Virus record (IMG/VR): IMGVR_UViG_3300045954_000022
Coordinates: 1 to 50,148 of that record
Direction: 5' to 3' (one strand)
From: a virus
Length of the DNA: 50,148 nucleotides
Positions 1 through 50,148 of this stretch are shown here, one piece after another. Position 1 is the first letter of the stretch. Each line of letters begins with the position of its first letter. The notes under the pieces are model-generated. The model saw nothing but the letters and a program-made list of their open reading frames with translations. It was not told the origin of the DNA and searched no databases. Both the position numbers and the translations under genes were made by a program.

Positions 1-68
1 GCGTGGTCATGGTCAGGAACCTCGCAAGGCTCGATCTTGTCGGGGCTGGGCTGGGGTGGGTCGTCAAC
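1..68. repeat. Terminal imperfect direct repeat, left copy
   Basis: The first 68 bases match the last 68 bases of the window in 61 positions; both copies end with the same 8 bases (tcgtcaac). The differences cluster in bases 4-20, plus two near base 41-46. The repeat lies inside a coding frame that stays open through both copies. It is best read as the overlap of a circular or terminally redundant genome assembled from slightly different molecules. Confidence 0.85.
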
Positions 69-128
69 CCCCAGGCGGGGGCACAAGATATGGACGATCC
101 ACAGGGCTATGCGCTGGCGCAGGTTCAT
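1..128 (-). CDS. Small unknown protein, N-terminal part (runs off left edge)
   Basis: ATG at 128 overlaps the TGA of the dNMP kinase gene (ATGA), a typical translationally coupled arrangement. 42 residues are visible. They begin with a hydrophobic stretch (residues about 8-16, LWIVHILC) followed by a Pro-rich VDDPPQP segment. The same VDDPPQP-P-KIEPCE segment starts the partial frame at the right end of the window, in the same phase. Joining the two ends through the repeat gives one protein of about 67 residues. No function can be assigned. Confidence 0.7.
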   Translation of the reverse strand, partial: MNLRQRIALWIVHILCPRLGVDDPPQPSPDKIEPCEVPDHDH

Positions 129-706
129 CGCACCAGCTCCGTATTGAGGCAGGCATCGATATAGGCGAGCAGCATGTCGGGGGTGCCGTCATTGCGGATC
201 AGGTGATCCCACCAGATGGGGATTCCCTCCAATGCCCCGTCGGATGGGTGAAGCTCCACCCCTGGGACCAGGTCGTGCCCAGGTCTGGTGACGCGCCACG
301 TCTGGCCCCCAAGATCCTGGACGACGGTCAGCTCCTCGGGGAAGCGCATGTCGTCGCATACCACCGACGCGCCGGCATTCAGCAGCTTCAGTACGCGCAG
401 CGACCACAACCGTGACCAGAACTGTGGGCCGATGCAGTTGCGACCCCACTCGGTACCGAGGGTTTGCATCATGTGGCGCAGGGTGGGACCGTACGGCAGC
501 GGGGTTGGCGCCTCCTTTCGGCTGAAGCACTCCTGCACTGTCAGTGGGTCTGTCACCTCGGTCAGCAGGGCCTTGAGCATGGACCGCATGGGATCGGCAA
601 AGCTGACCCGAACATACCCGTGCTCTGTGACTAGGTGGGCTGCGATGGAAGTCTTGCCGCAGCCGGGTGTAGGGCTGTATAGGGCGATGAGTCTGGGCTT
701 ATGCAT
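125..706 (-). CDS. Deoxynucleoside monophosphate kinase
   Basis: 193 residues. The N-terminus LIALYSPTPGCGKTS carries a P-loop (Walker A, residues 11-19, Lys18). It is followed by FADPMRSML (about 36-44), TLGTEWGR (about 82-89) and DDMRFPEE (about 118-125), the pattern of phage dNMP kinases of the T4 gp1 type. These enzymes phosphorylate dNMPs to dNDPs to feed phage DNA synthesis in the infected cell. It is the second gene of a leftward operon and its stop overlaps the next start. The family is clear; substrate range cannot be read from sequence. Confidence 0.85.
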   Translation of the reverse strand: MHKPRLIALYSPTPGCGKTSIAAHLVTEHGYVRVSFADPMRSMLKALLTEVTDPLTVQECFSRKEAPTPLPYGPTLRHMMQTLGTEWGRNCIGPQFWSRLWSLRVLKLLNAGASVVCDDMRFPEELTVVQDLGGQTWRVTRPGHDLVPGVELHPSDGALEGIPIWWDHLIRNDGTPDMLLAYIDACLNTELVR

Positions 707-748
707 TGGGTGGGAAACGTGTGGGATAGAGGAATTAAGGGTGGGTTG

Positions 749-937
749 TCAGGAGAGACCGTGCTCTTCCAGTAGCTCGGGAGTGGCTTCACCGACCACG
801 CTGTAGTCAGCGTTGGACTCAAACTCCTCCTTGGCAAGCGCATACGCTGCCATCTGGGCGTTGTCCTCGGTATCCGCTTCGACTGTGTCGAAACTTTCTC
901 CCCACCCGACGTCCCACCGGACGATGTACCTGGGCAT
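749..937 (-). CDS. Small unknown acidic protein
   Basis: 62 residues starting MPRYIVRWDVGWGE, ending in acidic EATPELLEEHGLS. I chose the ATG at 937 because the longer frame (start at 1033) would run through the promoter-like sequences at 963-1033. The N-terminal beta-strand-like part and acidic C-terminus resemble many small phage accessory proteins, but I recognise no family. It is the first gene of the leftward operon leading to dNMP kinase. Confidence 0.6.
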   Translation of the reverse strand: MPRYIVRWDVGWGESFDTVEADTEDNAQMAAYALAKEEFESNADYSVVGEATPELLEEHGLS

Positions 938-962
938 GATGGTGCTGTGTGGTTGCCTCGCA

Positions 963-968
963 ATAGTA
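963..968 (-). promoter_or_regulatory. TACTAT box, possible -10 of leftward promoter
   Basis: On the minus strand GCTACTATTG lies 25 bases upstream of the start at 937. The same GCTACTAT core occurs upstream of the leftward genes starting at 11202 and 12391. No good -35 is visible at the standard distance. Confidence 0.35.
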
Positions 969-1004
969 GCAGCTAGGTTGATACTAGGAAGCCCCTGTAA
1001 CATC

Positions 1005-1033
1005 AGTTTACCTGATGGTACAAGGGCGTCCAA
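1005..1033 (-). promoter_or_regulatory. Candidate sigma70-type promoter for dNMP kinase operon
   Basis: On the minus strand TTGGAC (1028-1033) and TAAACT (1005-1010) are separated by 17 bases, upstream of the gene starting at 937. Spacing is ideal and the hexamers are moderate matches. The tail of this promoter overlaps a small inverted repeat (ATCAG...CTGAT). Confidence 0.4.
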
Positions 1034-1053
1034 ATTCGGGTGGTTCGTCAGCC

Positions 1054-1082
1054 AAAAGCCCCATGCTGGCCGGCATGAGGCT
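1054..1082 (-). terminator. Rho-independent terminator after the cyAbrB-like gene
   Basis: On the minus strand AGCCTCATGC pairs with GCATGGGGCT (10 bp, one G-T wobble) around a 6-7 base loop, followed by TTTT. It lies downstream of the leftward regulator gene ending at 1179 and upstream of the dNMP kinase operon promoter. The 96 bases between it and 1179 hold nothing I recognise. Confidence 0.7.
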
Positions 1083-1178
1083 TGAGGGGTGAACCGACTC
1101 AGCGAGGGAAGCAGCCGTTCGGCCTGTCGTGTGCACTGATTCGGGGGTGATGCCTGAACAGTAACACAACGTCACCTA

Positions 1179-1544
1179 TCAGGCGGCTTCGACCATCAGG
1201 TAATCGCCATCATCTGCGCGAGATACGCGGACGCGACCGGAGGGACCAACACCGATCTGAGCCAGGTAGTGCCGGCTGATGGGCACACTGCCGATCTTGG
1301 TGGCCTTGAGGAATCCGGTGCAGCGAGTCGCACTGGCACTGGAGGGGGCCAGCACAACACCTTTGGCTTCGGTGATGGCTTCCAGCAGGCGCTCGGGCTG
1401 GGGACGCTTCACCACGTCACCTGCCTTGTTCTTGGCGGTGCGGAAGTATCCGGCCTCCAGGGCTACCTCATTGCGAGGCATGTTGGGATTCAGCCGGAGA
1501 AACTCCAGGAGTTCAGCGCCGACGAGGGGTGTGCTTGCGGGCAT
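1179..1544 (-). CDS. cyAbrB-like transcriptional regulator
   Basis: 121 residues from the ATG at 1544 (a GTG at 1565 would add 7). The first half, LVGAELLEFLRLNPNMPRNE followed by VALEAGYFRT and LLEAITEAKGVVL, follows the pattern of cyanobacterial AbrB-like proteins (family pattern: L..KALLEKV..L....K.ELVRACGY, then F.EALLEAKG). The C-terminal 40 residues (KIGSVPISRHYLAQIGVGPSG, then RVRV) resemble the swapped-hairpin DNA-binding part. Cellular cyAbrBs control nitrogen and carbon genes. A phage copy could reprogram host transcription or control phage genes; that is inference. It lies just downstream of DNA polymerase in the same direction. Confidence 0.55.
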   Translation of the reverse strand: MPASTPLVGAELLEFLRLNPNMPRNEVALEAGYFRTAKNKAGDVVKRPQPERLLEAITEAKGVVLAPSSASATRCTGFLKATKIGSVPISRHYLAQIGVGPSGRVRVSRADDGDYLMVEAA

Positions 1545-1578
1545 ACGTGAGTGTGCGAACGTCACTCAGCGTAGCAGG

Positions 1579-3378
1579 TCACTTGGCATCCAACCACGTC
1601 AGACCACTGTGAGCATCAGCCGCAGGCGGCACAGCCCTGCCATCGCCCAGCTCCAGCCACTCGGCCTCGATCGTCTCCATCGTCTCCTGCAGGATGCTCA
1701 CCCAACGTTCCACCGCATCTTCACGCACGGACATGATGATCTCGTCGTGGACGGTGGCCAGCAGTACGGCCTCCTCCTCGGGTGTGCGGTGGAGCGTCAA
1801 CCACAGGGCGCCCAGGGTCTCCTTGAGCACGGCGGCACCGGCTCCCTGGATCACCGTGTTGAGACGGCGCGTCATCTGGTTGGCGTCGCCCTTCAGGAAG
1901 CGGCGCAGACGGGTGCGGCGGATCCTCACGAACGGCCACTGCCCGCACCCCTTCGCCGACAGCTCCTGCTCGAAGGCCGCGTCCTTGTGCCAGGCCGCGA
2001 TGCCGGAATAGAGCTCCAGGAAGGTGTTGCGGATGGTGTTCGCCTCCTCCAGGGTCATCTCGATGCCCATGGTGGCCGCGTAGTTCTTCAGGCCCCTGGC
2101 GCCGGCCCCGTACAGCAAGCCGAAGTTGGCCGACTTGGCCACCTGGCGCTGGGCCTTGGATGGCTCGTCGACCTTGTAGATGGCCCGCGCTGTGAGTGTG
2201 TGGAGGTCCTGGCCCTCGCAGAAGGCCTCGACCATCACGCGGTCCTTGGCCTCCACGGCGGCCAGGCGCAGCTCCATCTGGGAGTAGTCGGCCACCACCA
2301 GCCGGTAACCGGGACGCGCCACCACGCAGGCGCGGAAGCGGGGGTCGCGGGGGATCTGCTGCAGGTTGGGCTCGACGCAACTGAAGCGGCCGGTCTCGGC
2401 CCCCAGCTGCCGGTAGCTGGCCCTGGTGCGGGCCTCCTCGTCGCAGTGCCCGATCAGAGCGGTGGCCATCTGAGCCCCCTTCACGTGGCGCCGGTAGCTC
2501 AGGAAGGCATCGACCACAGGGTTTTCGCCGCGCAGAGGCTCCAGGGCCGGCTTTGAGGTGGAGGGGCGGCCGTCCGGGCCCTTCGGCTCGTAGCCCAGGG
2601 CCTCGGTGAAGACGCGCAGCATCTGCTTGGGCGACTTCAGGTTCAGCTCGACGCCCGGAGTCATGAACACCTGGGCTTGGGCCAGGAAGTCGGCCTTCAT
2701 CTGCTCGGCCTCTGCAGCCAGCGTCTCTCCCAGCTCGCGCAGGCGTGGAACGTCCCAGGTCAGCCCGTGGCGCTGCATCTGCGCGACGGCCTGGAGCGCG
2801 GCGCACTCATGGCTCCAGGCCCGCATGAGGTTGGCATGCTTGAGCATGTCCGTGAGCGGCGAGTAGAGCTGGCGCAGGGCCCGCACATCGTTCGCCGCAT
2901 AGAGCAGCTGCTCGGCGGTGATCTCCCCGGCCCAGTTCGATCGCTGCAGCTCCTTGTCGACGTCATCCCCGGTGATCCGGTGGAACAGCTCGGCCAGGGA
3001 GTGCCGGACGTTGGGCTTACCGTTCCACACCAGGACCGAGGCCAACATGGTGCAGTAGACGCGGCCGGGGAAGAAGTGAACGCCGTGCTCCTGCAACCAG
3101 GAGACGTCGAACACCGCGTTGTGGGCCACCCAGGAACGGGGCTGGTCGCAGAAGGCCCGGAGCCGCTTCCAGTCGGCCTTGTCGAAGTCCCAGCAGTCGA
3201 GCACCAGCGGGGCATCGACTCCCCTGGCGAAGAACTGCAGCAGGCGGAGGCCCCCTTGGGTGGGGGCCAGGCCGGTGGTCTCGCAGTCGAAGTAGACGAT
3301 CGTTGACCGCTCCAGGGCGGCCAGATCCTGAGTGCCGCCCAGCTGTGGTGCTGCCGGTCGCACTTGCGCGGGTATCAT
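1579..3378 (-). CDS. polA: DNA polymerase I family (family A) with 3'-5' exonuclease
   Basis: 599 residues, the usual phage length without a 5' nuclease domain. The N-terminal DEDD exonuclease shows DCE (D31, E33), HNAVFD (about 86-91) and AANDV (D164). Polymerase motif A is DYSQMELR (D364), motif B RQVAKSANFGLLYG (K415, F419) and motif C VHDE (544-546). Phe at position 419 in the O helix is the common residue that discriminates against dideoxynucleotides. It replicates the phage genome together with the primase/helicase at 5643. The start ATG overlaps the stop of the upstream gene (ATGA) and lies inside the palindrome at 3369-3383. Confidence 0.95.
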   Translation of the reverse strand: MIPAQVRPAAPQLGGTQDLAALERSTIVYFDCETTGLAPTQGGLRLLQFFARGVDAPLVLDCWDFDKADWKRLRAFCDQPRSWVAHNAVFDVSWLQEHGVHFFPGRVYCTMLASVLVWNGKPNVRHSLAELFHRITGDDVDKELQRSNWAGEITAEQLLYAANDVRALRQLYSPLTDMLKHANLMRAWSHECAALQAVAQMQRHGLTWDVPRLRELGETLAAEAEQMKADFLAQAQVFMTPGVELNLKSPKQMLRVFTEALGYEPKGPDGRPSTSKPALEPLRGENPVVDAFLSYRRHVKGAQMATALIGHCDEEARTRASYRQLGAETGRFSCVEPNLQQIPRDPRFRACVVARPGYRLVVADYSQMELRLAAVEAKDRVMVEAFCEGQDLHTLTARAIYKVDEPSKAQRQVAKSANFGLLYGAGARGLKNYAATMGIEMTLEEANTIRNTFLELYSGIAAWHKDAAFEQELSAKGCGQWPFVRIRRTRLRRFLKGDANQMTRRLNTVIQGAGAAVLKETLGALWLTLHRTPEEEAVLLATVHDEIIMSVREDAVERWVSILQETMETIEAEWLELGDGRAVPPAADAHSGLTWLDAK

Positions 3379-3383
3379 ACCCG
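3369..3383. promoter_or_regulatory. Perfect palindrome CGGGTATCATACCCG at polymerase start
   Basis: A 15-base odd-centred palindrome that contains both the polymerase start codon and the stop of the preceding gene. The same GGGTATSATACCC core recurs upstream of the terminase, around the cassette between terminase and portal, and before the portal. A repressor or activator operator is plausible; overlap with a start codon would suit translational or transcriptional control. Confidence 0.5.
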
Positions 3384-3629
3384 GCCCTCCTCGTAGGAGG
3401 CGATCACCATACGCGCCGCTTCCAGGGTACGTAGAGCCCTGCGGACCTGATCGCGAGCGTCGGTGATGAGGCTGTAGGTGGTGCTGGGGTGGCGTATCTG
3501 CTCAATGTACTTGTTCAGTGTGGCCATCGAATTGGCCTCGTTGGCGATGTGCGCGTCGATTATGCGGAGGTGCTCAGGGAAACTGATGGTGCGCTTTGCG
3601 TGGCTGATTGGTGCTGCGGAATCGGACAT
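3375..3629 (-). CDS. Small unknown helical protein
   Basis: 84 residues from ATG at 3629 (MSDSAAPISHAKRTISF). The rest is predicted helical with charged heptad-like spacing (HLRIIDAHIANEANSMATLN, then RDQVRRALRTLEAARMVIAS). The leader carries the C-rich form of the dispersed motif (ACACCCCACCC just before ATG). Its stop overlaps the polymerase start, so it is probably co-translated with polymerase. No family recognised. Confidence 0.6.
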   Translation of the reverse strand: MSDSAAPISHAKRTISFPEHLRIIDAHIANEANSMATLNKYIEQIRHPSTTYSLITDARDQVRRALRTLEAARMVIASYEEGRV

Positions 3630-3751
3630 GGGATGGGTGGGGTGTAGAGATAGGCCATCGCGTCGGCGAGGCTGGGGAAGGTGTGTTCGGTGCCGGTGCC
3701 GATCTGGGCGTGGAACGTGCCACCGGCAGAGAAGACGCGGGCTACGCGCAT
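3560..3751 (-). CDS. Small unknown protein
   Basis: 63 residues, MRVARVFSAGGTFHAQIGTG then PSLADAMAYLYTP. The first 40 residues look like a compact alpha/beta domain of the kind often seen as tiny phage proteins; the C-terminal 20 are low complexity. It overlaps the end of the upstream gene by 10 bases and the start of the downstream gene by 70 bases in another frame, so translation of the C-terminal part is uncertain. Confidence 0.45.
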   Translation of the reverse strand: MRVARVFSAGGTFHAQIGTGTEHTFPSLADAMAYLYTPPIPCPIPQHQSATQSAPSVSLSTSA

Positions 3752-4077
3752 GACGTGGGGAAGGGCTGCTCGGTGAGCGTACGGCCGGTGAGCAGGGAGG
3801 CCCAGACCCGCTTCGGCCGGCCGTGACAAACCGCATCACGACTGGGTTGGTAGTGGGGGGTTTTCTCGATCCAGCGGTCCTTGGCGGCCTCCCGGAAGAT
3901 GGCCGCGATGCATCGGGGATCGGCGGAGGGACGGAGGCCGGGGTGGGACCGGCGCATCACGTCCCACAGGTCATCGGAGGTGATGCGGGCTCGGGTGCAG
4001 GCCAGACGGTGGAGTTCGCGACGGGCCACGTCAGCCCACATGGTGGTGTCGGGCCTTATGTAGTCGTACGGATTCAT
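3742..4077 (-). CDS. Winged-helix-type phage protein of unknown function
   Basis: 111 residues. The central part (ITSDDLWDVMRRSHPG, then PRCIAAIFREAAKDRWI) followed by a CHGRPKRVW segment matches a pattern common in phage genomes: a helix-turn-helix or winged-helix body with a His-Gly-aromatic tail. Members usually sit among replication genes, as here. DNA binding is likely but no specific role is known. ATG at 4077 is preceded by a C-rich leader with the dispersed motif at 4095-4103. Confidence 0.6.
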   Translation of the reverse strand: MNPYDYIRPDTTMWADVARRELHRLACTRARITSDDLWDVMRRSHPGLRPSADPRCIAAIFREAAKDRWIEKTPHYQPSRDAVCHGRPKRVWASLLTGRTLTEQPFPTSCA

Positions 4078-4113
4078 GGGGTATGGAGAACGGGGTGGGA
4101 TGTGGAGTCAGGC

Positions 4114-4488
4114 TCAGGACTTCTCGTAGGTGCGCTCCAAGGCGAACTTATTGAAGCGCTCCACGATGTCTTCAAGCAGCTCGTCTATTTGTGCCGGCGA
4201 TAAGCTATAGGAGAAGCTGATACTTTGAAGTAGCTCGATAATCTGCATGAGCTTGCTGCGGTCTTCGCTCCAGGCGGCGAAGTTGTGCATCACGAAGCCT
4301 ACATCGTCTGCGTTGAGGGTAATAGTACCCGCACGGCTCTGCAGCTTCTTAATTATTTGACTGCACATGGCGTGGTGTTGGGTCAGCAGAACAGTAAGAG
4401 CTCTCTGAGCGATGTCCGCGATCATCTGCGGCGGGTGCGAGAAGTCCTCCCGCATACTCTTAAGGAATTCAGGTGAGATTGGTTCCAT
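4114..4488 (-). CDS. Unknown helical protein
   Basis: 124 residues from ATG at 4488 (MEPISPEFLKSMREDFS). The body is almost entirely helical, with long amphipathic stretches (IADIAQRALTVLLTQHHAM; KLMQIIELLQSISFSYSL; IDELLEDIVERFNKFALE). No catalytic motif. The longer frame upstream (to 4542) is low-complexity and crosses the leader, so I rejected it. The gene is less GC-rich than its neighbours, as is the nuclease gene next to it. Confidence 0.6.
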   Translation of the reverse strand: MEPISPEFLKSMREDFSHPPQMIADIAQRALTVLLTQHHAMCSQIIKKLQSRAGTITLNADDVGFVMHNFAAWSEDRSKLMQIIELLQSISFSYSLSPAQIDELLEDIVERFNKFALERTYEKS

Positions 4489-4581
4489 AGATGGGTCGTC
4501 GGGGGTGGGGTGGGTGTGTGGTGCCCCAGTAGTATGAAGCACCTGATGGTAGATGGCAAGGGGTTGTGGTATAAGGATACG

Positions 4582-5199
4582 TTATGGTCTCCGAAAATCG
4601 ACTTCGTGTGCAGCGGTGGCGGCCTGCAGGATACGTTCGTGATCGAAACTATAGCCTTTATCGCCGTGATTTGAGGGGGTACAATCTGTATGCTGACAAG
4701 TTACTCTATCTCCCCTGCCGTCAAACTCGATACCAGCGGTTCTACCGCATCCACACATGCACCAATAATGCGGATCCCAAGCAGCTTCCAGTAATCCAGG
4801 GGAGCTGTAGCTCCTTTCAAGTATATACATACCTGGGTAGCCTGGATGGGATCTGTACCCAAATTCGTTGTTCGGGTCGGGTAACCCATAGGCTACGAAG
4901 AAGTATTCTACCCTACTCGCAAACTCATTGAGGCGTGTGTCTTCAAGCTTCGGTCTGCCGCCAAAACCGAAGTAGTACCCAGGCCCCCAAGGCTTCACCT
5001 CAATCCACGTTCCACCGTGCATCTTCGGTAGGTAGAAGTCAGGTAGATACCAGCCTGATGGCAGGTCAAACCCCTCAGGCTCGTATTCCCACACAATACC
5101 CAGCTCGTTGAAGAACAAGGCAAACCGTGCCTCCAGCCGACTGCGGAAGAGTCTGCCGGCATACCTAGTAGGTATTGGCTTAATTGAAGCTGCGGTCAT
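4582..5199 (-). CDS. PD-(D/E)XK-fold nuclease with C-terminal Cys cluster
   Basis: 205 residues from ATG at 5199. The N-terminus has the pattern RYAGRLFRSRLEARFALFF, then GIVWEYEPEGF, YLPDFYLP and WIEVKPWG. These give E23, D54, E67 and K69 of a restriction-like PD-(D/E)XK nuclease of the type common in phages and their hosts. The C-terminal third has CMCGCGRTAG and VTCQHTDC, a possible zinc ribbon. Role may be DNA repair, resolution or free-standing homing-type cleavage; none is proven. Codons are AT-richer than in surrounding replication genes, suggesting a separate acquisition. Confidence 0.7.
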   Translation of the reverse strand: MTAASIKPIPTRYAGRLFRSRLEARFALFFNELGIVWEYEPEGFDLPSGWYLPDFYLPKMHGGTWIEVKPWGPGYYFGFGGRPKLEDTRLNEFASRVEYFFVAYGLPDPNNEFGYRSHPGYPGMYILERSYSSPGLLEAAWDPHYWCMCGCGRTAGIEFDGRGDRVTCQHTDCTPSNHGDKGYSFDHERILQAATAAHEVDFRRP

Positions 5200-5340
5200 G
5201 GGTGCTGTAGGTGGACGCTGCACAAGCATACACGGTGTAGGGGAGTCTCACCCCATCCGTTGCCAACGGCGAAACCTATCGGCATCTAGTACCCGCCTCG
5301 GCTCCGACCAACCCTCCCCTCCTATGTGTGGGAAAAGCTG

Positions 5341-5385
5341 TCACGCCGACGCCTTTTCCAGTTTTTGCAAGGAGTCTCGGCGTGA
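5341..5385. repeat. Inverted repeat pair 1, TCACGCCGA / TCGGCGTGA
   Basis: Arms at 5341-5349 and 5377-5385 are perfect 9-base complements separated by 27 bases. The spacer contains CTTTTCCAGTTTTTGC. The same arms with the same spacing recur at 5538-5582. Confidence 0.75.
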
Positions 5386-5537
5386 TCGGCCTGTTTTCGG
5401 GCGGTGGGGTGTAACGCCGTCTTCAGGACGTTCCAGGTGCATTCTCATATCCGTCTCATGTGAGAATTTAGATTCTCTTAAGGATTCGATGCTTCGTCTA
5501 GAGATGCCGTGACACCCTCTTTCAAAAAAGACCCATG

Positions 5538-5582
5538 TCACGCCGAAACCCCGTATCAACACTGAGAAGTGGGTCGGCGTGA
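5538..5582. repeat. Inverted repeat pair 2, TCACGCCGA / TCGGCGTGA
   Basis: Arms at 5538-5546 and 5574-5582, again 27 bases apart. The left side is flanked by an A6 run and the right side by CACCTTTTT. Iteron-like binding sites for a replication protein or a long hairpin are both possible. Confidence 0.75.
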
Positions 5583-5642
5583 CACCTTTTTCGACACTAG
5601 GGGCGGAGGGTTGGCAGCCGCCCCAGGTGGTCGGGTGGGACG

Positions 5643-7829
5643 TCAACCTTCCCGTGGGTCGTCCTCCTTGGGCTCCAGCGGCAGTGGGGCCACGTCGGTG
5701 GTGGTGATGTGGCTGGAGAGCACCGCCAGGTAGGAGGAGGTCTTCTGTGTGCGACCGTGGGCGTCCTGCATCGAGCGGTCCGGTCCCCTGGCGATCAGGC
5801 CTCGCTTCAGCATGCGGGCCAGGTTTGGCCTGATGGAGCCATCCGCCGTGCGGGTCTGCTCGGCGATCTCCCAGGTGGTGAGGTCGTGCGGGTAGGCATC
5901 CCGCAGAACCGCCAGGATCTTCACCTGGATCGTCTCGATCCGGCTGGTGCGCGGTGTCTCAGCGGGGCGTTGCGGATCTGACAGGGTGAAGCTCAGGTCT
6001 GCGTTCATCGTCATCTGCAGGTGGGTGCCGCCTCTACCACTACGGCTCTTCTCAAAGTTGAGGATCCTGGCGTCAGGCCCCATAACCCGGATCTCCTCTT
6101 CGTCGGGCAGCCGGAGCTTGATCACCTCGTCCACCGCCGCCGTGATAGCTGAGGTACCACGATGGCCGCCGTTCTTATTGCTATGATGCACCACGAAGAT
6201 GCAGCAGGCCGGGAACAGGGTGCCGTTGGCCTTGGCGAGAAAGTAGAGCGGGTCAGCGAACTCCTTGGCGTTCTCACTATGAGGTGACCCCACACTGCAG
6301 GCCGATAGGGAGTCAATCACCACAAAGCGGGGCTTCACGTCACTGAGCAGCTCGATGGTGCCAGCCCTATCCCGCAGATTGAACCCGTTCCGCACTACGA
6401 AGTCATCCTCCTTAGTGAAGCCGTGTTGCACCAGCATCTCCTGCATGACCATATTATTCTGGTCGTTCTGGGCGATGAGCAGGGTGCCCCCGGCCACTGG
6501 CATCTTGCGCCCCCTGATAGAGATGTCGGTAGAGCGCATGATCGTCTTGCCGATTGCCAGGGCAGCCTGGGTCTTCCCTTCCCCTGGTGCGGCGTGGATC
6601 ATTACTACTGAAGGTGCGTAGAACATATCTGGAATGATGTAGTCCAGAAGGAACTCTTCAGCCAGAAAATCGGCCCCTGTCTGCCTAGGCGGCATCTGCT
6701 TATGCTGCATATGCGTGATATACAGGTTGTCGAAGAAACTCCTATCACAGCGGGGGAAACGTGAGCGCAACTGCTCCAACTCAAAATCCGCCATAGCGGG
6801 GTCTTCGATGTGATTGTATATCGTATCCAGCTGCTTGATAATATCCTCAAAGCTATCCTTCTGTATCTCCTCATCCTGCTGCATGCGTTCCCGCATCTCA
6901 GGTGTGAAACGCTCGCGATTCTTGTCGTATTCGTCTGCAAAGGCAATCAGGTTGCCCAGGTTCCGCTGCTTACCACCTGACTTCTTACCGAAGGTGGCCC
7001 ACTTCTCAGCGCATGGATCGTCGCCACGCTCCCACTGCGCCTGGTGTTCCGGGTGGGTCGTGCGCTTCGACCAGGCCCGCCAGTACTCCAGGCCCTCGTC
7101 TGTCGGGAAGGTGTGGTGGATGGCCATGCCCACATGGATCCAGTCCCGATAGCTCTGATCTGGCGGGATCACTCCCAGGCATCCCTCGATGATGTTGCGC
7201 TTGTAGGCCAGTGGCCGCCAGGCTCCCCCGTACTTGATCTGCTGGGAGAGGACGCCCCCTGTGGCGACGTGATCCTCCTTGGCCTTCCGCATCAAAGCCA
7301 GCATCCAGCCAGGGGCCGGTGGGATGTTGCTGAGGTCGCCGTGCAGCTCGTAGCTCTCGCCTCCCTCGCTGTGATCGTTGGCCGGGTAGTCCCCATAGAC
7401 CACGCCCTGGAAGCCCTTGCCCCACAGCACTTCAAAGCCCTTCCCGGAGGCTTCCGTGCTCACGCTGTGCAGGCTGTCCATGTTCTCGTCGGCGGAGACG
7501 AGGAACAGGTACTTGGCGGCGTTCTTCTTGGGGCTGGTGACGCAGGGGGCCTTGGCCAGGTCGTCCCCGAACTGCTCCAGGGTCATGGCCAGGTTGGCGT
7601 CCACGTCGAAGATCGCCAGCCGGCTGTGAGGGCCGCACCACAGGCCGATCGCCGTGTAGTCGGTGTGCCCCTGGCGGATGGCCAGATCGAGGTCGGCCAA
7701 TCCCTTATGGAATTTGCCGGGGTGGGGCTCGTAGCTGTGGTCAGGCTTCTTCCCACCGAGAATCGGTGTGAAGGCCAGGCCCTCAGGCAGGCTGCGGGCG
7801 AACGCGAGAAGATCAGACTGTGATACCAT
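5643..7829 (-). CDS. Primase-polymerase / RepA-like helicase
   Basis: 728 residues from the ATG at 7829 (MVSQSDLLAFARSLPEG); an ATG at 7877 would add 16 residues encoded through a hairpin. The N-terminal prim-pol domain has FDVD (D75, D77). A PriCT-2-like segment follows (DWIHVGMAIHHTFP, about 229-243). A RecA/AAA_25-type helicase core has Walker A AAPGEGKT (413-420), Walker B RFVVIDS (501-507) and VVHHSNK. The C-terminal about 100 residues look like a winged helix. It primes and unwinds DNA for the family A polymerase. Confidence 0.9.
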   Translation of the reverse strand: MVSQSDLLAFARSLPEGLAFTPILGGKKPDHSYEPHPGKFHKGLADLDLAIRQGHTDYTAIGLWCGPHSRLAIFDVDANLAMTLEQFGDDLAKAPCVTSPKKNAAKYLFLVSADENMDSLHSVSTEASGKGFEVLWGKGFQGVVYGDYPANDHSEGGESYELHGDLSNIPPAPGWMLALMRKAKEDHVATGGVLSQQIKYGGAWRPLAYKRNIIEGCLGVIPPDQSYRDWIHVGMAIHHTFPTDEGLEYWRAWSKRTTHPEHQAQWERGDDPCAEKWATFGKKSGGKQRNLGNLIAFADEYDKNRERFTPEMRERMQQDEEIQKDSFEDIIKQLDTIYNHIEDPAMADFELEQLRSRFPRCDRSFFDNLYITHMQHKQMPPRQTGADFLAEEFLLDYIIPDMFYAPSVVMIHAAPGEGKTQAALAIGKTIMRSTDISIRGRKMPVAGGTLLIAQNDQNNMVMQEMLVQHGFTKEDDFVVRNGFNLRDRAGTIELLSDVKPRFVVIDSLSACSVGSPHSENAKEFADPLYFLAKANGTLFPACCIFVVHHSNKNGGHRGTSAITAAVDEVIKLRLPDEEEIRVMGPDARILNFEKSRSGRGGTHLQMTMNADLSFTLSDPQRPAETPRTSRIETIQVKILAVLRDAYPHDLTTWEIAEQTRTADGSIRPNLARMLKRGLIARGPDRSMQDAHGRTQKTSSYLAVLSSHITTTDVAPLPLEPKEDDPREG

Positions 7830-7851
7830 CGTAAGGCGATAGAGGAATACC

Positions 7852-7873
7852 GCCCCCGTCACTGGGGGCTTTT
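7852..7873 (+). terminator. Hairpin with T-tail oriented against the primase leader
   Basis: GCCCCC (7852-7857), loop GTCACT, GGGGGC (7864-7869), then TTTT. It has rho-independent terminator form on the + strand, where no gene lies upstream. On the minus strand it falls in the leader (or first codons) of the primase gene. It may block antisense transcription or act as an mRNA hairpin. Confidence 0.5.
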
Positions 7874-7929
7874 CCATGCTCGCACGGGGTGGAATGTCCG
7901 GGTATCAGATGTCGTTATGCAACAGGCCG

Positions 7930-7957
7930 TTGCCTTATGAGCCTTGTGCCCTATAGT
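7930..7957 (+). promoter_or_regulatory. Candidate rightward promoter for ssDNA-binding gene
   Basis: TTGCCT (7930-7935) and TATAGT (7952-7957) with a 16-base spacer, 26 bases upstream of the GTG start at 7984. It lies in the divergent gap between the leftward primase and the rightward recombination genes. Confidence 0.4.
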
Positions 7958-7983
7958 GGCTGAGCACACCCAAATTCATTCCC

Positions 7984-8571
7984 GTGCCACTCCTTACGAA
8001 CACCAAGGTTTCCGAGTACAGCAAGGCCAGCGGTGGCGGCTATCTCAACCCCAACAAGATCCCCACGGGGCGCTCCGTGCGGTTCGCCATCATGCCCGAC
8101 AGCATGATCGAGTATTTCGAGACCTGGGGCGAGAAGTCAGACGGCAAGCGGCAGCCCGTGCGGTTCGCCGAAGAGCCGACCCCTGACGACGTTGAAGCTG
8201 CTATGACCAAGGCGGGCCTCAAGCTGGCAGTCAACAAGATCAGCGATAAGCCCGACGTGCCCAAGTACGTTCTGGCCCTCACGATCTACGAGCACGAAAG
8301 CGGCGAGATCAAGGTGCTGGCACTCCCCCAGCCCAGCATCCGCAACCAGCTGGAGGAGCTCGACAGCAAGCCTGACTACGACCCGATCACCGACTGGGAT
8401 CTGGAACTGTCCAAGAAGGAGGAAGGCGGATTCGTCAAGTACTCCCTGATCGCTCTGCCCCGCCGCCGTGGCCAGCAGGCCTCGATCGATGTCGCCTGGG
8501 AGGAAGCACAGGATTCCGGCTTCGACCTGAGCCGCCTGCTCACCAACGGGGATCCGTTCAAGGCCGCGTAA
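7984..8571 (+). CDS. Putative single-stranded DNA-binding protein
   Basis: 195 residues from a GTG. The layout, a small domain with beta strands and short loops (GRSVRFAIMPDS; YVLALTIYEHESGEIKVLAL; FVKYSLIALPRRRG) and a conserved-looking WDLELSKKEEGGF segment, resembles the OB-fold SSB-like proteins of cyanophages. It is followed by an exonuclease and faces the primase, a typical place for an SSB. There is no acidic C-terminal tip (ends FKAA), which is unusual for SSBs. Assignment is by pattern and context. Confidence 0.45.
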   Translation: MPLLTNTKVSEYSKASGGGYLNPNKIPTGRSVRFAIMPDSMIEYFETWGEKSDGKRQPVRFAEEPTPDDVEAAMTKAGLKLAVNKISDKPDVPKYVLALTIYEHESGEIKVLALPQPSIRNQLEELDSKPDYDPITDWDLELSKKEEGGFVKYSLIALPRRRGQQASIDVAWEEAQDSGFDLSRLLTNGDPFKAA

Positions 8572-8593
8572 CATCTACCCGGATAGGGTTCGG

Positions 8594-8618
8594 GGGCCGG
8601 GGAGACCTGGCCCTTTTT
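8594..8618 (+). terminator. Rho-independent terminator after SSB-like gene
   Basis: GGGCC (8594-8598) pairs with GGCCC (8609-8613) around a 10-base loop, followed by TTTTT. It lies 20 bases after the stop of the rightward SSB-like gene. Confidence 0.7.
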
Positions 8619-8670
8619 CGTGCCTCGCAGTAGCGGGCGTTGTTGAGAATCCGGCTGCTAGCCTGTGGCC

Positions 8671-9537
8671 ATGACAGCCACCGTCGCGCCACCTTCAGCC
8701 GAGATTCAGAGGCAGCTGGAACGTCTGACGTCCGCTCGCACCCTGACCCAGGATAACAGCGGCGAGTTTCGTGTATATCGGGATAAGTACGGCCGGGTAC
8801 TACACAGCGTAACAAATATACTCGGCGCAACAAAGGATATGAGCGGCCTGATCTCCTGGCGCATCCGCATGGGCGAAGAACGGGCCGGTCAGATCCTGGC
8901 TTTGGCATCGTCTCGCGGCACCAACAGTCACGATCGGGCCGAATACCTGCTGAAGACGGCCAGGAAGATCGCCTTCGCCGCAGCGAAGAAGCGTAACAGA
9001 CTCCGCTACCACTCCAGCGGCCTGCTGGAAGTACCTTCCGCCATAACCCGCTGGGCCCTGGGAGAGGTCTACGAGTCCATGCCGGCCGGCAAGATCTACA
9101 GCAACAGCTTCGCCGAACCACTCTGCCGGTGGATCGTCGCCAACGTCACGCAGATTTATAGCGTCGAATTCCGCGTCCGCTATATATTCGACGGCCCATC
9201 CAGGTTCGTCCGCAACATGCCATTCGACGGGTTCGCCGGCCAGGGAGACGGTCTACTCGGTATCAACGGCAGCGGCCCGATCCTCGCCGACTGGAAAACC
9301 AGTAACAGCCGGCCCGACGTGGATAAGAAGGCTGAGTGGGTCGACCAGCTGGGCGGCTACCGGCTTGGCATGCGCCGCGACGTGGACATCGAGCCCGAAG
9401 GCGGCTTGGTGGTCTGCGCTCGCCGGCTGGCTCCGGTGGAGGTGGTTGAGGTGGATCGTCCCCAGCTGCAGGTCGGCAGCCAGAACTTTCTGGACCGCTG
9501 CGATGCCTACGTGGTGGGGGACCGGGTGTGCAGCTGA
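8671..9537 (+). CDS. RecB/Cas4-like PD-(D/E)XK exonuclease
   Basis: 288 residues from ATG at 8671 (GTG at 8665 is an alternative). Features of the family are LHSVTNILGATKD near residue 45, a helix with SWRIRMGEERAGQ, RGTNSHDRAEYL (about 83-94), FAGQGDGLLG (about 188-197, Asp), ILADWKTS (about 204-211, Asp and Lys) and a QLGGYRLG helix. This is the PDDEXK_1 layout of phage exonucleases used in recombination or host DNA degradation. It partners logically with the SSB-like protein upstream. Confidence 0.75.
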   Translation: MTATVAPPSAEIQRQLERLTSARTLTQDNSGEFRVYRDKYGRVLHSVTNILGATKDMSGLISWRIRMGEERAGQILALASSRGTNSHDRAEYLLKTARKIAFAAAKKRNRLRYHSSGLLEVPSAITRWALGEVYESMPAGKIYSNSFAEPLCRWIVANVTQIYSVEFRVRYIFDGPSRFVRNMPFDGFAGQGDGLLGINGSGPILADWKTSNSRPDVDKKAEWVDQLGGYRLGMRRDVDIEPEGGLVVCARRLAPVEVVEVDRPQLQVGSQNFLDRCDAYVVGDRVCS

Positions 9538-9989
9538 GCGACGACCGCCGCAACGAGCTGTACCTGGCGGCCCTGCAGGGAGGCTCTCCCTCGGGCCTGC
9601 TGCTGCGGCACATGGACCTGCACCAACTCACCTTCGATGAAGCGGCCGAGGACTGGGAGGCCGTGATGCAGCGGCTCCGGGTGGACGCCTCCATGACGAG
9701 CGAGATGGAGCTTGCTCGTGTCAGGGCCTGCCGGTGGCAGATCGTGAGCGAGGCGAGCCGCCGGGGGCAGTACCTCGCCGCATCCGGGACGCTCAAGGAT
9801 CTGGGTTTCGCCGCCGGAGAGCAGCAGGCATCGCTTTTGTCCGTCGTGGCTGGGGCTCCCGTGCTCAGGATCGTCGTGGAGGGCTCCCAGGGCGGCCAGG
9901 AGGGCGGTGGAACGTCCCTGAGCGGTGCGCGGGCCATCAAGGGCACTCCAGAGCCGCCGGAGGGGCCTGAGCAGGCCGCTGCCGGTTGA
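9528..9989 (+). CDS. Unknown helical protein, possible terminase small subunit
   Basis: 153 residues from GTG at 9528, overlapping the exonuclease end by 10 bases. An N-terminal helical region (RRNELYLAALQGGSPSGLLL) and a second helix rich in Ala/Arg (ARVRACRWQIVSEASRRGQY, then LAASGTLKDLGFAAG) precede a low-complexity Gly/Pro/Glu tail. The helical body followed by a beta tip (PVLRIVVEG) resembles small terminase subunits, but no DNA-binding motif is certain. The dispersed motif lies in the tail at 9907-9915. Confidence 0.45.
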   Translation: MQLSDDRRNELYLAALQGGSPSGLLLRHMDLHQLTFDEAAEDWEAVMQRLRVDASMTSEMELARVRACRWQIVSEASRRGQYLAASGTLKDLGFAAGEQQASLLSVVAGAPVLRIVVEGSQGGQEGGGTSLSGARAIKGTPEPPEGPEQAAAG

Positions 9990-10068
9990 CCGGTTCCAGC
10001 CATCGCTCCTCTGGCCAGCCCCACCCACATCATCACACTATGCGTCCAACCGCATAGCCGCCAAGCAT

Positions 10069-10096
10069 AAAAGCCCCCAGCCGGGTGGCCAGGGGC
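10069..10096 (-). terminator. Terminator of the 10.1-14.4 kb leftward operon
   Basis: On the minus strand GCCCCTGGCC pairs with GGCTGGGGGC (10 bp with two G-T wobbles), loop ACCC, followed by TTTT. It lies 15 bases past the stop at 10111 and separates the convergent rightward and leftward blocks. Confidence 0.75.
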
Positions 10097-10110
10097 AGTG
10101 GGGTGGAACG

Positions 10111-10425
10111 TCAGGTGCCCTGCAGGTAGTCGACGTGGGCATCCAGGTCGCGGATCAGGTGCCGGAGATTGTCCAGGTGGTGGTTCCTGGCTCTGCGGGC
10201 CTCGGGGTAGGCGTCGGGCCCTTGCGGGTAGTAGTCGCGACCGTGGCAGGTAGCTGTGGCGAGAGCGTCGAAGGCAATCTCCACAGCAGCAAGGGCGGCC
10301 GTGTACTCCCTGAGCAGGGTCTCGCGACCGGTGCCATTCAGGTGGACTACGGGGAGGGGAGGCACGGCAGGCTCTTCGGTATAGGTGTTGTCGTCGGAGC
10401 AGTAGGAGAGGTGGAGGCGGGCCAT
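10111..10425 (-). CDS. Small unknown protein
   Basis: 104 residues. A low-complexity acidic/Pro-rich start is followed by a helical body (LLREYTAALAAVEIAFDALA, then HHLDNLRHLIRDLDAHVDYL) with a CHGRDYYPQGPDAYPEA loop between two long helices. No family recognised. Last gene of the leftward block; its stop codon overlaps a copy of the dispersed motif (10103-10111). Confidence 0.6.
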   Translation of the reverse strand: MARLHLSYCSDDNTYTEEPAVPPLPVVHLNGTGRETLLREYTAALAAVEIAFDALATATCHGRDYYPQGPDAYPEARRARNHHLDNLRHLIRDLDAHVDYLQGT

Positions 10426-10492
10426 GGGGTGAGCAGCAGGGTGGATAGCAGAATTCCGAATGTGAAGTGCGCGAAACGGGAGCAGGGAAGTC

Positions 10493-10657
10493 TCATCGGG
10501 GCCGGTGGGTTGTCGAGGCGGCCCGCACGATGGCGCGAACCTCCTCTCGGGTGTAGTCGCGGCCTTCGGTGGCGATCAGGAACTGGCAGGCTCCTACCAG
10601 TAGCTCTTCCCTGGTGGCAGGGTCGGCCAGCATGGCGCGGATGGGGAAGCGTTTCAC
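10493..10657 (-). CDS. Small unknown protein
   Basis: 54 residues from a GTG at 10657 whose GTGA overlaps the stop of the upstream gene. The sequence MKRFPIRAMLADPATREELL then GACQFLIATEGRDYTREEVR looks like two or three helices. The leader reads ACGTACCACCCC-GTG, a near copy of the C-rich start-associated motif. Confidence 0.55.
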   Translation of the reverse strand: MKRFPIRAMLADPATREELLVGACQFLIATEGRDYTREEVRAIVRAASTTHRPR

Positions 10658-10875
10658 GGGGTGGTACGTGTCGCGGTGATCATGAAATGGCGGTCCCCGT
10701 GCTCGGGGATCCACCGGCAGTAGCCGTTCGCGAATTCCAGGAAGATGGCAGGTCCCCCGACCATGCATGGGACGTCAGATCGGGGGCCATCTACCACTAC
10801 AGCCTGGATTGGAGCCTTACCGATGCGGCTCTTCGCAAAGGAACTGGTGGCGAGGATGGTGTGGGTGGTGGGCAT
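10654..10875 (-). CDS. Small unknown protein
   Basis: 73 residues from ATG at 10875. Short beta-rich sequence (IQAVVVDGPR, GPAIFLEFANGYCRWI) with no recognised motif. Translationally coupled to the next gene by the GTGA overlap. Real coding is supported by tight packing with the neighbours rather than by similarity. Confidence 0.55.
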   Translation of the reverse strand: MPTTHTILATSSFAKSRIGKAPIQAVVVDGPRSDVPCMVGGPAIFLEFANGYCRWIPEHGDRHFMITATRTTP

Positions 10876-10900
10876 GGCACTGGGTTGTCGAGGGGGTAAG

Positions 10901-10935
10901 GCGATTCTCAGTAAGTGGGGCCTATTGAGAATCGC
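10901..10935 (-). repeat. Conserved hairpin element, copy 1
   Basis: GCGATTCTCA and TGAGAATCGC, perfect 10-bp arms around a 15-base loop GTAAGTGGGGCCTAT. It starts directly after the stop of the gene at 10936. Two further copies (11273-11311, 14171-14207) keep arm sequence, loop length and most loop bases. Confidence 0.85.
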
Positions 10936-11202
10936 TCAGGCGGTGTAGATCTCGCGGGCCTTCTCCATGCCGGCCCGGAAGCCAGCGGAGCGGGCGTCTA
11001 TCAGGGCCATGTGCTGGTTGAATTTGCAGTTGTTCATAGAGGCCTGGAGCAGCATCGACGCGAGCACGTTGTCGCTCACATCAAGCTCCAGCAGGTCACC
11101 GATCGAGCAGCCCTCGACCAGATCGCTGAGGGCCAGCAGCATCATGGAGCGTATGGTCAGGCCCTGGGTCTTGGTGTACAGGGGGAGAGCGGGGAGCGTC
11201 AC
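10936..11202 (-). CDS. Small unknown helical protein
   Basis: 88 residues from GTG at 11202, four bases after the motif ACACTCCACCCC-type leader (11206-11214). The body is helical (RSMMLLALSDLVEGCSIGDL, then NVLASMLLQASMNNCKFNQH) and ends with AGFRAGMEKAREIYTA. Internal ATGs (11145-11148) are alternative starts. No family recognised. Confidence 0.55.
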   Translation of the reverse strand: MTLPALPLYTKTQGLTIRSMMLLALSDLVEGCSIGDLLELDVSDNVLASMLLQASMNNCKFNQHMALIDARSAGFRAGMEKAREIYTA

Positions 11203-11230
11203 GGGGTGGAGTGTCGAGTGGGTTGTTCGG

Positions 11231-11270
11231 CTCCCTGATAGTAGCACGGTGTACGGCTGATATCAGGGAG
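11231..11270. repeat. Inverted repeat CTCCCTGATA / TATCAGGGAG with promoter-like box
   Basis: Perfect 10-base arms at 11231-11240 and 11261-11270 around 20 bases. On the minus strand a TACTAT box (11238-11243) lies in one arm, 35 bases upstream of the start at 11202. The 14 bases GATAGTAGCACGGT recur at 12471-12484 upstream of the DUF932 gene, supporting a promoter/operator reading. Confidence 0.6.
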
Positions 11271-11272
11271 TT

Positions 11273-11311
11273 GGGCGATTCTCAGTAAGGAGGCCTAGTT
11301 GAGAATCGCCC
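11273..11311 (-). repeat. Conserved hairpin element, copy 2
   Basis: GGGCGATTCTCA (11273-11284) and TGAGAATCGCCC (11300-11311), perfect 12-bp arms with a 15-base loop GTAAGGAGGCCTAGT. Confidence 0.85.
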
Positions 11312-11315
11312 AGGG

Positions 11316-11359
11316 GGCCTACCGCAACTCTCCAGTCAAGGGGAGAGTCGTGGTAGGCC
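11316..11359 (-). terminator. Long stem-loop after DUF932 gene
   Basis: GGCCTACC pairs with GGTAGGCC and ACTCTCC with GGAGAGT. One weak 3-base internal region gives an almost continuous 18-bp stem with an 8-base loop. It lies 6 bases past the stop at 11366, so it is probably a transcript end or 3' stabiliser; no T run follows. Confidence 0.6.
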
Positions 11360-11365
11360 GGCTAC

Positions 11366-12391
11366 TCAGCAGGCCAGCACGGCCTCACAGGCTTGGCGGG
11401 CGGCAGCCAGCTGGTCACCACGGGTGCCCTGCAGGATGCCTTCCAGCCGGCGGCGAGCGGCGGCGACAGGGTCGCGGGCCTCGCGGGCATCGGTGTGGGT
11501 GATCGCCTCGGTGACCGCGTTGAACATCCGCCAGACGGTGTTCGGCCGGTCTTCGGACTCGATCGCCGCGCCGTTGCGGTAGGCCTCCCGGATGTTCGTC
11601 ACCATGGGCAGATCGTCCAGGGTGCGGGCCCGCTGCTCGCCGGTTTCCTGGTCGCGGATCGGGGTGGCCAGCTGGGCGTGGAACGTCTGTTCCAGGATCC
11701 AGCGGGCAGCCTCGGTGCCGAGGGGGCATTCCCGCATCCGGCGGAAGGTTTCCGCCTCGGTCAGGAAGGCCTGCCGGCGCAGATCGATCCGCTTTGCCAG
11801 GGTCTCGGCGAAGTGCAGGATCCCGCGAGTGTGGGGGTGACTGACCCCTCCCCGGAAGATGCCGGCGAACTGGTTGCAGCACTGGAGCCGCTCCACGCCG
11901 AACCCAGCCCGGAAGGAGCCGACGCCGCCGTGACCGTTCTGCAGGTAGAGCGACATGGCCACGGTGTCGCCGCCGATATCGAGCTGACTCAGGGGAGCCA
12001 CCAGCAGACCGGAGCGGCCGGCGTCGAAGCCCATGGCCTGCGAGACGTCAAGACCCAGGCTCTCCAGCACGGTGGCCATGCTGCGGTGCTGCAGCAAGGT
12101 ATAACCATGGCCCACGGCCCCGAAGAAGCGGGGTGGGGTGTGCTCGGTGCCGGGGCGGACAATGGCCTTCGTCTTGGCGGCCACGTTCCAGCCGGTGGGG
12201 TCGTTGAATGCCATCGACCGGGTCTCGGCGTCGAAGGCAAGATCGGCCATAGCCAGGGCGGTGTGAGGCGCCACGGTCTCGGGGGCATCGATGCCACCGG
12301 CCTGGGCCAGCAGGGGGGTGTGTTGGAAGTCACGGGCACGGGAGACGCCGGCCACGTGGGCAGAGGAAGAGACGAGGGTAGAGAGGTTCAT
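11366..12391 (-). CDS. DUF932-family phage/plasmid protein
   Basis: 341 residues from ATG at 12391 (MNLSTLVSSSAHVAG), directly after an ACACTCCACCCTG leader. Characteristic segments are FFGAVGHGYTLLQHRSM (about 88-104), MSLYLQNGHGGVGSF (about 145-159), ERLQCCNQF (about 166-174) and a C-terminal VWRMFNAVTEAITH helix. DUF932 proteins are widespread in phages and plasmids with unproven function; some are placed near DNA metabolism genes. It is the largest gene of this leftward block. Confidence 0.75.
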   Translation of the reverse strand: MNLSTLVSSSAHVAGVSRARDFQHTPLLAQAGGIDAPETVAPHTALAMADLAFDAETRSMAFNDPTGWNVAAKTKAIVRPGTEHTPPRFFGAVGHGYTLLQHRSMATVLESLGLDVSQAMGFDAGRSGLLVAPLSQLDIGGDTVAMSLYLQNGHGGVGSFRAGFGVERLQCCNQFAGIFRGGVSHPHTRGILHFAETLAKRIDLRRQAFLTEAETFRRMRECPLGTEAARWILEQTFHAQLATPIRDQETGEQRARTLDDLPMVTNIREAYRNGAAIESEDRPNTVWRMFNAVTEAITHTDAREARDPVAAARRRLEGILQGTRGDQLAAARQACEAVLAC

Positions 12392-12471
12392 CAGGGTGGA
12401 GTGTTGATGGGGTGGGGGGGGGTGAGCCACCTATAGGGCCGGGGAGGCCCAGTAGGGGGGTCAGTTGTCTG

Positions 12472-12477
12472 ATAGTA
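12472..12477 (-). promoter_or_regulatory. TACTAT box upstream of DUF932 gene
   Basis: Minus strand ACCGTGCTACTATCAG, 80 bases upstream of the start at 12391 and sharing GATAGTAGCACGGT (plus-strand form) with the site at 11237-11250. Minus-strand TTGACG lies further upstream, too far for a standard spacer. Confidence 0.35.
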
Positions 12478-12483
12478 GCACGG

Positions 12484-12672
12484 TTAGCAGGCTGCCGTTA
12501 GGGCGTCGTCAATCGCTGTGCTCTGCGCTACAAGCACCTTATATCGCGCTACGGTCAGCTCCATGTAGAGGCTTTCATCGGAGGCCAGTAGGGTCCGGGC
12601 CTCGGCGATCAGCTCCAGAGCACGATCGAAGTGGGACAGGTCAGGTAGGGGGCGGCGGGGGGTGTAGGCCAT
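12484..12672 (-). CDS. Small unknown helical protein
   Basis: 62 residues, MAYTPRRPLPDLSHFDRALE then a continuous helix-forming stretch (LIAEARTLLASDESLYMELT, VARYKVLVAQSTAIDDALTA). ATG at 12672 follows a CACCCCGCCCC leader. No family recognised. Confidence 0.55.
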   Translation of the reverse strand: MAYTPRRPLPDLSHFDRALELIAEARTLLASDESLYMELTVARYKVLVAQSTAIDDALTAAC

Positions 12673-12713
12673 GGGGCGGGGTGTCGGTGAAAAGTTGGAA
12701 AGTTGGAAAATTT

Positions 12714-13100
12714 TCAGGGGGTGGGACGTGGCCGGGAGAACCCAGGGCCGGGGTGCTGCTGTTCGGGTCCGTTGTCAGACATGCCCCAGCGGCGCAGCAT
12801 GTCAGCGGCTTTGTAGCACTTCGATGCATCACCGATCCTGCCGGTTGCCTGACAGATCTGGGCGTCATACAGCAGGGAGGAGATAATGGCTGGGGTGTCG
12901 TACCAGCCTGACGTGCCAGGGACTGGCCCATCATCAGACTCGGAAATGAGTGCCTCGGCTTTGTGTACGTCAGTGTATGCGGAGGATTGTGATATCCCGA
13001 AAGCTAGCTTTAACCGTATCACGACGGCGGGCACTGCTAGACCAGCCTCCAGAAGTTCCCGCGCCATGTCGACGCGTTCGGCAATTTTTTGTTGATTCAT
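12714..13100 (-). CDS. Helix-turn-helix protein, possible terminase small subunit
   Basis: 128 residues from ATG at 13100 (MNQQKIAERVDMARELL). The first 50 residues follow the pattern of homeodomain-like small-terminase N-termini: ARELLEAGLAVPAVVIRLKL then FGISQSSAYTDVHKAE. A second helical region (SLLYDAQICQATGRIGDASK, then YKAADMLRRWG) could oligomerise. TerS proteins bind the packaging site and load the large terminase. Here the gene is 1.8 kb from terL and opposite in direction, which is unusual. A generic HTH regulator is the alternative. Confidence 0.5.
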   Translation of the reverse strand: MNQQKIAERVDMARELLEAGLAVPAVVIRLKLAFGISQSSAYTDVHKAEALISESDDGPVPGTSGWYDTPAIISSLLYDAQICQATGRIGDASKCYKAADMLRRWGMSDNGPEQQHPGPGFSRPRPTP

Positions 13101-13155
13101 GAGGTAGAATGCGGGGGAGAAGGGGCAGGGAAACCTACCCCTGGGCTTTGCTATG

Positions 13156-13377
13156 TCAAGTAGTGAGCAAGTCACTCCAGAACCGGGCCTCGCGGATGGC
13201 TGCCCGGATCCCTGACAGGGAGCCTCGGCCCATGGCGTCGGTCATATCATCCCAGATACGGGAGATAGTTTCGTCGTGGAGCTTGTACGCTAGGTGGTCG
13301 AAGTACTGATCATAGATCCTCTGGAGAATGCTTTGCTCAGCCTGCTGGCGGAGCTGGTAGGCAGAAGGGTGGGCCAT
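13156..13377 (-). CDS. Small unknown helical protein
   Basis: 73 residues from ATG at 13377, four bases after the C-rich motif (13381-13389, read on the minus strand as ACACTCCAC then CCC). Sequence is helical and charged (QLRQQAEQSILQRIYDQYFD, then GIRAAIREARFWSDLLTT). No family recognised. Confidence 0.55.
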   Translation of the reverse strand: MAHPSAYQLRQQAEQSILQRIYDQYFDHLAYKLHDETISRIWDDMTDAMGRGSLSGIRAAIREARFWSDLLTT

Positions 13378-13427
13378 GGGGTGGAGTGTTGATGGGGTGG
13401 GGGTGGTATGTGAACCACCTAGGGGGA

Positions 13428-14138
13428 TCACAGGGTGGCGGTAATTCTGTCGCCGGTGGCGCCATGGGCCCAGATCACGACGTTCGCGCTGCTCCCATCG
13501 CAGAGTCGGCAGACGGCGCATGTAGTCTTCAGGCCACGCTCCGCACTGGCGGCGCAGTGGACCGTGCCGGCTACCTTGTCGCTGTTTTTGGCTAGGACTA
13601 GGAACGTCGACCAGCCATAGGCGGTGGCCTCTATGTAGTCTTTCATGCCGTCACATGATGCTTGCAGTATACCTCTGGCCCATGCGGCCCAAGGTTGCCT
13701 CCACTGGTGAGTGTAGCCAGTGTGACCAGACGCCACTGCTGCCAGGGACTGCCATAGGGCGGCCGGTGCCGCTGCGGGGTCCCCGTATGAACCGAATCTG
13801 ATCACCATGCCGGCGAGCCTGGCATGGGATGTCAGCCGGCTGTACCCGCCCCGGCGGTAGCAGCGCCAAACAGCAGATGGGGCTTTCATCTGTACGTAAC
13901 ACGTACCCTGCTTGGCGGGACGGTGGGGGCATTCACCGCAGATGGATCGATCGGCGCCGCTGCGGCGAGCGTCGCCCGGATGCTCGTCCTGCCGCAGGAT
14001 CCATGTCTGCAGCATGTTACCTGTCTTGCTGTTGCCGCTGACAGAGCGAAGGCCTGTCACGATCACGACAATAGGAGCGCCGTCGATGGCAGAGGCACCC
14101 TCCCAGAGGATGGCGCCGTTGTTGTTGAGCTTAGGCAT
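13428..14138 (-). CDS. Conserved cysteine-rich phage protein of unknown function
   Basis: 236 residues. The order APIVVIVTGLRSVSGNSKTG, MLQTWILRQDEHPGDARRSG, then SICGECPHR and GTCYVQMKAPSAVWRCYRRG matches a protein family seen in many unrelated phages, always with a CGxCPHR-type cluster. A second Cys group (CAASAERGLKTTCAVCRLCDG region, about 205-225) suggests metal binding. The function is not known to me. It is expressed leftward with the small genes downstream. Confidence 0.7.
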   Translation of the reverse strand: MPKLNNNGAILWEGASAIDGAPIVVIVTGLRSVSGNSKTGNMLQTWILRQDEHPGDARRSGADRSICGECPHRPAKQGTCYVQMKAPSAVWRCYRRGGYSRLTSHARLAGMVIRFGSYGDPAAAPAALWQSLAAVASGHTGYTHQWRQPWAAWARGILQASCDGMKDYIEATAYGWSTFLVLAKNSDKVAGTVHCAASAERGLKTTCAVCRLCDGSSANVVIWAHGATGDRITATL

Positions 14139-14170
14139 GGGAACGATGGGGGGTGGAGTGTAAAGGGGTG

Positions 14171-14207
14171 GGCGATTCTCAGTAAGGGTGCCTAGTTGAG
14201 AATCGCC
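14171..14207 (-). repeat. Conserved hairpin element, copy 3
   Basis: GGCGATTCTCA (14171-14181) and TGAGAATCGCC (14197-14207), perfect 11-bp arms, 15-base loop GTAAGGGTGCCTAGT. It lies between the leftward genes ending at 14227 and starting at 14138. Confidence 0.85.
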
Positions 14208-14226
14208 TGGGGAATGGCGTGGGTCG

Positions 14227-14418
14227 TCAGACTGCCTGTGGTGGCTGCATCATGATCACCCATGCCTGATCATAACATGGAAAACGGCTGTTATCACGCT
14301 CGGCCGCTTGCATGGCTTGCCAGACCTTGGCGTGGTGCGCAAGTAAGGCGGGCCCGTAACTAGGGGAAGGGGTGGGCATGGTGCCGGAGACCTTAGGCAT
14401 GGTGCGGGGGGCGTTCAT
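14227..14418 (-). CDS. Small unknown protein
   Basis: 63 residues from ATG at 14418 (MNAPRTMPKVSGTMPTPSPS), followed by LLAHHAKVWQAMQAAERDNS. The leader contains ACACTCCACCCC 14 bases before the start. A longer frame to 14484 would cross that leader. First gene of the leftward block, next to the control region. No family recognised. Confidence 0.45.
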   Translation of the reverse strand: MNAPRTMPKVSGTMPTPSPSYGPALLAHHAKVWQAMQAAERDNSRFPCYDQAWVIMMQPPQAV

Positions 14419-14576
14419 GGAATGGTGCGGGGTGGAGTGTGGGTCCCGATCGGCTCGCTTGCGCTCCCCGATCGACTCATTCACCCTGGGCCCCAGGGCG
14501 GCCAGGCGTCAATGAGAATTCCCTGAGAGTATACCGAGAGAACCCTTAGAATACAATGAGGGGTTTTAAGGTGAGT

Positions 14577-14603
14577 ATCCCTTATACTATAAGCGATGCT
14601 GAT
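14577..14603. repeat. Control-region direct repeat A, copy 1
   Basis: 27 bases beginning ATCCCTTATACTATAAGCGA; contains the odd-centred palindrome CTTATA-C-TATAAG. Copy 2 differs at one base (g/a at repeat position 22). Confidence 0.85.
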
Positions 14604-14633
14604 GATATATGTTGCGAAGTACTACATATCACA

Positions 14634-14660
14634 ATCCCTTATACTATAAGCGATACTGAT
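14634..14660. repeat. Control-region direct repeat A, copy 2
   Basis: Second copy of the 27-base repeat, 57 bases after the first. It includes TATACT/TATAGT hexamers on both strands but no properly spaced -35, so an operator role is as likely as a promoter. Confidence 0.85.
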
Positions 14661-14804
14661 ATAACGGGGTCATGATATGGGGGTATGCGTCGAGGCGCAT
14701 AGGCGTCGGGGGCGCGCCATGGTACTTACACAGATATCCTACAACAGGGGGGTAGGCCCAAACGGTCGGGGGTGGGACGTTGGCCGATCCCCCACCACGC
14801 GCTC

Positions 14805-14831
14805 AGTACTATCGAATATCATACCCGCCCT
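14805..14831. repeat. Control-region direct repeat B, copy 1
   Basis: 27 bases starting AGTACTATCGAATATCATAC; matches 14843-14869 in 23 of 27 positions, period 38. It contains a degenerate GGGTATCATACCC palindrome (GAATATCATACCC). Confidence 0.7.
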
Positions 14832-14842
14832 GGGGGCCTGCC

Positions 14843-14869
14843 AGTAGTATCGGGTATCATACCGGCCCT
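14843..14869. repeat. Control-region direct repeat B, copy 2
   Basis: 27 bases starting AGTAGTATCGGGTATCATAC, with the palindrome half-sites GGGTAT-C-ATACC at 14852-14863. About 50 bases upstream of the terminase start. Confidence 0.7.
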
Positions 14870-14918
14870 AGGGCGGTAGGGTGGGTGGAGCTGCCCCCGC
14901 AAGGTGTCGCAAAACGTA

Positions 14919-16361
14919 ATGTCCCCTGGGGGCGAACAGCCAGGGGGTGGGACGTCAGCAGGTCCACCTTCCGCCGGGCTCGGGGGTGCGTCTCCTGAGG
15001 TCACGATCACCCTGCGAGAGGCCCAGGGCCAGGTCTTCAACGACCCAGCGCGATTTCGGATCCTTGTAGCAGGCCGCCGCTTCGGCAAGACCTACTACGC
15101 CTGCGTGGAGCTATCTGTCCGCGCTGCATCCACTCCGGGCACCTACTGGTATATGGCGCCCACCTACTCGCAGGCGAAGGATCTGGCATGGTCCCTGCTG
15201 AAGAAGGTGATCCCGGCCGCCTGGGTGGCCAAGAAGAACGAGAGCGATCTGCGGCTAGAGTTATATAACGGTAGCGTTATTGAATTGAAGGGCTCGGAGA
15301 ACGCGGACAGCCTCCGGGGCCGATCGCTCACCGGGGTGGTGCTGGACGAGGCGGCGGTGATGAAACGCCATGTCTGGTTCGAGGTGGTTCGTCCCTCACT
15401 GGCCGATCAGCAGGGGTGGGCCCTGTTCATCACCACGCCGAAGGGGACCAGCAGCTGGTTCTACGAGATCTACCTGGCGGCGGGTGGCCGGTTCGACCTG
15501 GTCGACTCCGAGGAGCTCGGGTTCAGCGGTGGATCGTCCTCTGGTGACGAGGGGCAGGCCCTGGGTGCGGCCGACGACTGGAGCGTCTTCACCTTCACCA
15601 CGCTGCAGGGCGGGAACGTTCCACCGGAGGAGGTGGAGGCCGCCCGCCGCGAGCTGGACGCCCGGACCTTCCGCCAGGAGTTCGAGGCCAGCTTCGAGGC
15701 CCTGGCGGGTATCATATGCGTATCGTTCAGCAACGAGAATATCAGCACGGCGGTATGCGATGACATCAGATTGCCGCTCTGGGTGGGCGTCGACTTCAAC
15801 GTAGACCCCCTTGCGGCTGTATTTGCGGTTAAAAAGACGATTACACACGAGGAAGTGGACGAGTGGGGCGTCCCACATCACACGAAAATCGAGGTTTTGC
15901 ACGTTTTCAATGAATTGGCCCTCCACGGGGGCGCTACAACGTGGGATATGGCCGAAGCTATCTATGAAATGTTCGGATATGTGCGAAAAATCGAGATTAT
16001 GCCCGATCCGACCGGAAAACGGCTCCAAACGAGCGGAATTGGTATCTCAGACCACCGGATATTCCGAAAATGCGGTCTGAAAGTGGTTGCGCCGACCCGT
16101 CCATGGGTCACGAAGGACAAGATCAACGCCCTGAACAGTGGTTTTCAGACCGGTGATGGGACGCGCCACGTCTTTATCCACCCCCGTTGCCGCCGACTGA
16201 TCAACGGATTACGCTCCTGGACGTATGAGGACGGCAAAAACACTGTTGATAAGAAGCTCGGCAACGATCACTTCCCTGATGCGCTTGGCTACCTACTGCT
16301 CGCCAAGTTCAACCTCCCCGCCCGCTCCCTCGCGCCGGCCGAACCCTACCGCGTCTGGTGA
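14919..16361 (+). CDS. terL: Terminase large subunit
   Basis: 480 residues from ATG at 14919 (GTG at 14904 is an alternative). ATPase: Walker A AGRRFGKT (51-58), Walker B VVLDEA (140-145), coupling ITTPKGTSSWF. RNase H-like nuclease: VDFNVDP (D292), MPDPTG (D363), NDHFPDAL (D454). It cuts and pumps DNA into the prohead through the portal. Codons change noticeably near 15710, between ATPase and nuclease domains, exactly where a partial GGGTATCATA palindrome lies; this suggests a mosaic gene. No small subunit precedes it. Confidence 0.93.
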   Translation: MSPGGEQPGGGTSAGPPSAGLGGASPEVTITLREAQGQVFNDPARFRILVAGRRFGKTYYACVELSVRAASTPGTYWYMAPTYSQAKDLAWSLLKKVIPAAWVAKKNESDLRLELYNGSVIELKGSENADSLRGRSLTGVVLDEAAVMKRHVWFEVVRPSLADQQGWALFITTPKGTSSWFYEIYLAAGGRFDLVDSEELGFSGGSSSGDEGQALGAADDWSVFTFTTLQGGNVPPEEVEAARRELDARTFRQEFEASFEALAGIICVSFSNENISTAVCDDIRLPLWVGVDFNVDPLAAVFAVKKTITHEEVDEWGVPHHTKIEVLHVFNELALHGGATTWDMAEAIYEMFGYVRKIEIMPDPTGKRLQTSGIGISDHRIFRKCGLKVVAPTRPWVTKDKINALNSGFQTGDGTRHVFIHPRCRRLINGLRSWTYEDGKNTVDKKLGNDHFPDALGYLLLAKFNLPARSLAPAEPYRVW

Positions 16362-16362
16362 G

Positions 16363-16418
16363 GCGGGGTATGATACCCTGATTACAGGCTTTTCTACCAG
16401 CAGGGTATCATACCCCGC
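16363..16418. terminator. 18-bp perfect inverted repeat between convergent genes
   Basis: GCGGGGTATGATACCCTG (16363-16380) and its exact complement (16401-16418) around a 20-base loop. It fills the gap between the end of terL and the end of the leftward gene at 16419. Each arm is itself a GGGTATSATACCC palindrome. It could terminate both convergent transcripts, or be a double operator; there is no T tract. Confidence 0.75.
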
Positions 16419-16643
16419 TTAGCGGCCGCGCCAGGTGCCGGCGTAGACGCCAGGGAAGAGTTCCCGGTAGGGCAGCAGGCGCCACCGCTTGAAGCGCAGG
16501 TAGTGGATCGAGGCCTCGATGAGGGCGACTACTAGGTACATGCCGAGCACTACCAGGCCGACAACGACGAATACGGGGGCGAAAACGAACACCAGGCCGG
16601 CTATGACAGCCAGAATGATGAACGCAGCTTGAAAAACGAACAT
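16419..16643 (-). CDS. Small two-TM membrane protein
   Basis: 74 residues. A nearly uninterrupted hydrophobic stretch (FQAAFIILAVIAGLVFVFAP, then VFVVVGLVVLGMYLVVALIE) gives two membrane helices, followed by a basic C-terminal tail (HYLRFKRWRLLPYRELF). It could be holin-like or an accessory membrane protein. It is encoded leftward inside the rightward late region, with its leader carrying ACGTTCCACCCC (16654-16662). Function is not established. Confidence 0.6.
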   Translation of the reverse strand: MFVFQAAFIILAVIAGLVFVFAPVFVVVGLVVLGMYLVVALIEASIHYLRFKRWRLLPYRELFPGVYAGTWRGR

Positions 16644-16664
16644 GGGGATTGGGGTGGAACGTCA

Positions 16665-17000
16665 CTAGGGAACTATACCAGGGATCTCAGGCTGTACCAC
16701 GCATAGCTCGTAGGATATGTAACGCACCATATAGCCTTCATGGGCACTGCCTGTATGTGCTTCACGTTCCACCTGCCTCACCAGGCCGCGCAGAATCAGG
16801 GTCTTGAGGCGCGAGTAGATGGCGGCTTTGCGGCGGCGAGTCTCAGGAGACCCGTCGTACATGCCCTGTTCGGGCACTGAGGCGTCCCCGAAGGCCGGCA
16901 GCATATTATACTCCAGTATCATCAGCATGGGTACAGTAACTGTGCCGTACTCCTTGAAGTGATCCAAGTAACGGAGTTGATCTTCGGTCAGGGGGCGCAT
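16665..17000 (-). CDS. Unknown protein, possible winged helix
   Basis: 111 residues starting MRPLTEDQLRYLDHFKEYG. The middle (ETRRRKAAIYSRLKTLILRG, then LVRQVERE) looks like the recognition helix and wing of a winged-helix DNA-binding protein. First gene of the leftward two-gene cassette between terminase and portal. A regulator acting at the flanking GGGTATSATACCC palindromes is an attractive but untested idea. Confidence 0.55.
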   Translation of the reverse strand: MRPLTEDQLRYLDHFKEYGTVTVPMLMILEYNMLPAFGDASVPEQGMYDGSPETRRRKAAIYSRLKTLILRGLVRQVEREAHTGSAHEGYMVRYISYELCVVQPEIPGIVP

Positions 17001-17023
17001 TGTCTGGGGGAGCGTGATTACCT

Positions 17024-17043
17024 CAGGGTATCATACCCCGCTT
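17024..17043. promoter_or_regulatory. Palindrome site in the divergent gap before the portal
   Basis: CAGGGTATCATACCCCGCTT, identical over 20 bases to 16401-16420. It lies between the divergent starts of the leftward gene (17000) and the portal (17078), so it can influence both. Confidence 0.6.
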
Positions 17044-17056
17044 GTGGGTAGGTGGG

Positions 17057-17062
17057 TAGACT
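17057..17062 (+). promoter_or_regulatory. TAGACT box upstream of portal
   Basis: TAGACT 16 bases before the portal start. The same hexamer lies in the gaps before the scaffold (18656), the head-tail gene (20623) and the tail tube gene (22956), with TAAACT before the tape measure (24456). A late-promoter -10 without a -35 is possible. Confidence 0.35.
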
Positions 17063-17077
17063 GGGGGGACTGCGGAG

Positions 17078-18655
17078 TTGAGTGTGACGTTCACGCAAAC
17101 TGCGACATCGGCCGACGTCAACAACCCTTTTCGGCGTGATGCTGCGGTCATGGGGATGACCCAGGCGTGGGGCGTCATGGACCTTGTGACCCACGGGTCT
17201 GAGTTCATGCGCCAGTTCTGTCGGGGCTCCGGGGCGTGGGGTGCCCTCGGGGCCATCGCGGCCTCTTCGGTGGGCCTGGATCCCCTCATGGGGCCGGATT
17301 TTGAGGATATGTATCAGCGCAATGTGCTCCCTAAGGAGTTTAAGGAGCCTGATGATGCCTGGCATGCGCGAATTGATAGGGCCATCATCTCCCCGTTCAC
17401 TGCACGGCTGGTAGACAACGCTGCGGCGCTTATTCTCAGGCGCTCTATCTCGCTGGAAGGAGATCCCTACTGGGAGGATTTTGCGCTCAATGTAGATGGG
17501 TGGGGCAGCAGTCTTAATGAGTACGCAAGGCGCGTGGTGCGTCAGGCACTCATCTACGGGCATTCCGGCATTCTGGTTGACTCTCCACCCGCTGGAGGTG
17601 TACGTAATCGTCTGGATGAGCGTCTTGTTACTGATAGGCGGCCCTATTTCATCACGTACAGCGCCAAGAGGATCCGAGGTTGGCGGCAAGCTAACGCCTA
17701 CCCGACGTCTCCGCTTGTTCAGCTTCGGCTAAGTGAGTCTGTAACGCTGCCTGATGGGGATTTCGGTGAGTCCGTGTATGAGCAGGTGAGGGTACTTACC
17801 CCAAAAGCGTACGCTCTGTACCGGAGAAAAGCTTCGCGTGGGACGTCAGGGGAACTGGTCACCACAGGGATCAACGAGCTGGGTGAAATTCCGTTTGTGC
17901 CTATCTACAGCAACAGGACGGGGCTTCTACGCAGTCAGCCTCCGATGGTGGATATTGCGGAGATCAATATCGCGCACTTCCAGCGTCAGGCAGACCTTCT
18001 GCATTCGCTGCATATCGCCGCTATGCAGAAACTCGTTCTGGAAGGGTGGGAAGACACGGATGACGGGGTGGGGCAAGGTGTCAACTATGCCCTCATCATG
18101 GAGCCTGGGCATGAGGCCTATTACGTGAAGACTGACTCCACCTCGTTCTCGGCGCAGCAAGAGCAGATCCGCATGCTTGAGGCCCAGATGTCCTCGCTGG
18201 GTGTAACGCGGCTGCTGGGCCAGAAGATGGTTGCAGAGGCTGCGGAGGCTAAGCGGGTGGAGCAGGCACAGTCCAACTCTGTGTTGGCCAGTATATCACT
18301 GGAATTGGAGCATGGGCTGAACAGAGCCTTTGAGCTGGCGGCTAAATTCGCTGGTAGAGAGCCTCCGCGTGTCACAATTGACCGCGATTTCGACTTCTAC
18401 AGGCTTATCGGTCAAGATATCAGCGTACTGGCCGATGCAACCAGTCAGGGACTTATTTCACCCGATATGTGGTTGGATCTACTCCGCAAGGGCGAAGTAT
18501 TACCGGATACGGCCGATTTCGACTCGGAACTGGATTTCATCAAGGAGGAAATGGAGCGGAAAGCTGCCCAGGCCGCCCAGATGTCCGCCATGCGGCCTCA
18601 GCGGAATGCTCCCCCTCGGCAACCCGCTGTCATCGGAAGAAACGGGCGGGAGTGA
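17078..18655 (+). CDS. Portal protein (DUF4055-like)
   Basis: 525 residues from a TTG at 17078 preceded by GGGGGGACTGCGGAG (GTG at 17084 is an alternative). The pattern LGEIPFVPIYSNR (about 268-280) followed by PPMVDIAEINIAHFQRQADL (about 288-307) is diagnostic of the DUF4055 portal family. A C-terminal helical region and Ala/Gln-rich tail follow. The dodecameric portal is the DNA entry channel and joins head to tail. Position between terminase and scaffold/capsid is canonical apart from the intervening leftward cassette. Confidence 0.88.
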   Translation: MSVTFTQTATSADVNNPFRRDAAVMGMTQAWGVMDLVTHGSEFMRQFCRGSGAWGALGAIAASSVGLDPLMGPDFEDMYQRNVLPKEFKEPDDAWHARIDRAIISPFTARLVDNAAALILRRSISLEGDPYWEDFALNVDGWGSSLNEYARRVVRQALIYGHSGILVDSPPAGGVRNRLDERLVTDRRPYFITYSAKRIRGWRQANAYPTSPLVQLRLSESVTLPDGDFGESVYEQVRVLTPKAYALYRRKASRGTSGELVTTGINELGEIPFVPIYSNRTGLLRSQPPMVDIAEINIAHFQRQADLLHSLHIAAMQKLVLEGWEDTDDGVGQGVNYALIMEPGHEAYYVKTDSTSFSAQQEQIRMLEAQMSSLGVTRLLGQKMVAEAAEAKRVEQAQSNSVLASISLELEHGLNRAFELAAKFAGREPPRVTIDRDFDFYRLIGQDISVLADATSQGLISPDMWLDLLRKGEVLPDTADFDSELDFIKEEMERKAAQAAQMSAMRPQRNAPPRQPAVIGRNGRE

Positions 18656-18661
18656 TAGACT
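18656..18661 (+). promoter_or_regulatory. TAGACT box upstream of scaffold gene
   Basis: Begins one base past the portal stop and 33 bases before the scaffold start; second of the recurring TAGACT boxes. Confidence 0.35.
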
Positions 18662-18681
18662 CGGGCGATCACCTGTGGTGA

Positions 18682-18690
18682 ACGTTCCAC
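18682..18690 (-). promoter_or_regulatory. Start-associated C-rich motif before scaffold gene
   Basis: ACGTTCCAC followed by CCC and then ATG at 18694. This is one of the few copies of the dispersed motif in reverse orientation, and here it gives the same C-rich mRNA leader that the leftward genes have. No Shine-Dalgarno sequence is visible at this start. Confidence 0.45.
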
Positions 18691-18693
18691 CCC

Positions 18694-19368
18694 ATGTCTG
18701 AACAACTGCTTGAGCCTCCTGTTGTGCAGGAGCCCACTCCGCCGGCCTCCAACCCTGAGCTGGAGCGTCTCAGGGCCCACAACTTCGAGTTGGTGGGTGA
18801 GAAGCGTCGAGTACAGGAGCAGTTGACGTCGTTGCAGCAAGAGCTGCAGCAACTACGTGACGAACGGGCGAATGCACAAACCAGTCAGCTTGCTGACAAC
18901 GGGGAGTGGAAAACCCTCTGGGAACAGGCGCAGGAGACCAACGCCACTCTGCAGGAACGTATCAGGACGCTTGAGGCGGATCTTGCTACGGCTCTGCAGG
19001 AGAAAGAGGTTGAGTCTCTGCAGGGACAGGTATTGCAGGCCTTTGCCCGTGATATCGTTGACCCCAGACAACTGTTTCGCCTGGAGAAGGATAACTTCAA
19101 GCTCAAGGACGGTAAACCAGTGGTGCTTAACGGGGGCGTCGAGCAGACACTGGAAGAGTACCTAGAGTTCGTGAAGTCACCCGGATCCGGCTATGAGCAT
19201 CATTGCCTTCCCAGAGGTGTTGCTGGTATGGGTGCAGGTGGAGCGTCTGCTCCCGTTGTGGCCGGCAGCTCCAACCCGTATGTCACGCGCAACCTGACTC
19301 AGATCGTGCAGCTGGAACTCGACAATCCTACGTTGGCTGATCGTCTCAAGCGAGAAGCCGGCGGCTGA
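18694..19368 (+). CDS. Capsid scaffold protein
   Basis: 224 residues. A Pro-rich N-terminus is followed by a long coiled coil (about residues 22-108, Leu/Gln/Glu heptads such as LERLRAHNFELVGEKRRVQE). Then comes a mixed segment and a C-terminal helix LTQIVQLELDNPTLADRLKR with a basic end. Length, coiled coil and the position between portal and major capsid protein fit an assembly scaffold. Scaffolds guide prohead assembly and are lost before packaging. Confidence 0.75.
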   Translation: MSEQLLEPPVVQEPTPPASNPELERLRAHNFELVGEKRRVQEQLTSLQQELQQLRDERANAQTSQLADNGEWKTLWEQAQETNATLQERIRTLEADLATALQEKEVESLQGQVLQAFARDIVDPRQLFRLEKDNFKLKDGKPVVLNGGVEQTLEEYLEFVKSPGSGYEHHCLPRGVAGMGAGGASAPVVAGSSNPYVTRNLTQIVQLELDNPTLADRLKREAGG

Positions 19369-19403
19369 TGCTCCTGTGGGGCCGTTCACCTTGCGAATGA
19401 GCT

Positions 19404-20570
19404 ATGTCCACGTACATGGGGAACCTGCACCCCAACTCAACCTTTCTCAGTGATGTAGCGTCCGCCACGCGGATTCTTACATCTGCCCCTTTCAGTCGCT
19501 ACCTCGCGGAGCAGATCTACGAGCGGAGCCTCATGCTTCGTGCCGGGGTCATCGCGAGGGAGGCCCGGATGGACAACACCACCGGGGTGACGATCGAGGC
19601 GCCGTTCTTCGATCCGATCAACGCGATCGAGGAGACCGTTCGCTCTGACGCCACCTGGGGCATCAGTGGCAAGGGTCACTTCACCAGCCAGAAGGTGACC
19701 GCGTCCACGCAGTACGCGACCATCACCCACCGGGGCTTCATGTTCTCTTGCGACACCCTGTCGCAACTGGGCATCGGCGAAGACCCCCTGGCCCACTTCT
19801 CCGCGCAGCTCGCCGACGACCTGAACCGGAAGCGGTCCATCAAGGCCTACTCGATGCTCGACGGCATCTTCGGTGGTGCGTTGGCGGCCCACAGCCTCAG
19901 CATCGCTGGCGCTGGCCCCCTGACCGAGGCCAACTACCTGAACGCGGCCAGTGTCACCGCTGCCAAGTATCTGCTCGGGGAGCGGGCTCAGGACGTCACC
20001 ACCATCGTGGTGCCCAGTCCTGTGGCGGCCTACCTGGAGAAGGTCGGCATGACCACTGCCTTCCCGGCCAGCCCCTCGGGCTTCACCTGGGGTACGGGCG
20101 GTATCGGTGTCACCGACACGGTGATCCGCAACTTCGCGGGTCTGAGTGTCGTCATCGATGACAACCTGCTTCAGTTCGTCACCGGGGCTGCTGGTGCGCC
20201 GATGGCCTACCCCTGCTACCTCTTCGGCCCTGGTGCCCTGAAGGAAGGCTGGCAGATGCCCACCACGCTGCGGGCTGCCTTCAACATCCCCTCCGATCAG
20301 TTCCTCACCTCGGTGCGGTATTCCCACGTCTACCACCTCCCTGGTGTGACCTGGAAGGGTGCGGCCCACAACCCCGAAAACACCGGCCTCAAGACCCCAG
20401 GCAACTGGGAGCTGGCCTTCTCGGATCCGCGCCTGATCCCTCTGACCCGCCTGATCGTGAACACCCCCTTTGGTGGTGTTCAGCCTCTGGCGGCAGGAGC
20501 CGATGGCGAGGGCGCATCTATCGCTCCGGCCTCCAAGCCGGCGCCTCGGGGCGGTTCCACCAGTCCCTGA
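19404..20570 (+). CDS. Major capsid protein
   Basis: 388 residues starting MSTYMGNLHPNSTFLSDVAS. Organisation is typical of HK97-fold capsid proteins: an N-terminal helix, a helix with SRYLAEQIYERSLMLRAGVI, ITHRGFMFSCDTLSQ, a spine helix region, IVVPSPVAAYLEKVGM, and a late beta-rich part with GPGALKEGWQMP and YHLPGVTWKG. No separate N-terminal prodomain is evident. Strongly GC-rich codons and a terminator right after it agree with high expression. Confidence 0.85.
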   Translation: MSTYMGNLHPNSTFLSDVASATRILTSAPFSRYLAEQIYERSLMLRAGVIAREARMDNTTGVTIEAPFFDPINAIEETVRSDATWGISGKGHFTSQKVTASTQYATITHRGFMFSCDTLSQLGIGEDPLAHFSAQLADDLNRKRSIKAYSMLDGIFGGALAAHSLSIAGAGPLTEANYLNAASVTAAKYLLGERAQDVTTIVVPSPVAAYLEKVGMTTAFPASPSGFTWGTGGIGVTDTVIRNFAGLSVVIDDNLLQFVTGAAGAPMAYPCYLFGPGALKEGWQMPTTLRAAFNIPSDQFLTSVRYSHVYHLPGVTWKGAAHNPENTGLKTPGNWELAFSDPRLIPLTRLIVNTPFGGVQPLAAGADGEGASIAPASKPAPRGGSTSP

Positions 20571-20591
20571 CCTTCAGGCACACGTTCCACG

Positions 20592-20614
20592 GCCCCGCTT
20601 CGACGGGGCTTTTT
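20592..20614 (+). terminator. Rho-independent terminator after major capsid gene
   Basis: GCCCCG, loop CTTCGA, CGGGGC (20604-20609), then TTTTT. It follows the capsid stop by about 20 bases; ACGTTCCAC lies between (20582-20590). Confidence 0.85.
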
Positions 20615-20622
20615 CATGCCCG

Positions 20623-20628
20623 TAGACT
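20623..20628 (+). promoter_or_regulatory. TAGACT box after capsid terminator
   Basis: Directly behind the capsid terminator and 21 bases before the GTG at 20650, a good place to restart transcription for the head-tail genes. Confidence 0.4.
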
Positions 20629-20649
20629 GCAGCGAAAGGGCGGTGGCTC

Positions 20650-21225
20650 GTGAACTCGCTGATGTCGATGACCCTCGATGCCACGATCGGGGGCAGCCAG
20701 GCCAACAGCTACCTCAGCCTGGAGCAGGCCGATGCCTGGTTCGCGGTGTCGCTGTTCCCGGAGCGGTGGAGCGTCCTGCCCACGACCACCCGCGAGGGAG
20801 CTCTACGGCAGGCGGCGGCCTGGCTGGACACCCTGACGTTCCACGGCACTCGGGCCACGCCCAGCAGCGATGATCCGGCGCTGGAGCAGGCCATGCAGTG
20901 GCCCAGGGAGAACGTCACCTGCCGGGGCATCACCGCCAACCGCACCTTCATCCCGGCCGAGATCCTCACCGCCCAGGCGATGCTGGCCTTGCAGGTAGGT
21001 GAGCAGCCTGATCTGCTCTTCACCGGCAGCCAGATCGACAACGTGAGCTTCGTCACCAAGGAGCGGGTGGATGTGCTGGAGCAGCAGTTCGGGGCCAAGC
21101 CCGATCGGCTGCAGCTGCGGGAGGCCAGCAAGCCCTGGGTGATCCGGGCCTTCCCGTGGCTGGAGGATCTGCTGGGGTGTTGGTACTCCGGCAAGTCCTC
21201 TACTGTGCGGCTGTACCGGAACTGA
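20650..21225 (+). CDS. Head-tail connector (DnaT-like family)
   Basis: 191 residues from a GTG. The pattern GGSQANSYLSLEQADAWFAV, EGALRQAAAWLDTLTFHGTR and a late helix with VGEQPDLL is that of phage connector proteins annotated as DnaT-like ssDNA-binding. Those are helical adaptor subunits that dock on the portal. First gene after the capsid. Role by position and family pattern. Confidence 0.65.
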   Translation: MNSLMSMTLDATIGGSQANSYLSLEQADAWFAVSLFPERWSVLPTTTREGALRQAAAWLDTLTFHGTRATPSSDDPALEQAMQWPRENVTCRGITANRTFIPAEILTAQAMLALQVGEQPDLLFTGSQIDNVSFVTKERVDVLEQQFGAKPDRLQLREASKPWVIRAFPWLEDLLGCWYSGKSSTVRLYRN

Positions 21226-21234
21226 GGCGGATCG

Positions 21235-21447
21235 ATGACTATCTATCGTGCAGACAGTAGAGACGCTCGCTACATCGATGTATATGACGGGGAGGAACGT
21301 CTTACCCAACTGCTATACGTAGACACAGAGAAGCGGATCATCAGACGACACATGGACGGGCTTCCATGCGATGACGATGGGTACCTGATCATCGAGGAAC
21401 GGCATGTTCCTGATATGCGGATTGTGGACAGGAGGGTGAAATCATGA
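21235..21447 (+). CDS. Small unknown protein
   Basis: 70 residues, acidic and beta-rich (DARYIDVYDGEERLTQLLYV; GYLIIEERHVPDMRIVDRR). ATG at 21235 follows GAGGCGG at a suitable distance; its stop overlaps the next start by 4 bases (ATGA). Less GC-rich than the flanking genes. No family recognised; the position suggests a virion or assembly factor. Confidence 0.65.
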   Translation: MTIYRADSRDARYIDVYDGEERLTQLLYVDTEKRIIRRHMDGLPCDDDGYLIIEERHVPDMRIVDRRVKS

Positions 21448-21830
21448 GCCTTATTGATACTACATTCGGCCCTCTGGCCCCTCGGCTACTGAAGAAGTGG
21501 GGACAGCCGATCGACGTCGTATTTCGGCGTGACGGTGCCTACGACCCAGCCACCGGCTCGATCGAACACACCGAGGAGCGGGTCACCACCACGGCGGTGG
21601 TCACCAAGGTCACCATCGACGAGCAGCAGGGCCTGGGGCAAGCTGCGGATGTGAAGATTTACATCAATCCCCAAGACCTGCCGGCCGGCACTGTGATCGC
21701 CCAGAGCGATGAGGTGATCATTCCGCCGCTGGTGGGCAGTTTCACCGGGCAGCAGGCAAAGGTTGTGGACGCTCGGGTGGTACGTGGCCAGGGTGCTCTG
21801 CTGTGGGTCGTCATGGCGAGGTATCAGTGA
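21444..21830 (+). CDS. Putative head closure / neck protein
   Basis: 128 residues, small beta-rich domain (PIDVVFRRDGAYDPATG, VKIYINPQDLPAGTVIAQS, ALLWVVMARYQ). Location second-to-third after the portal adaptor, and size, fit a head-completion or stopper protein. I recognise no specific motif, so the name rests on gene order. Confidence 0.45.
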   Translation: MSLIDTTFGPLAPRLLKKWGQPIDVVFRRDGAYDPATGSIEHTEERVTTTAVVTKVTIDEQQGLGQAADVKIYINPQDLPAGTVIAQSDEVIIPPLVGSFTGQQAKVVDARVVRGQGALLWVVMARYQ

Positions 21831-22432
21831 TGGCACAGCGCAAGGGGTTTGCGGATCTGTTTGGCGAGGAGCTGTTCGGCGCAGTAGTCGAGTACACGCG
21901 GCTGCAGACTCTGGAGATGATGAATTACCTCAGTGAGGTAGGCCCTGCATGGTCTGGGGAGTTTCGTGATTCGTGGCGAGCCAAACCGGTTGCTGACGTA
22001 CCTATGGCGGCAGGTAGGCAGAATCCGAGCTATCCGTACGAGCTGCGGGACATTCCACGCCCTGGGTACGACGCGAAGACGTACAAACGGCAGACCAAGT
22101 TGTTCTCTATTGTCAACGAGTCGACTCACGCGCCGTATGCCTTAGACGCTCGGGAGGGTACTTTCTACCCGCCGGACGATCAGCCAGAGCCCATAGAGGA
22201 TATCGTTGTGGAAGGTAAACGGGCTCGTAAAGGGTTTCGTGCAGCTATCACTCCGAACGATGAGCTGCTTCTAGAAGAAAGGCCTGGTAAGGCTACTGCC
22301 ACGGCCGAGGACGGATGGTTCCAGGATGCTGCGGCCGATCTCCCTGCGCTCATGAAGGACCGTAAGGCCGAGCTGATGAGCAAAGCACGGCGTACGGCCA
22401 AAGAGAAAGTACGCCGTCGGAGGGCTAGGTGA
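21830..22432 (+). CDS. Putative neck / tail completion protein (HK97 gp10-like)
   Basis: 200 residues from ATG at 21830, overlapping the previous stop by one base. The EFRDSWRAKP segment, followed by IVNESTHAPYALDAREGTF, resembles the gp10-like pattern in which an N-terminal helix precedes an N-x-YA-x-x-x-E motif. A basic C-terminal tail (MSKARRTAKEKVRRRRAR) could contact DNA or the capsid. Local G+C is lower than in the connector gene. Confidence 0.45.
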   Translation: MAQRKGFADLFGEELFGAVVEYTRLQTLEMMNYLSEVGPAWSGEFRDSWRAKPVADVPMAAGRQNPSYPYELRDIPRPGYDAKTYKRQTKLFSIVNESTHAPYALDAREGTFYPPDDQPEPIEDIVVEGKRARKGFRAAITPNDELLLEERPGKATATAEDGWFQDAAADLPALMKDRKAELMSKARRTAKEKVRRRRAR

Positions 22433-22953
22433 TGCCTTACGCCACGCTTCAGCAGGTACGACGGGGGTACGAGGAGCCTGTAGAGGCGGCCTTGGAGCCC
22501 TTCAACGTGCCGGTGTACACGGCCAATCGGTATACCGATGATGTTGCCAACCTGGATGAGTTCTGCTACATCGATCTGACGTTCCGCGACGTCATCGAGT
22601 TGACCCTGGTCAACCAGATGGAATATCTGCGTGGAGCGTTGACGATCGACCTGTTCACGCGGAAGGGCGAGGGGCCGGGGCGCTCCCAGACGATCCTGGA
22701 GGCCGTGATGCGGGCGCTCAACGGCCTGGAGCAGGGCAGCCAGATGCGGGTCACCTCGATGCAGGGGCCGCTCTGGGTGGCGCCCTCCAACAAGCCCCAC
22801 ATCCGGGGCCGGCTGATCTGCCGCATCTACGCCAGGCCCATCTCGGACGACGTTCCACCGCCGTCCCAGGAGCTGTTCCCCCTGGTGACCGAGGTTGGGG
22901 ACGGCATCGTCATCGAGACCGGCGCTCCCCTGTACGTCCGACCTGGGGTGTGA
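22432..22953 (+). CDS. Tail terminator protein (DUF4128-like)
   Basis: 173 residues, ATG at 22432 overlapping the previous stop (TGATG). The order YATLQQVRRGYEEPVEAALE, an IDLTFRDVIELTLV strand, TIDLFTRKGEGPGRSQ and RLICRIYARP follows the compact alpha/beta fold of tail terminators, which cap the growing tube. The last gene before the tail tube gene, as expected. Confidence 0.5.
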   Translation: MPYATLQQVRRGYEEPVEAALEPFNVPVYTANRYTDDVANLDEFCYIDLTFRDVIELTLVNQMEYLRGALTIDLFTRKGEGPGRSQTILEAVMRALNGLEQGSQMRVTSMQGPLWVAPSNKPHIRGRLICRIYARPISDDVPPPSQELFPLVTEVGDGIVIETGAPLYVRPGV

Positions 22954-22955
22954 TC

Positions 22956-22961
22956 TAGACT
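22956..22961 (+). promoter_or_regulatory. TAGACT box upstream of tail tube gene
   Basis: Immediately after the tail terminator stop, 84 bases before the start at 23046. Fourth TAGACT copy in the late gaps. Confidence 0.35.
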
Positions 22962-23045
22962 TTCCCCAGGATCTGTGATTCTGCTGACTGCCTGTGGCAG
23001 TGACGCCCCAGCCGACGCCCCCGATGTCGTTCCTGAGGCACTTTC

Positions 23046-23828
23046 ATGCCAGTTTCATGCAGCACCTCCGTCCTTACCGGCCAGGATGGTGCGCTCTACT
23101 TCAAGCCGCCTGGTACTGAGTTCTGTCTGCTTGCTGCAGACTTCGGTGGAACTACCACTACGACTCACATTAAAGTACCGGCTCAAAACGACTATGCGGT
23201 CAATGATGCCATCGAGTTCACCGAGGAAGGTGGAGCTACTCTCGATACCGCACTGACTTCGGGCACGGTCTACTACGTGCGTACGCGCACACCGGAGTAC
23301 ATCGAGGTTGCGGCCACGGCTGGCGGCACTGCCATCGCTCTTGCTGGTGATGGTATTGATGCCGGCGGACACATCAACGTGTCTTTCGCCGAGTTCATGT
23401 CCGTCTGCCAGGTGCGGAACTTCAGCCTGGAGATCTCCCGCGAAGAGCTGGACATCACTACCCTCCCCTGCAAGGGCTCAGGCACCAGCAGCGGTGGTAA
23501 GTACGTGCAGTTCAAGAGCTACCAGGGTGGCTTCGGCGATGGTTCCGGCTCCATGGCGGTCCTCTTTACCGCTGACCAGGCCACCGTGGCCAACCGCATG
23601 CTGCGCTCGGTGCTGCTGCGGAACCAGGCCGGCGCTGCCGTCCAGCTGTTCTTCAACCACATCGTCGATGCGACCGGCGAAGCGGACCTGGATGCCTCCT
23701 CCGTGTTCGAAGGTCCGATCTCGCTGACCTCGATGTCTGTGAGCGTCGATCCCGACAACCCCCAGGAAGCCTCCATCAGCTACCGGCTCTCTGGACAACC
23801 CACGCGGATGTTCGGCATCAACCTCTGA
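23046..23828 (+). CDS. Major tail tube protein
   Basis: 260 residues. Begins MPVSCSTSVLTGQDGALYFK and contains an inserted beta domain (about 45-115), then VRNFSLEISREELDITTLP, a pattern of tube proteins (NWSLSISREELDVTTL-type). VLFTADQATVANRMLRSVLL and SMSVSVDPDNPQEASISYRL follow. Polymerises around the tape measure to form the tail. It is followed by a strong terminator, in agreement with high dosage. Confidence 0.8.
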   Translation: MPVSCSTSVLTGQDGALYFKPPGTEFCLLAADFGGTTTTTHIKVPAQNDYAVNDAIEFTEEGGATLDTALTSGTVYYVRTRTPEYIEVAATAGGTAIALAGDGIDAGGHINVSFAEFMSVCQVRNFSLEISREELDITTLPCKGSGTSSGGKYVQFKSYQGGFGDGSGSMAVLFTADQATVANRMLRSVLLRNQAGAAVQLFFNHIVDATGEADLDASSVFEGPISLTSMSVSVDPDNPQEASISYRLSGQPTRMFGINL

Positions 23829-23847
23829 GCCCCGCGTTGCGATCAAG

Positions 23848-23872
23848 GCCCTGGCTTGTGCCGGGGCTTTTT
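23848..23872 (+). terminator. Rho-independent terminator after tail tube gene
   Basis: GCCCTGGC, loop TTGT, GCCGGGGC (8 bp with one wobble), then TTTTT, 20 bases after the stop. Confidence 0.85.
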
Positions 23873-23911
23873 CGCGGGTACGCTATGCTGCTGTGATTCC
23901 GCACTTTTCTG

Positions 23912-24289
23912 ATGGCAGGCCGCACTCCCGCTCTTCAATTCCTCAAGAACGCTGCAGGGCTGCGCCTGGTGCGTAAGTCTGTGGTGCTGAACAATGGAGC
24001 GGAGTTTGAGTTCTGGCATAAGCCGCTGGTGCTTGCAGAGCGTCAGCAAGCGAATAAACTTGCAGGAGATGATTCGTTTCTCTTTGCACTGAATATCCTT
24101 GTCAGTAAGGCCTGCTACGAGGACGGCACCAAGATGTTCTCACCAGGGCAGCAGGCAGAACTGAAGCACGAAGTACGTGACTCTGACCTGCAGAAACTGA
24201 TGTCTGCCGTGCTGGCGGACGAAGAGAGCGATGACAACGAAGAGGGTAAGAAGCCCGATCTCAAAAGCACTGAAGCAGGCGCTCAATGA
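23912..24289 (+). CDS. Tail assembly chaperone, short form (gpG-like)
   Basis: 125 residues. The small alpha/beta body (RKSVVLNNGAEFEFWHKPLV, then LVSKACYEDGTKMF) with an acidic tail (EESDDNEEGKKPD) lies between the tail tube and tape measure genes, the fixed place of tail assembly chaperones. The 3' end overlaps a second frame (24231-24458) that probably extends it by frameshifting, as in lambda G/GT. The chaperone coats the tape measure and recruits tube subunits. Confidence 0.7.
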   Translation: MAGRTPALQFLKNAAGLRLVRKSVVLNNGAEFEFWHKPLVLAERQQANKLAGDDSFLFALNILVSKACYEDGTKMFSPGQQAELKHEVRDSDLQKLMSAVLADEESDDNEEGKKPDLKSTEAGAQ

Positions 24290-24458
24290 TAGTCATGAGA
24301 TGTTCTTCATCTACCGGGTGGCGCGTGAGCTGGGAATGACGGTCAGCCGGCTCTGCGCTGAGATGACCCCGGCGGAGCTGTCCGGTTGGGCCGCCTTTTT
24401 CGCGATCGAGGCGGACGACCACCGGGCGAGCATGGAGAAGATGCGCCGGGGAAGGTAA
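24231..24458 (+). CDS. Tail assembly chaperone extension (gpT-like frame)
   Basis: 75 residues if read from its own ATG; more likely the C-terminal half of a fusion. EMFFIYRVARELGMTVSRLC and MTPAELSGWAAFFAIEADDH are typical of the T-domain (short helices, L..EM...E...W.A...). It is in the +1 frame relative to the upstream gene and overlaps it by 59 bases. A shift at about 24263-24266 would join them into one protein of about 180 residues. Confidence 0.65.
   Translation: MTTKRVRSPISKALKQALNDSHEMFFIYRVARELGMTVSRLCAEMTPAELSGWAAFFAIEADDHRASMEKMRRGR
24260..24268 (+). promoter_or_regulatory. Candidate +1/-2 programmed frameshift site
   Basis: CTC AAA AGC in the upstream frame; AAA can re-pair one base forward (A-AAA-GCA), putting the ribosome into the downstream frame. 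The frame offset is +1 (or -2), not the usual -1 of lambda. Only the A4 run supports the site. Confidence 0.4.
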
Positions 24459-24461
24459 ACT
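24456..24461 (+). promoter_or_regulatory. TAAACT box upstream of tape measure gene
   Basis: Variant of the TAGACT boxes, overlapping the end of the chaperone frame and 24 bases before the GTG of the tape measure gene. Confidence 0.3.
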
Positions 24462-24485
24462 CGGGGCACTGTCTGGGCGTGGAGT

Positions 24486-27400
24486 GTGTCTGATATCAAC
24501 ACTAGTGTTGACGTAATCATTACGGGTGCGGAGAAGGTTTCTGCGCTTGTCCGCAAACTTAAAGAAGCGCAGAAGGTAGCGGACGACATAAACGTCGTAC
24601 AAGGCGGGGAATCTGCGGCCGTTAGAAAGCAGAAGCAGCTTAATGAGCTTGCAGCAGGCAATAGGAGACTTATACGCGATGAGCAGGCTGCAGACAGAGA
24701 ACGTAGGCGTCAGGAGCAGCGTGAATTCCGTGCGGAGCGTGAATTAGAACAAGAACGCAGGCGTAACCATAACGCAGAAATCCGGCGTATCCGTGCGGAG
24801 GAGCGTGAGCGTAACGCACCTAGGGAGTCGTTCAGGAAGGCAAAAAGGCAGACGGGGTACGGCGTAACCTACTCTCAGTCTATCCGTGGTGTAACAAAAG
24901 GGGATGTGGCTCGGGGGCAGATGCGTAATCTGTCTGACGACTCAAAGATACGTAAGGGTCTCGGTGTAGTTGGATACGAGAATCAGCGCACAGCTAGAAA
25001 CTCTCTGAATGTGCAGAGGATGCGGGATATGATGCGCCAAGAGGACTCCCTTATGGCGCAACGTAACCGTGAGGTACTCCGTAACTTAAAGCAGTATCCG
25101 CAATTCGGAGGCATGCTTCCACCAGAAGGGTGGGCTCCTCCGTCTAAGGCTCCTCGTCGTATCACACGGACGCCTGCGGAGTACCTGCAGAGTCAGCGAA
25201 GCAGCTCGGTGATTCGCAATCTGAGGCAGTACCCCCAAGGGGGTGGCATGTTGCCTCCAGAGGGGTTCACGGACGCGCAAGCACTGCAACGGCAACGTAG
25301 TCGCGAGGTACTTCGCAACCTGAAGCAGTACCCTGACTTCGGGGGCAACCTGCCACCGCCAGGGTGGACACCGCCAGAGAAGCCTGGTAAAGGCACGGGG
25401 GCCTACTACCGCCCCGGTGAACGCGCCATGCTGCGGGTCAGGGCGGCGCGTAATCGATTCAGGCTTGGTCGTGCAGGCGCGGGGCTCAGTGGGGGGTTGC
25501 AGGGCATGGCCTTCCCTCTGATATTCGGGCAGGGTATGGGCGGCGTGGCCGGTGGTGGTCTGGGCGGCCTGCTCGGGGGGCTCGCGCTGGGACCGGGTGG
25601 ATCGTTCGCTGGTGCGGGCCTGGGTACGGCCATCGGCGCCTCGTTCGATGCTGTCAGCACCCGCATCAAGGTTCTGGCCAAGGATCTGGACGACCCAGCC
25701 AAGGCCCTGGAGGCCATAGCCGCTGCCGGGGTGAAGGTCTCCGACAGCGAGCGGGCCATGTCGGCCTACCTGGAGAGCATTGGCCGCTCAGGCGATGCCT
25801 TCGATATGGCGCGGAACAAGATGGATGCCGCGTTTGGACCTGGGTCGTTCGCGGGCCTGCGTGTGCTGCAGACGTCGCAGAATGACTTCCAGGCTGCTAT
25901 CACCAATCTTGCGGGGAATCTGGGACAGGAGCTGCTTCCCACTGTCATCTCCCTTACGGACTACTTTACAGACCTGACCAGTACCGCTGAACCGCTGATT
26001 GAAGTACTGGGGGTGTTGGGCGAGGCTTTCGGGACGGCTACAGTATTCATCGGCAACAACGCGAAGTTCCTTGTTGATCTGATTGCTGCACTAGGTGGCG
26101 ACGGGGACAAGGTAGGTAAGGCGTTTGCCGATAGGTTCAACGCTAAGGGATTCGGTGACTACCAGCGGAGTACCAAGGAGAAACTGGAGGCGGCACGGCG
26201 CAACCCCGCTGTAGAGCAACGCACCACGCCGTTCCAGGATATCGAGCAGGCCGAGAAGGCGTATGCCGAAATAACCCGGCAGCGGGATGCTACGCGTGGT
26301 ATTGAGCAGGAGAGCCTGAGTATCGCTCGGCAGCGCGAAGACATCGAGCGGTCCATCAGCGATCTGCAGAAGAAGTGGTCGAACACGCTCAAGCAGCAGG
26401 AGCTGCAACGCGCCCAACTCACCAGCGACAACCTGCGGATGGGCGACGACCTGGCGATCGAGCGCAAGATGAACGAGTTCGACCAGATGCGGCAGGGCCT
26501 GGTCAGCGACGACGCCAACGCCCTGGCCGACAACCTGGCCGGCTACCTGCGCGAGCGAGCCAACGGGGAGGCCGATCTGCGGCAGAAGGAGCGCGAATTC
26601 GCCATCGCCAAGCAGCGGATGGCGATCGAGCAGTCCCAACTGGAGGAGGACACCGCCAAGGAGGTGTTCTCGATCACGCGTCAGGCGCAGGACTACACCA
26701 AGGCGGTGGAGGACTACAAGATCAAGGTCGCCGATTACCAGTACCAGCGGGCATTGGACGCAATGAAGCTGTCTACCTCTATGGCGGCTGTTGGGGGTGG
26801 CGGTGGAGGCCGTGCTGGGTACACACCTGTTGACCTAAGAGGGTACACGTACGGCACCCAGATAAGCAAAGCAGCAGAGCTGGCCGATGTAGACCCCAGG
26901 CTTCTGCGGGGACTTGTTAGACAGGAATCCAACTTCTCCCCTACTGCACGTAGCTCAGCAGGTGCGTATGGGCTGACTCAGCTTACGCCGGGTACGGCAC
27001 GGGAGATGGGGGTAACCAACATAAACGATGTACAACAACAGCTGAATGCAGGTGCTAAGTATCTGCGTAAAATGATTGACCAGTTCGGTAGTGTTGAGGC
27101 CGGACTGCGTGCGTATAATCAAGGCCCCGGCAATCAGCAGCGTTCCCCTGGTGGTGTAAGCCAAGAAGCGCGAGAATACCCAGGTAAGGTTCTAGGCTTC
27201 GCGCAGCAGTATGGGTTCAGCAACCAAGTTGCCAGTGGGCCTGCCACAGGGTGGATAGATAAAGAGGAGTTCCGTAAGTGGTTGTATAGCCAAGGCATGG
27301 GTCGTGCACCGGGAGATTTCACCAACGCAGGCCATAAGACCCCTAATCATATGCTTAATGCCATGGACATGGGGTTCATGGACAGAAAATATGATAGCAA

Positions 27401-29015
27401 CTATGTCCAGAAGACTATGGAGATGGAAGCCAAACTCCGCGCTACCGGAGCGTTTGGCGACCAGTTGTTCGGGCCTCTAAGCGACCCTAAAGGACATGGT
27501 ACTCATCTGCACATACCAACACCTGGCGGCAGAGTCCCCTACAACAACGCTCTGGCCGCGCTTATGCAGGGAACCGGCGCAGCTATGCCTGCGGGTGGGA
27601 TGTCCCCTGCGGCGATTTCCCGGACCCCACCGACGTTCCAGACACCTGGCGGGGCGCCCGCCGTGCCCAGTTCCGCCGGCTTCCTCGCGTCCTCGCGGGC
27701 CGGCATGGAGGCTCAGATCACCCAGATGGAGGAGGCCCTGGGTCTGCTACGGCAGATCCAGGACGAGCGGGCCAAGGCGATGCTCACCAATGCGGTGAAC
27801 ATCTTCCAGGGGGATGCCAACCGCCTGAGTCAGCTGGAGTCGCAGCGTGACGTCTCCAGGGAGATCGCGGCGATCGACGGCACCCTGCCGGAGCTGCAGC
27901 AGGAGCTGATCGCCAACCAGATCCAGTACAACGCCGAGGCAGACAAGTTGGCAGCGTCTCGACGCGAAAGCTTCGGAGTTGTGGAGGAGCTGGTCAAGCT
28001 GGGCCAACTGGAACCCGAAGCCGCCGCCAAGCTGAACAAGCTGCTGGCCGACGGCTACCGCCAGCGCCAGGACATCCTGGACGTGGAGCGTCAGATCACC
28101 GAGGAAGCCGTCCTCCAGGCGCGGCAGAAGGAGCTGCAGGGCGCGGCCAACCGGATCGTCAACTTCCGCCGGGGGTATGAGGCGGGCTACGGGCCGGAGG
28201 CCGGGGCATACAACGAGGCGCTGCAGACCTACGGGCCTGGGGGCGCCAGGGTGGTGGCCGATGCCGCTCGGGTGGAACGTCGCCAGCAGGAGGCCGCCAG
28301 TGACGCGCAGGCCATCGCCGGGGCGCTCACCGGGGGGATCGTGCAGGCCATCAAGAGTGGCGACTTCCAGCAGGCCGCCAGCGATGCCCTGGCCGATGTG
28401 GGCGGGCGCCTGATCGAGCGGGCCTTCCGGCCGCTGGAGGAGTACCTGATGGGCATGCTCACCCGGCTGCTGGCCCCCGGCAACGCGCAGACGGGCGGGG
28501 CGGCCGGCGGGCTGCTCGGCCTGGTGCCAGGGCTCGGATCGTTGTTCAGCGGCGGTGGTGCTGCTGCCGGCATTGGGGCCTTCGGCAACTCAGGCATCCT
28601 GGGCCTGGGGGCCGGGGCGTTCGGATTCGCGAAGGGCGGCGACCCCCCGGTGGGCCGTGCCTCGCTGGTGGGCGAAGAAGGCCCGGAGCTGTTCGTGCCA
28701 CGCACTGCCGGCACCATCATCCCGGCCGCCGATACCTCCTCGATCATGGACCGCTACAGCCGGCGCAGCGACGGCCGCAACAGCACCCGGCCGGTGCAGC
28801 TCAGCGACGACGCGGGCAACGCCGTCACGGTCGGGGTCCGGTACGAGGTCACCAGGGTGAACGACATGCGCTTCGTGGACGAGGAGACGTTCCACCGCGA
28901 ACTCGATGCGGCGGAGCGCCGTGCCGCCAGGGCCGGGGCCGAGGGCGGCCATGCGATGGTCGGCCGCGACATGATGAACAAGCGGTCCATCCGTAGCCGC
29001 TGGGGGGTGAAGTGA
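24486..29015 (+). CDS. Tape measure protein with transglycosylase and peptidase-like domains
   Basis: 1509 residues from a GTG. Highly charged coiled coil (about 40-110), three repeats (about 195-297), Gly-rich hydrophobic segment (about 335-375) and coiled coils (about 590-750). A lytic transglycosylase-like domain (about 800-890) has RQESNFSP with the catalytic-type Glu, GAYGLTQLTPGTA and AYNQGPGN. A segment with NHMLNAMDMGF and GHGTHLHIP (about 950-1015) looks like a metallopeptidase. The enzymatic part has lower G+C than its flanks. It sets tail length and probably breaches peptidoglycan during DNA entry. Confidence 0.9.
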   Translation: MSDINTSVDVIITGAEKVSALVRKLKEAQKVADDINVVQGGESAAVRKQKQLNELAAGNRRLIRDEQAADRERRRQEQREFRAERELEQERRRNHNAEIRRIRAEERERNAPRESFRKAKRQTGYGVTYSQSIRGVTKGDVARGQMRNLSDDSKIRKGLGVVGYENQRTARNSLNVQRMRDMMRQEDSLMAQRNREVLRNLKQYPQFGGMLPPEGWAPPSKAPRRITRTPAEYLQSQRSSSVIRNLRQYPQGGGMLPPEGFTDAQALQRQRSREVLRNLKQYPDFGGNLPPPGWTPPEKPGKGTGAYYRPGERAMLRVRAARNRFRLGRAGAGLSGGLQGMAFPLIFGQGMGGVAGGGLGGLLGGLALGPGGSFAGAGLGTAIGASFDAVSTRIKVLAKDLDDPAKALEAIAAAGVKVSDSERAMSAYLESIGRSGDAFDMARNKMDAAFGPGSFAGLRVLQTSQNDFQAAITNLAGNLGQELLPTVISLTDYFTDLTSTAEPLIEVLGVLGEAFGTATVFIGNNAKFLVDLIAALGGDGDKVGKAFADRFNAKGFGDYQRSTKEKLEAARRNPAVEQRTTPFQDIEQAEKAYAEITRQRDATRGIEQESLSIARQREDIERSISDLQKKWSNTLKQQELQRAQLTSDNLRMGDDLAIERKMNEFDQMRQGLVSDDANALADNLAGYLRERANGEADLRQKEREFAIAKQRMAIEQSQLEEDTAKEVFSITRQAQDYTKAVEDYKIKVADYQYQRALDAMKLSTSMAAVGGGGGGRAGYTPVDLRGYTYGTQISKAAELADVDPRLLRGLVRQESNFSPTARSSAGAYGLTQLTPGTAREMGVTNINDVQQQLNAGAKYLRKMIDQFGSVEAGLRAYNQGPGNQQRSPGGVSQEAREYPGKVLGFAQQYGFSNQVASGPATGWIDKEEFRKWLYSQGMGRAPGDFTNAGHKTPNHMLNAMDMGFMDRKYDSNYVQKTMEMEAKLRATGAFGDQLFGPLSDPKGHGTHLHIPTPGGRVPYNNALAALMQGTGAAMPAGGMSPAAISRTPPTFQTPGGAPAVPSSAGFLASSRAGMEAQITQMEEALGLLRQIQDERAKAMLTNAVNIFQGDANRLSQLESQRDVSREIAAIDGTLPELQQELIANQIQYNAEADKLAASRRESFGVVEELVKLGQLEPEAAAKLNKLLADGYRQRQDILDVERQITEEAVLQARQKELQGAANRIVNFRRGYEAGYGPEAGAYNEALQTYGPGGARVVADAARVERRQQEAASDAQAIAGALTGGIVQAIKSGDFQQAASDALADVGGRLIERAFRPLEEYLMGMLTRLLAPGNAQTGGAAGGLLGLVPGLGSLFSGGGAAAGIGAFGNSGILGLGAGAFGFAKGGDPPVGRASLVGEEGPELFVPRTAGTIIPAADTSSIMDRYSRRSDGRNSTRPVQLSDDAGNAVTVGVRYEVTRVNDMRFVDEETFHRELDAAERRAARAGAEGGHAMVGRDMMNKRSIRSRWGVK
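25068..25386 (+). repeat. Triplicated coding repeat in tape measure
   Basis: Three copies of a 25-residue unit (REVLRNLKQYPQFGG then LPPEGW; VIRNLRQYPQGGG then LPPEGF; REVLRNLKQYPDFGG then LPPPGW) at residues about 195, 241 and 273. Confidence 0.85.
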
Positions 29016-29479
29016 CCGTCACCGGCATCTGCACCTTCACCACCCTCCGCAACGCCAACGGGGACGTGGAGGGCCGCTATCAGAACTCGCCCTACCCCCG
29101 CCTGGATCTGGAGGGGGTCAGCTACGACATGCTCAACTTCCTCTACGAGGGCTCTATGCGGGATCGCCTGGGCGACAACCTGCAGGCGGAGATGGTGCTG
29201 GCCAACAACGAGATCGCCATGCAGATCGTCCAGGCGGCGGTGCGCGGGCGGTGGCTGATGGAGTTCGCCACCTGCGCCATGAACCCCGACACGTTTGCCG
29301 TGGGTCGTGTGCTCAGCCGGGAGATCTGGGTGGTGGTGGGGCCGAGCTACACCCCGGCCCAGATCACCGTGGACCTGGCCAGCGCCCTTGATGCGATCGG
29401 CGCATCGGTGCCCACCATCACGCTCACCAGCGCCAGGGTCGGTGCCCTACCGGTGTCGGGCAGCATCCGCAACATCTGA
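29012..29479 (+). CDS. Minor tail protein (tail tip)
   Basis: 155 residues, start overlapping the tape measure stop by 4 bases. The order YPRLDLEGVSYDMLNFLYEG, LQAEMVLANNEIAMQIVQAA, then VDLASALDAIGASVPTITLT and a final VGALPVSG-IRN matches proteins found directly after tape measure genes in siphoviruses. Likely a distal-tail/tip component equivalent to lambda gpM/L. Very GC-rich codons. Confidence 0.6.
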   Translation: MTVTGICTFTTLRNANGDVEGRYQNSPYPRLDLEGVSYDMLNFLYEGSMRDRLGDNLQAEMVLANNEIAMQIVQAAVRGRWLMEFATCAMNPDTFAVGRVLSREIWVVVGPSYTPAQITVDLASALDAIGASVPTITLTSARVGALPVSGSIRNI

Positions 29480-29877
29480 TGGAGCCCCTCGCTCTGATCG
29501 GCATGCCCTTTCGCCTGGGGGCCGATCCTGAGCGGCATGGGGCCACCGATTGTGTGGGCCTGGCGCGGTTCGTGCTGGCGCACCAGGGCATCCCCTCACC
29601 ACAACCCACCCGGAGTTGGTATCGGCGACTGCGGCGTGGCGATGAAGGCCTGTTCTGGGAGGTTCTCGACCTCTGGGGCCGCCCAACAGCACGGCCTACA
29701 CTGGGCGTGGTGGCGTTGTGCGGCACCGCCTCGGATCTTGGATTGGCGGTCTGGTGGATGAACGGCTGGATGCACTACGGGGAGGACCGAACGGTGCGGT
29801 GGACCCCTGCCGACTCCCTCCAACCCATCGGGCTCTACTGCCCACGGAAGTCCAGCTCTGCGATGCCGTCGGGCTGA
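29479..29877 (+). CDS. NlpC/P60-like tail tip peptidase
   Basis: 132 residues. GMPFRLGADPERHGATDCVG then LARFVL matches the catalytic Cys segment of NlpC/P60 enzymes (Cys29, in DCVGLARF). A His follows in NGWMHYGED (H99 approximately). The phage counterpart of lambda gpK cleaves peptidoglycan or processes tail tip. The last 160 bases overlap the N-terminal frame of the hub gene. Confidence 0.7.
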   Translation: MEPLALIGMPFRLGADPERHGATDCVGLARFVLAHQGIPSPQPTRSWYRRLRRGDEGLFWEVLDLWGRPTARPTLGVVALCGTASDLGLAVWWMNGWMHYGEDRTVRWTPADSLQPIGLYCPRKSSSAMPSG

Positions 29878-32800
29878 CCCCCGAGGAGTTCTTCTACTTT
29901 GAGGCCCTGCGTGAGGCGTGGACACCCACCCGGCCGCCGGAGTATGAGCTGGTGCCCGATGTGCAGGGCAATCCGGTTGCGCTGATCATCAACCTGGTGG
30001 TCGGCGTGGCCCTCTCGGCCGTGTCCGCCCTGATCGCACCCAAGCCCCGTGGAGGCGGCCAGGCCAAGGCGCCGCCGCAGCTCCGCACGGCCGACATCAA
30101 CCAGACCACCCGGTTCGCCTCGACCCAGGGGTTCTCCGGGGTGCAGGAGCTGGCCAAGCTGGGCGAGACGGTGCCGCTGGTGTTCACTCACCGCGACCAC
30201 ATTCCGGGCCTGGGCGGTGTGCGGGTGGACAGCAAGCTGGTCTGGAGCCAGATGCTCAGCCAGGGCACCGGGCAGCAGCTCCGGGTGATGGCCGTGTTCG
30301 GGGTGGCACGTATCCCCACAGACCACCGACCGGCCTACGCCGGCTTCGCAATCGGGGACAGCACCCTCAAGAACTACACCCGCGCCAAGATCGCGCTCTA
30401 CTTCCGCGAGAACGGCGGGCGCATCAGTGAATGGGGGCCTGAGCGGTATCTGGAGGGGACGCTCCAGCGGTATCCGGGGCCTGACCCCTTTGCGGTGTTC
30501 GATGACCGCACCAACGTCGATCAGCCCTGGCACTGCGGCACCCGCACCCCAGCTACCCAGACGCAGTTCGGCTGCTACTCGGCTATGCCGAACGGCAGCG
30601 TCTACAAGGTGAACTACGAACTGATTGTGGTGCCCCGCCCGCGCAAGGACGAGGAGGACGACTGGGACTGGGACGTCACTGACGACGCTGATACAAAGCA
30701 GGACAAGGTCTATCGGGGCAAGTTCTCGCACTACGCCGCCATCAAGCGGGCCGCAGGGGAGAGCGGCAACGGCAATCGTGTGACGGTGCGCCCTGGCGAC
30801 ATCGTGGAATATCAGATTCAAGGCGATACGGAGCGAGGCAGTCTGTATAAGCCGTGGGGCGTCGAGGATGTGAACGCCAGCACGATCGACCGGCGCATCT
30901 CGGCAGATGAAGCGATCAAGGTCGGCGACATCTACATGGCCGGTGAAGCCCTGGTGGTGTGTGAGAGGACCGACGATGGCCCGTGGGAGCGGGGGCGCAC
31001 GAAGACGTTCTCGTTCCGTTGCCTGGAAGAGGGCGAAGTTCGTGTGTACGACCCATCGGCACAGCACGACAAGCCGGAGAGCTATTGCTTGCAGCGTGTC
31101 GCCATCGCCACGGTGGCTAACAACCGCGAGTGCGACATCACCGAAATCGGCATCAAGTCCACTGTCTGGCGGCAGATCAACGGGTTCTCCAACGTCAACA
31201 GCCACCCCGGCGGAGATGTGGTCTATAACTACGGCCGGGAGAAGGGTTCAATCACGCTGGGGTCGGTCAACCGCTACCACAAGAGGCTGTCATTCTTTCG
31301 CCTGCAGTATCGGCCCCTTGGGCGTAATACAGATGCAGACATGTGGATCGACATCACGCCCGATGTGTTCTTCATCAAGGGGAACGCGCCAGTCCCCCAA
31401 TACAACTTCCTGCGCGTCACTCACCCGAGAGGCCAGTACGAGTTCCGCTTGAAGCCGATCTCCGGTGGGTGGGTATACCACAAGATGCTCGGCGCCAGGG
31501 CCTACATGCTCCGTGCAGGCAGCCGCCGCCGTTCGGTGGTTCGTAATGGTCTGCTCGTCTCTTTTGAGGCTGAACAAGTAACGCTCAACGGTGAGATGGT
31601 CAGCAATCGCGACTGGCTCATCGGGCGTGAAGCAGACCTGGACAACGACAACCTGCGCGAGAACGATGCGATATGCGACTACAAGGTTTACGACGCAGAA
31701 CGTACCAGCGCCCAGGAAGAGCCTGAGCATGAGATTGTACACATCAACGAGATAGTTGCAGGTTCAGCGGCTCAGTTCGATGACCTGCTTCTGTGCGGGC
31801 TGCGCATAAACAGCACGGTCGAATTCAACCAGTTTGAGCAGCTCAGCGCCTGGTTCTCGCACGGCATGATGTGCGAGCGGCTGATCCGCGACTCGCGTAC
31901 TCCCCTGGCCCCTGGGGTGTTGTGGTCCACCAACAACCTGGCGGAGATCACCTACAACATGCTGGTGAATGCCACCTGGGGTGCAGGCCGTCTGGTGGGG
32001 CCGTTGGCAGTCAGCCGCAGCCGGTTCACAGTGGCCGCCCAGTTCACCGAGGCCAACCGCTTCACCTGGGACGGGATTGTCGATGAGAAGGTAAACCTTC
32101 GCGACTGGATCTTCACGCAGGCCGGCTATAACCTGCTCGATTTCACGATTCTCGGCGGGCAGTTCAGCCTGTACCCCGCCGTCCCATTCAATTCGGACTT
32201 CACAATCGATTTCGGGTGGCGCGTCCAGGAGAAGGCGCTGTTCACCGACGGGAACATCCGCAACCTGAAGGTCACCTGGCTCAGTCCCGAGGAGCGCCAA
32301 CTGTTCCGTGGCGTGTGCCTGTGGCGGCAGGAATTCCCTGACGGATTCGCACAGATTCGGTCGCTATCTGTGCGCCTGTCCGATGCTCAGGGCGGGCGCG
32401 ATGACGACCCAGAAGAGTTGTTCGACATGAGCAACTTCTGCACCAGTCGTGAGCACCCCTTCACCTTCATTCGCTACGCCCTGCGGGTGCGGCAGTTGGT
32501 GGATCACATGGTGGAGTTCGAGACGACGCCCCACGGTTCTCTCGGGCTGGTGCCGGGTGACACCTTCCGGTTGATCTCCTCGGTGGTCCATACCAGCCGG
32601 CTCAACAACGGTTCGATCGACAGCAGCGGCACGATCACCAGCACCACCGATTTCGCGGATGGCACCTACCAGATCCTGTTCTGGGTCAGGGGCACCGTCG
32701 GTGTGCAGGAGGGGGACATGACTGTGCGCGGCGGTGTTGCGCTGGAGGAACAACTACGCGGAACCGTCTTCGCCCTTCGCCAGACATCCGCTACGAGCCG

Positions 32801-32939
32801 CTTCTACAAGGTGGAACGTCAGGACCGCACCAGGGAAGGGTTCGTCCGCATCCTGGCCACCGTGCTGCCGGTGGATTCTGAAGGCCGCCTCGCTACTCTG
32901 CAGTGGCCGGATGATGCGTTCGTGGTGGAGGCCAACTGA
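29799..32939 (+). CDS. Central tail hub / host specificity protein (gpJ-like)
   Basis: About 1046 residues; in-frame GTG starts at 29718 and 29799 make the N-terminus uncertain. LTPEEFFYFEALREAW and a hydrophobic segment VALIINLVVGVALSAVSALI precede TRFASTQGFSGVQELAKLGE and VPLVFTHRD, the pattern of TipJ/hub proteins. Later: ITYNMLVNATWGAG, NLRDWIFTQAGYNLLDF and VTWLSPEERQLFRGVC. The trimeric hub closes the tail and carries receptor functions. Fibre genes follow. Confidence 0.8.
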   Translation: MDPCRLPPTHRALLPTEVQLCDAVGLTPEEFFYFEALREAWTPTRPPEYELVPDVQGNPVALIINLVVGVALSAVSALIAPKPRGGGQAKAPPQLRTADINQTTRFASTQGFSGVQELAKLGETVPLVFTHRDHIPGLGGVRVDSKLVWSQMLSQGTGQQLRVMAVFGVARIPTDHRPAYAGFAIGDSTLKNYTRAKIALYFRENGGRISEWGPERYLEGTLQRYPGPDPFAVFDDRTNVDQPWHCGTRTPATQTQFGCYSAMPNGSVYKVNYELIVVPRPRKDEEDDWDWDVTDDADTKQDKVYRGKFSHYAAIKRAAGESGNGNRVTVRPGDIVEYQIQGDTERGSLYKPWGVEDVNASTIDRRISADEAIKVGDIYMAGEALVVCERTDDGPWERGRTKTFSFRCLEEGEVRVYDPSAQHDKPESYCLQRVAIATVANNRECDITEIGIKSTVWRQINGFSNVNSHPGGDVVYNYGREKGSITLGSVNRYHKRLSFFRLQYRPLGRNTDADMWIDITPDVFFIKGNAPVPQYNFLRVTHPRGQYEFRLKPISGGWVYHKMLGARAYMLRAGSRRRSVVRNGLLVSFEAEQVTLNGEMVSNRDWLIGREADLDNDNLRENDAICDYKVYDAERTSAQEEPEHEIVHINEIVAGSAAQFDDLLLCGLRINSTVEFNQFEQLSAWFSHGMMCERLIRDSRTPLAPGVLWSTNNLAEITYNMLVNATWGAGRLVGPLAVSRSRFTVAAQFTEANRFTWDGIVDEKVNLRDWIFTQAGYNLLDFTILGGQFSLYPAVPFNSDFTIDFGWRVQEKALFTDGNIRNLKVTWLSPEERQLFRGVCLWRQEFPDGFAQIRSLSVRLSDAQGGRDDDPEELFDMSNFCTSREHPFTFIRYALRVRQLVDHMVEFETTPHGSLGLVPGDTFRLISSVVHTSRLNNGSIDSSGTITSTTDFADGTYQILFWVRGTVGVQEGDMTVRGGVALEEQLRGTVFALRQTSATSRFYKVERQDRTREGFVRILATVLPVDSEGRLATLQWPDDAFVVEAN

Positions 32940-33352
32940 TGCCTGAGGCAGTCCCCTTCCCGCCCATCGTCCCCAGCAGCCGGCGGTACATCGCGGGGCA
33001 GTACCCCGAATCGGAATTCCGAGCCCTCAACGGGGTCGTCACCCATCTGCGCTACGGCAACCGGCTCACCGACACCAAGATCGAGGCCACCTTCCAGAAC
33101 ATCCCCGACAGCAGGGCGGCCGAGGTGCTGGCCCTCCACCGGGACACGCTGAAGCGGGGTGATTGGCTCCGGTTCACCCGCTCCGACATGACCGGCGGGG
33201 CCAGCGAGGAACTGCAGGCGTGGCTGCGCGACACCGACGGCAGCGGGCTCCGGTGGCGGTTCGATCGAGGGAACCCGCCTTCCGTAGAGTCGGTGATACC
33301 TGGGCGGTCCACGCTCACCTGCCAATTCGTTGGGGAGCTTGACCCGGTATGA
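32939..33352 (+). CDS. Minor tail protein
   Basis: 137 residues, ATG overlapping the hub stop by one base. Beta-rich with a central helix (SRAAEVLALHRDTLKRGDWL). GC-rich and firmly embedded in the tail operon. No family recognised beyond a tail accessory assignment by position. Confidence 0.5.
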   Translation: MPEAVPFPPIVPSSRRYIAGQYPESEFRALNGVVTHLRYGNRLTDTKIEATFQNIPDSRAAEVLALHRDTLKRGDWLRFTRSDMTGGASEELQAWLRDTDGSGLRWRFDRGNPPSVESVIPGRSTLTCQFVGELDPV

Positions 33353-33753
33353 CGGAGCAGAAGTTCTATAGCGGCAAGGACGGCTGGGTACGCGAGAACG
33401 GCCAGCCGGTGGCACGTGTGCGGGAGTGGCGGTTCAGCTCAAGCGTGGCGGCCCTGCCGATCACCAGCCTGGCGGACTTCGCCGAGGACTACACCGCTGG
33501 CATCAGCTCAGCAGCGGGCAGCATGGTGATCTGGTACTACGCAGATGCCCCCTCATCGATTATCAAGCGAGTGGTACGTACCACGCAAGTTGACGACACC
33601 GCTCGGGTGGCCCTGGAGCTGGGCTGGGGGCCCAACCGGATCCTGGGCACAGCCTTGTTTACGGAGGTGCGCCTCGGCCCCAGCGTGGGTGAGGTGATGT
33701 CGGCCGACTGCCAGTTCGTCTTCTGTGGTCCGCTGAGGGAACTCACGTTGTGA
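33349..33753 (+). CDS. Minor tail protein
   Basis: 134 residues, GKDGWVRENGQPVARVREWR then a beta-rich body (DTARVALELGWGPNRILGTA, FTEVRLGPSVGEV). The start FYSGKDGWVRENGQPVARVREW resembles tail-tube-like beta sandwich domains. Overlaps its neighbours by 4 bases at both ends. Confidence 0.5.
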   Translation: MTEQKFYSGKDGWVRENGQPVARVREWRFSSSVAALPITSLADFAEDYTAGISSAAGSMVIWYYADAPSSIIKRVVRTTQVDDTARVALELGWGPNRILGTALFTEVRLGPSVGEVMSADCQFVFCGPLRELTL

Positions 33754-34787
33754 CGGTCTACTTCGGCGATTCAGGGCATATCGAGCTGAAGCGGGCCTCG
33801 ATCGACACTGTGTTCGCCAGTGTGGTAGACCCCTCTGATGTGAATTCCAGTAGGGCACGGTTCAGCTTCGATTTTCCATCGGAGATGCTGCTGACCGGCG
33901 ACATGCTGGAGATCCGCGCCGATCCCGGCTACAAGCTGGATTTCATCCCGCCTGATGCGTGGATCAGCGGCGAGGTGGAGCCTGACGGCATCTGGTATGT
34001 CAATGTCGATCAGGTCGGTGGCATCCGGCTCTACGACCGGTTCGATGACGCGGTGAACGGTGAGTACGCCGGCCGGGTGGCTCTGGTGGATATCACCGAG
34101 TCCATCCCGATCCAGGTGAAGGTGCGGGACGCTATCCCCCGTTGCGTCGGGCAGATCACCGGCTACGAGATCAGCACCGATCGGGACGCGGTGGATGTGT
34201 CGAGCCTGTCCGATGAGTTCCGCGAGAACTTCAGCGGGATGATCAGCGGCTCTGGCGAGATGCAGGCCAACTTCGACTACCGGCTGGGCATGTGCGACCC
34301 GGCCTATGAGGAGGACATCGACGGCTGGGAGCCCGAAGTGCCCCTATACATGCACCAGCTCCTGATGCGGCAGCAACTGGGCAGCGGCTTTGAGGCCCGG
34401 TTCATGGTGTTGCACCGGGGGCGCGGCTACGACGAGAACGACGAGGTGTGGCTGGAGGCCAAGGGCATCCTCACCAACGCGGCCATCCGGGTAGGCCCCA
34501 CCGAGATCATCCAGTCCTCCTTCCGCTTCGTGCTGACCGGGCCGGCGGCGTGGCGCGTCCGCTCCACCACCCAGTACCTGCTGCAGGAGAGCCGTGATCT
34601 ACTTGCCCTGGAACGTCGCCAGGGTCGCGGCTATCTGGAGCAGGAGCACGACGCTCCACCGCATGAGCCCCCAGGCCAAATGGAGCTGCTCGATCTGGTC
34701 ACCGAGACTGGGGCCTCGCTCGTCACCCACGACGGGGCCATCGTGCAGGCGCGGACCATAATGGGCGGAACCAGGAGCGCCGCCTGA
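33750..34787 (+). CDS. Tail protein with tube-like domains
   Basis: 345 residues. Two beta-rich halves: SSRARFSFDFPSEMLLTGDM, then VDITESIPIQVKVRDAIPRC, then GYEISTDRDAVDVSSLSDEF, a tube-type strand pattern. A helical tail near the C-terminus (QESRDLLALERRQGRGYLEQ) could connect to fibres. Precise role unknown. Confidence 0.5.
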   Translation: MTVYFGDSGHIELKRASIDTVFASVVDPSDVNSSRARFSFDFPSEMLLTGDMLEIRADPGYKLDFIPPDAWISGEVEPDGIWYVNVDQVGGIRLYDRFDDAVNGEYAGRVALVDITESIPIQVKVRDAIPRCVGQITGYEISTDRDAVDVSSLSDEFRENFSGMISGSGEMQANFDYRLGMCDPAYEEDIDGWEPEVPLYMHQLLMRQQLGSGFEARFMVLHRGRGYDENDEVWLEAKGILTNAAIRVGPTEIIQSSFRFVLTGPAAWRVRSTTQYLLQESRDLLALERRQGRGYLEQEHDAPPHEPPGQMELLDLVTETGASLVTHDGAIVQARTIMGGTRSAA

Positions 34788-37180
34788 TGGACCTACGGAT
34801 CAGTGAACTGCCGCCGCTTCTTGGCAGCGATCTGCAGACCATCGACGTGGTTGCAGTTGCCGACATCTCGGCCAGTGAGACGCGAAAACTCACCTCCAAG
34901 GATCTGATCCAGTACGGCGTCGTCCTGATTGACGACGAGACGATCCCCAGCTCCAAGCTGCAGGACGTACAGCACGGCGACCTTGCGCCAGTGGGCGCCG
35001 CTGGACTGTTCCTGGCGGGGCCGTTCGATTCCGGCGGGCGGATCAGTGGTCGCCGCATCGTCCCCACCGATCTGCCCCCGGCCACCACCGAGGCGATCGG
35101 GGCGGTGAGCATCAGCGCCGGCCTGGCTGTGGATGGGAGTGGGTCGTTACGAGTGCGGCCGGCCACCACCACGGCCATCGGCGGCGTGATCATCAACCCG
35201 CTGGGCGGCCTGGAGACAACCGCCGACGGGACGATCCAGCACGTCGGCAACGGCATCCCCACCGGCACCCGATCGGGCATCACCTACGACGAGTGGGGCC
35301 ACATCACCGGGGCCGTGGCGCTGGTGGGGGCCGATCTGCCTGCGGCGACCACCACGGTGATCGGCGCAGTGTCGGTGCCAGGCAGCTCCGGGCTCACGGT
35401 GAGCCCCCTGGGCGTCCTGGGCCATGCCGCCAACATCACCGCCGGCACCCGCAGCGGCATCACGGTGAACGCCACCGGCCACGTCACGGCCATTGATCCG
35501 CTGGCCGGCACCGATCTGCCGATCGCCACCACCAGCACCGTCGGTGCGGTGAAGGTGCCATCCGACGGGCCGCTGACGGTGGACGGGAGCGGGTCGCTGC
35601 GGCACACCTCCACGACGGCCACCACGGGCACCTTCACCAAGGTGACGGTGGACGGGTTTGGTCACGTCACGGTGGGACGTTCCCTGGAGGCGGCCGACAT
35701 CCCCGACCTCGATGCCAGCAAGATCACCACCGGCATCCTGAACCCGGCCCTGCTGGCGGGGCTGCAGATCACGGCGGCCAACCTCTACGACTACTCGATC
35801 GCCTTCATCCAGGAGGCTGAGCCCTCCGCGCCCGACTTCATCGGCCACCTGTGGCTGCAGGAGTCCAGCTCGCAGTTGCGGATGTGGAACGGCAACAGCT
35901 GGATGCCCTGCGGCTTCGGCGCCGTGATGGCCAACAACATCCGCTTCGGTGGCACGTTCAACGCCGCCACGGGTGCCATCGTCAACGTGACGCCGCTCGG
36001 GCGGGAGTCCTCCTTCGCCGCCGGCCAGGCCATCCCGCCGCCCTCCTCGCTGAACGCGGGGATCTACTTCGTCGCTGTGGTGGCTGGCACCGGGGTGGGG
36101 CAGACACCGGGCACCACCTACGACGTGGGCGACTGGATCCTGTCGCTCGACCCGCAGCAGTCCTGGACCCGCGTGGACATGGCGGGGCCTGGCGGGGGCG
36201 GCGGATCCACGAACCTCGACGGCCTCACCGATGTGGCCGTGGTGAACCCCACCGCCGGCCAGGTGTTGGTCTACGACACGCAATCGGCGAGCTGGCGGAA
36301 CGGCACAGCCACCGGCATCCAGCACCTGAGCTTCACCCAGCAGGGCCAGAACCCGACACCAGGCAACGGCGCCGGCCAACTGCCGACGGGCGCCATCGCC
36401 ATCAACCTGAACGCCAACCAGCCGTTCCTGGCGATCCAGGACACGGCCGGCGCCATCCGGCGATTCGGCGTGGCGGTGGGCACCACGGCGCCGAACTCCC
36501 CCAGGGCCGGCGAGCTGTGGCTGGATACCAGCGCCGGGGCGGTGCTGCGCTGCTTCACCGGGTCAGCCTGGAGCACGGGCGGGGCCGTCGACACGGGGGG
36601 TTTCCCCGCCGGCACCCGGATGCTGTTCGTGCAGTCCGACGCTCCACCGGGCTGGGTGCGGGACACCGCCCACAACAACAAGGCGCTCCGCATCGTCAGC
36701 GGCACCGCAGGCTCGGGTGGGTCGTTGGGATTCACCACGGCGTTTGCCGGCCGCACGGTCAGCGGCTCCACCGGGGCCACTACCCTCACCGCTTCGCAGA
36801 TCCCCTCGCACAGCCACACGGTCAACGACCCAGGGCACGGCCATGGCGTCAGTGATCCGGGCCACAGCCACGGCATCGCCGACCCCGGCCATGCCCACAA
36901 CTACACGAAGATCGATGGCGAATACGGCCAGACTCCGACCAGCGGTACGAACCAGGCGGCTCATGTGCGTCGACTGATCGAGAACTGGATCTGGAACGAG
37001 CACCGCTACACCGGCATCAGCGTCAACGGCGCAGGCACCAACATCTCGATCCAGGGCTCCGGCACCGGTATCTCGCTCGGGTCGAGCGGTGGCGGCCAAG
37101 GCCACACGCACAGCATGGCCGACGCCTCGCTCGACATGGCCGTGGCTTACGTTGATGCCATCATCGCGGTGAAGCAGTGA
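34787..37180 (+). CDS. Tail fibre protein with HxH-rich C-terminus
   Basis: 797 residues. The N-terminal part (MDLRISELPPLLGSDLQTID) resembles fibre attachment domains. It is followed by Gly/Thr/Val-rich repeats (PPATTEAIGAVSISAGLAVD-type, three or more), NLDGLTDVAVVNPTAGQVLV, and a C-terminus with FPAGTRMLFVQSDAPPGWVR, QIPSHSHTV and repeated HGHG/HSHG/HAHN. These His pairs are the iron-binding signature of fibre tips in other phages. Receptor binding is the expected role. Strongly GC-rich. Confidence 0.75.
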   Translation: MDLRISELPPLLGSDLQTIDVVAVADISASETRKLTSKDLIQYGVVLIDDETIPSSKLQDVQHGDLAPVGAAGLFLAGPFDSGGRISGRRIVPTDLPPATTEAIGAVSISAGLAVDGSGSLRVRPATTTAIGGVIINPLGGLETTADGTIQHVGNGIPTGTRSGITYDEWGHITGAVALVGADLPAATTTVIGAVSVPGSSGLTVSPLGVLGHAANITAGTRSGITVNATGHVTAIDPLAGTDLPIATTSTVGAVKVPSDGPLTVDGSGSLRHTSTTATTGTFTKVTVDGFGHVTVGRSLEAADIPDLDASKITTGILNPALLAGLQITAANLYDYSIAFIQEAEPSAPDFIGHLWLQESSSQLRMWNGNSWMPCGFGAVMANNIRFGGTFNAATGAIVNVTPLGRESSFAAGQAIPPPSSLNAGIYFVAVVAGTGVGQTPGTTYDVGDWILSLDPQQSWTRVDMAGPGGGGGSTNLDGLTDVAVVNPTAGQVLVYDTQSASWRNGTATGIQHLSFTQQGQNPTPGNGAGQLPTGAIAINLNANQPFLAIQDTAGAIRRFGVAVGTTAPNSPRAGELWLDTSAGAVLRCFTGSAWSTGGAVDTGGFPAGTRMLFVQSDAPPGWVRDTAHNNKALRIVSGTAGSGGSLGFTTAFAGRTVSGSTGATTLTASQIPSHSHTVNDPGHGHGVSDPGHSHGIADPGHAHNYTKIDGEYGQTPTSGTNQAAHVRRLIENWIWNEHRYTGISVNGAGTNISIQGSGTGISLGSSGGGQGHTHSMADASLDMAVAYVDAIIAVKQ

Positions 37181-37491
37181 CCAAGGGCAAGAGCTATGGG
37201 GTCGGTGAGTTCTGTCCCCTGGTGAAGGGTGCCTGCGTTCTGGGCGCCTGTGCGTTCTGGACCGAGGTGCGTGGCACCCACCCGCAGACCGGCGCGGAGA
37301 TCAGCCAACCGGCGTGCGCGGTGGCATGGATCCCGCTGCTGATGATCGACCAGACCCAGCAGATCCGCCACCAGGCTGCCGCAGCTGATCAGGCTCGCAA
37401 CGCTGTGGCCACGATCCAGCTGGCCGATCGCCTGAGCCTCGGGATGTCTGACGACGAACAGAAGGCGGCCCGCGCCTCTGCCGGGTACTGA
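37177..37491 (+). CDS. Small Cys-rich protein
   Basis: 104 residues from GTG at 37177, overlapping the fibre stop. The start has Cys spaced as GEFCPLVKGACVLGACAFWT and another Cys at PACAVAW, then a helical tail. Possibly a metal-binding or disulfide-linked fibre accessory. No family recognised. Confidence 0.5.
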   Translation: MTKGKSYGVGEFCPLVKGACVLGACAFWTEVRGTHPQTGAEISQPACAVAWIPLLMIDQTQQIRHQAAAADQARNAVATIQLADRLSLGMSDDEQKAARASAGY

Positions 37492-37494
37492 TCG

Positions 37495-37740
37495 ATGCCG
37501 AAGCACCATCACTTCACCCCCGAACGCCTCCTGGCCTTGGACTGGGAAGTTGCGGCTGATCTGCATGTCGAGTACAGCCCCACAACGGGAAGCCGCATTG
37601 ATCGCATCACGCCGGGGGAGAGGGCAGATCTGAACGGCTACCACCAGGCAGTTTTCCCAATCGGCAAGGACGAAGTCGGTTATGTCTTGATCCCCGACAC
37701 CGCGCTGGCGATGCTGCGAGCCCTGCCGCCTGACGCCTGA
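37495..37740 (+). CDS. Small unknown protein
   Basis: 81 residues, ATG at 37495 soon after the previous stop and a stop overlapping the next start. MPKHHHFTPERLLALDWEVA and PGERADLNGYHQAVFPIGKD. Could be a fibre assembly factor. No motif recognised. Confidence 0.5.
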   Translation: MPKHHHFTPERLLALDWEVAADLHVEYSPTTGSRIDRITPGERADLNGYHQAVFPIGKDEVGYVLIPDTALAMLRALPPDA

Positions 37741-39185
37741 TGCTCAACAACCGGACCCGCCGGGACGTCATTTTCAACCGGGTTCCCACCAAGGCGGACC
37801 TGGATGCAGGTGACCTGGTGGTGAACGCCGGGGACGGCACGGCCTACACGAAGCTCGTCACCGGCCAGGTGGTGCCGATCGCCGGCCGCTCGATCAGCGG
37901 AGATTCGAGTGGGTCGTCCTTCGAGCTGCCGATCGCCACCGACACGGTGCTCGGCGGCATCAAGGTGGGCGCCAACCTCTCGATCACGGCGGAGGGTGTG
38001 TTGTCGGCGCAGCAGGGCCAGGACGGCTTCGTGCTTCCCCCGGCCACACGTTCCACCCTGGGCGGCGTGATCGTCGGCGCCAGGCTGACGGTGGGTCCGG
38101 ATGGCACCCTGTCGGCGGACGCTCCGGCCCTGCCGATCGCATCGAACACCGTGCTCGGCGGGGTGCGGGTTGGTTCGGGCTTGACCATCGACGGCAGTGG
38201 GCTGCTGTCCGCGAATGCCCAGGGCTACACCCTGCCGCCGGCCACCAATGTCACGCTCGGCGGCATCAAGGTGGGCACCAACCTGACGGTGACGGCAGAC
38301 GGCACCTTGAATGCTGGGCCGTCGGGCTCTGATCGTGTGCTGCGGGCCGGGGACACAATGACCGGCACACTCAACATCGCCAACGCCAACCTGGCAGTAG
38401 TCAATGGCAGAGTGAGTGTCACGGGTACCATGGAACCCGATGTGGTTGTCGGACCCCCTGCCACGCCGACATTTGGATCTTTCTACTACTATGCCAATAC
38501 GGTTGGTGTGCAGAGTAGGGGAACGCTTCACCTGGCCACATCAGCAAACACAAGCGTTGTTATCGCGCCAGATTGGAACGAGATCTACCGATTCAGCCCC
38601 AGCGACGTGTGGTTTGAGAGGAACCTCGTCATACAGAAGGACACCACAGGTACTGCGTTGTTCATCCTGGCGGATCAGGCTGGCATCGCGAACATCGACT
38701 TCTATCAGCGCGATTTCAACCGCCAATGGGGCGCAGTTGGTAGTGCTCTGGGCAGAACCGATCTATGGGGCCGTCAACAGGCGTGGCTTCGCGCTGGCGT
38801 CGAGGATGGCTGGGGCCATGCCGAAATCAACGGGGGGTGGCGAGAATGGGAAGCTATCCGCTTCTCTAGAGGCGGACAGTGGCTGGGATCAATCGACGGT
38901 AATGGCAACTACATCAACAAGGTGTCACGTGTAGAGGCATTGCCTGCGCCTGTAGCAGGGTTAGACGTTGTGCTACAGCTTCACCCGGTAGTACTTGCCT
39001 CAGGGGCTGCAGATGACGTGGAGCGTCCCCCGTCCCTGGGCTTCCTTCCTACTGAACTTCGCCGCGCCGTTCCAGAGGCCGTGAGTGAAGATGAGTCGGG
39101 CTACTGCGCGACCGCGCTGATCCCCGTCCTGGTGAAAGCGATCCAGGAGTTGACGGCCAGGGTCGCCGCTCTGGAGGCCGCTTAG
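37740..39185 (+). CDS. Tail fibre with repeats and chaperone-like C-terminus
   Basis: 481 residues. Four or more copies of a 30-45 residue unit (LPPATRSTLGGVIVGARLTV; LPIASNTVLGGVRVGSGLTI; LPPATNVTLGGIKVGTNLTV). A unique segment with mixed codons (from about 38400) follows. The end, SGYCATALIPVLVKAIQELT then ARVAALEAA, resembles the helical tail of intramolecular chaperone (peptidase S74-like) domains, but the catalytic Ser/Lys dyad is not obvious. Base composition falls at the start of the unique segment. Confidence 0.7.
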   Translation: MLNNRTRRDVIFNRVPTKADLDAGDLVVNAGDGTAYTKLVTGQVVPIAGRSISGDSSGSSFELPIATDTVLGGIKVGANLSITAEGVLSAQQGQDGFVLPPATRSTLGGVIVGARLTVGPDGTLSADAPALPIASNTVLGGVRVGSGLTIDGSGLLSANAQGYTLPPATNVTLGGIKVGTNLTVTADGTLNAGPSGSDRVLRAGDTMTGTLNIANANLAVVNGRVSVTGTMEPDVVVGPPATPTFGSFYYYANTVGVQSRGTLHLATSANTSVVIAPDWNEIYRFSPSDVWFERNLVIQKDTTGTALFILADQAGIANIDFYQRDFNRQWGAVGSALGRTDLWGRQQAWLRAGVEDGWGHAEINGGWREWEAIRFSRGGQWLGSIDGNGNYINKVSRVEALPAPVAGLDVVLQLHPVVLASGAADDVERPPSLGFLPTELRRAVPEAVSEDESGYCATALIPVLVKAIQELTARVAALEAA

Positions 39186-39211
39186 GATGGCGGCAACATG
39201 ACTCCGTAGCC

Positions 39212-40903
39212 GTGGCCACGACCCGCGTCACCGATCTGCAGGCGCTGACCACGCCGGATGGAGCAGATGTCCTTCACGCGGTCGATGTCTCGGCGGATCG
39301 AGATTCCAAGCTCACCATCACTGGTCTGCAGGCCGCGATCGGTGGAGCGTTCGCCCCGGCTGTGCACCAGCACAACGCCAACGAGATCATCAACTTCAAC
39401 GCCAGCTCCAGGGCGCAGACCGAGGCGGCGCTGATTGCTGGGGCCAACATCACTCTGACGCCGGCAGGCACTGGCGCGACCCGGACCATCACTGTGGCCA
39501 GTACGGCGGCGGGCGGCGGGGGAGGCACGGTCACCCAGGTGGATGGCGGGGCGGGCCTGACGGGGTCGGTCACCACCAGCGGCAGCCTCGCGGTGGGCGC
39601 GGGCAGTGGTATCACCGTGGCGGCGGACTCCGTCTCGATCAACCGCACCACCACCGACACCTGGTATGCCAGCGCCGCGCAGGGTGCCTTGGCGGCCACC
39701 GCCCTGCAGCCTGGCCAGGCGGCCACAACGGCCCAGGGTGCCAAGGCCGACACCGCCTTGCAGCCCGGCAGCGTCGACCTGGGCTACACCGCCGCCACCA
39801 GGACGATCACCAACACGGCCGGCGACCCTGCTGTGCTGCCGCTGGTCACCTCGGGCGCTGCGGGCCTGGCGCCGCAGTCTGGCGGTGGAACGTCGAACTT
39901 CCTGCGGGCTGACGGCACCTGGGCGGCTCCCCCGGCCGGCGGTGGCGGGGCGACCAATCTCGACGGGTTGAGCGACGTCACGATCACGACGCCGGCCACC
40001 GATCAGGTACTGAAGTTCAACGGCACCGAGTGGGTGAACGCTGCGGCACCTGGCGGGGGCGGGGGCACCGTCACCCAGGTCACCGGTGGCGCCGGCCTCA
40101 CCGGATCGGTGACCACCACAGGGGCCCTGGCGGTGGGGGCCGGCACCGGCATCACAGTGAATCCGGATGACGTGGCGATCAATCGCACCACGGTCGATGG
40201 GTGGTATCTGCCGCGGGCGAACCACACCGGCACCCAGGGGGTCAGCACGATCCAATTCGCCAACTCGGCCCGCCTGCTCGGCTGCCCCGCTTCAGCCGGC
40301 CCTGGCCAGGAAGTGACCGTGGTGGCGCCACTGTTCTTCAACGCCGGCGCACTGAACGTGAACCCAGCGAGTGGGGCGTTTTCCGGCTCGATGAGCAGTG
40401 CAGACTTCACCAAGCTGGCCGGCATCGCCACCGGGGCCACGGCGAACAGCACCGACGCGCAGCTGCGGGATCGCTCCACCCACACCGGCACCCAGGCCGG
40501 CAGCACCGTAACCGGGGCCTACACGGCGTCGGGCCTGACGATGTCCGGGGTGGGGCTGCTGGGACGTGCCGCCGTTGGGGGCGGTCCTGCGGTGGAGATC
40601 ACGATCGGCACGGGCCTGCTGCTCACCGGCACAACCCTCACCGCCACGGCGACCGGTGGTGGGGGCGCCACGGATCTGGATGGGTTGTCGGATGTCTCGA
40701 TCCTGAGCCCTGCCTCGGGGCAGATCATCGGGTTCAATGCCGGCTTCTGGCGCAACATGACCCCAGGCAATCTGTTCCTGGCGCAGTCGAACCCCACAGG
40801 AGTGACAGGGGCTGATGCCATCACGAACATGATCTCACTCACGCAGGCGGAATACGACGCCATCGCGACCAAGAACGCTTCCACCCTATACGTGATCGTC
40901 TGA
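39212..40903 (+). CDS. Tail fibre protein
   Basis: 563 residues from GTG at 39212. N-terminus MATTRVTDLQALTTPDGADV followed by Gly-rich linkers and two long repeats (GGTVTQVDGGAGLTGSVTTS and GGTVTQVTGGAGLTGSVTTT, then ATNLDGLSDV-type words). The same NLDGL-[ST]DV words occur in the fibre at 34787. Highly repetitive, GC-rich and probably trimeric beta structure. Confidence 0.7.
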   Translation: MATTRVTDLQALTTPDGADVLHAVDVSADRDSKLTITGLQAAIGGAFAPAVHQHNANEIINFNASSRAQTEAALIAGANITLTPAGTGATRTITVASTAAGGGGGTVTQVDGGAGLTGSVTTSGSLAVGAGSGITVAADSVSINRTTTDTWYASAAQGALAATALQPGQAATTAQGAKADTALQPGSVDLGYTAATRTITNTAGDPAVLPLVTSGAAGLAPQSGGGTSNFLRADGTWAAPPAGGGGATNLDGLSDVTITTPATDQVLKFNGTEWVNAAAPGGGGGTVTQVTGGAGLTGSVTTTGALAVGAGTGITVNPDDVAINRTTVDGWYLPRANHTGTQGVSTIQFANSARLLGCPASAGPGQEVTVVAPLFFNAGALNVNPASGAFSGSMSSADFTKLAGIATGATANSTDAQLRDRSTHTGTQAGSTVTGAYTASGLTMSGVGLLGRAAVGGGPAVEITIGTGLLLTGTTLTATATGGGGATDLDGLSDVSILSPASGQIIGFNAGFWRNMTPGNLFLAQSNPTGVTGADAITNMISLTQAEYDAIATKNASTLYVIV

Positions 40904-41712
40904 TGGCACTGAACCTCGGCAGCGGACCAGTCAGCGCCATCAGGTTGGGCGCGGCAACACCGTCGAAGGTGATGCTGGGGACGACCCAGGTGTGGCCGGT
41001 GGTGCCTGTGGGAGATCCGTGGACACCGGCAGAACTGCCGAATCTGGTGATGTTCAGCAGCTTCGACGATCTGGCGAATGTGGTGCTGGTGGATGGGCGT
41101 GTCTCCCAGGTTGCCGACGCCAGCGGCTTTCCGTTCACGCAGGGGAATGTAGCCAACCAACCTGCACTTACGCAGAACGGACTGGATAAGTTCGCGTCCG
41201 TGTTTAACACAAACTTCCTGGACTCATCTGTGCCGTTCCCCGGCGGGTCAGCACTCACTCCTTTCGCACTTTTCGGAAATAGCGATAGTGAGTGTATAGG
41301 TGCAAGAGTGGAGAATGTACTTCACGCACAGCTCGGTGGTTGGAACGCTGTGTGGCACTTTCCCGGCTCGAACCGGGTATTCCCTGGGATGCCTCAAGGA
41401 GCAATCACTGCAGCGGTTTTTCGTCTTCAGTTCGGCCAAGCAGTTAACCAGGTTCGGGTCTGGGGAACAACTCAGAACTCCAACTCAGGCGGCACGACTG
41501 GCCCTACCGGTACAGCTCCCGGCTGGTCGTACGGGAGACAGTTCTGGAACCCTGGAGCATCTCCCCTCAACCTGCGCTGCTTCGGAATTGTTAGCGGTGT
41601 GATGTCCGATGCCGACGCCGAACGGTTTGAGGGATGGGCTGCACATACTTTCGGGTATGCAGCCAACCTTCCGGCTAATCATCCCTACAAGACTGCACCA
41701 CCATTCCTATGA
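40903..41712 (+). CDS. Tail protein with LamG-like C-terminal motif
   Basis: 269 residues. N-terminus LNLGSGPVSAIRLGAATPSK then VMLGTTQVWPV, a short fibre attachment segment. The C-terminus ERFEGWAAHTFGYAANLPAN then HPYKTAPP is the hallmark tail of LamG/concanavalin-like lectin modules in phage and marine bacterial proteins. Base composition drops after about 41130, at the edge of the second domain. Carbohydrate recognition is likely. Confidence 0.6.
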   Translation: MALNLGSGPVSAIRLGAATPSKVMLGTTQVWPVVPVGDPWTPAELPNLVMFSSFDDLANVVLVDGRVSQVADASGFPFTQGNVANQPALTQNGLDKFASVFNTNFLDSSVPFPGGSALTPFALFGNSDSECIGARVENVLHAQLGGWNAVWHFPGSNRVFPGMPQGAITAAVFRLQFGQAVNQVRVWGTTQNSNSGGTTGPTGTAPGWSYGRQFWNPGASPLNLRCFGIVSGVMSDADAERFEGWAAHTFGYAANLPANHPYKTAPPFL

Positions 41713-42710
41713 ATTACCTGGCCCCAGAAGCTGACCCGGTTCACGCAACGGAAACCGAAATCTTCGGCAGCTTCCGCGAGAAGATGCGCGCCATCGACCC
41801 CGAGGCGGTGGACGATGAAACCGGCACCATCATCGGCCGGAATGCCCTCACCGGCGAACTGATGCCGAACGCCACGCGCGCCTCTGGGTACTACGGTGAT
41901 CCCTTGCCGGCGGTCCAGGGCTTCTTCCTGCCGGTGCCGGAGGATGAGGCCCTGCGGGTGGCTAACCCGGCCGCGCTTGGCGTGATCGAGACGGAGCACC
42001 TGAACCCCTGGCCGACGCTGCGGAGCAACACCGAAGGCGAGCCGGAAGTGGGTCCCCTGCCGGAGTGGGTGCAGCCCACCGGCGCCCATGACGCCTACCC
42101 GCTTGGCATGTGGGTGCAGCACAACGGCTACGACTTCGTCTCGCTGCTGGAAGCCAACGTGTGGGAGCCGACGCCGGAAAGCAACTTCTGGCGCATCAGC
42201 CCCGATCCCGGCCCGCTGCCCTGGCGGGCTCCCACCGGCGCGGCCGATGCCTACGCGATCGGTGACCGGGTCACCCATACCGTCGCAGGCCGCGAGACCG
42301 ATCTGTGGGAATCCAACATCGACGCCAACACCACCGAGCCCGGCACCGACGGCACCTTCGACCGCTGGTGGTCACCGATCCTCGATGCCGGCGGTGAGGT
42401 TTTGCCGTGGGTGCAGCCCATGCCTGGCACCGCGAACGCTCCCTACGAGATTGGCGCCAAGGTGAGCCATGAAGGGCAGGAGTGGGTGAACACCGTGCAG
42501 CTCAATGTCTGGGAACCCGGCGTATTCGGGTGGGACGTCGTATCGCCCCCAGCAGACCAGGCGGGCCAGGGGTTCGGCGCCACCGAGAAGCCTCTCACCA
42601 GGAAGCAGCAACTGGCCGCCAAGCGGAAGCGCAAGGGTGGCGCGTTCGTCGGTGACGACCCAGCTACGCCCGACACCAATGAGGCGTGGATCGACGGGAA
42701 GAAGCCTTGA
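41709..42710 (+). CDS. Carbohydrate-binding repeat protein (CBM5/12-like)
   Basis: 333 residues. Three tandem modules with shared words: WVQPTGAHDAYPLGMWVQHN, WRAPTGAADAYAIGDRVTHT and WVQPMPGTANAPYEIGAKVS. Each continues with a Trp/Asn/Trp-Glu-Pro end (NVWEPTP, NIDANTTEPG, NVWEPG). This is the pattern of chitin-binding type CBM5/12 repeats in tail proteins. The C-terminus is Lys-rich (RKQQLAAKRKRKGG). The stop overlaps a TTG that starts the protease gene. Confidence 0.6.
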   Translation: MNYLAPEADPVHATETEIFGSFREKMRAIDPEAVDDETGTIIGRNALTGELMPNATRASGYYGDPLPAVQGFFLPVPEDEALRVANPAALGVIETEHLNPWPTLRSNTEGEPEVGPLPEWVQPTGAHDAYPLGMWVQHNGYDFVSLLEANVWEPTPESNFWRISPDPGPLPWRAPTGAADAYAIGDRVTHTVAGRETDLWESNIDANTTEPGTDGTFDRWWSPILDAGGEVLPWVQPMPGTANAPYEIGAKVSHEGQEWVNTVQLNVWEPGVFGWDVVSPPADQAGQGFGATEKPLTRKQQLAAKRKRKGGAFVGDDPATPDTNEAWIDGKKP

Positions 42711-43285
42711 GTCTGGTCTTTCTAGATTTTGACGGCCATACCACGTACGGCGGCAATCCATTGCTACCTGCTGACTACCCACGCATCGAACCGGATCGCA
42801 TCATCGGCGGGTTGCAGCAGGTGTGGTGGCCGTTTGAGATTGATTTTGTGACCGGCATCGAGCAGCCGCACGATCACCGCATTGTGTTCACGGGCGAGGA
42901 TCTGTGGCTAGGCGGTAATTATGTGGCCGGCTATTCGCTGCTGAACATCTACGGCAAAACACCTGCCGAAGACGGTGGCGTGAGTACACTGCCATACGCC
43001 AGCTATGTTGGGTCACTGTCCAGCTGGGATGATCCCAACCCTGGCCTGGCCAAGACAGCAGCGCATGAGCTGGGCCATGCCGTTGGCATCAAGCACGGCG
43101 GTATTGCCGAGAGCTATGCGCCACTGAAACGCGATAGCACGAGCTGGCGGGTGGAGGATGTGTTGGCGATTTATGCGCGGCACCCTGAACTGCAGCCCAC
43201 GGCAGAGTTCACTGATGTAGTTGCTGCAGTACAAAGCAGGCCGTGGTACGCTGGACAGTCTATTATCATCACAAGTATCACATGA
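42707..43285 (+). CDS. Zinc metalloprotease (metzincin-like HExxHxxGxxH)
   Basis: 192 residues from TTG at 42707 (TTGA overlap with the previous stop; GTG at 42686 is the alternative). HELGHAVGIKH (residues 120-130) is a full metzincin zinc site; the Glu is E121. The N-terminal MSLVFLDFDGHTT-type start is shared with bacterial secreted metalloproteases. No obvious Met-turn follows, and no signal peptide is visible. Possible roles are virion-associated digestion of host surface protein or fibre processing. An unusual gene for this position; not known to me in phage tail operons. Confidence 0.65.
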   Translation: MSLVFLDFDGHTTYGGNPLLPADYPRIEPDRIIGGLQQVWWPFEIDFVTGIEQPHDHRIVFTGEDLWLGGNYVAGYSLLNIYGKTPAEDGGVSTLPYASYVGSLSSWDDPNPGLAKTAAHELGHAVGIKHGGIAESYAPLKRDSTSWRVEDVLAIYARHPELQPTAEFTDVVAAVQSRPWYAGQSIIITSIT

Positions 43286-43359
43286 TCTGGTTCATCTGGC
43301 TGGTGCTGATCGTGCTGATCGTCCTTTGGTGGAACGTTTGCCAGGAGTGGCGGCGCTGA
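43282..43359 (+). CDS. 25-residue single-TM peptide
   Basis: ATG at 43282 overlaps the protease stop (ATGA). The product MIWFIWLVLIVLIVLWW then NVCQEWRR is almost entirely one membrane helix with a charged C-terminus. Too short for usual gene calls. A related peptide is encoded at 46120. Context near the endolysin suggests a lysis accessory. No ribosome binding site is needed given coupling. Confidence 0.5.
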   Translation: MIWFIWLVLIVLIVLWWNVCQEWRR

Positions 43360-43519
43360 CAACCCACCCGATCTGCGTCACCTGGCGGGCGCTGCCCATC
43401 AGGTGCAGGGTGCGCTCCCGCAGCGTCTCCGCCCTGCTGCCCAGGCCGAAGTAGAAGGCCGGGTTCCACACGCCCACGATCGGGGCTGCGGTCTGCTCAG
43501 TCCAGCGTGGGTCGTTCAT
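43292..43519 (-). CDS. Small unknown protein on opposite strand
   Basis: 75 residues, ATG at 43519 (MNDPRWTEQTAAPIVGVWNP), continuing AFYFGLGSRAETLRERTLHL. The sequence looks protein-like to about residue 55; the last 20 residues are basic low complexity and lie opposite the TM peptide at 43282. It fills the only gap between protease and endolysin. Moderate evidence only. Confidence 0.4.
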   Translation of the reverse strand: MNDPRWTEQTAAPIVGVWNPAFYFGLGSRAETLRERTLHLMGSARQVTQIGWVVSAATPGKRSTKGRSARSAPAR

Positions 43520-43541
43520 CCACCCAGCCTAGAGTTGCCCC

Positions 43542-44186
43542 ATGGCACCCATCCAGCTCCGCGATGCCGCCAGGCACTTCCGGGATCTCCCCCACCAGTT
43601 GGCAGCCTTCGACTGGCTCCAGGAGCAGCTCACCAACCAGCAACTGGACGAGTTCGCCGTGCTGTTCCGGGCCGCCGGCAGTGGAGCTCTACCTGCTCCG
43701 CCTGCTGCGGGGGATGCGATCGGCCTGGCGCTGCCGCTGATCAAAGTATTCGAAGGAATCAAGCTTGAGAGCTATCCTGACCCACTGTCTGGGTGCGTTC
43801 CGTGGACTATCGGTTGGGGCACTACACAGTATCCCTGTGGAGGCATGGTCCGCCCAGGGGATCGGATTACCCGCGCACAAGCCGATGAGTACATGCGTTG
43901 GTGGGTAGAGCAGGACGAAATAGCACAGGCTCAGCGTATACCCACTTGGAGCAAGATGAGCGCAAATCAGCAAGCCGCAATATTAAGCTTCAGCTATAAT
44001 TTTGGCCGGTACTGGTATAATTCACACGGGTTCGCTACATTAACCAGGAATCTGCGTGACGAAGACTGGGCAGCCGTTCCTGAAACACTGCTTCTGTATA
44101 GAAATCCACACACACACGTAGAAGCAGGTTTGTTGCGTCGCAGGCAGGCCGAAGGCAGGCTGTTCAGCGGGCTCGAATGGGCCTGA
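43542..44186 (+). CDS. Endolysin, GH24 lysozyme with N-terminal cyanophage-type motif
   Basis: 214 residues. Catalytic part: LIKVFEGIKLESYPDP (E71, D80) and TIGWG (Thr89), the Glu-Asp-Thr layout of T4 lysozyme; then NFGRYWYNSHGF and a C-terminal RRRQAEGRLF helix. The first 45 residues (RHFRDLPHQLAAFDWLQEQL) are a separate small domain shared in pattern with the C39-like peptidase. Base composition drops at about 43740, exactly at the domain border. It hydrolyses peptidoglycan at lysis. Confidence 0.85.
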   Translation: MAPIQLRDAARHFRDLPHQLAAFDWLQEQLTNQQLDEFAVLFRAAGSGALPAPPAAGDAIGLALPLIKVFEGIKLESYPDPLSGCVPWTIGWGTTQYPCGGMVRPGDRITRAQADEYMRWWVEQDEIAQAQRIPTWSKMSANQQAAILSFSYNFGRYWYNSHGFATLTRNLRDEDWAAVPETLLLYRNPHTHVEAGLLRRRQAEGRLFSGLEWA

Positions 44187-44808
44187 TCGGCACGGACAGC
44201 ACCTTTTCGACAGGCCAGCCTCTTTTGATTCGACCTCGCAAGGTCATATGGTTTACGCCAAGTAGTTTTGCCCATTGCGATACGTTCAGGGTTTTCCCTT
44301 GATAGGTCAACCTGATACTGCTTGTCTTGTTGTCTGCTTGGCAGGCCTGTGTGTCCCAGATGCAGTTGTCAGGACAGTAGCCAAGATGAACATCTTTTCT
44401 TTCAATGGTATAACCAGCAGGACAGGGTCCCATGTCGGCTAGAAATACTTCAAAAGAATTGCGCCATCTATCGCATACGGTGATACCCCTTCCGCCGTAG
44501 TATTGATACCTGTTGTTTCTGGGGTTATAGCAGCGGGCTTTCATCTTCACCCACAGCTTGTACTCTCGGGTTTTAGACTGTCCATGCGTTGTGTTGCATG
44601 TTTTGGCTGCTGCGGCACTACGCTCTCTCGCTAGGCACCCGCAGCTTTGAGTAGCACCATTCAGTAGCGCCCGTTGCTGCACAACTCTGAATTTGCCGCA
44701 ATCGCAGACACATTGATACCTGGTCGGGTAGCCGAGATGTTTTGCCGCCATGAGCGCCACCAAGCGCCCAAAACGACGGCCCGATTGATCGGGTAATCTT
44801 GCTGGCAT
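44164..44808 (-). CDS. HNH-type homing endonuclease with zinc-finger N-terminus
   Basis: 214 residues, leftward, overlapping the endolysin 3' end by 23 bases. N-terminal Cys cluster QCVCDCGKFR and SCGCLARER. The central motif LWVKMKARCYNPRNNRYQYY then GGRGITVCDRWRNSFEVF is followed by GPCPAGYTIERKD and YCPDNCIWDT, the AP2/HNH free-standing homing endonuclease pattern. The C-terminus looks like a DNA-binding helix-turn-helix (VSQWAKLLGVNHMTLRGRIK). A selfish element next to the lysozyme gene. Confidence 0.75.
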   Translation of the reverse strand: MPARLPDQSGRRFGRLVALMAAKHLGYPTRYQCVCDCGKFRVVQQRALLNGATQSCGCLARERSAAAAKTCNTTHGQSKTREYKLWVKMKARCYNPRNNRYQYYGGRGITVCDRWRNSFEVFLADMGPCPAGYTIERKDVHLGYCPDNCIWDTQACQADNKTSSIRLTYQGKTLNVSQWAKLLGVNHMTLRGRIKRGWPVEKVLSVPIRPIRAR

Positions 44809-44922
44809 CAGCTCACTCCAGATGAGTTGGTCACGGCCAGGGGCGCGAACCCGCTGGCCACCCCATTGTAAACTGAGCCGTCCTTCAACGGTTCACTCGA
44901 CCGGGCGGGGGGACAGAAGCGG

Positions 44923-44948
44923 GCCGCCTTGTTGGGAGACTTGGCGGC
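44923..44948. terminator. Weak hairpin between HNH gene and membrane gene
   Basis: GCCGCC (44923-44928) and GGCGGC (44943-44948) with a 14-base loop; TCTTTCG follows on the + strand. The remaining sequence from 44809 to 44995 shows nothing else I can name. Confidence 0.3.
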
Positions 44949-44995
44949 TCTTTCGTGTGCGCGGCATCAAGTATCGTTGATCTGACCAATACGCC

Positions 44996-45511
44996 CTATC
45001 GGCCCTGCCGCAGCCCGACCAGGGGTGGTTTGTCCTCGGGCGGCCGGTTGCGCGGGTCGCGGGGATCGAGCGGGGCGCCGGCACGTGGATCCGTGGCGGG
45101 CATCACGGGCGGCGGGGGCATCGGGCGGAGCGGTGGAACGTCCCACGCCTCAGGCTCGGGCAGCGGGGCCTGGGGCCGCTGGGGCGGGTGGCGCCGCTGG
45201 TATTCGCCCACTGCGATGGTGCCACCACCCAGCAGGGCCAGCAGCACGGCGAGGCTTTCGGCGGCGGATTCCTTGATCTTGTCGAGGATGCCTGGGCACA
45301 CCTGGGGCATGTCCGTGGAACTGGTGATCTTCTGCAGCTTGGCCAGGTAGCCGTAGCTGCACATGAAACCGGCCAGGATCAGCAGGCCGAACTGCACCCC
45401 CAGGATCCAGGCCACCAGGAGCAGCAGGAATTTCTCCCTGTTGAAGGGCCGGGGCGGTGGTTTGTCCCACTCCGGCTCCGGGGCGACCGGCTGGCCGCGA
45501 TGGTCAGACAT
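44996..45511 (-). CDS. Membrane protein, possible holin
   Basis: 171 residues. Two hydrophobic helices (about 28-50, FLLLLVAWILGVQFGLLILA; about 85-102, ESLAVLLALLGGGTIAVG). A Pro-rich, charged C-terminal half follows (about 110-171). Membrane topology and position by the endolysin are consistent with a holin, though the long Pro-rich tail is not typical. Starts where the small gene at 45504 ends. Confidence 0.5.
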   Translation of the reverse strand: MSDHRGQPVAPEPEWDKPPPRPFNREKFLLLLVAWILGVQFGLLILAGFMCSYGYLAKLQKITSSTDMPQVCPGILDKIKESAAESLAVLLALLGGGTIAVGEYQRRHPPQRPQAPLPEPEAWDVPPLRPMPPPPVMPATDPRAGAPLDPRDPRNRPPEDKPPLVGLRQGR

Positions 45512-45671
45512 GCCCGTACCCCTCAGGCCACGGGACGGTGCGCCAGCGGGCGGGTTCGTTGAACAGGGTGTGCTCTTCCGGCCACGGGATGTTGCCGAAC
45601 CCGTGGGGCCAGGGCACCAACTCCCCCCTGGTGTCCTCCCCGAACAGGGTCGTGGTGTCGAGGTCGGCCAT
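45504..45671 (-). CDS. Small unknown protein
   Basis: 55 residues, ATG at 45671 and TGA at 45504, overlapping the start of the membrane protein gene by 8 bases. Rich in Trp/Pro (LVPWPHGFGNIPWPEEHTLF; TVPWPEGYGHV), with an internal near-repeat PWPHGFG / PWPEGYG. The frame is confirmed by tight overlap, but no family is recognised. Confidence 0.5.
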   Translation of the reverse strand: MADLDTTTLFGEDTRGELVPWPHGFGNIPWPEEHTLFNEPARWRTVPWPEGYGHV

Positions 45672-45745
45672 TGCAGGTGCGGTGGGGCACCGGGGCAGTC
45701 TACGAAGCGGTCCTAGGGTGGGTTGTCCCCCACAGCACCCTCCTC

Positions 45746-46123
45746 GTGCCCGAAGATTTTCCCATCGGCCTCTACCGCCGAACCACCGCCCACTACGCCG
45801 AAGGCAAGGTCACCACACTCTTCGTGAAGCAGAGTGGCCAGGGCTCCAAGCTGGTGCTGGAGCAGAGCAACGAGACCACCGTCGAGCTGGGCGGCGAGTT
45901 CGTGCTGGTGCTGCAGCCGGTCGAAGAAGCCGTGCCCCCGATCATTGAGATCCCGCCCGAGTACCCCGAGCTGCCCACCCCCGAGGTGCCCCCCGCACCG
46001 CCCGAGGGTGTGACGCCTGAGCGGCCGATCGTGAAGCCGAATCCGCCTGAAGGGGTGATGCCTGAGCTGCCCCAGGCCCCCGACACCAAACCCGCTGAGC
46101 CGGGGAAGCCCGAGCCCAAGTGA
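45746..46123 (+). CDS. Small Pro-rich protein
   Basis: 125 residues from GTG at 45746. N-terminal beta-rich part (PEDFPIGLYRRTTAHYAEGK; TLFVKQSGQGSKLVLEQSNE), then Pro-rich, charged repeats (PEYPELPTPEVPPAPPEG; PNPPEGVMPELPQAP). Such a layout occurs in virion or cell-envelope spanning proteins. Its stop overlaps the GTG of the TM peptide. Confidence 0.5.
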   Translation: MPEDFPIGLYRRTTAHYAEGKVTTLFVKQSGQGSKLVLEQSNETTVELGGEFVLVLQPVEEAVPPIIEIPPEYPELPTPEVPPAPPEGVTPERPIVKPNPPEGVMPELPQAPDTKPAEPGKPEPK

Positions 46124-46185
46124 CCCTCTGGGTCGCCCTGGCGATCGTGCTGATCGTGCTGTTCTGGATTACCGGGCCAGCCTGA
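46120..46185 (+). CDS. 21-residue single-TM peptide
   Basis: GTG at 46120 overlaps the upstream stop (GTGA). Product MTLWVALAIVLIVLFWITGP then A is one membrane helix. Its core LIVL-W resembles the peptide at 43282, and the DNA shares GTGCTGATCGTGCTG. A coupled lysis or envelope peptide is plausible; existence rests on the overlap and the parallel case. Confidence 0.45.
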   Translation: MTLWVALAIVLIVLFWITGPA

Positions 46186-46211
46186 GTTACGATCCACCGG
46201 CAGATTCACGT

Positions 46212-46239
46212 ACCCCTGCCGCACTGCGGTGGGGGTTTT
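46212..46239 (+). terminator. Rho-independent terminator
   Basis: ACCCCTGCCGC and GCGGTGGGGGT form an 11-bp stem (two G-T wobbles), loop ACT, then TTTT. It lies just after the TM peptide and before the homing endonuclease gene. Confidence 0.8.
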
Positions 46240-46312
46240 CTGTTGGCGTAGAATGGGATGGCTCAGCGCGGTGGAACGCCTGAGCCGTGACCAAACTGAA
46301 AGGAGCAGCTTG

Positions 46313-46864
46313 ATGAGCAACACTGTAGGACAGGAGCGCTGGCTGCCTGTTGTTGGGTTTGAGGGCTCGTACGAGGTGTCCGACCACGGGCGGGTACGGA
46401 GCCTGGATCGTGTGGTCAGGCGCTCTGATGGCGGAACAGAGCGGCGCAAAGGGCAGATGATGTTTCGCTGCGTTCATCACAGTGGTTACACCTTGACAAA
46501 ACTGCGGAAAGACGGAAAAGCGCGCCCTGTGTTTGTTCATGTCTTGGTGGCCGAGGCGTTCCTAGGCCCTAAACCCAGCCCCTCGCATCAGGTTGCCCAC
46601 CGGGACGGCTCACCAGATAACAACACGTTGGGCAATCTCCGGTGGGCGACACCGAAGGAAAACATCGGGGAAGACAGGGATGCCCACGGAAGAACAATGC
46701 GTGGAGCTTCTCACACCAAGACTCCGTTTACCGATGAAGACATCTACTCCATAAGGCAGCGACATGCTGCTGGAGAGTCACAAGCGAGCATAGCAAGGAG
46801 CTGCGGTGTATCTGCCCACTCTATTAGCTGCATCGTTCGGCGAAAGAGCTGGACCCATATCTAG
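46313..46864 (+). CDS. HNH homing endonuclease with NUMOD4 domain
   Basis: 183 residues from ATG at 46313, which has a strong AAGGAG ribosome-binding site, rare in this genome. NUMOD4 (WLPVVGFEGSYEVSDHGRVR), HNH_3 (HVLVAEAFLGPKPSPSHQVA, then HRDGSPDNNTLGNLRW) and a helix-turn-helix tail (IYSIRQRHAAGESQASIARS). A free-standing selfish endonuclease placed behind its own terminator/promoter; overlaps the end of the leftward peptidase gene by 4 bases. Confidence 0.8.
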   Translation: MSNTVGQERWLPVVGFEGSYEVSDHGRVRSLDRVVRRSDGGTERRKGQMMFRCVHHSGYTLTKLRKDGKARPVFVHVLVAEAFLGPKPSPSHQVAHRDGSPDNNTLGNLRWATPKENIGEDRDAHGRTMRGASHTKTPFTDEDIYSIRQRHAAGESQASIARSCGVSAHSISCIVRRKSWTHI

Positions 46865-47706
46865 GGACGAATGTCTACGGCCCATCCGTCGGAGGACGAA
46901 TACACAAGCCAGCGCCTATCCCAGTTCTGACGGGTGTACCTCACACTCTTGCCATTGGTGTCGGCTGTGTACCCACCATTAACCATGTCAGCTACCCCAA
47001 ACGGGTCGTTCTGAATCCAGTGAGTGTCGGTAAACCCAATCGTAATCGTCCAGTGCCCGCCGCCTGATGGCGAAGATACATGCGAGTGGTGCAGCCAACC
47101 AACTGGCGTGGGACGTCCTTCCTTGATCTGGTTCTCCAGCCACTGCACCGTACCGTTCTGGATGAAGTCGGCCTGTAGGCCCAGGTGCCGCAGCGTTGCT
47201 ACCTGTGCGCTGGCATCAGTGGTATCACCAAACTGCGCCCGCACTTTGTTGTACGCATCATCATTTTCGATCGCGCCCCAGTACATAGCTGCCATCGCGC
47301 AACTGGAGCTGAAGCACTCGCGGTGCCCTTGGCCACTACTGTTATCGAGCTGACTCTGAAATGGTACGGGCAGCGGGTTGATGTATGCAGGTGGCGGAGG
47401 CGGCGGTGGAGTGCTGCTGAACTCAGTGGCCCAGTTGCTGTCTTCACTGAGGATGGCGCGACCACCCTGCAGCGCCATGATTTCGTCGTATAAGATCCAG
47501 ACGCCTCGTGCTTGCTGCGGCTGATTGTTGTAATACCGGAACCGATCAGCAAACCGTTCTGCGGTCATCAGCGGCCCGTAGCCGCGTTCCGACGCCTCCG
47601 GTGGTGCCGCCCGTGGATCGAGGGCCTGCTGCAGGCGGGGGGTGGGACGTTCCACCGGCAGGTCGGCTTCAGGCCGGCGGGGGTCGATCGGGGCGCCTTC
47701 AGGCAT
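46861..47706 (-). CDS. C39-like cysteine peptidase with Pro-rich linker
   Basis: 281 residues. Catalytic region: VPFQSQLDNSSGQGHREC then FSSSCAMAAMYWG (C131 or C136), GGGHWTITIGF (H218) and QNDPFG (D234), as in peptidase C39-like proteins. N-terminally there is a Pro-rich stretch and a segment RFADRFRYYNNQPQQARG then VWILYDEI, similar to the endolysin N-terminus. Likely attacks host envelope peptides. Last gene of the long leftward chain. Confidence 0.7.
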   Translation of the reverse strand: MPEGAPIDPRRPEADLPVERPTPRLQQALDPRAAPPEASERGYGPLMTAERFADRFRYYNNQPQQARGVWILYDEIMALQGGRAILSEDSNWATEFSSTPPPPPPPAYINPLPVPFQSQLDNSSGQGHRECFSSSCAMAAMYWGAIENDDAYNKVRAQFGDTTDASAQVATLRHLGLQADFIQNGTVQWLENQIKEGRPTPVGWLHHSHVSSPSGGGHWTITIGFTDTHWIQNDPFGVADMVNGGYTADTNGKSVRYTRQNWDRRWLVYSSSDGWAVDIRP

Positions 47707-48064
47707 CGTCAGGGGGCGGTTGGGAGGAGTCTACGGAGCCCCAGCGGGCGAGCACAGTTCGAGCGAAGACCAGAAGCTCCCCGGCCACTGCATACAAATA
47801 ATTCGTATCATCCTTGGGGATGCAGTAGTAACCCAAGGACTTTGCTGCGATCTCCAGCAGCTCTTCGTCTGTCGGCCCCTGCGGCTCTGCCTTCACGCAA
47901 CACTCACGGATAGCGTTGCGATCTTCCACCGTCAGCGTGGAGCAGTCAGGGCAGCAAGCAGCCCGACCCTTCGCCACAGCCTTGATTCCCTCGCTCCTGG
48001 AGGCGCCACAACCGGTGCAGCGGGAGGTGGTGGGCGGCTGGGGGTGGATAGCGGCTTCACTCAT
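47699..48064 (-). CDS. Small zinc-finger-like protein
   Basis: 121 residues. N-terminal CTGCGASR and CCPDC give a C2C2 zinc-finger pattern; a helical body (EELLEIAAKSLGYYCIPKDD, VAGELLVFARTVLARWG) follows. Overlaps the peptidase start by 8 bases. No function assigned. Confidence 0.6.
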   Translation of the reverse strand: MSEAAIHPQPPTTSRCTGCGASRSEGIKAVAKGRAACCPDCSTLTVEDRNAIRECCVKAEPQGPTDEELLEIAAKSLGYYCIPKDDTNYLYAVAGELLVFARTVLARWGSVDSSQPPPDDA

Positions 48065-48339
48065 CGGCCTGCCTCCGCACGATCAGCAGGCAACGACACG
48101 TAGCCAGCCTCACGTAGTACTTGCGTCCTGGTAACTTGCGGATGATCTCTGTTCCACTCTCTATCCGTGAGTAGATCGACCATCTCGTAAAGGTGTGGTC
48201 CATTACCGCCCTCCCAGGTGATCACAAGCCGCGTTCTCTCGGGAAGAGCTTTCACCTCCTGGCATGACAGCGCAGGAGGGGATGAGCCCTTATCTGCCGC
48301 TGAGCCGGTGTAGCCGTGGCGTTTAGAGGTGAACATCAT
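48061..48339 (-). CDS. Small unknown protein
   Basis: 92 residues, ATG at 48339, coupled by ATGA at both ends. Mixed alpha/beta sequence (ERTRLVITWEGGNGPHLYEM; THE rest VDLLTDREWNRDHPQVTRTQ). Internal ATG alternatives exist. No family recognised. Confidence 0.55.
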   Translation of the reverse strand: MMFTSKRHGYTGSAADKGSSPPALSCQEVKALPERTRLVITWEGGNGPHLYEMVDLLTDREWNRDHPQVTRTQVLREAGYVSLPADRAEAGR

Positions 48340-48611
48340 CCCCCCTCATCAGCACGATCGGCTTCGGCAAGAAGCATTCCTGCCAGACGCCAAACTACAG
48401 GCATTTCCTCTGGCTCAAACTCAGGAGCGGCTGTTGCACGTTCTTCAAGCCACCTTGCAATGGCGCGGATCTCGGCAGCATAGCCGTGGCTCAACTGCCA
48501 TTCCTTGCCTGCAGGTGGTACGGACCTGTCGTAGACATCGTCCATCACCTGCCACAGCGGTGGGGTGTGAGGTGGGGCGTAGAAGCCTTGGGATGGGTTA
48601 CACATTGTCAT
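48336..48611 (-). CDS. Small unknown protein
   Basis: 91 residues from ATG at 48611 (MTMCNPSQGFYAPPHTPPLW). Helical C-terminal half (LSHGYAAEIRAIARWLEERA; EEMPVVWRLAGMLLAEADRA). Starts near the stop of the upstream gene; the longer frame upstream is a shadow. No family recognised. Confidence 0.55.
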   Translation of the reverse strand: MTMCNPSQGFYAPPHTPPLWQVMDDVYDRSVPPAGKEWQLSHGYAAEIRAIARWLEERATAAPEFEPEEMPVVWRLAGMLLAEADRADEGG

Positions 48612-48822
48612 CCTCCTCCAGCCTGGTTTCCAACCAATCCGCTGCCCACTCCAGACAGCCCATGTCGTCCACACTACGCGGCTGCTTGCGTAGTTCTGCG
48701 CAGATGCAGGCAACAACAGATCGCATACGCGCTGGATCGGGTATTGATCTCTGGGCGTTTTCCATAGACCAAAACGCATCGGTCATGTAGTCGATCAGTT
48801 TGTCGTGTTTGGGGGTGCTCAT
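48598..48822 (-). CDS. Small unknown protein
   Basis: 74 residues, ATG at 48822 coupled to the upstream stop (ATGA). Helical (KLIDYMTDAFWSMENAQRSI; RMRSVVACICAELRKQPRSV) with an acidic end LETRLEEDDNV. No family recognised. Confidence 0.55.
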   Translation of the reverse strand: MSTPKHDKLIDYMTDAFWSMENAQRSIPDPARMRSVVACICAELRKQPRSVDDMGCLEWAADWLETRLEEDDNV

Positions 48823-49073
48823 TGCAGTGCCTCCTCGTTCCTGTCGTCGGTGACAACCACGCCACCCGGTGGGCGGTAGGTAACAGTCACGCGGTTGCTG
48901 TGATCGTCAACTCGAAACTTTCCCCTGCTGTCGCAAGCGAAGACAGTGACAAGGTTTGCGTCTGTGTCTACCACTGTCACGTTGTTTACAAAGTTACCGT
49001 GGCCATCCCTTACGGTATAATGCATGGCGTCTTTATCGGTAGCACGGATAATGCTGCGGATGGGTCTGTTCAT
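48819..49073 (-). CDS. Small unknown beta-rich protein
   Basis: 84 residues from ATG at 49073 (ATGA overlap; ATG at 49079 is an alternative). Beta-rich (AMHYTVRDGHGNFVNNVTVV; DANLVTVFACDSRGKFRVDD). No family recognised. It starts just below a dispersed motif copy at 49096. Confidence 0.55.
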   Translation of the reverse strand: MNRPIRSIIRATDKDAMHYTVRDGHGNFVNNVTVVDTDANLVTVFACDSRGKFRVDDHSNRVTVTYRPPGGVVVTDDRNEEALQ

Positions 49074-49303
49074 GTCCATCTCCGATCTGATTGCGGTGGA
49101 GCGTAGCGGTGTGCGCGTTCAGGCATTGCATCAAGTGCTGCCTGGTAGTGCGCTGCCCGTGCAGTGGCGTCCATTGCTGCTTCGGGCTGGTTGCGGGCGG
49201 TGAAGTAACTGGCGCGTAGTGATTCCCACGCAACAGCCTGTGCGTACAGCTCGGATACCTTGAAATCACCGTTGGCGATCTTGAGTAGTGTAGGGGATTT
49301 CAT
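49070..49303 (-). CDS. Small unknown helical protein
   Basis: 77 residues, ATG at 49303 overlapping the upstream stop. Helical throughout (NGDFKVSELYAQAVAWESLR; AAMDATARAAHYQAALDAMP). No family recognised. Confidence 0.55.
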   Translation of the reverse strand: MKSPTLLKIANGDFKVSELYAQAVAWESLRASYFTARNQPEAAMDATARAAHYQAALDAMPERAHRYAPPQSDRRWT

Positions 49304-49491
49304 CTGCCGATTCCTGCAATCATCTGCACGGTGATAAAGCCCACCAGCGCGAACAACCCACCCAAGGCTATATCGCCCAAGCGCTGGGTGCGGATGTAGT
49401 GCTTGCGAGCAGATTCACGGGCTTGGATGTAACGAGCAAGCATGGCTTTGTCAGAAGAAGTGGTGGTGTTGGGATTGAAGCGAACAGTCAT
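49300..49491 (-). CDS. Small single-TM protein
   Basis: 63 residues: a charged N-terminal helix (SDKAMLARYIQARESARKHY) and a C-terminal membrane helix (IALGGLFALVGFITVQMIAG). Coupled by ATGA to its neighbours. Probably sits in the inner membrane with the N-terminus in the cytoplasm. Confidence 0.6.
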   Translation of the reverse strand: MTVRFNPNTTTSSDKAMLARYIQARESARKHYIRTQRLGDIALGGLFALVGFITVQMIAGIGR

Positions 49492-49826
49492 GACAATGCA
49501 GAACGATAGGGGACACAGTAACGAGCAGCACGGGAGCCGATCTCTTTGAATTCTGGAAAGCCTAGAGAGCAGGCATCGTGCAGGTAATGCACACAGTCAC
49601 GGCAGCTAGGGCCGATGCGCTTTACGCCTCGCCCTGGGCGTGGGACGTCAGGTAGTACGTGCGTCCACGTTTCGCCTTGGCGTATCTTCTGGACGGTTGA
49701 TGGGCTCACGTCTAGTTCATCAGCAACCTGGCGATTGGTGAGTGCTGAGGTGAGTACGAATAGCACCTGTTCTTCGGTGAGCTTGCAGGATGCGTAGGGG
49801 GACAGGTTGGCGATGCCAGAGTTCAT
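49488..49826 (-). CDS. HTH protein with C-terminal Cys cluster
   Basis: 112 residues. LTEEQVLFVLTSALTNRQVA then DELDVSPSTVQKIRQGETW is a compact helix-turn-helix. The C-terminal half has CRDCVHYLHDACSLGFPEFK and ARYC, a probable zinc-binding cluster. Likely a small DNA-binding regulator; the HTH-plus-Cys arrangement is common in phages. Belongs to the leftward chain. Confidence 0.6.
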   Translation of the reverse strand: MNSGIANLSPYASCKLTEEQVLFVLTSALTNRQVADELDVSPSTVQKIRQGETWTHVLPDVPRPGRGVKRIGPSCRDCVHYLHDACSLGFPEFKEIGSRAARYCVPYRSALS

Positions 49827-50026
49827 TGCTTCACTGCCTCTTGCAGCACTTCAATGACAGCCTGCTGCAATACGAGCTGTACAGCTTTCGCGCCTTCCAT
49901 AAAGGCGGCACAATACAAGCGGCACTCGTCCTCGCGGGCATCACGTAAGTATACGGACTGCCAACCCATGAATTGCTCGGCCAAGTACTTGTTGAGATCG
50001 AACTCTACTTCTTGAGGTGCAGGCAT
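49823..50026 (-). CDS. Small unknown protein
   Basis: 67 residues, ATG at 50026, overlapping the partial gene at the right edge by 22 bases. Helical (YLAEQFMGWQSVYLRDARED; AFMEGAKAVQLVLQQAVIEV). No family recognised. Confidence 0.55.
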   Translation of the reverse strand: MPAPQEVEFDLNKYLAEQFMGWQSVYLRDAREDECRLYCAAFMEGAKAVQLVLQQAVIEVLQEAVKQ

Positions 50027-50148
50027 CGGTTCAGGTGATGGCGGGTGGTGGGGTGGCTGGCGACGTACTCAGCCCATTCGGCGAGGTCATCGTCATGTAA
50101 CTCGCAAGGCTCGATCTTGTAGGGGCAGGGCTGGGGTGGGTCGTCAAC
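50005..50148 (-). CDS. Small unknown protein, C-terminal part (enters from right edge)
   Basis: 47 residues beginning at the window edge with VDDPPQPCPYKIEPCE and ending LNRCLHLKK. It continues, in the same codon phase, the N-terminal piece at 1-128, giving a protein of about 67 residues. No function assigned. Confidence 0.65.
   Translation of the reverse strand, partial: VDDPPQPCPYKIEPCELHDDDLAEWAEYVASHPTTRHHLNRCLHLKK
50081..50148. repeat. Terminal imperfect direct repeat, right copy
   Basis: Matches 1-68 in 61 of 68 positions. Joining the copies keeps the small protein frame open and links two leftward gene chains into one operon. Confidence 0.85.

Follow-up and report, generated by a model that had tools for sequence, protein, structure and literature searches.

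The window (the whole 50,148-nt stretch of DNA that was analysed), which derives from a virus of bacteria, probably a cyanobacterial phage, carries the motif GTGGRRYGT in real excess over chance. The analysis supports a recognition sequence that is kept at the DNA level. We interpret the motif as a phage-encoded polar replication signal, most likely the site at which the phage PrimPol-helicase recognises its template for lagging-strand priming (probability roughly 0.45).

Copies and strand bias in the window

GTGGRRYGT is present in 66 copies, 48 on the plus strand and 18 on the minus strand, with the first at 909 and the last ending at 49648. A sequence-only reading had given the same range and about 57 copies, about 45 of them on the plus strand; the excess is confirmed and the figures are corrected here. 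The control, the pattern reversed but not complemented, was found five times (3 and 2 by strand). A PWM grown from the sites, the motif discovery proposed earlier, gave the refined consensus [CG]TGG-N-[AGT]-[CT]-GT, which is present 92 times on the plus and 40 times on the minus strand (~130 in total) versus ~10 expected under a third-order Markov null. The coding DNA holds 36 GTGGRRYGT copies, in all reading frames and either orientation, compared with 6.6 expected from synonymous-codon shuffles (maximum of 14 in 300). Neither of these two proposed checks reproduces the motif count. An Rfam search gave no match.

Copies of GTGGRRYGT (position and strand; pattern matches unless otherwise described):
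909-917, minus
1705-1713, minus
1789-1797, plus
2745-2753, plus
3637-3645, plus, upstream of start 3629 (minus)
3710-3718, plus
3959-3967, minus
4095-4103, plus, upstream of start 4077 (minus)
5007-5015, minus
5404-5412, plus
5635-5643, plus
7319-7327, plus
7889-7897, plus, upstream of PrimPol start
9907-9915, plus
10103-10111, plus
11206-11214, plus, upstream of start 11202 (minus)
11678-11686, plus
12133-12141, plus
12396-12404, plus, upstream of start 12391 (minus)
12721-12729, plus
13381-13389, plus, upstream of start 13377 (minus)
14153-14161, plus, upstream of start 14138 (minus)
14432-14440, plus
14772-14780, plus
14947-14955, plus
15616-15624, minus
15863-15871, plus
16654-16662, plus, upstream of start 16643 (minus)
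16764-16772, minus
17167-17175, plus
17838-17846, plus
18682-18690, minus, upstream of start 18694 (plus)
19238-19246, plus
20582-20590, minus
20766-20774, plus
20836-20844, minus
22050-22058, minus
22631-22639, plus
22850-22858, minus
24479-24487, plus
27595-27603, plus
28083-28091, plus
28272-28280, plus
28887-28895, minus
30854-30862, plus
32526-32534, minus
32811-32819, plus
34651-34659, minus
35672-35680, plus
36639-36647, minus
38048-38056, minus
39018-39026, plus
39342-39350, plus
39885-39893, plus
40371-40379, plus
42530-42538, plus
43329-43337, plus
45133-45141, plus, overlapping inverted pair with 45138-45146
45138-45146, minus, overlapping inverted pair with 45133-45141
47108-47116, plus
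47642-47650, plus, overlapping inverted pair with 47647-47655
47647-47655, minus, overlapping inverted pair with 47642-47650
48560-48568, plus
48572-48580, plus
49096-49104, plus
49640-49648, plus

Only two overlapping inverted pairs (45133 and 47642) were identified in the window, and the PWM consensus of its sites has no downstream half site, which does not fit a dimeric palindromic operator with inverted half sites.

The strand bias in the window is real, yet uneven. For [CG]TGGNDYGT, the ratio of plus to minus copies was 8:9 over the first 5.4 kb, 32:4 between 5.4 and 15.6 kb and 67:38 in the remainder, and both strands were enriched throughout except for the minus strand in 5.4-15.6 kb, which was near background. 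GTGGAACGT alone gave 11/11 by strand. The plus strand of the left arm is G-rich. The motif polarity had been described as irrespective of gene direction, and this holds for the coding DNA but not for a subset of copies just 5' of start codons, the orientation of which follows the gene. Of 58 genes, 14 have such a site within the 1-25 nt before the start codon, versus 4.4 expected (1 of 2000 shifts), and most of these sites share one orientation with respect to their gene.

Core word and polarity in related phages

The genes and segments of the window that bear on the comparison are the following:
1579-3378, minus: DNA polymerase A with 3'-5' exonuclease domain
5230-5642, no strand: noncoding stretch with repeats TGTCACGCCGA / TCGGCGTGACA, candidate replication origin, where the polar segment begins
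5400-15600, plus: segment with near-absolute motif polarity (32 sites on plus, 4 on minus)
5643-7877, minus: PrimPol-helicase, comprising AEP PrimPol, PriCT_2 helix-bundle and AAA_25 (RepA-like) by Pfam, with a fold match to pRN1 primase; proposed reader
7984-8571, plus: single-strand DNA binding protein (SSB)-like; homologue L041:4399-4980 matches phrog_1192 SSB
8665-9537, plus: PD-(D/E)XK / lambda-exo-like exonuclease (phrog_298; PF12705 in 16 of 18 homologues)
9528-9989, plus: TerS-like small protein, putative TerS, of a family found in 84 of 90 relatives and usually adjoining TerL
14904-16361, plus: terminase large subunit (TerL; phrog_2); relatives carry the motif on its sense strand

The relatives are uncultured phages sharing the TerL, PrimPol-helicase, SSB and exonuclease of the window. 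Conservation in related phages had been named as decisive for the motif; the exact nonamer is absent from them, but per-genome word searches found the core TGGNRCG(T) family-wide. Its first base is lineage-specific (GTGG in the window, CTGG in most phages and TTGG in the AT-rich ones), and its last bases also vary by lineage.

In the stretch between exonuclease and TerL of 89 relatives, the TerL-sense strand carries 1158 sites versus 298 expected, and the opposite strand is at background (210 versus 220 expected). Site density in this stretch is alike in plus and minus ORFs and in all frames, which, together with the excess over synonymous shuffles in the window, rules out coding and transcription direction as causes. 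The polarity was seen in 91 of 92 relatives taken singly, and over the relatives 510 sites are co-oriented with TerL versus 184. These 89 related regions strengthen the earlier argument that a constant physical polarity points to a process reading one strand. The polar cluster starts at the exonuclease gene; motif density peaks at this gene and shortly past it and drops toward TerL, such that the sites are densest several kb away from TerL and fewest at TerL, over many genes. Left of the PrimPol/SSB/exonuclease module there is enrichment (1.3-2.4x) on the opposite strand too, whereas right of it there is none, a pattern expected around an origin. A subset of minus genes in the relatives begins 3-5 nt past a site, and some motif copies in the relatives' exonuclease gene lie at conserved residues.

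The divergent relative G540 carries the variant GTGGNNCGG (11 versus 1.0 expected), with a strand ratio of 11:1 from the exonuclease to TerL; its PrimPol lies ~10 kb away, and the dense cluster is still found at the exonuclease-TerL stretch. Of the contigs L195, L197 and L198, which appeared to be free of motif and exonuclease, L197 and L198 do carry the exonuclease when the whole contig is considered; L197 also has the motif, as GTGGNNCGG, located between this gene and a divergent TerL. The motif is absent from the TerL relatives G426, L064 and L072, which have no PrimPol or exonuclease in the contig. Cyanophage S-2L (TerL 40%) contains 20 copies of TGGNRCGT versus 7 of the control, without polarity relative to TerL. 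G001, which has a 16-mer hairpin in common with the window, was rejected as a relative because its proteins are unrelated.

PrimPol as the candidate reader

The one-strand polarity suggests that the reader acts on single-stranded DNA. As the relatives pack their own versions of the word on the same strand in the same region, the motif probably marks the starts of new DNA pieces, and the phage PrimPol appears to be the best candidate for the reader. The PrimPol-helicase would recognise the motif in the template and lay primers on the lagging-strand template. Within X-TGG-N-R-C-G-(T), where X and the tail vary with phage lineage, the XTGG half would be read as single-stranded DNA by the PriCT_2 helix-bundle. 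The fork would start in the PrimPol/SSB/exonuclease module, head for TerL and continue through it and the late genes; this origin position and fork direction are inferred.

PF08707 and AAA_25 were identified in 13 of 13 members of the PrimPol family, and PF09250 in 5. For an AlphaFold model of the first 340 residues, pRN1 primase was the top fold match (E 1e-5), spanning the 331-residue chain with TM-scores near 0.4, and NrS-1 PrimPol was the next. A PDB sequence search with the PrimPol found no primase, whereas the fold search found both, and a sequence profile comparison with NrS-1 gave no primase match. PriCT-2 is described as a helix bundle in contact with the single-stranded DNA of the template (PMC8065100), pRN1 primase requires GTG in the template (PMC8076596), and NrS-1 PrimPol reads GTGG and TTTGGTTA (PMC8718748). 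The NrS-1 words resemble the GTGG of the window and the TTGG variants of the AT-rich phages. The words of pRN1 ORF904 and NrS-1 are, like the window motif, asymmetric, with a TG(G) core, and a helix-bundle domain recognises them in the template strand; the window PrimPol has the same domain order as these enzymes and, by the modelled fold, matches them best. In contrast, their words are short or genomically rare, and the window word, a putative priming site, is longer, is enriched in its own genome at several copies per kb and has lineage variants. The NrS-1 genome has a single TTTGGTTA and no dense motif; such sites are thus not general among PrimPol phages, and the NrS phages, used as a reference for dense motifs in PrimPol phages, gave a negative result.

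The primase sites known so far span 3-8 nt. A site of ~8 nt that recurs about 4-6 times per kb is unusual for a primase, and start-proximal copies that follow gene direction are not predicted by priming. PrimPol is present in every exonuclease-positive contig long enough to tell, so co-occurrence cannot separate the two as reader. The partial rank correlation of motif variation with divergence was 0.53 for the exonuclease, 0.51 for SSB, 0.43 for PrimPol and 0.35 for its helix-bundle region, all values being confounded by descent.

Alternative readers and significance

An array of stoperators or operators, at which a phage regulator would bind asymmetric double-stranded sites to silence transcription or block it, in the manner of cluster A mycobacteriophages, is unlikely. 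Like the window motif, the stoperators of L5 and Bxb1 (cluster A) comprise dozens of asymmetric, GGTGG-like sites that vary from relative to relative, and the copies upstream of gene starts, in the window and before minus genes of the relatives, would fit such a role. Stoperators, however, are oriented relative to transcription (PMC6550527) and pair with an immunity repressor. The polarity of the window motif is physical, that of the relatives ignores transcription, and the majority of sites are intragenic. The protein families matched in the window, where many genes have no family, include neither an integrase nor a repressor, and the exonuclease-TerL stretch of the relatives has no repressor-like family common to all. 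The polarity that is independent of transcription and the lack of an integrase or repressor among the matched families disfavour the stoperator parallel drawn in the sequence-only reading. A signal of the Chi kind, in which a polar word would modulate either the exonuclease of the phage or a host enzyme of the RecBCD/AddAB type that enters from an end near TerL, is less probable still. Its word would face an enzyme coming from the TerL side, the cluster onset at the exonuclease gene is sharp, and exonuclease divergence is the best match to motif variation; the density nevertheless declines toward TerL rather than rising, and the word varies between phage lineages. Chi and KOPS are likewise short, over-represented and polar relative to replication, but are features of host genomes. 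The window motif showed no enrichment in cyanobacterial samples of 14 and 386 genomes (~400), nor did CTGGAACGT in 151 Cyanobiaceae genomes; a host Chi would need such enrichment. The Chi-type host signal suggested earlier is not supported, and a host motif (Chi, uptake or HIP1-like) is rejected for these sampled cyanobacteria, which are presumed hosts.

Recognition by TerS or TerL, to find or orient the concatemer, would agree with the TerL co-orientation and with the TerS-like protein kept in most relatives. It is nonetheless improbable, as G426 has TerL and a TerS-like protein and lacks the motif in 24 kb, and the sites peak several kb from TerL across many genes, with their minimum at TerL. 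Neither for packaging nor for a modification site, both raised previously, was positive evidence obtained. A by-product of composition, codon usage or amino-acid repeats could draw on the G-rich left arm and the copies at conserved exonuclease residues, but is refuted by the synonymous shuffles, Markov nulls and reversed-pattern controls, which all fall short (35-64% G+C, all frames) and leave it a negligible probability.

Under the PrimPol reading, we consider it possible, and put it forward tentatively, that this phage family writes a priming code, a lineage-specific 8-9 nt word maintained several times per kb on the lagging-strand template, across genes of both directions, that evolves with its own primase. 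Were this true, origin and fork direction would be deducible without any data beyond the sequence. If the motif represents primase start sites, the replication origin and direction would be readable in uncultured phage genomes, and the sequence specificity of primases would be open to comparison of word and enzyme over many natural variants. Even with another reader, a strictly one-stranded signal in 91 of 92 relatives would indicate that a polar process has gone unrecognised in a phage family that is widespread.

The virus and its left part

The window, a 50,148-base virus record, encodes the TerL, portal, scaffold, major head protein and tail genes of a tailed phage, together with DNA polymerase A and a lysozyme. 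The nearest annotated relatives are cyanophage S-2L (TerL 40%, head protein 32%) and, for one tail protein, Synechococcus phages, which suggests a cyanobacterial host. The HIP1 octamer GCGATCGC was absent from the whole window, as if avoided, while CGATCG occurred 48 times. The last ~64 bases (50085-50148) imperfectly resemble bases ~5-68 (1-68), with an exact 20-base match; this may be a repeat, terminal or tandem, at an assembly break. The left part contains:

5230-5642: noncoding, with both direct and inverted copies of the repeats TGTCACGCCGA / TCGGCGTGACA
5643-7877, - strand: PrimPol-helicase
7984-8571, + strand: SSB-like protein
8665-9537, + strand: lambda-exo-like PD-(D/E)XK exonuclease
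left part: TerS-like protein
left part, mostly - strand: small genes

Three near-identical intergenic hairpins, GGCGATTCTCAGTAAG..TTGAGAATCGC, were identified at 10900, 11274 and 14171, and an unrelated viral contig of 35% G+C contains two copies of the hairpin 16-mer. A 27-nt direct repeat, ATCCCTTATACTATAAGCGATRCTGAT, is present in two copies at 14577-14660, where the AT content peaks, a short distance upstream of TerL.

The motif in the window

GTGGRRYGT was present 48 times on the + strand and 18 times on the - strand, from 909 to 49648, compared with 3 and 2 copies of the reversed pattern. Single changes at fixed positions gave only few copies; C at position 1 and T at position 6 were tolerated in part. 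A PWM grown from the window sites converged on [CG]TGG-N-[AGT]-[CT]-GT, with 92 copies on + and 40 on -, against ~10 expected under a third-order Markov null. Coding DNA contains 36 copies of the nonamer where synonymous-codon shuffles give 6.6; the copies occupy every reading frame and run in both orientations, so the signal is at the DNA level. The enrichment noted in the sequence-only reading is thus real. The strong strand bias irrespective of gene direction, also noted there, holds overall but is uneven: the refined motif was distributed 8:9 (+:-) in 0-5.4 kb and 67:38 in 15.6-50.1 kb, with the bias concentrated in 5.4-15.6 kb (32:4). The most polar run (5634-12132, 18:0) was reached in 5/60 label shuffles, and alone is not beyond label shuffling.

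Of the 58 window genes, 14 are preceded by a copy within 1-25 nt of the start (4.4 expected), including the + gene at 18694. These copies (3629-18694) mostly share one orientation relative to the gene, reading ACRYTCCACC(C) in the gene sense, then ATG or GTG. The subset looks regulatory, resembles an early-gene leader element, and may mean that the word is used in a second way.

The motif in relatives

The motif reaches well beyond the window. The expected conservation in related phages failed for the exact nonamer, which was not enriched among TerL relatives, but held for a core recovered in many of them from over-represented gapped words, searched genome by genome. Most carry CTGG.ACG or CTGG..CGT, and phages of 35% G+C carry TTGG..CGT. 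Over the TerL relatives, TGGNRCGT occurred 510 times on the TerL-sense strand and 184 times on the opposite strand (reversed control, 216 on both). A divergent relative, G540, carries the variant GTGGNNCGG (11 vs 1.0 expected; 11:1 by strand). In relatives including L222, L229 and L260, CTGGAGC / GCTCCAG reaches an extreme density (up to 42 copies in 21 kb), and is probably another lineage form of the motif. For the cyanobacteria sampled, a host word was rejected: GTGGRACGT and GTGGRACGTC showed no enrichment in sets of 14 and 386 cyanobacterial genomes, and neither did CTGGAACGT across 151 genomes of Cyanobiaceae.

Anchored on the exonuclease gene, motif density rises abruptly where that gene starts, then falls off in the direction of TerL, reaching background after 4-5 kb. 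Conserved residues may explain part of the peak inside the gene; the density behind it is not due to them. Across 89 exonuclease-to-TerL stretches (330 kb), the TerL-sense strand carried 1158 sites vs 298 expected (maximum 340), and the opposite strand 210 vs 220. By crude ORF calls, + ORFs carried 3.3 sites per kb and - ORFs 4.1, with sites in every frame. Individually, 91/92 contigs were polar. The earlier proposal of a one-strand process is strengthened. Left of the module, polarity was seen in 51/65 contigs, with enrichment on both strands. Between exonuclease and TerL, L046 (4248-4556) and ~30 relatives encode a small protein with a helix-turn-helix and what looks like a membrane segment.

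A candidate reader of the motif

Since only one strand retains the motif while the other stays at background, across genes of either direction, the polarity points to single-stranded DNA as the substrate of its reader; a double-strand binder need not leave it. Among the co-conserved proteins, PrimPol was chosen as the candidate because it alone has known relatives that read such words: the pRN1 primase requires GTG (PMC8076596), and phage NrS-1 PrimPol reads GTGG and TTTGGTTA (PMC8718748). PriCT-2, described as a helix-bundle domain in contact with the template (PMC8065100), was present in 13/13 members of the PrimPol family. For residues 1-340, structure prediction (mean pLDDT 82, pTM 0.60) gave a fold that matched pRN1 primase best and NrS-1 next, with modest TM-scores (0.3-0.4), in keeping with two domains joined by a flexible linker. 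Against this candidate, variation of the motif is tracked slightly more closely by exonuclease and SSB distances than by PrimPol distances, PrimPol was present in all exonuclease-bearing contigs of sufficient length to tell, so that co-occurrence does not separate the two, the G540 cluster stays with exonuclease-TerL, ~10 kb from PrimPol, and NrS-1 has no dense motif.

The primase reading is nonetheless the best supported, at a probability of roughly 45%. The motif would mark sites read by the phage PrimPol on single-stranded DNA, the + strand would serve as template for lagging-strand synthesis, and the fork would run from the PrimPol/SSB/exonuclease module towards TerL, with the noncoding repeats at 5230-5640 as the candidate origin in the window.

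Follow-up and report, generated by a model that had tools for sequence, protein, structure and literature searches.

The adamalysins, serralysins and matrixins (M12B, M10) share the zinc motif HExxHxxGxxH with the phage-encoded protein analysed here, but they have a Met-turn, unlike this protein, which is devoid of methionine beyond its start. Metzincins are defined by their Met-turn methionine, a residue that has been called invariant. Replacement of this methionine by L, A or I impaired the protease PrtC, and the variants M226H, M226S and M226N could not be isolated (PMC1266349), while the matrix metalloproteinase gelatinase A was only mildly affected by a change of Met to Leu or Ser (cited in PMC1266349). 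The ADAM-family pseudo-metzincins lose zinc ligands and usually keep the Met-turn (PMC11266112); the present protein is the reverse, with the ligands kept and no Met.

The metzincin Mtz of Listeria, likened to our protein from its description, is likewise a phage metzincin encoded near lysis genes. This prophage-derived protein raises the sensitivity to phage lysis in a manner dependent on its catalytic activity, and in prophages its gene follows those for holin and lysin (PMC8235301). Mtz is secreted and paired with the TIMP-like lipoprotein Tim, whereas the protein described here has neither a secretion signal nor an identified TIMP-like partner, as the adjacent genes encode a CBM-like protein and, on the other side, the 25-aa ORF followed by a lysozyme. 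Another comparison is offered by SCRM01_042 of Synechococcus phage S-CRM01 (AEC52989.1, 'pre-peptidase C-terminal domain-containing protein'), which also has the FLDFDGHT segment, HExxH and a location in a phage late region, but differs in its 636 residues, its long C-terminal region, its IMG Met-turn and the position of its gene between gp21 and gp22. SCRM01_042 belongs to an unnamed family of bacterial metzincin-like proteins, termed here the "LDFDG" family. Its bacterial members have the same catalytic domain, the cyanobacterial ones being 34-37% identical to our protein over about 130 aa; compared to it, the bacterial proteins are much longer (about 475-1330 aa), with long N- and C-terminal regions and an IMG Met-turn.

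The window, namely the whole stretch of DNA that was analysed, is a viral record of 50,148 bases, in which the following features are discussed:

29718-32939, upstream of the protease gene: tail tip gene, with relatives in Synechococcus phages S-CBS1, S-CBS3 and S-LBS1
34787-37180, 37740-39185 and 39212-40903, plus strand: tail collar/fibre genes, matching tail-fibre PHROGs and Pfam Phage_tail_C
41709-42710, plus strand: appendage gene of 333 aa with repeated CBM5/12-like modules (CBM_5_12 weak; phrog_18593, E 2.6e-22)
42707-42710, plus strand: TTGA overlap of the protease start (TTG, 42707-42709) with the stop of the upstream gene (TGA, 42708-42710)
42707-43285, plus strand: metzincin-like gene, 192 aa, TTG start, intact ORF
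42719-42742, plus strand: FLDFDGHT, the family signature and initial strand of the catalytic domain, which aligns with LDFDG proteins from both phages and bacteria
43064-43096, plus strand: HELGHAVGIKH zinc site, residues 120-130, with three His ligands, the catalytic Glu and the conserved Gly
43097-43282, plus strand: C-terminal 62 aa, the expected Met-turn region, without Met and of ambiguous alignment
43282-43359, plus strand: 25-aa ORF MIWFIWLVLIVLIVLWWNVCQEWRR with one hydrophobic segment, in ATGA overlap with the protease gene
43542-44186, plus strand: lysozyme-type endolysin, 214 aa (PF00959, E 1e-20; endolysin phrog_28234, E 1.1e-37)
46861-47706, minus strand: C39-like cysteine peptidase, related to the phage 'endolysin' phrog_10051 (E 8e-69)

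The codon-position composition of the protease ORF is coding-like, as in the neighbouring genes, and its other reading frames are rich in stops; an in-frame GTG at 42686 is a possible alternative start. Six HExxH motifs occur in the six frames of the window, of which only the one in this ORF extends to HExxHxxGxxH, the clan feature that includes the catalytic Glu. An earlier note on this DNA had pointed out this complete motif, the TTGA overlap with the upstream gene and the lack of a signal peptide, and all of these were borne out. The catalytic domain starts from residue 2, and no hydrophobic stretch or signal peptide was found in the 192 residues, the highest mean KD over 19 residues being 0.71. 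The missing signal is not in itself an argument for a virion or cytoplasmic role, since the cyanobacterial homologues are also without an obvious Sec signal.

Used alone as query, the protein stayed below the Pfam cut-off, gave motif-level matches in NCBIfam and PDB and none in PHROGs, and retrieved nothing from scans of viral and genome contigs, so that S-CRM01 was needed as a bridge to the LDFDG family. The tblastn match to SCRM01_042 in the phage collection is weak (E 0.01; 7e-9 pairwise), and spans residues 4-132 of the window protein at about 30% identity, including FLDFDGHT and the zinc site. SCRM01_042 led in turn to a family present in freshwater Synechococcus and Cyanobium, Planctomycetota, Actinomycetota and viral contigs, with the signature FLDFDGH ... 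PFxVxVTT ... HExGHxxGLxHDG ... IMG. The (F/Y)LDFDG strand of this family is found at residues 5-12, and its PF(N/D/E)(V/I)(N/D)VTT strand and the GG(V/T) that precedes the active helix are aligned with PFEIDFVT and DGGVS, respectively. The resemblance of the N-terminus to secreted bacterial metalloproteases, proposed in the earlier note, was traced to a segment that phage and bacterial LDFDG metalloproteases have in common.

When the window protein was left out of the family profile, it still scored 28.9 bits, a value reached by none of 1000 shuffles that retained the zinc motif (mean 12.5, s.d. 2.0, maximum 25.9 bits). With an earlier profile, also built without the window protein, it ranked first of the 737 ORFs of the window (E 3.8e-7; the next at 0.27). 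The kinship with metzincin-type proteases proposed in the earlier note is supported. Among 299 genomes of one cyanobacterial order searched with the window protein, 16 matched with E values up to 0.01, the best at E 2.4e-7 with 37% identity over residues 3-136. The family profile itself matched adamalysin and alkaline protease structures with an E of about 1e-7. No dedicated Pfam or NCBIfam model was matched by the family, whose members weakly match Reprolysin_3/4/5 and serralysin. Judging from these comparisons, the 192-aa protein is a very divergent relative of the LDFDG family, the homology being shown for the first two thirds of the chain, up to and including the zinc site, but not for the last 62 residues.

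Further inspection of the ORF revealed zero Met codons after the start, a fact independent of any alignment, which makes a Met-turn methionine impossible and turns the earlier remark that no Met-turn is obvious into a definite absence. Because this methionine, expected below the zinc, is absent, the protein is metzincin-like rather than a metzincin and falls outside the strict clan definition. In the 29 aligned relatives, HExxH is kept throughout with invariant His and Glu columns, and the Met-turn position is M in 28 (mostly IMG) and L in one, which points to selection for activity across the family as a whole. The L belongs to a homologue in a planctomycete MAG (Rhodopirellula, L097), in which ILG stands for IMG as a natural Met-to-Leu change.

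The C-terminal 62 residues, which follow the third zinc His and with which the window protein ends, contain neither the WAPIMG Met-turn and QDD helix of the family nor the C-terminal extension of several members, a DYGSLGxY PPC-like end. The mean alignment score of this segment was equalled by 21 of 300 shuffles; any of YAPLK, STSW and the EDV helix may be matched with the WAPIMG/QDD region, and no placement is significant. Accordingly, two candidate explanations, YAPLK in place of WAPIM (Met to Lys) and an exact deletion of IMG (STSW followed by EDV), were set aside as alignment-dependent. A frameshift that hides the Met-turn was ruled out, as no IMG-like motif occurs in the other frames.

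The structure of the protein was predicted by AlphaFold2 with 30 aligned sequences at low confidence (pLDDT 57, pTM 0.60), and a second run with another alignment was worse (pLDDT 42). The first model has the expected order of elements, namely the first strand, a helix, the second strand, the active-site helix and a later helix. The eight best PDB fold matches of this low-confidence model are all metzincins (E 0.05-0.95), and its top viral fold matches are mostly metalloproteases (E 0.02 or worse). These best structural matches are suggestive of a metzincin fold but do not prove it.

The protease gene sits at the junction of the tail and lysis genes, between fibre genes and lysozyme. Its placement in a 'tail operon' by the earlier note therefore describes half of the setting: fibre and CBM genes lie upstream, and the lysozyme lies downstream, 257 nt from the protease gene with the hydrophobic 25-aa ORF in between. 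This small ORF possibly encodes a holin-like or membrane peptide. The upstream gene, previously called a carbohydrate-binding tail gene, is of the appendage type and resembles a protein of the minor tail class in Arthrobacter phage BaileyBlu; its CBM_5_12 match is weak (E 0.009) and below the Pfam cut-off. A 269-aa gene between the fibre genes and this CBM-like gene has no family matches. The closest named phage by terminase is cyanophage S-2L (40%), and the host is plausibly, by inference, a freshwater cyanobacterium.

The earlier note was aware of no standard gene of this kind at such a position in phages; the search revealed, by contrast, that LDFDG metalloproteases recur in several phage lineages, in several cases beside tail or lysis genes. 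The family occurs in tailed phages: cyanophage S-CRM01 is an isolate with a known host, and about 14 further cases are phage contigs from metagenomes, on which the neighbours were assigned from mechanical ORFs and PHROGs matches. The S-CRM01 gene lies in the head cluster between gp21 (prohead protease) and gp22 (scaffold). In contig L113 the protease gene is 1.4 kb downstream of an amidase-type endolysin, and in L118 it has a head-decoration/fibre block and a C39-like endolysin upstream and a lysozyme 1.3 kb downstream, the window's C39-like peptidase (46861-47706) having a 38% identical homologue in the same contig. The gene directly follows the fibres in L116, in the order J, collar fibre, fibre, protease; it comes after minor tail genes in L117, precedes a 607-aa spike-like gene by one gene in L132, and adjoins a transaldolase in L115. 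Overall, the phage copies of cyanobacterial type are mostly beside fibre, tail or endolysin genes with no Sec signal seen, whereas those of Bacteroidota type, a host type inferred from lipoprotein-like starts, carry signal or lipoprotein peptides. Three contigs (L123, L124 and L125) encode near-identical lipoprotein-like metzincins with aspartate-rich repeats that resemble thrombospondin type 3 repeats.

The phage members are scattered over the family tree: S-CRM01 falls among cyanobacteria, L115-L118 stand together, L119 is near Actinomycetota, and L120-L129 group with L132. As other, unrelated phages thus have copies better preserved than that of the window, phages seem to have taken up the LDFDG protease several times. 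The branch of the window protein is far longer than any other, at over 4 changes per site, which makes its position unsure. None of the 24 terminase-related records examined, many of them fragments, contains the protease gene. As probes for relatives, the CBM-like gene found one distant locus without the protease, the lysozyme gene found only distant loci, none with the protease, the tail tip found short fragments, again without it, and the gene at 33750-34787 found no loci. The tape measure protein of Arthrobacter phage Shambre1 (L176, OP297545.1, gene 17) matched a cyanobacterial M10-type metzincin segment (E 8e-3) and is possibly a virion-borne metzincin of another kind.

As the most probable reading, though one that we still regard as somewhat doubtful, we tentatively propose that the 192-aa protein is an accessory late protease that aids lysis or envelope breach. 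A functional late gene would encode a strongly diverged LDFDG-family zinc metalloprotease, made late together with the tail and lysis proteins. The protease would build up in the cytosol and, upon membrane permeabilisation, reach the envelope or cell surface, where it may cut lipoproteins, cell-wall enzymes, or S-layer or sheath proteins, and this cleavage would assist the lysozyme and the release of virions. Another residue or a shortened loop might do the work of the missing methionine. This role is supported by the homology beyond the zinc motif, the complete zinc site, the conservation of HExxH and the Met-turn among the relatives, the adjoining lysozyme and hydrophobic ORF, the comparable surroundings of the gene in L113 and L118, and the precedent of Listeria Mtz; against it stand the absent Met, in view of the PrtC variants, the very long branch, and the secretion and TIMP-like partner of Mtz, and the L115 and S-CRM01 genes, beside a transaldolase and between head genes, argue against a universal link to lysis. 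The TTGA coupling to the CBM-like appendage gene, which itself follows a series of fibre genes, in addition to the positions in L116 and L132, would also suit a virion-associated protease packaged with the fibre/CBM appendage to cut a host surface protein at adsorption or entry. We consider this unlikely, as the protein has no fused fibre-attachment or trimerisation domain and the S-CRM01 homologue lies in the head cluster. With fibre genes nearby and the S-CRM01 homologue between prohead protease and scaffold, a cytosolic protease that matures fibres or further structural proteins of the phage itself might be considered as well, but its patchy occurrence, including its absence from the terminase-related records, and the extracellular look of the bacterial relatives make this highly improbable.

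Loss of activity has to be weighed too. The lack of Met, the C-terminal 62 residues that are not demonstrably alignable, the longest branch of the tree and the low-confidence fold might all reflect a degenerate relative, a pseudoprotease or decaying gene that has lost the turn below the zinc and serves at most as a binding protein. Yet the ORF is intact and coding-like, the three His, the Glu and the Gly are all kept, unlike in the ADAM pseudo-metzincins, and gelatinase A tolerates the loss of its methionine with mild effects, so that we consider degeneration quite unlikely. The homologues in freshwater Synechococcus and Cyanobium and the patchy distribution in phages would fit an accessory or host-takeover gene, whose product would cut proteins of the host or of competitors, or exploit released protein as a nutrient; its position within a late structural/lysis block and the lack of a recognised secretion signal render such a role very unlikely. 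Returning to an active protease, it is possible, if far from assured, that the window encodes a working Met-less protease of metzincin type, an outlier of a lysis- or tail-linked phage metzincin family acquired several times from bacteria.

A natural protein with a whole zinc site yet no Met would test the need for the Met-turn methionine. Moreover, tailed phages that are unrelated to each other repeatedly have, in their late gene blocks, a metalloprotease of one unnamed family, whose tested phage members match no PHROGs v4 family. This recurrence suggests that extracellular-type metzincins are linked to phage lysis or adsorption, a link that can be tested and on which we found one functional study, that of the Listeria locus of phage origin.

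Some further elements of the record were noted. Just after the lysozyme, ORF 44164-44808 on the minus strand appears by eye to be HNH-type homing endonuclease-like, and its product shares 42% identity with a similar one of L113, which likewise carries a metzincin-like gene. The record ends carry a 68-nt direct repeat (1-68 and 50081-50148, 90% identical), which is either a near-terminal redundancy or two repeat copies where the assembly broke. In addition, a 53-nt element with the internal inverted repeat GGCGATTCTCAGTAAG ... TTGAGAATCGCC occurs three times, at 10891-10943, 11265-11317 and 14162-14214, and possibly represents a family of regulatory sites or terminators.
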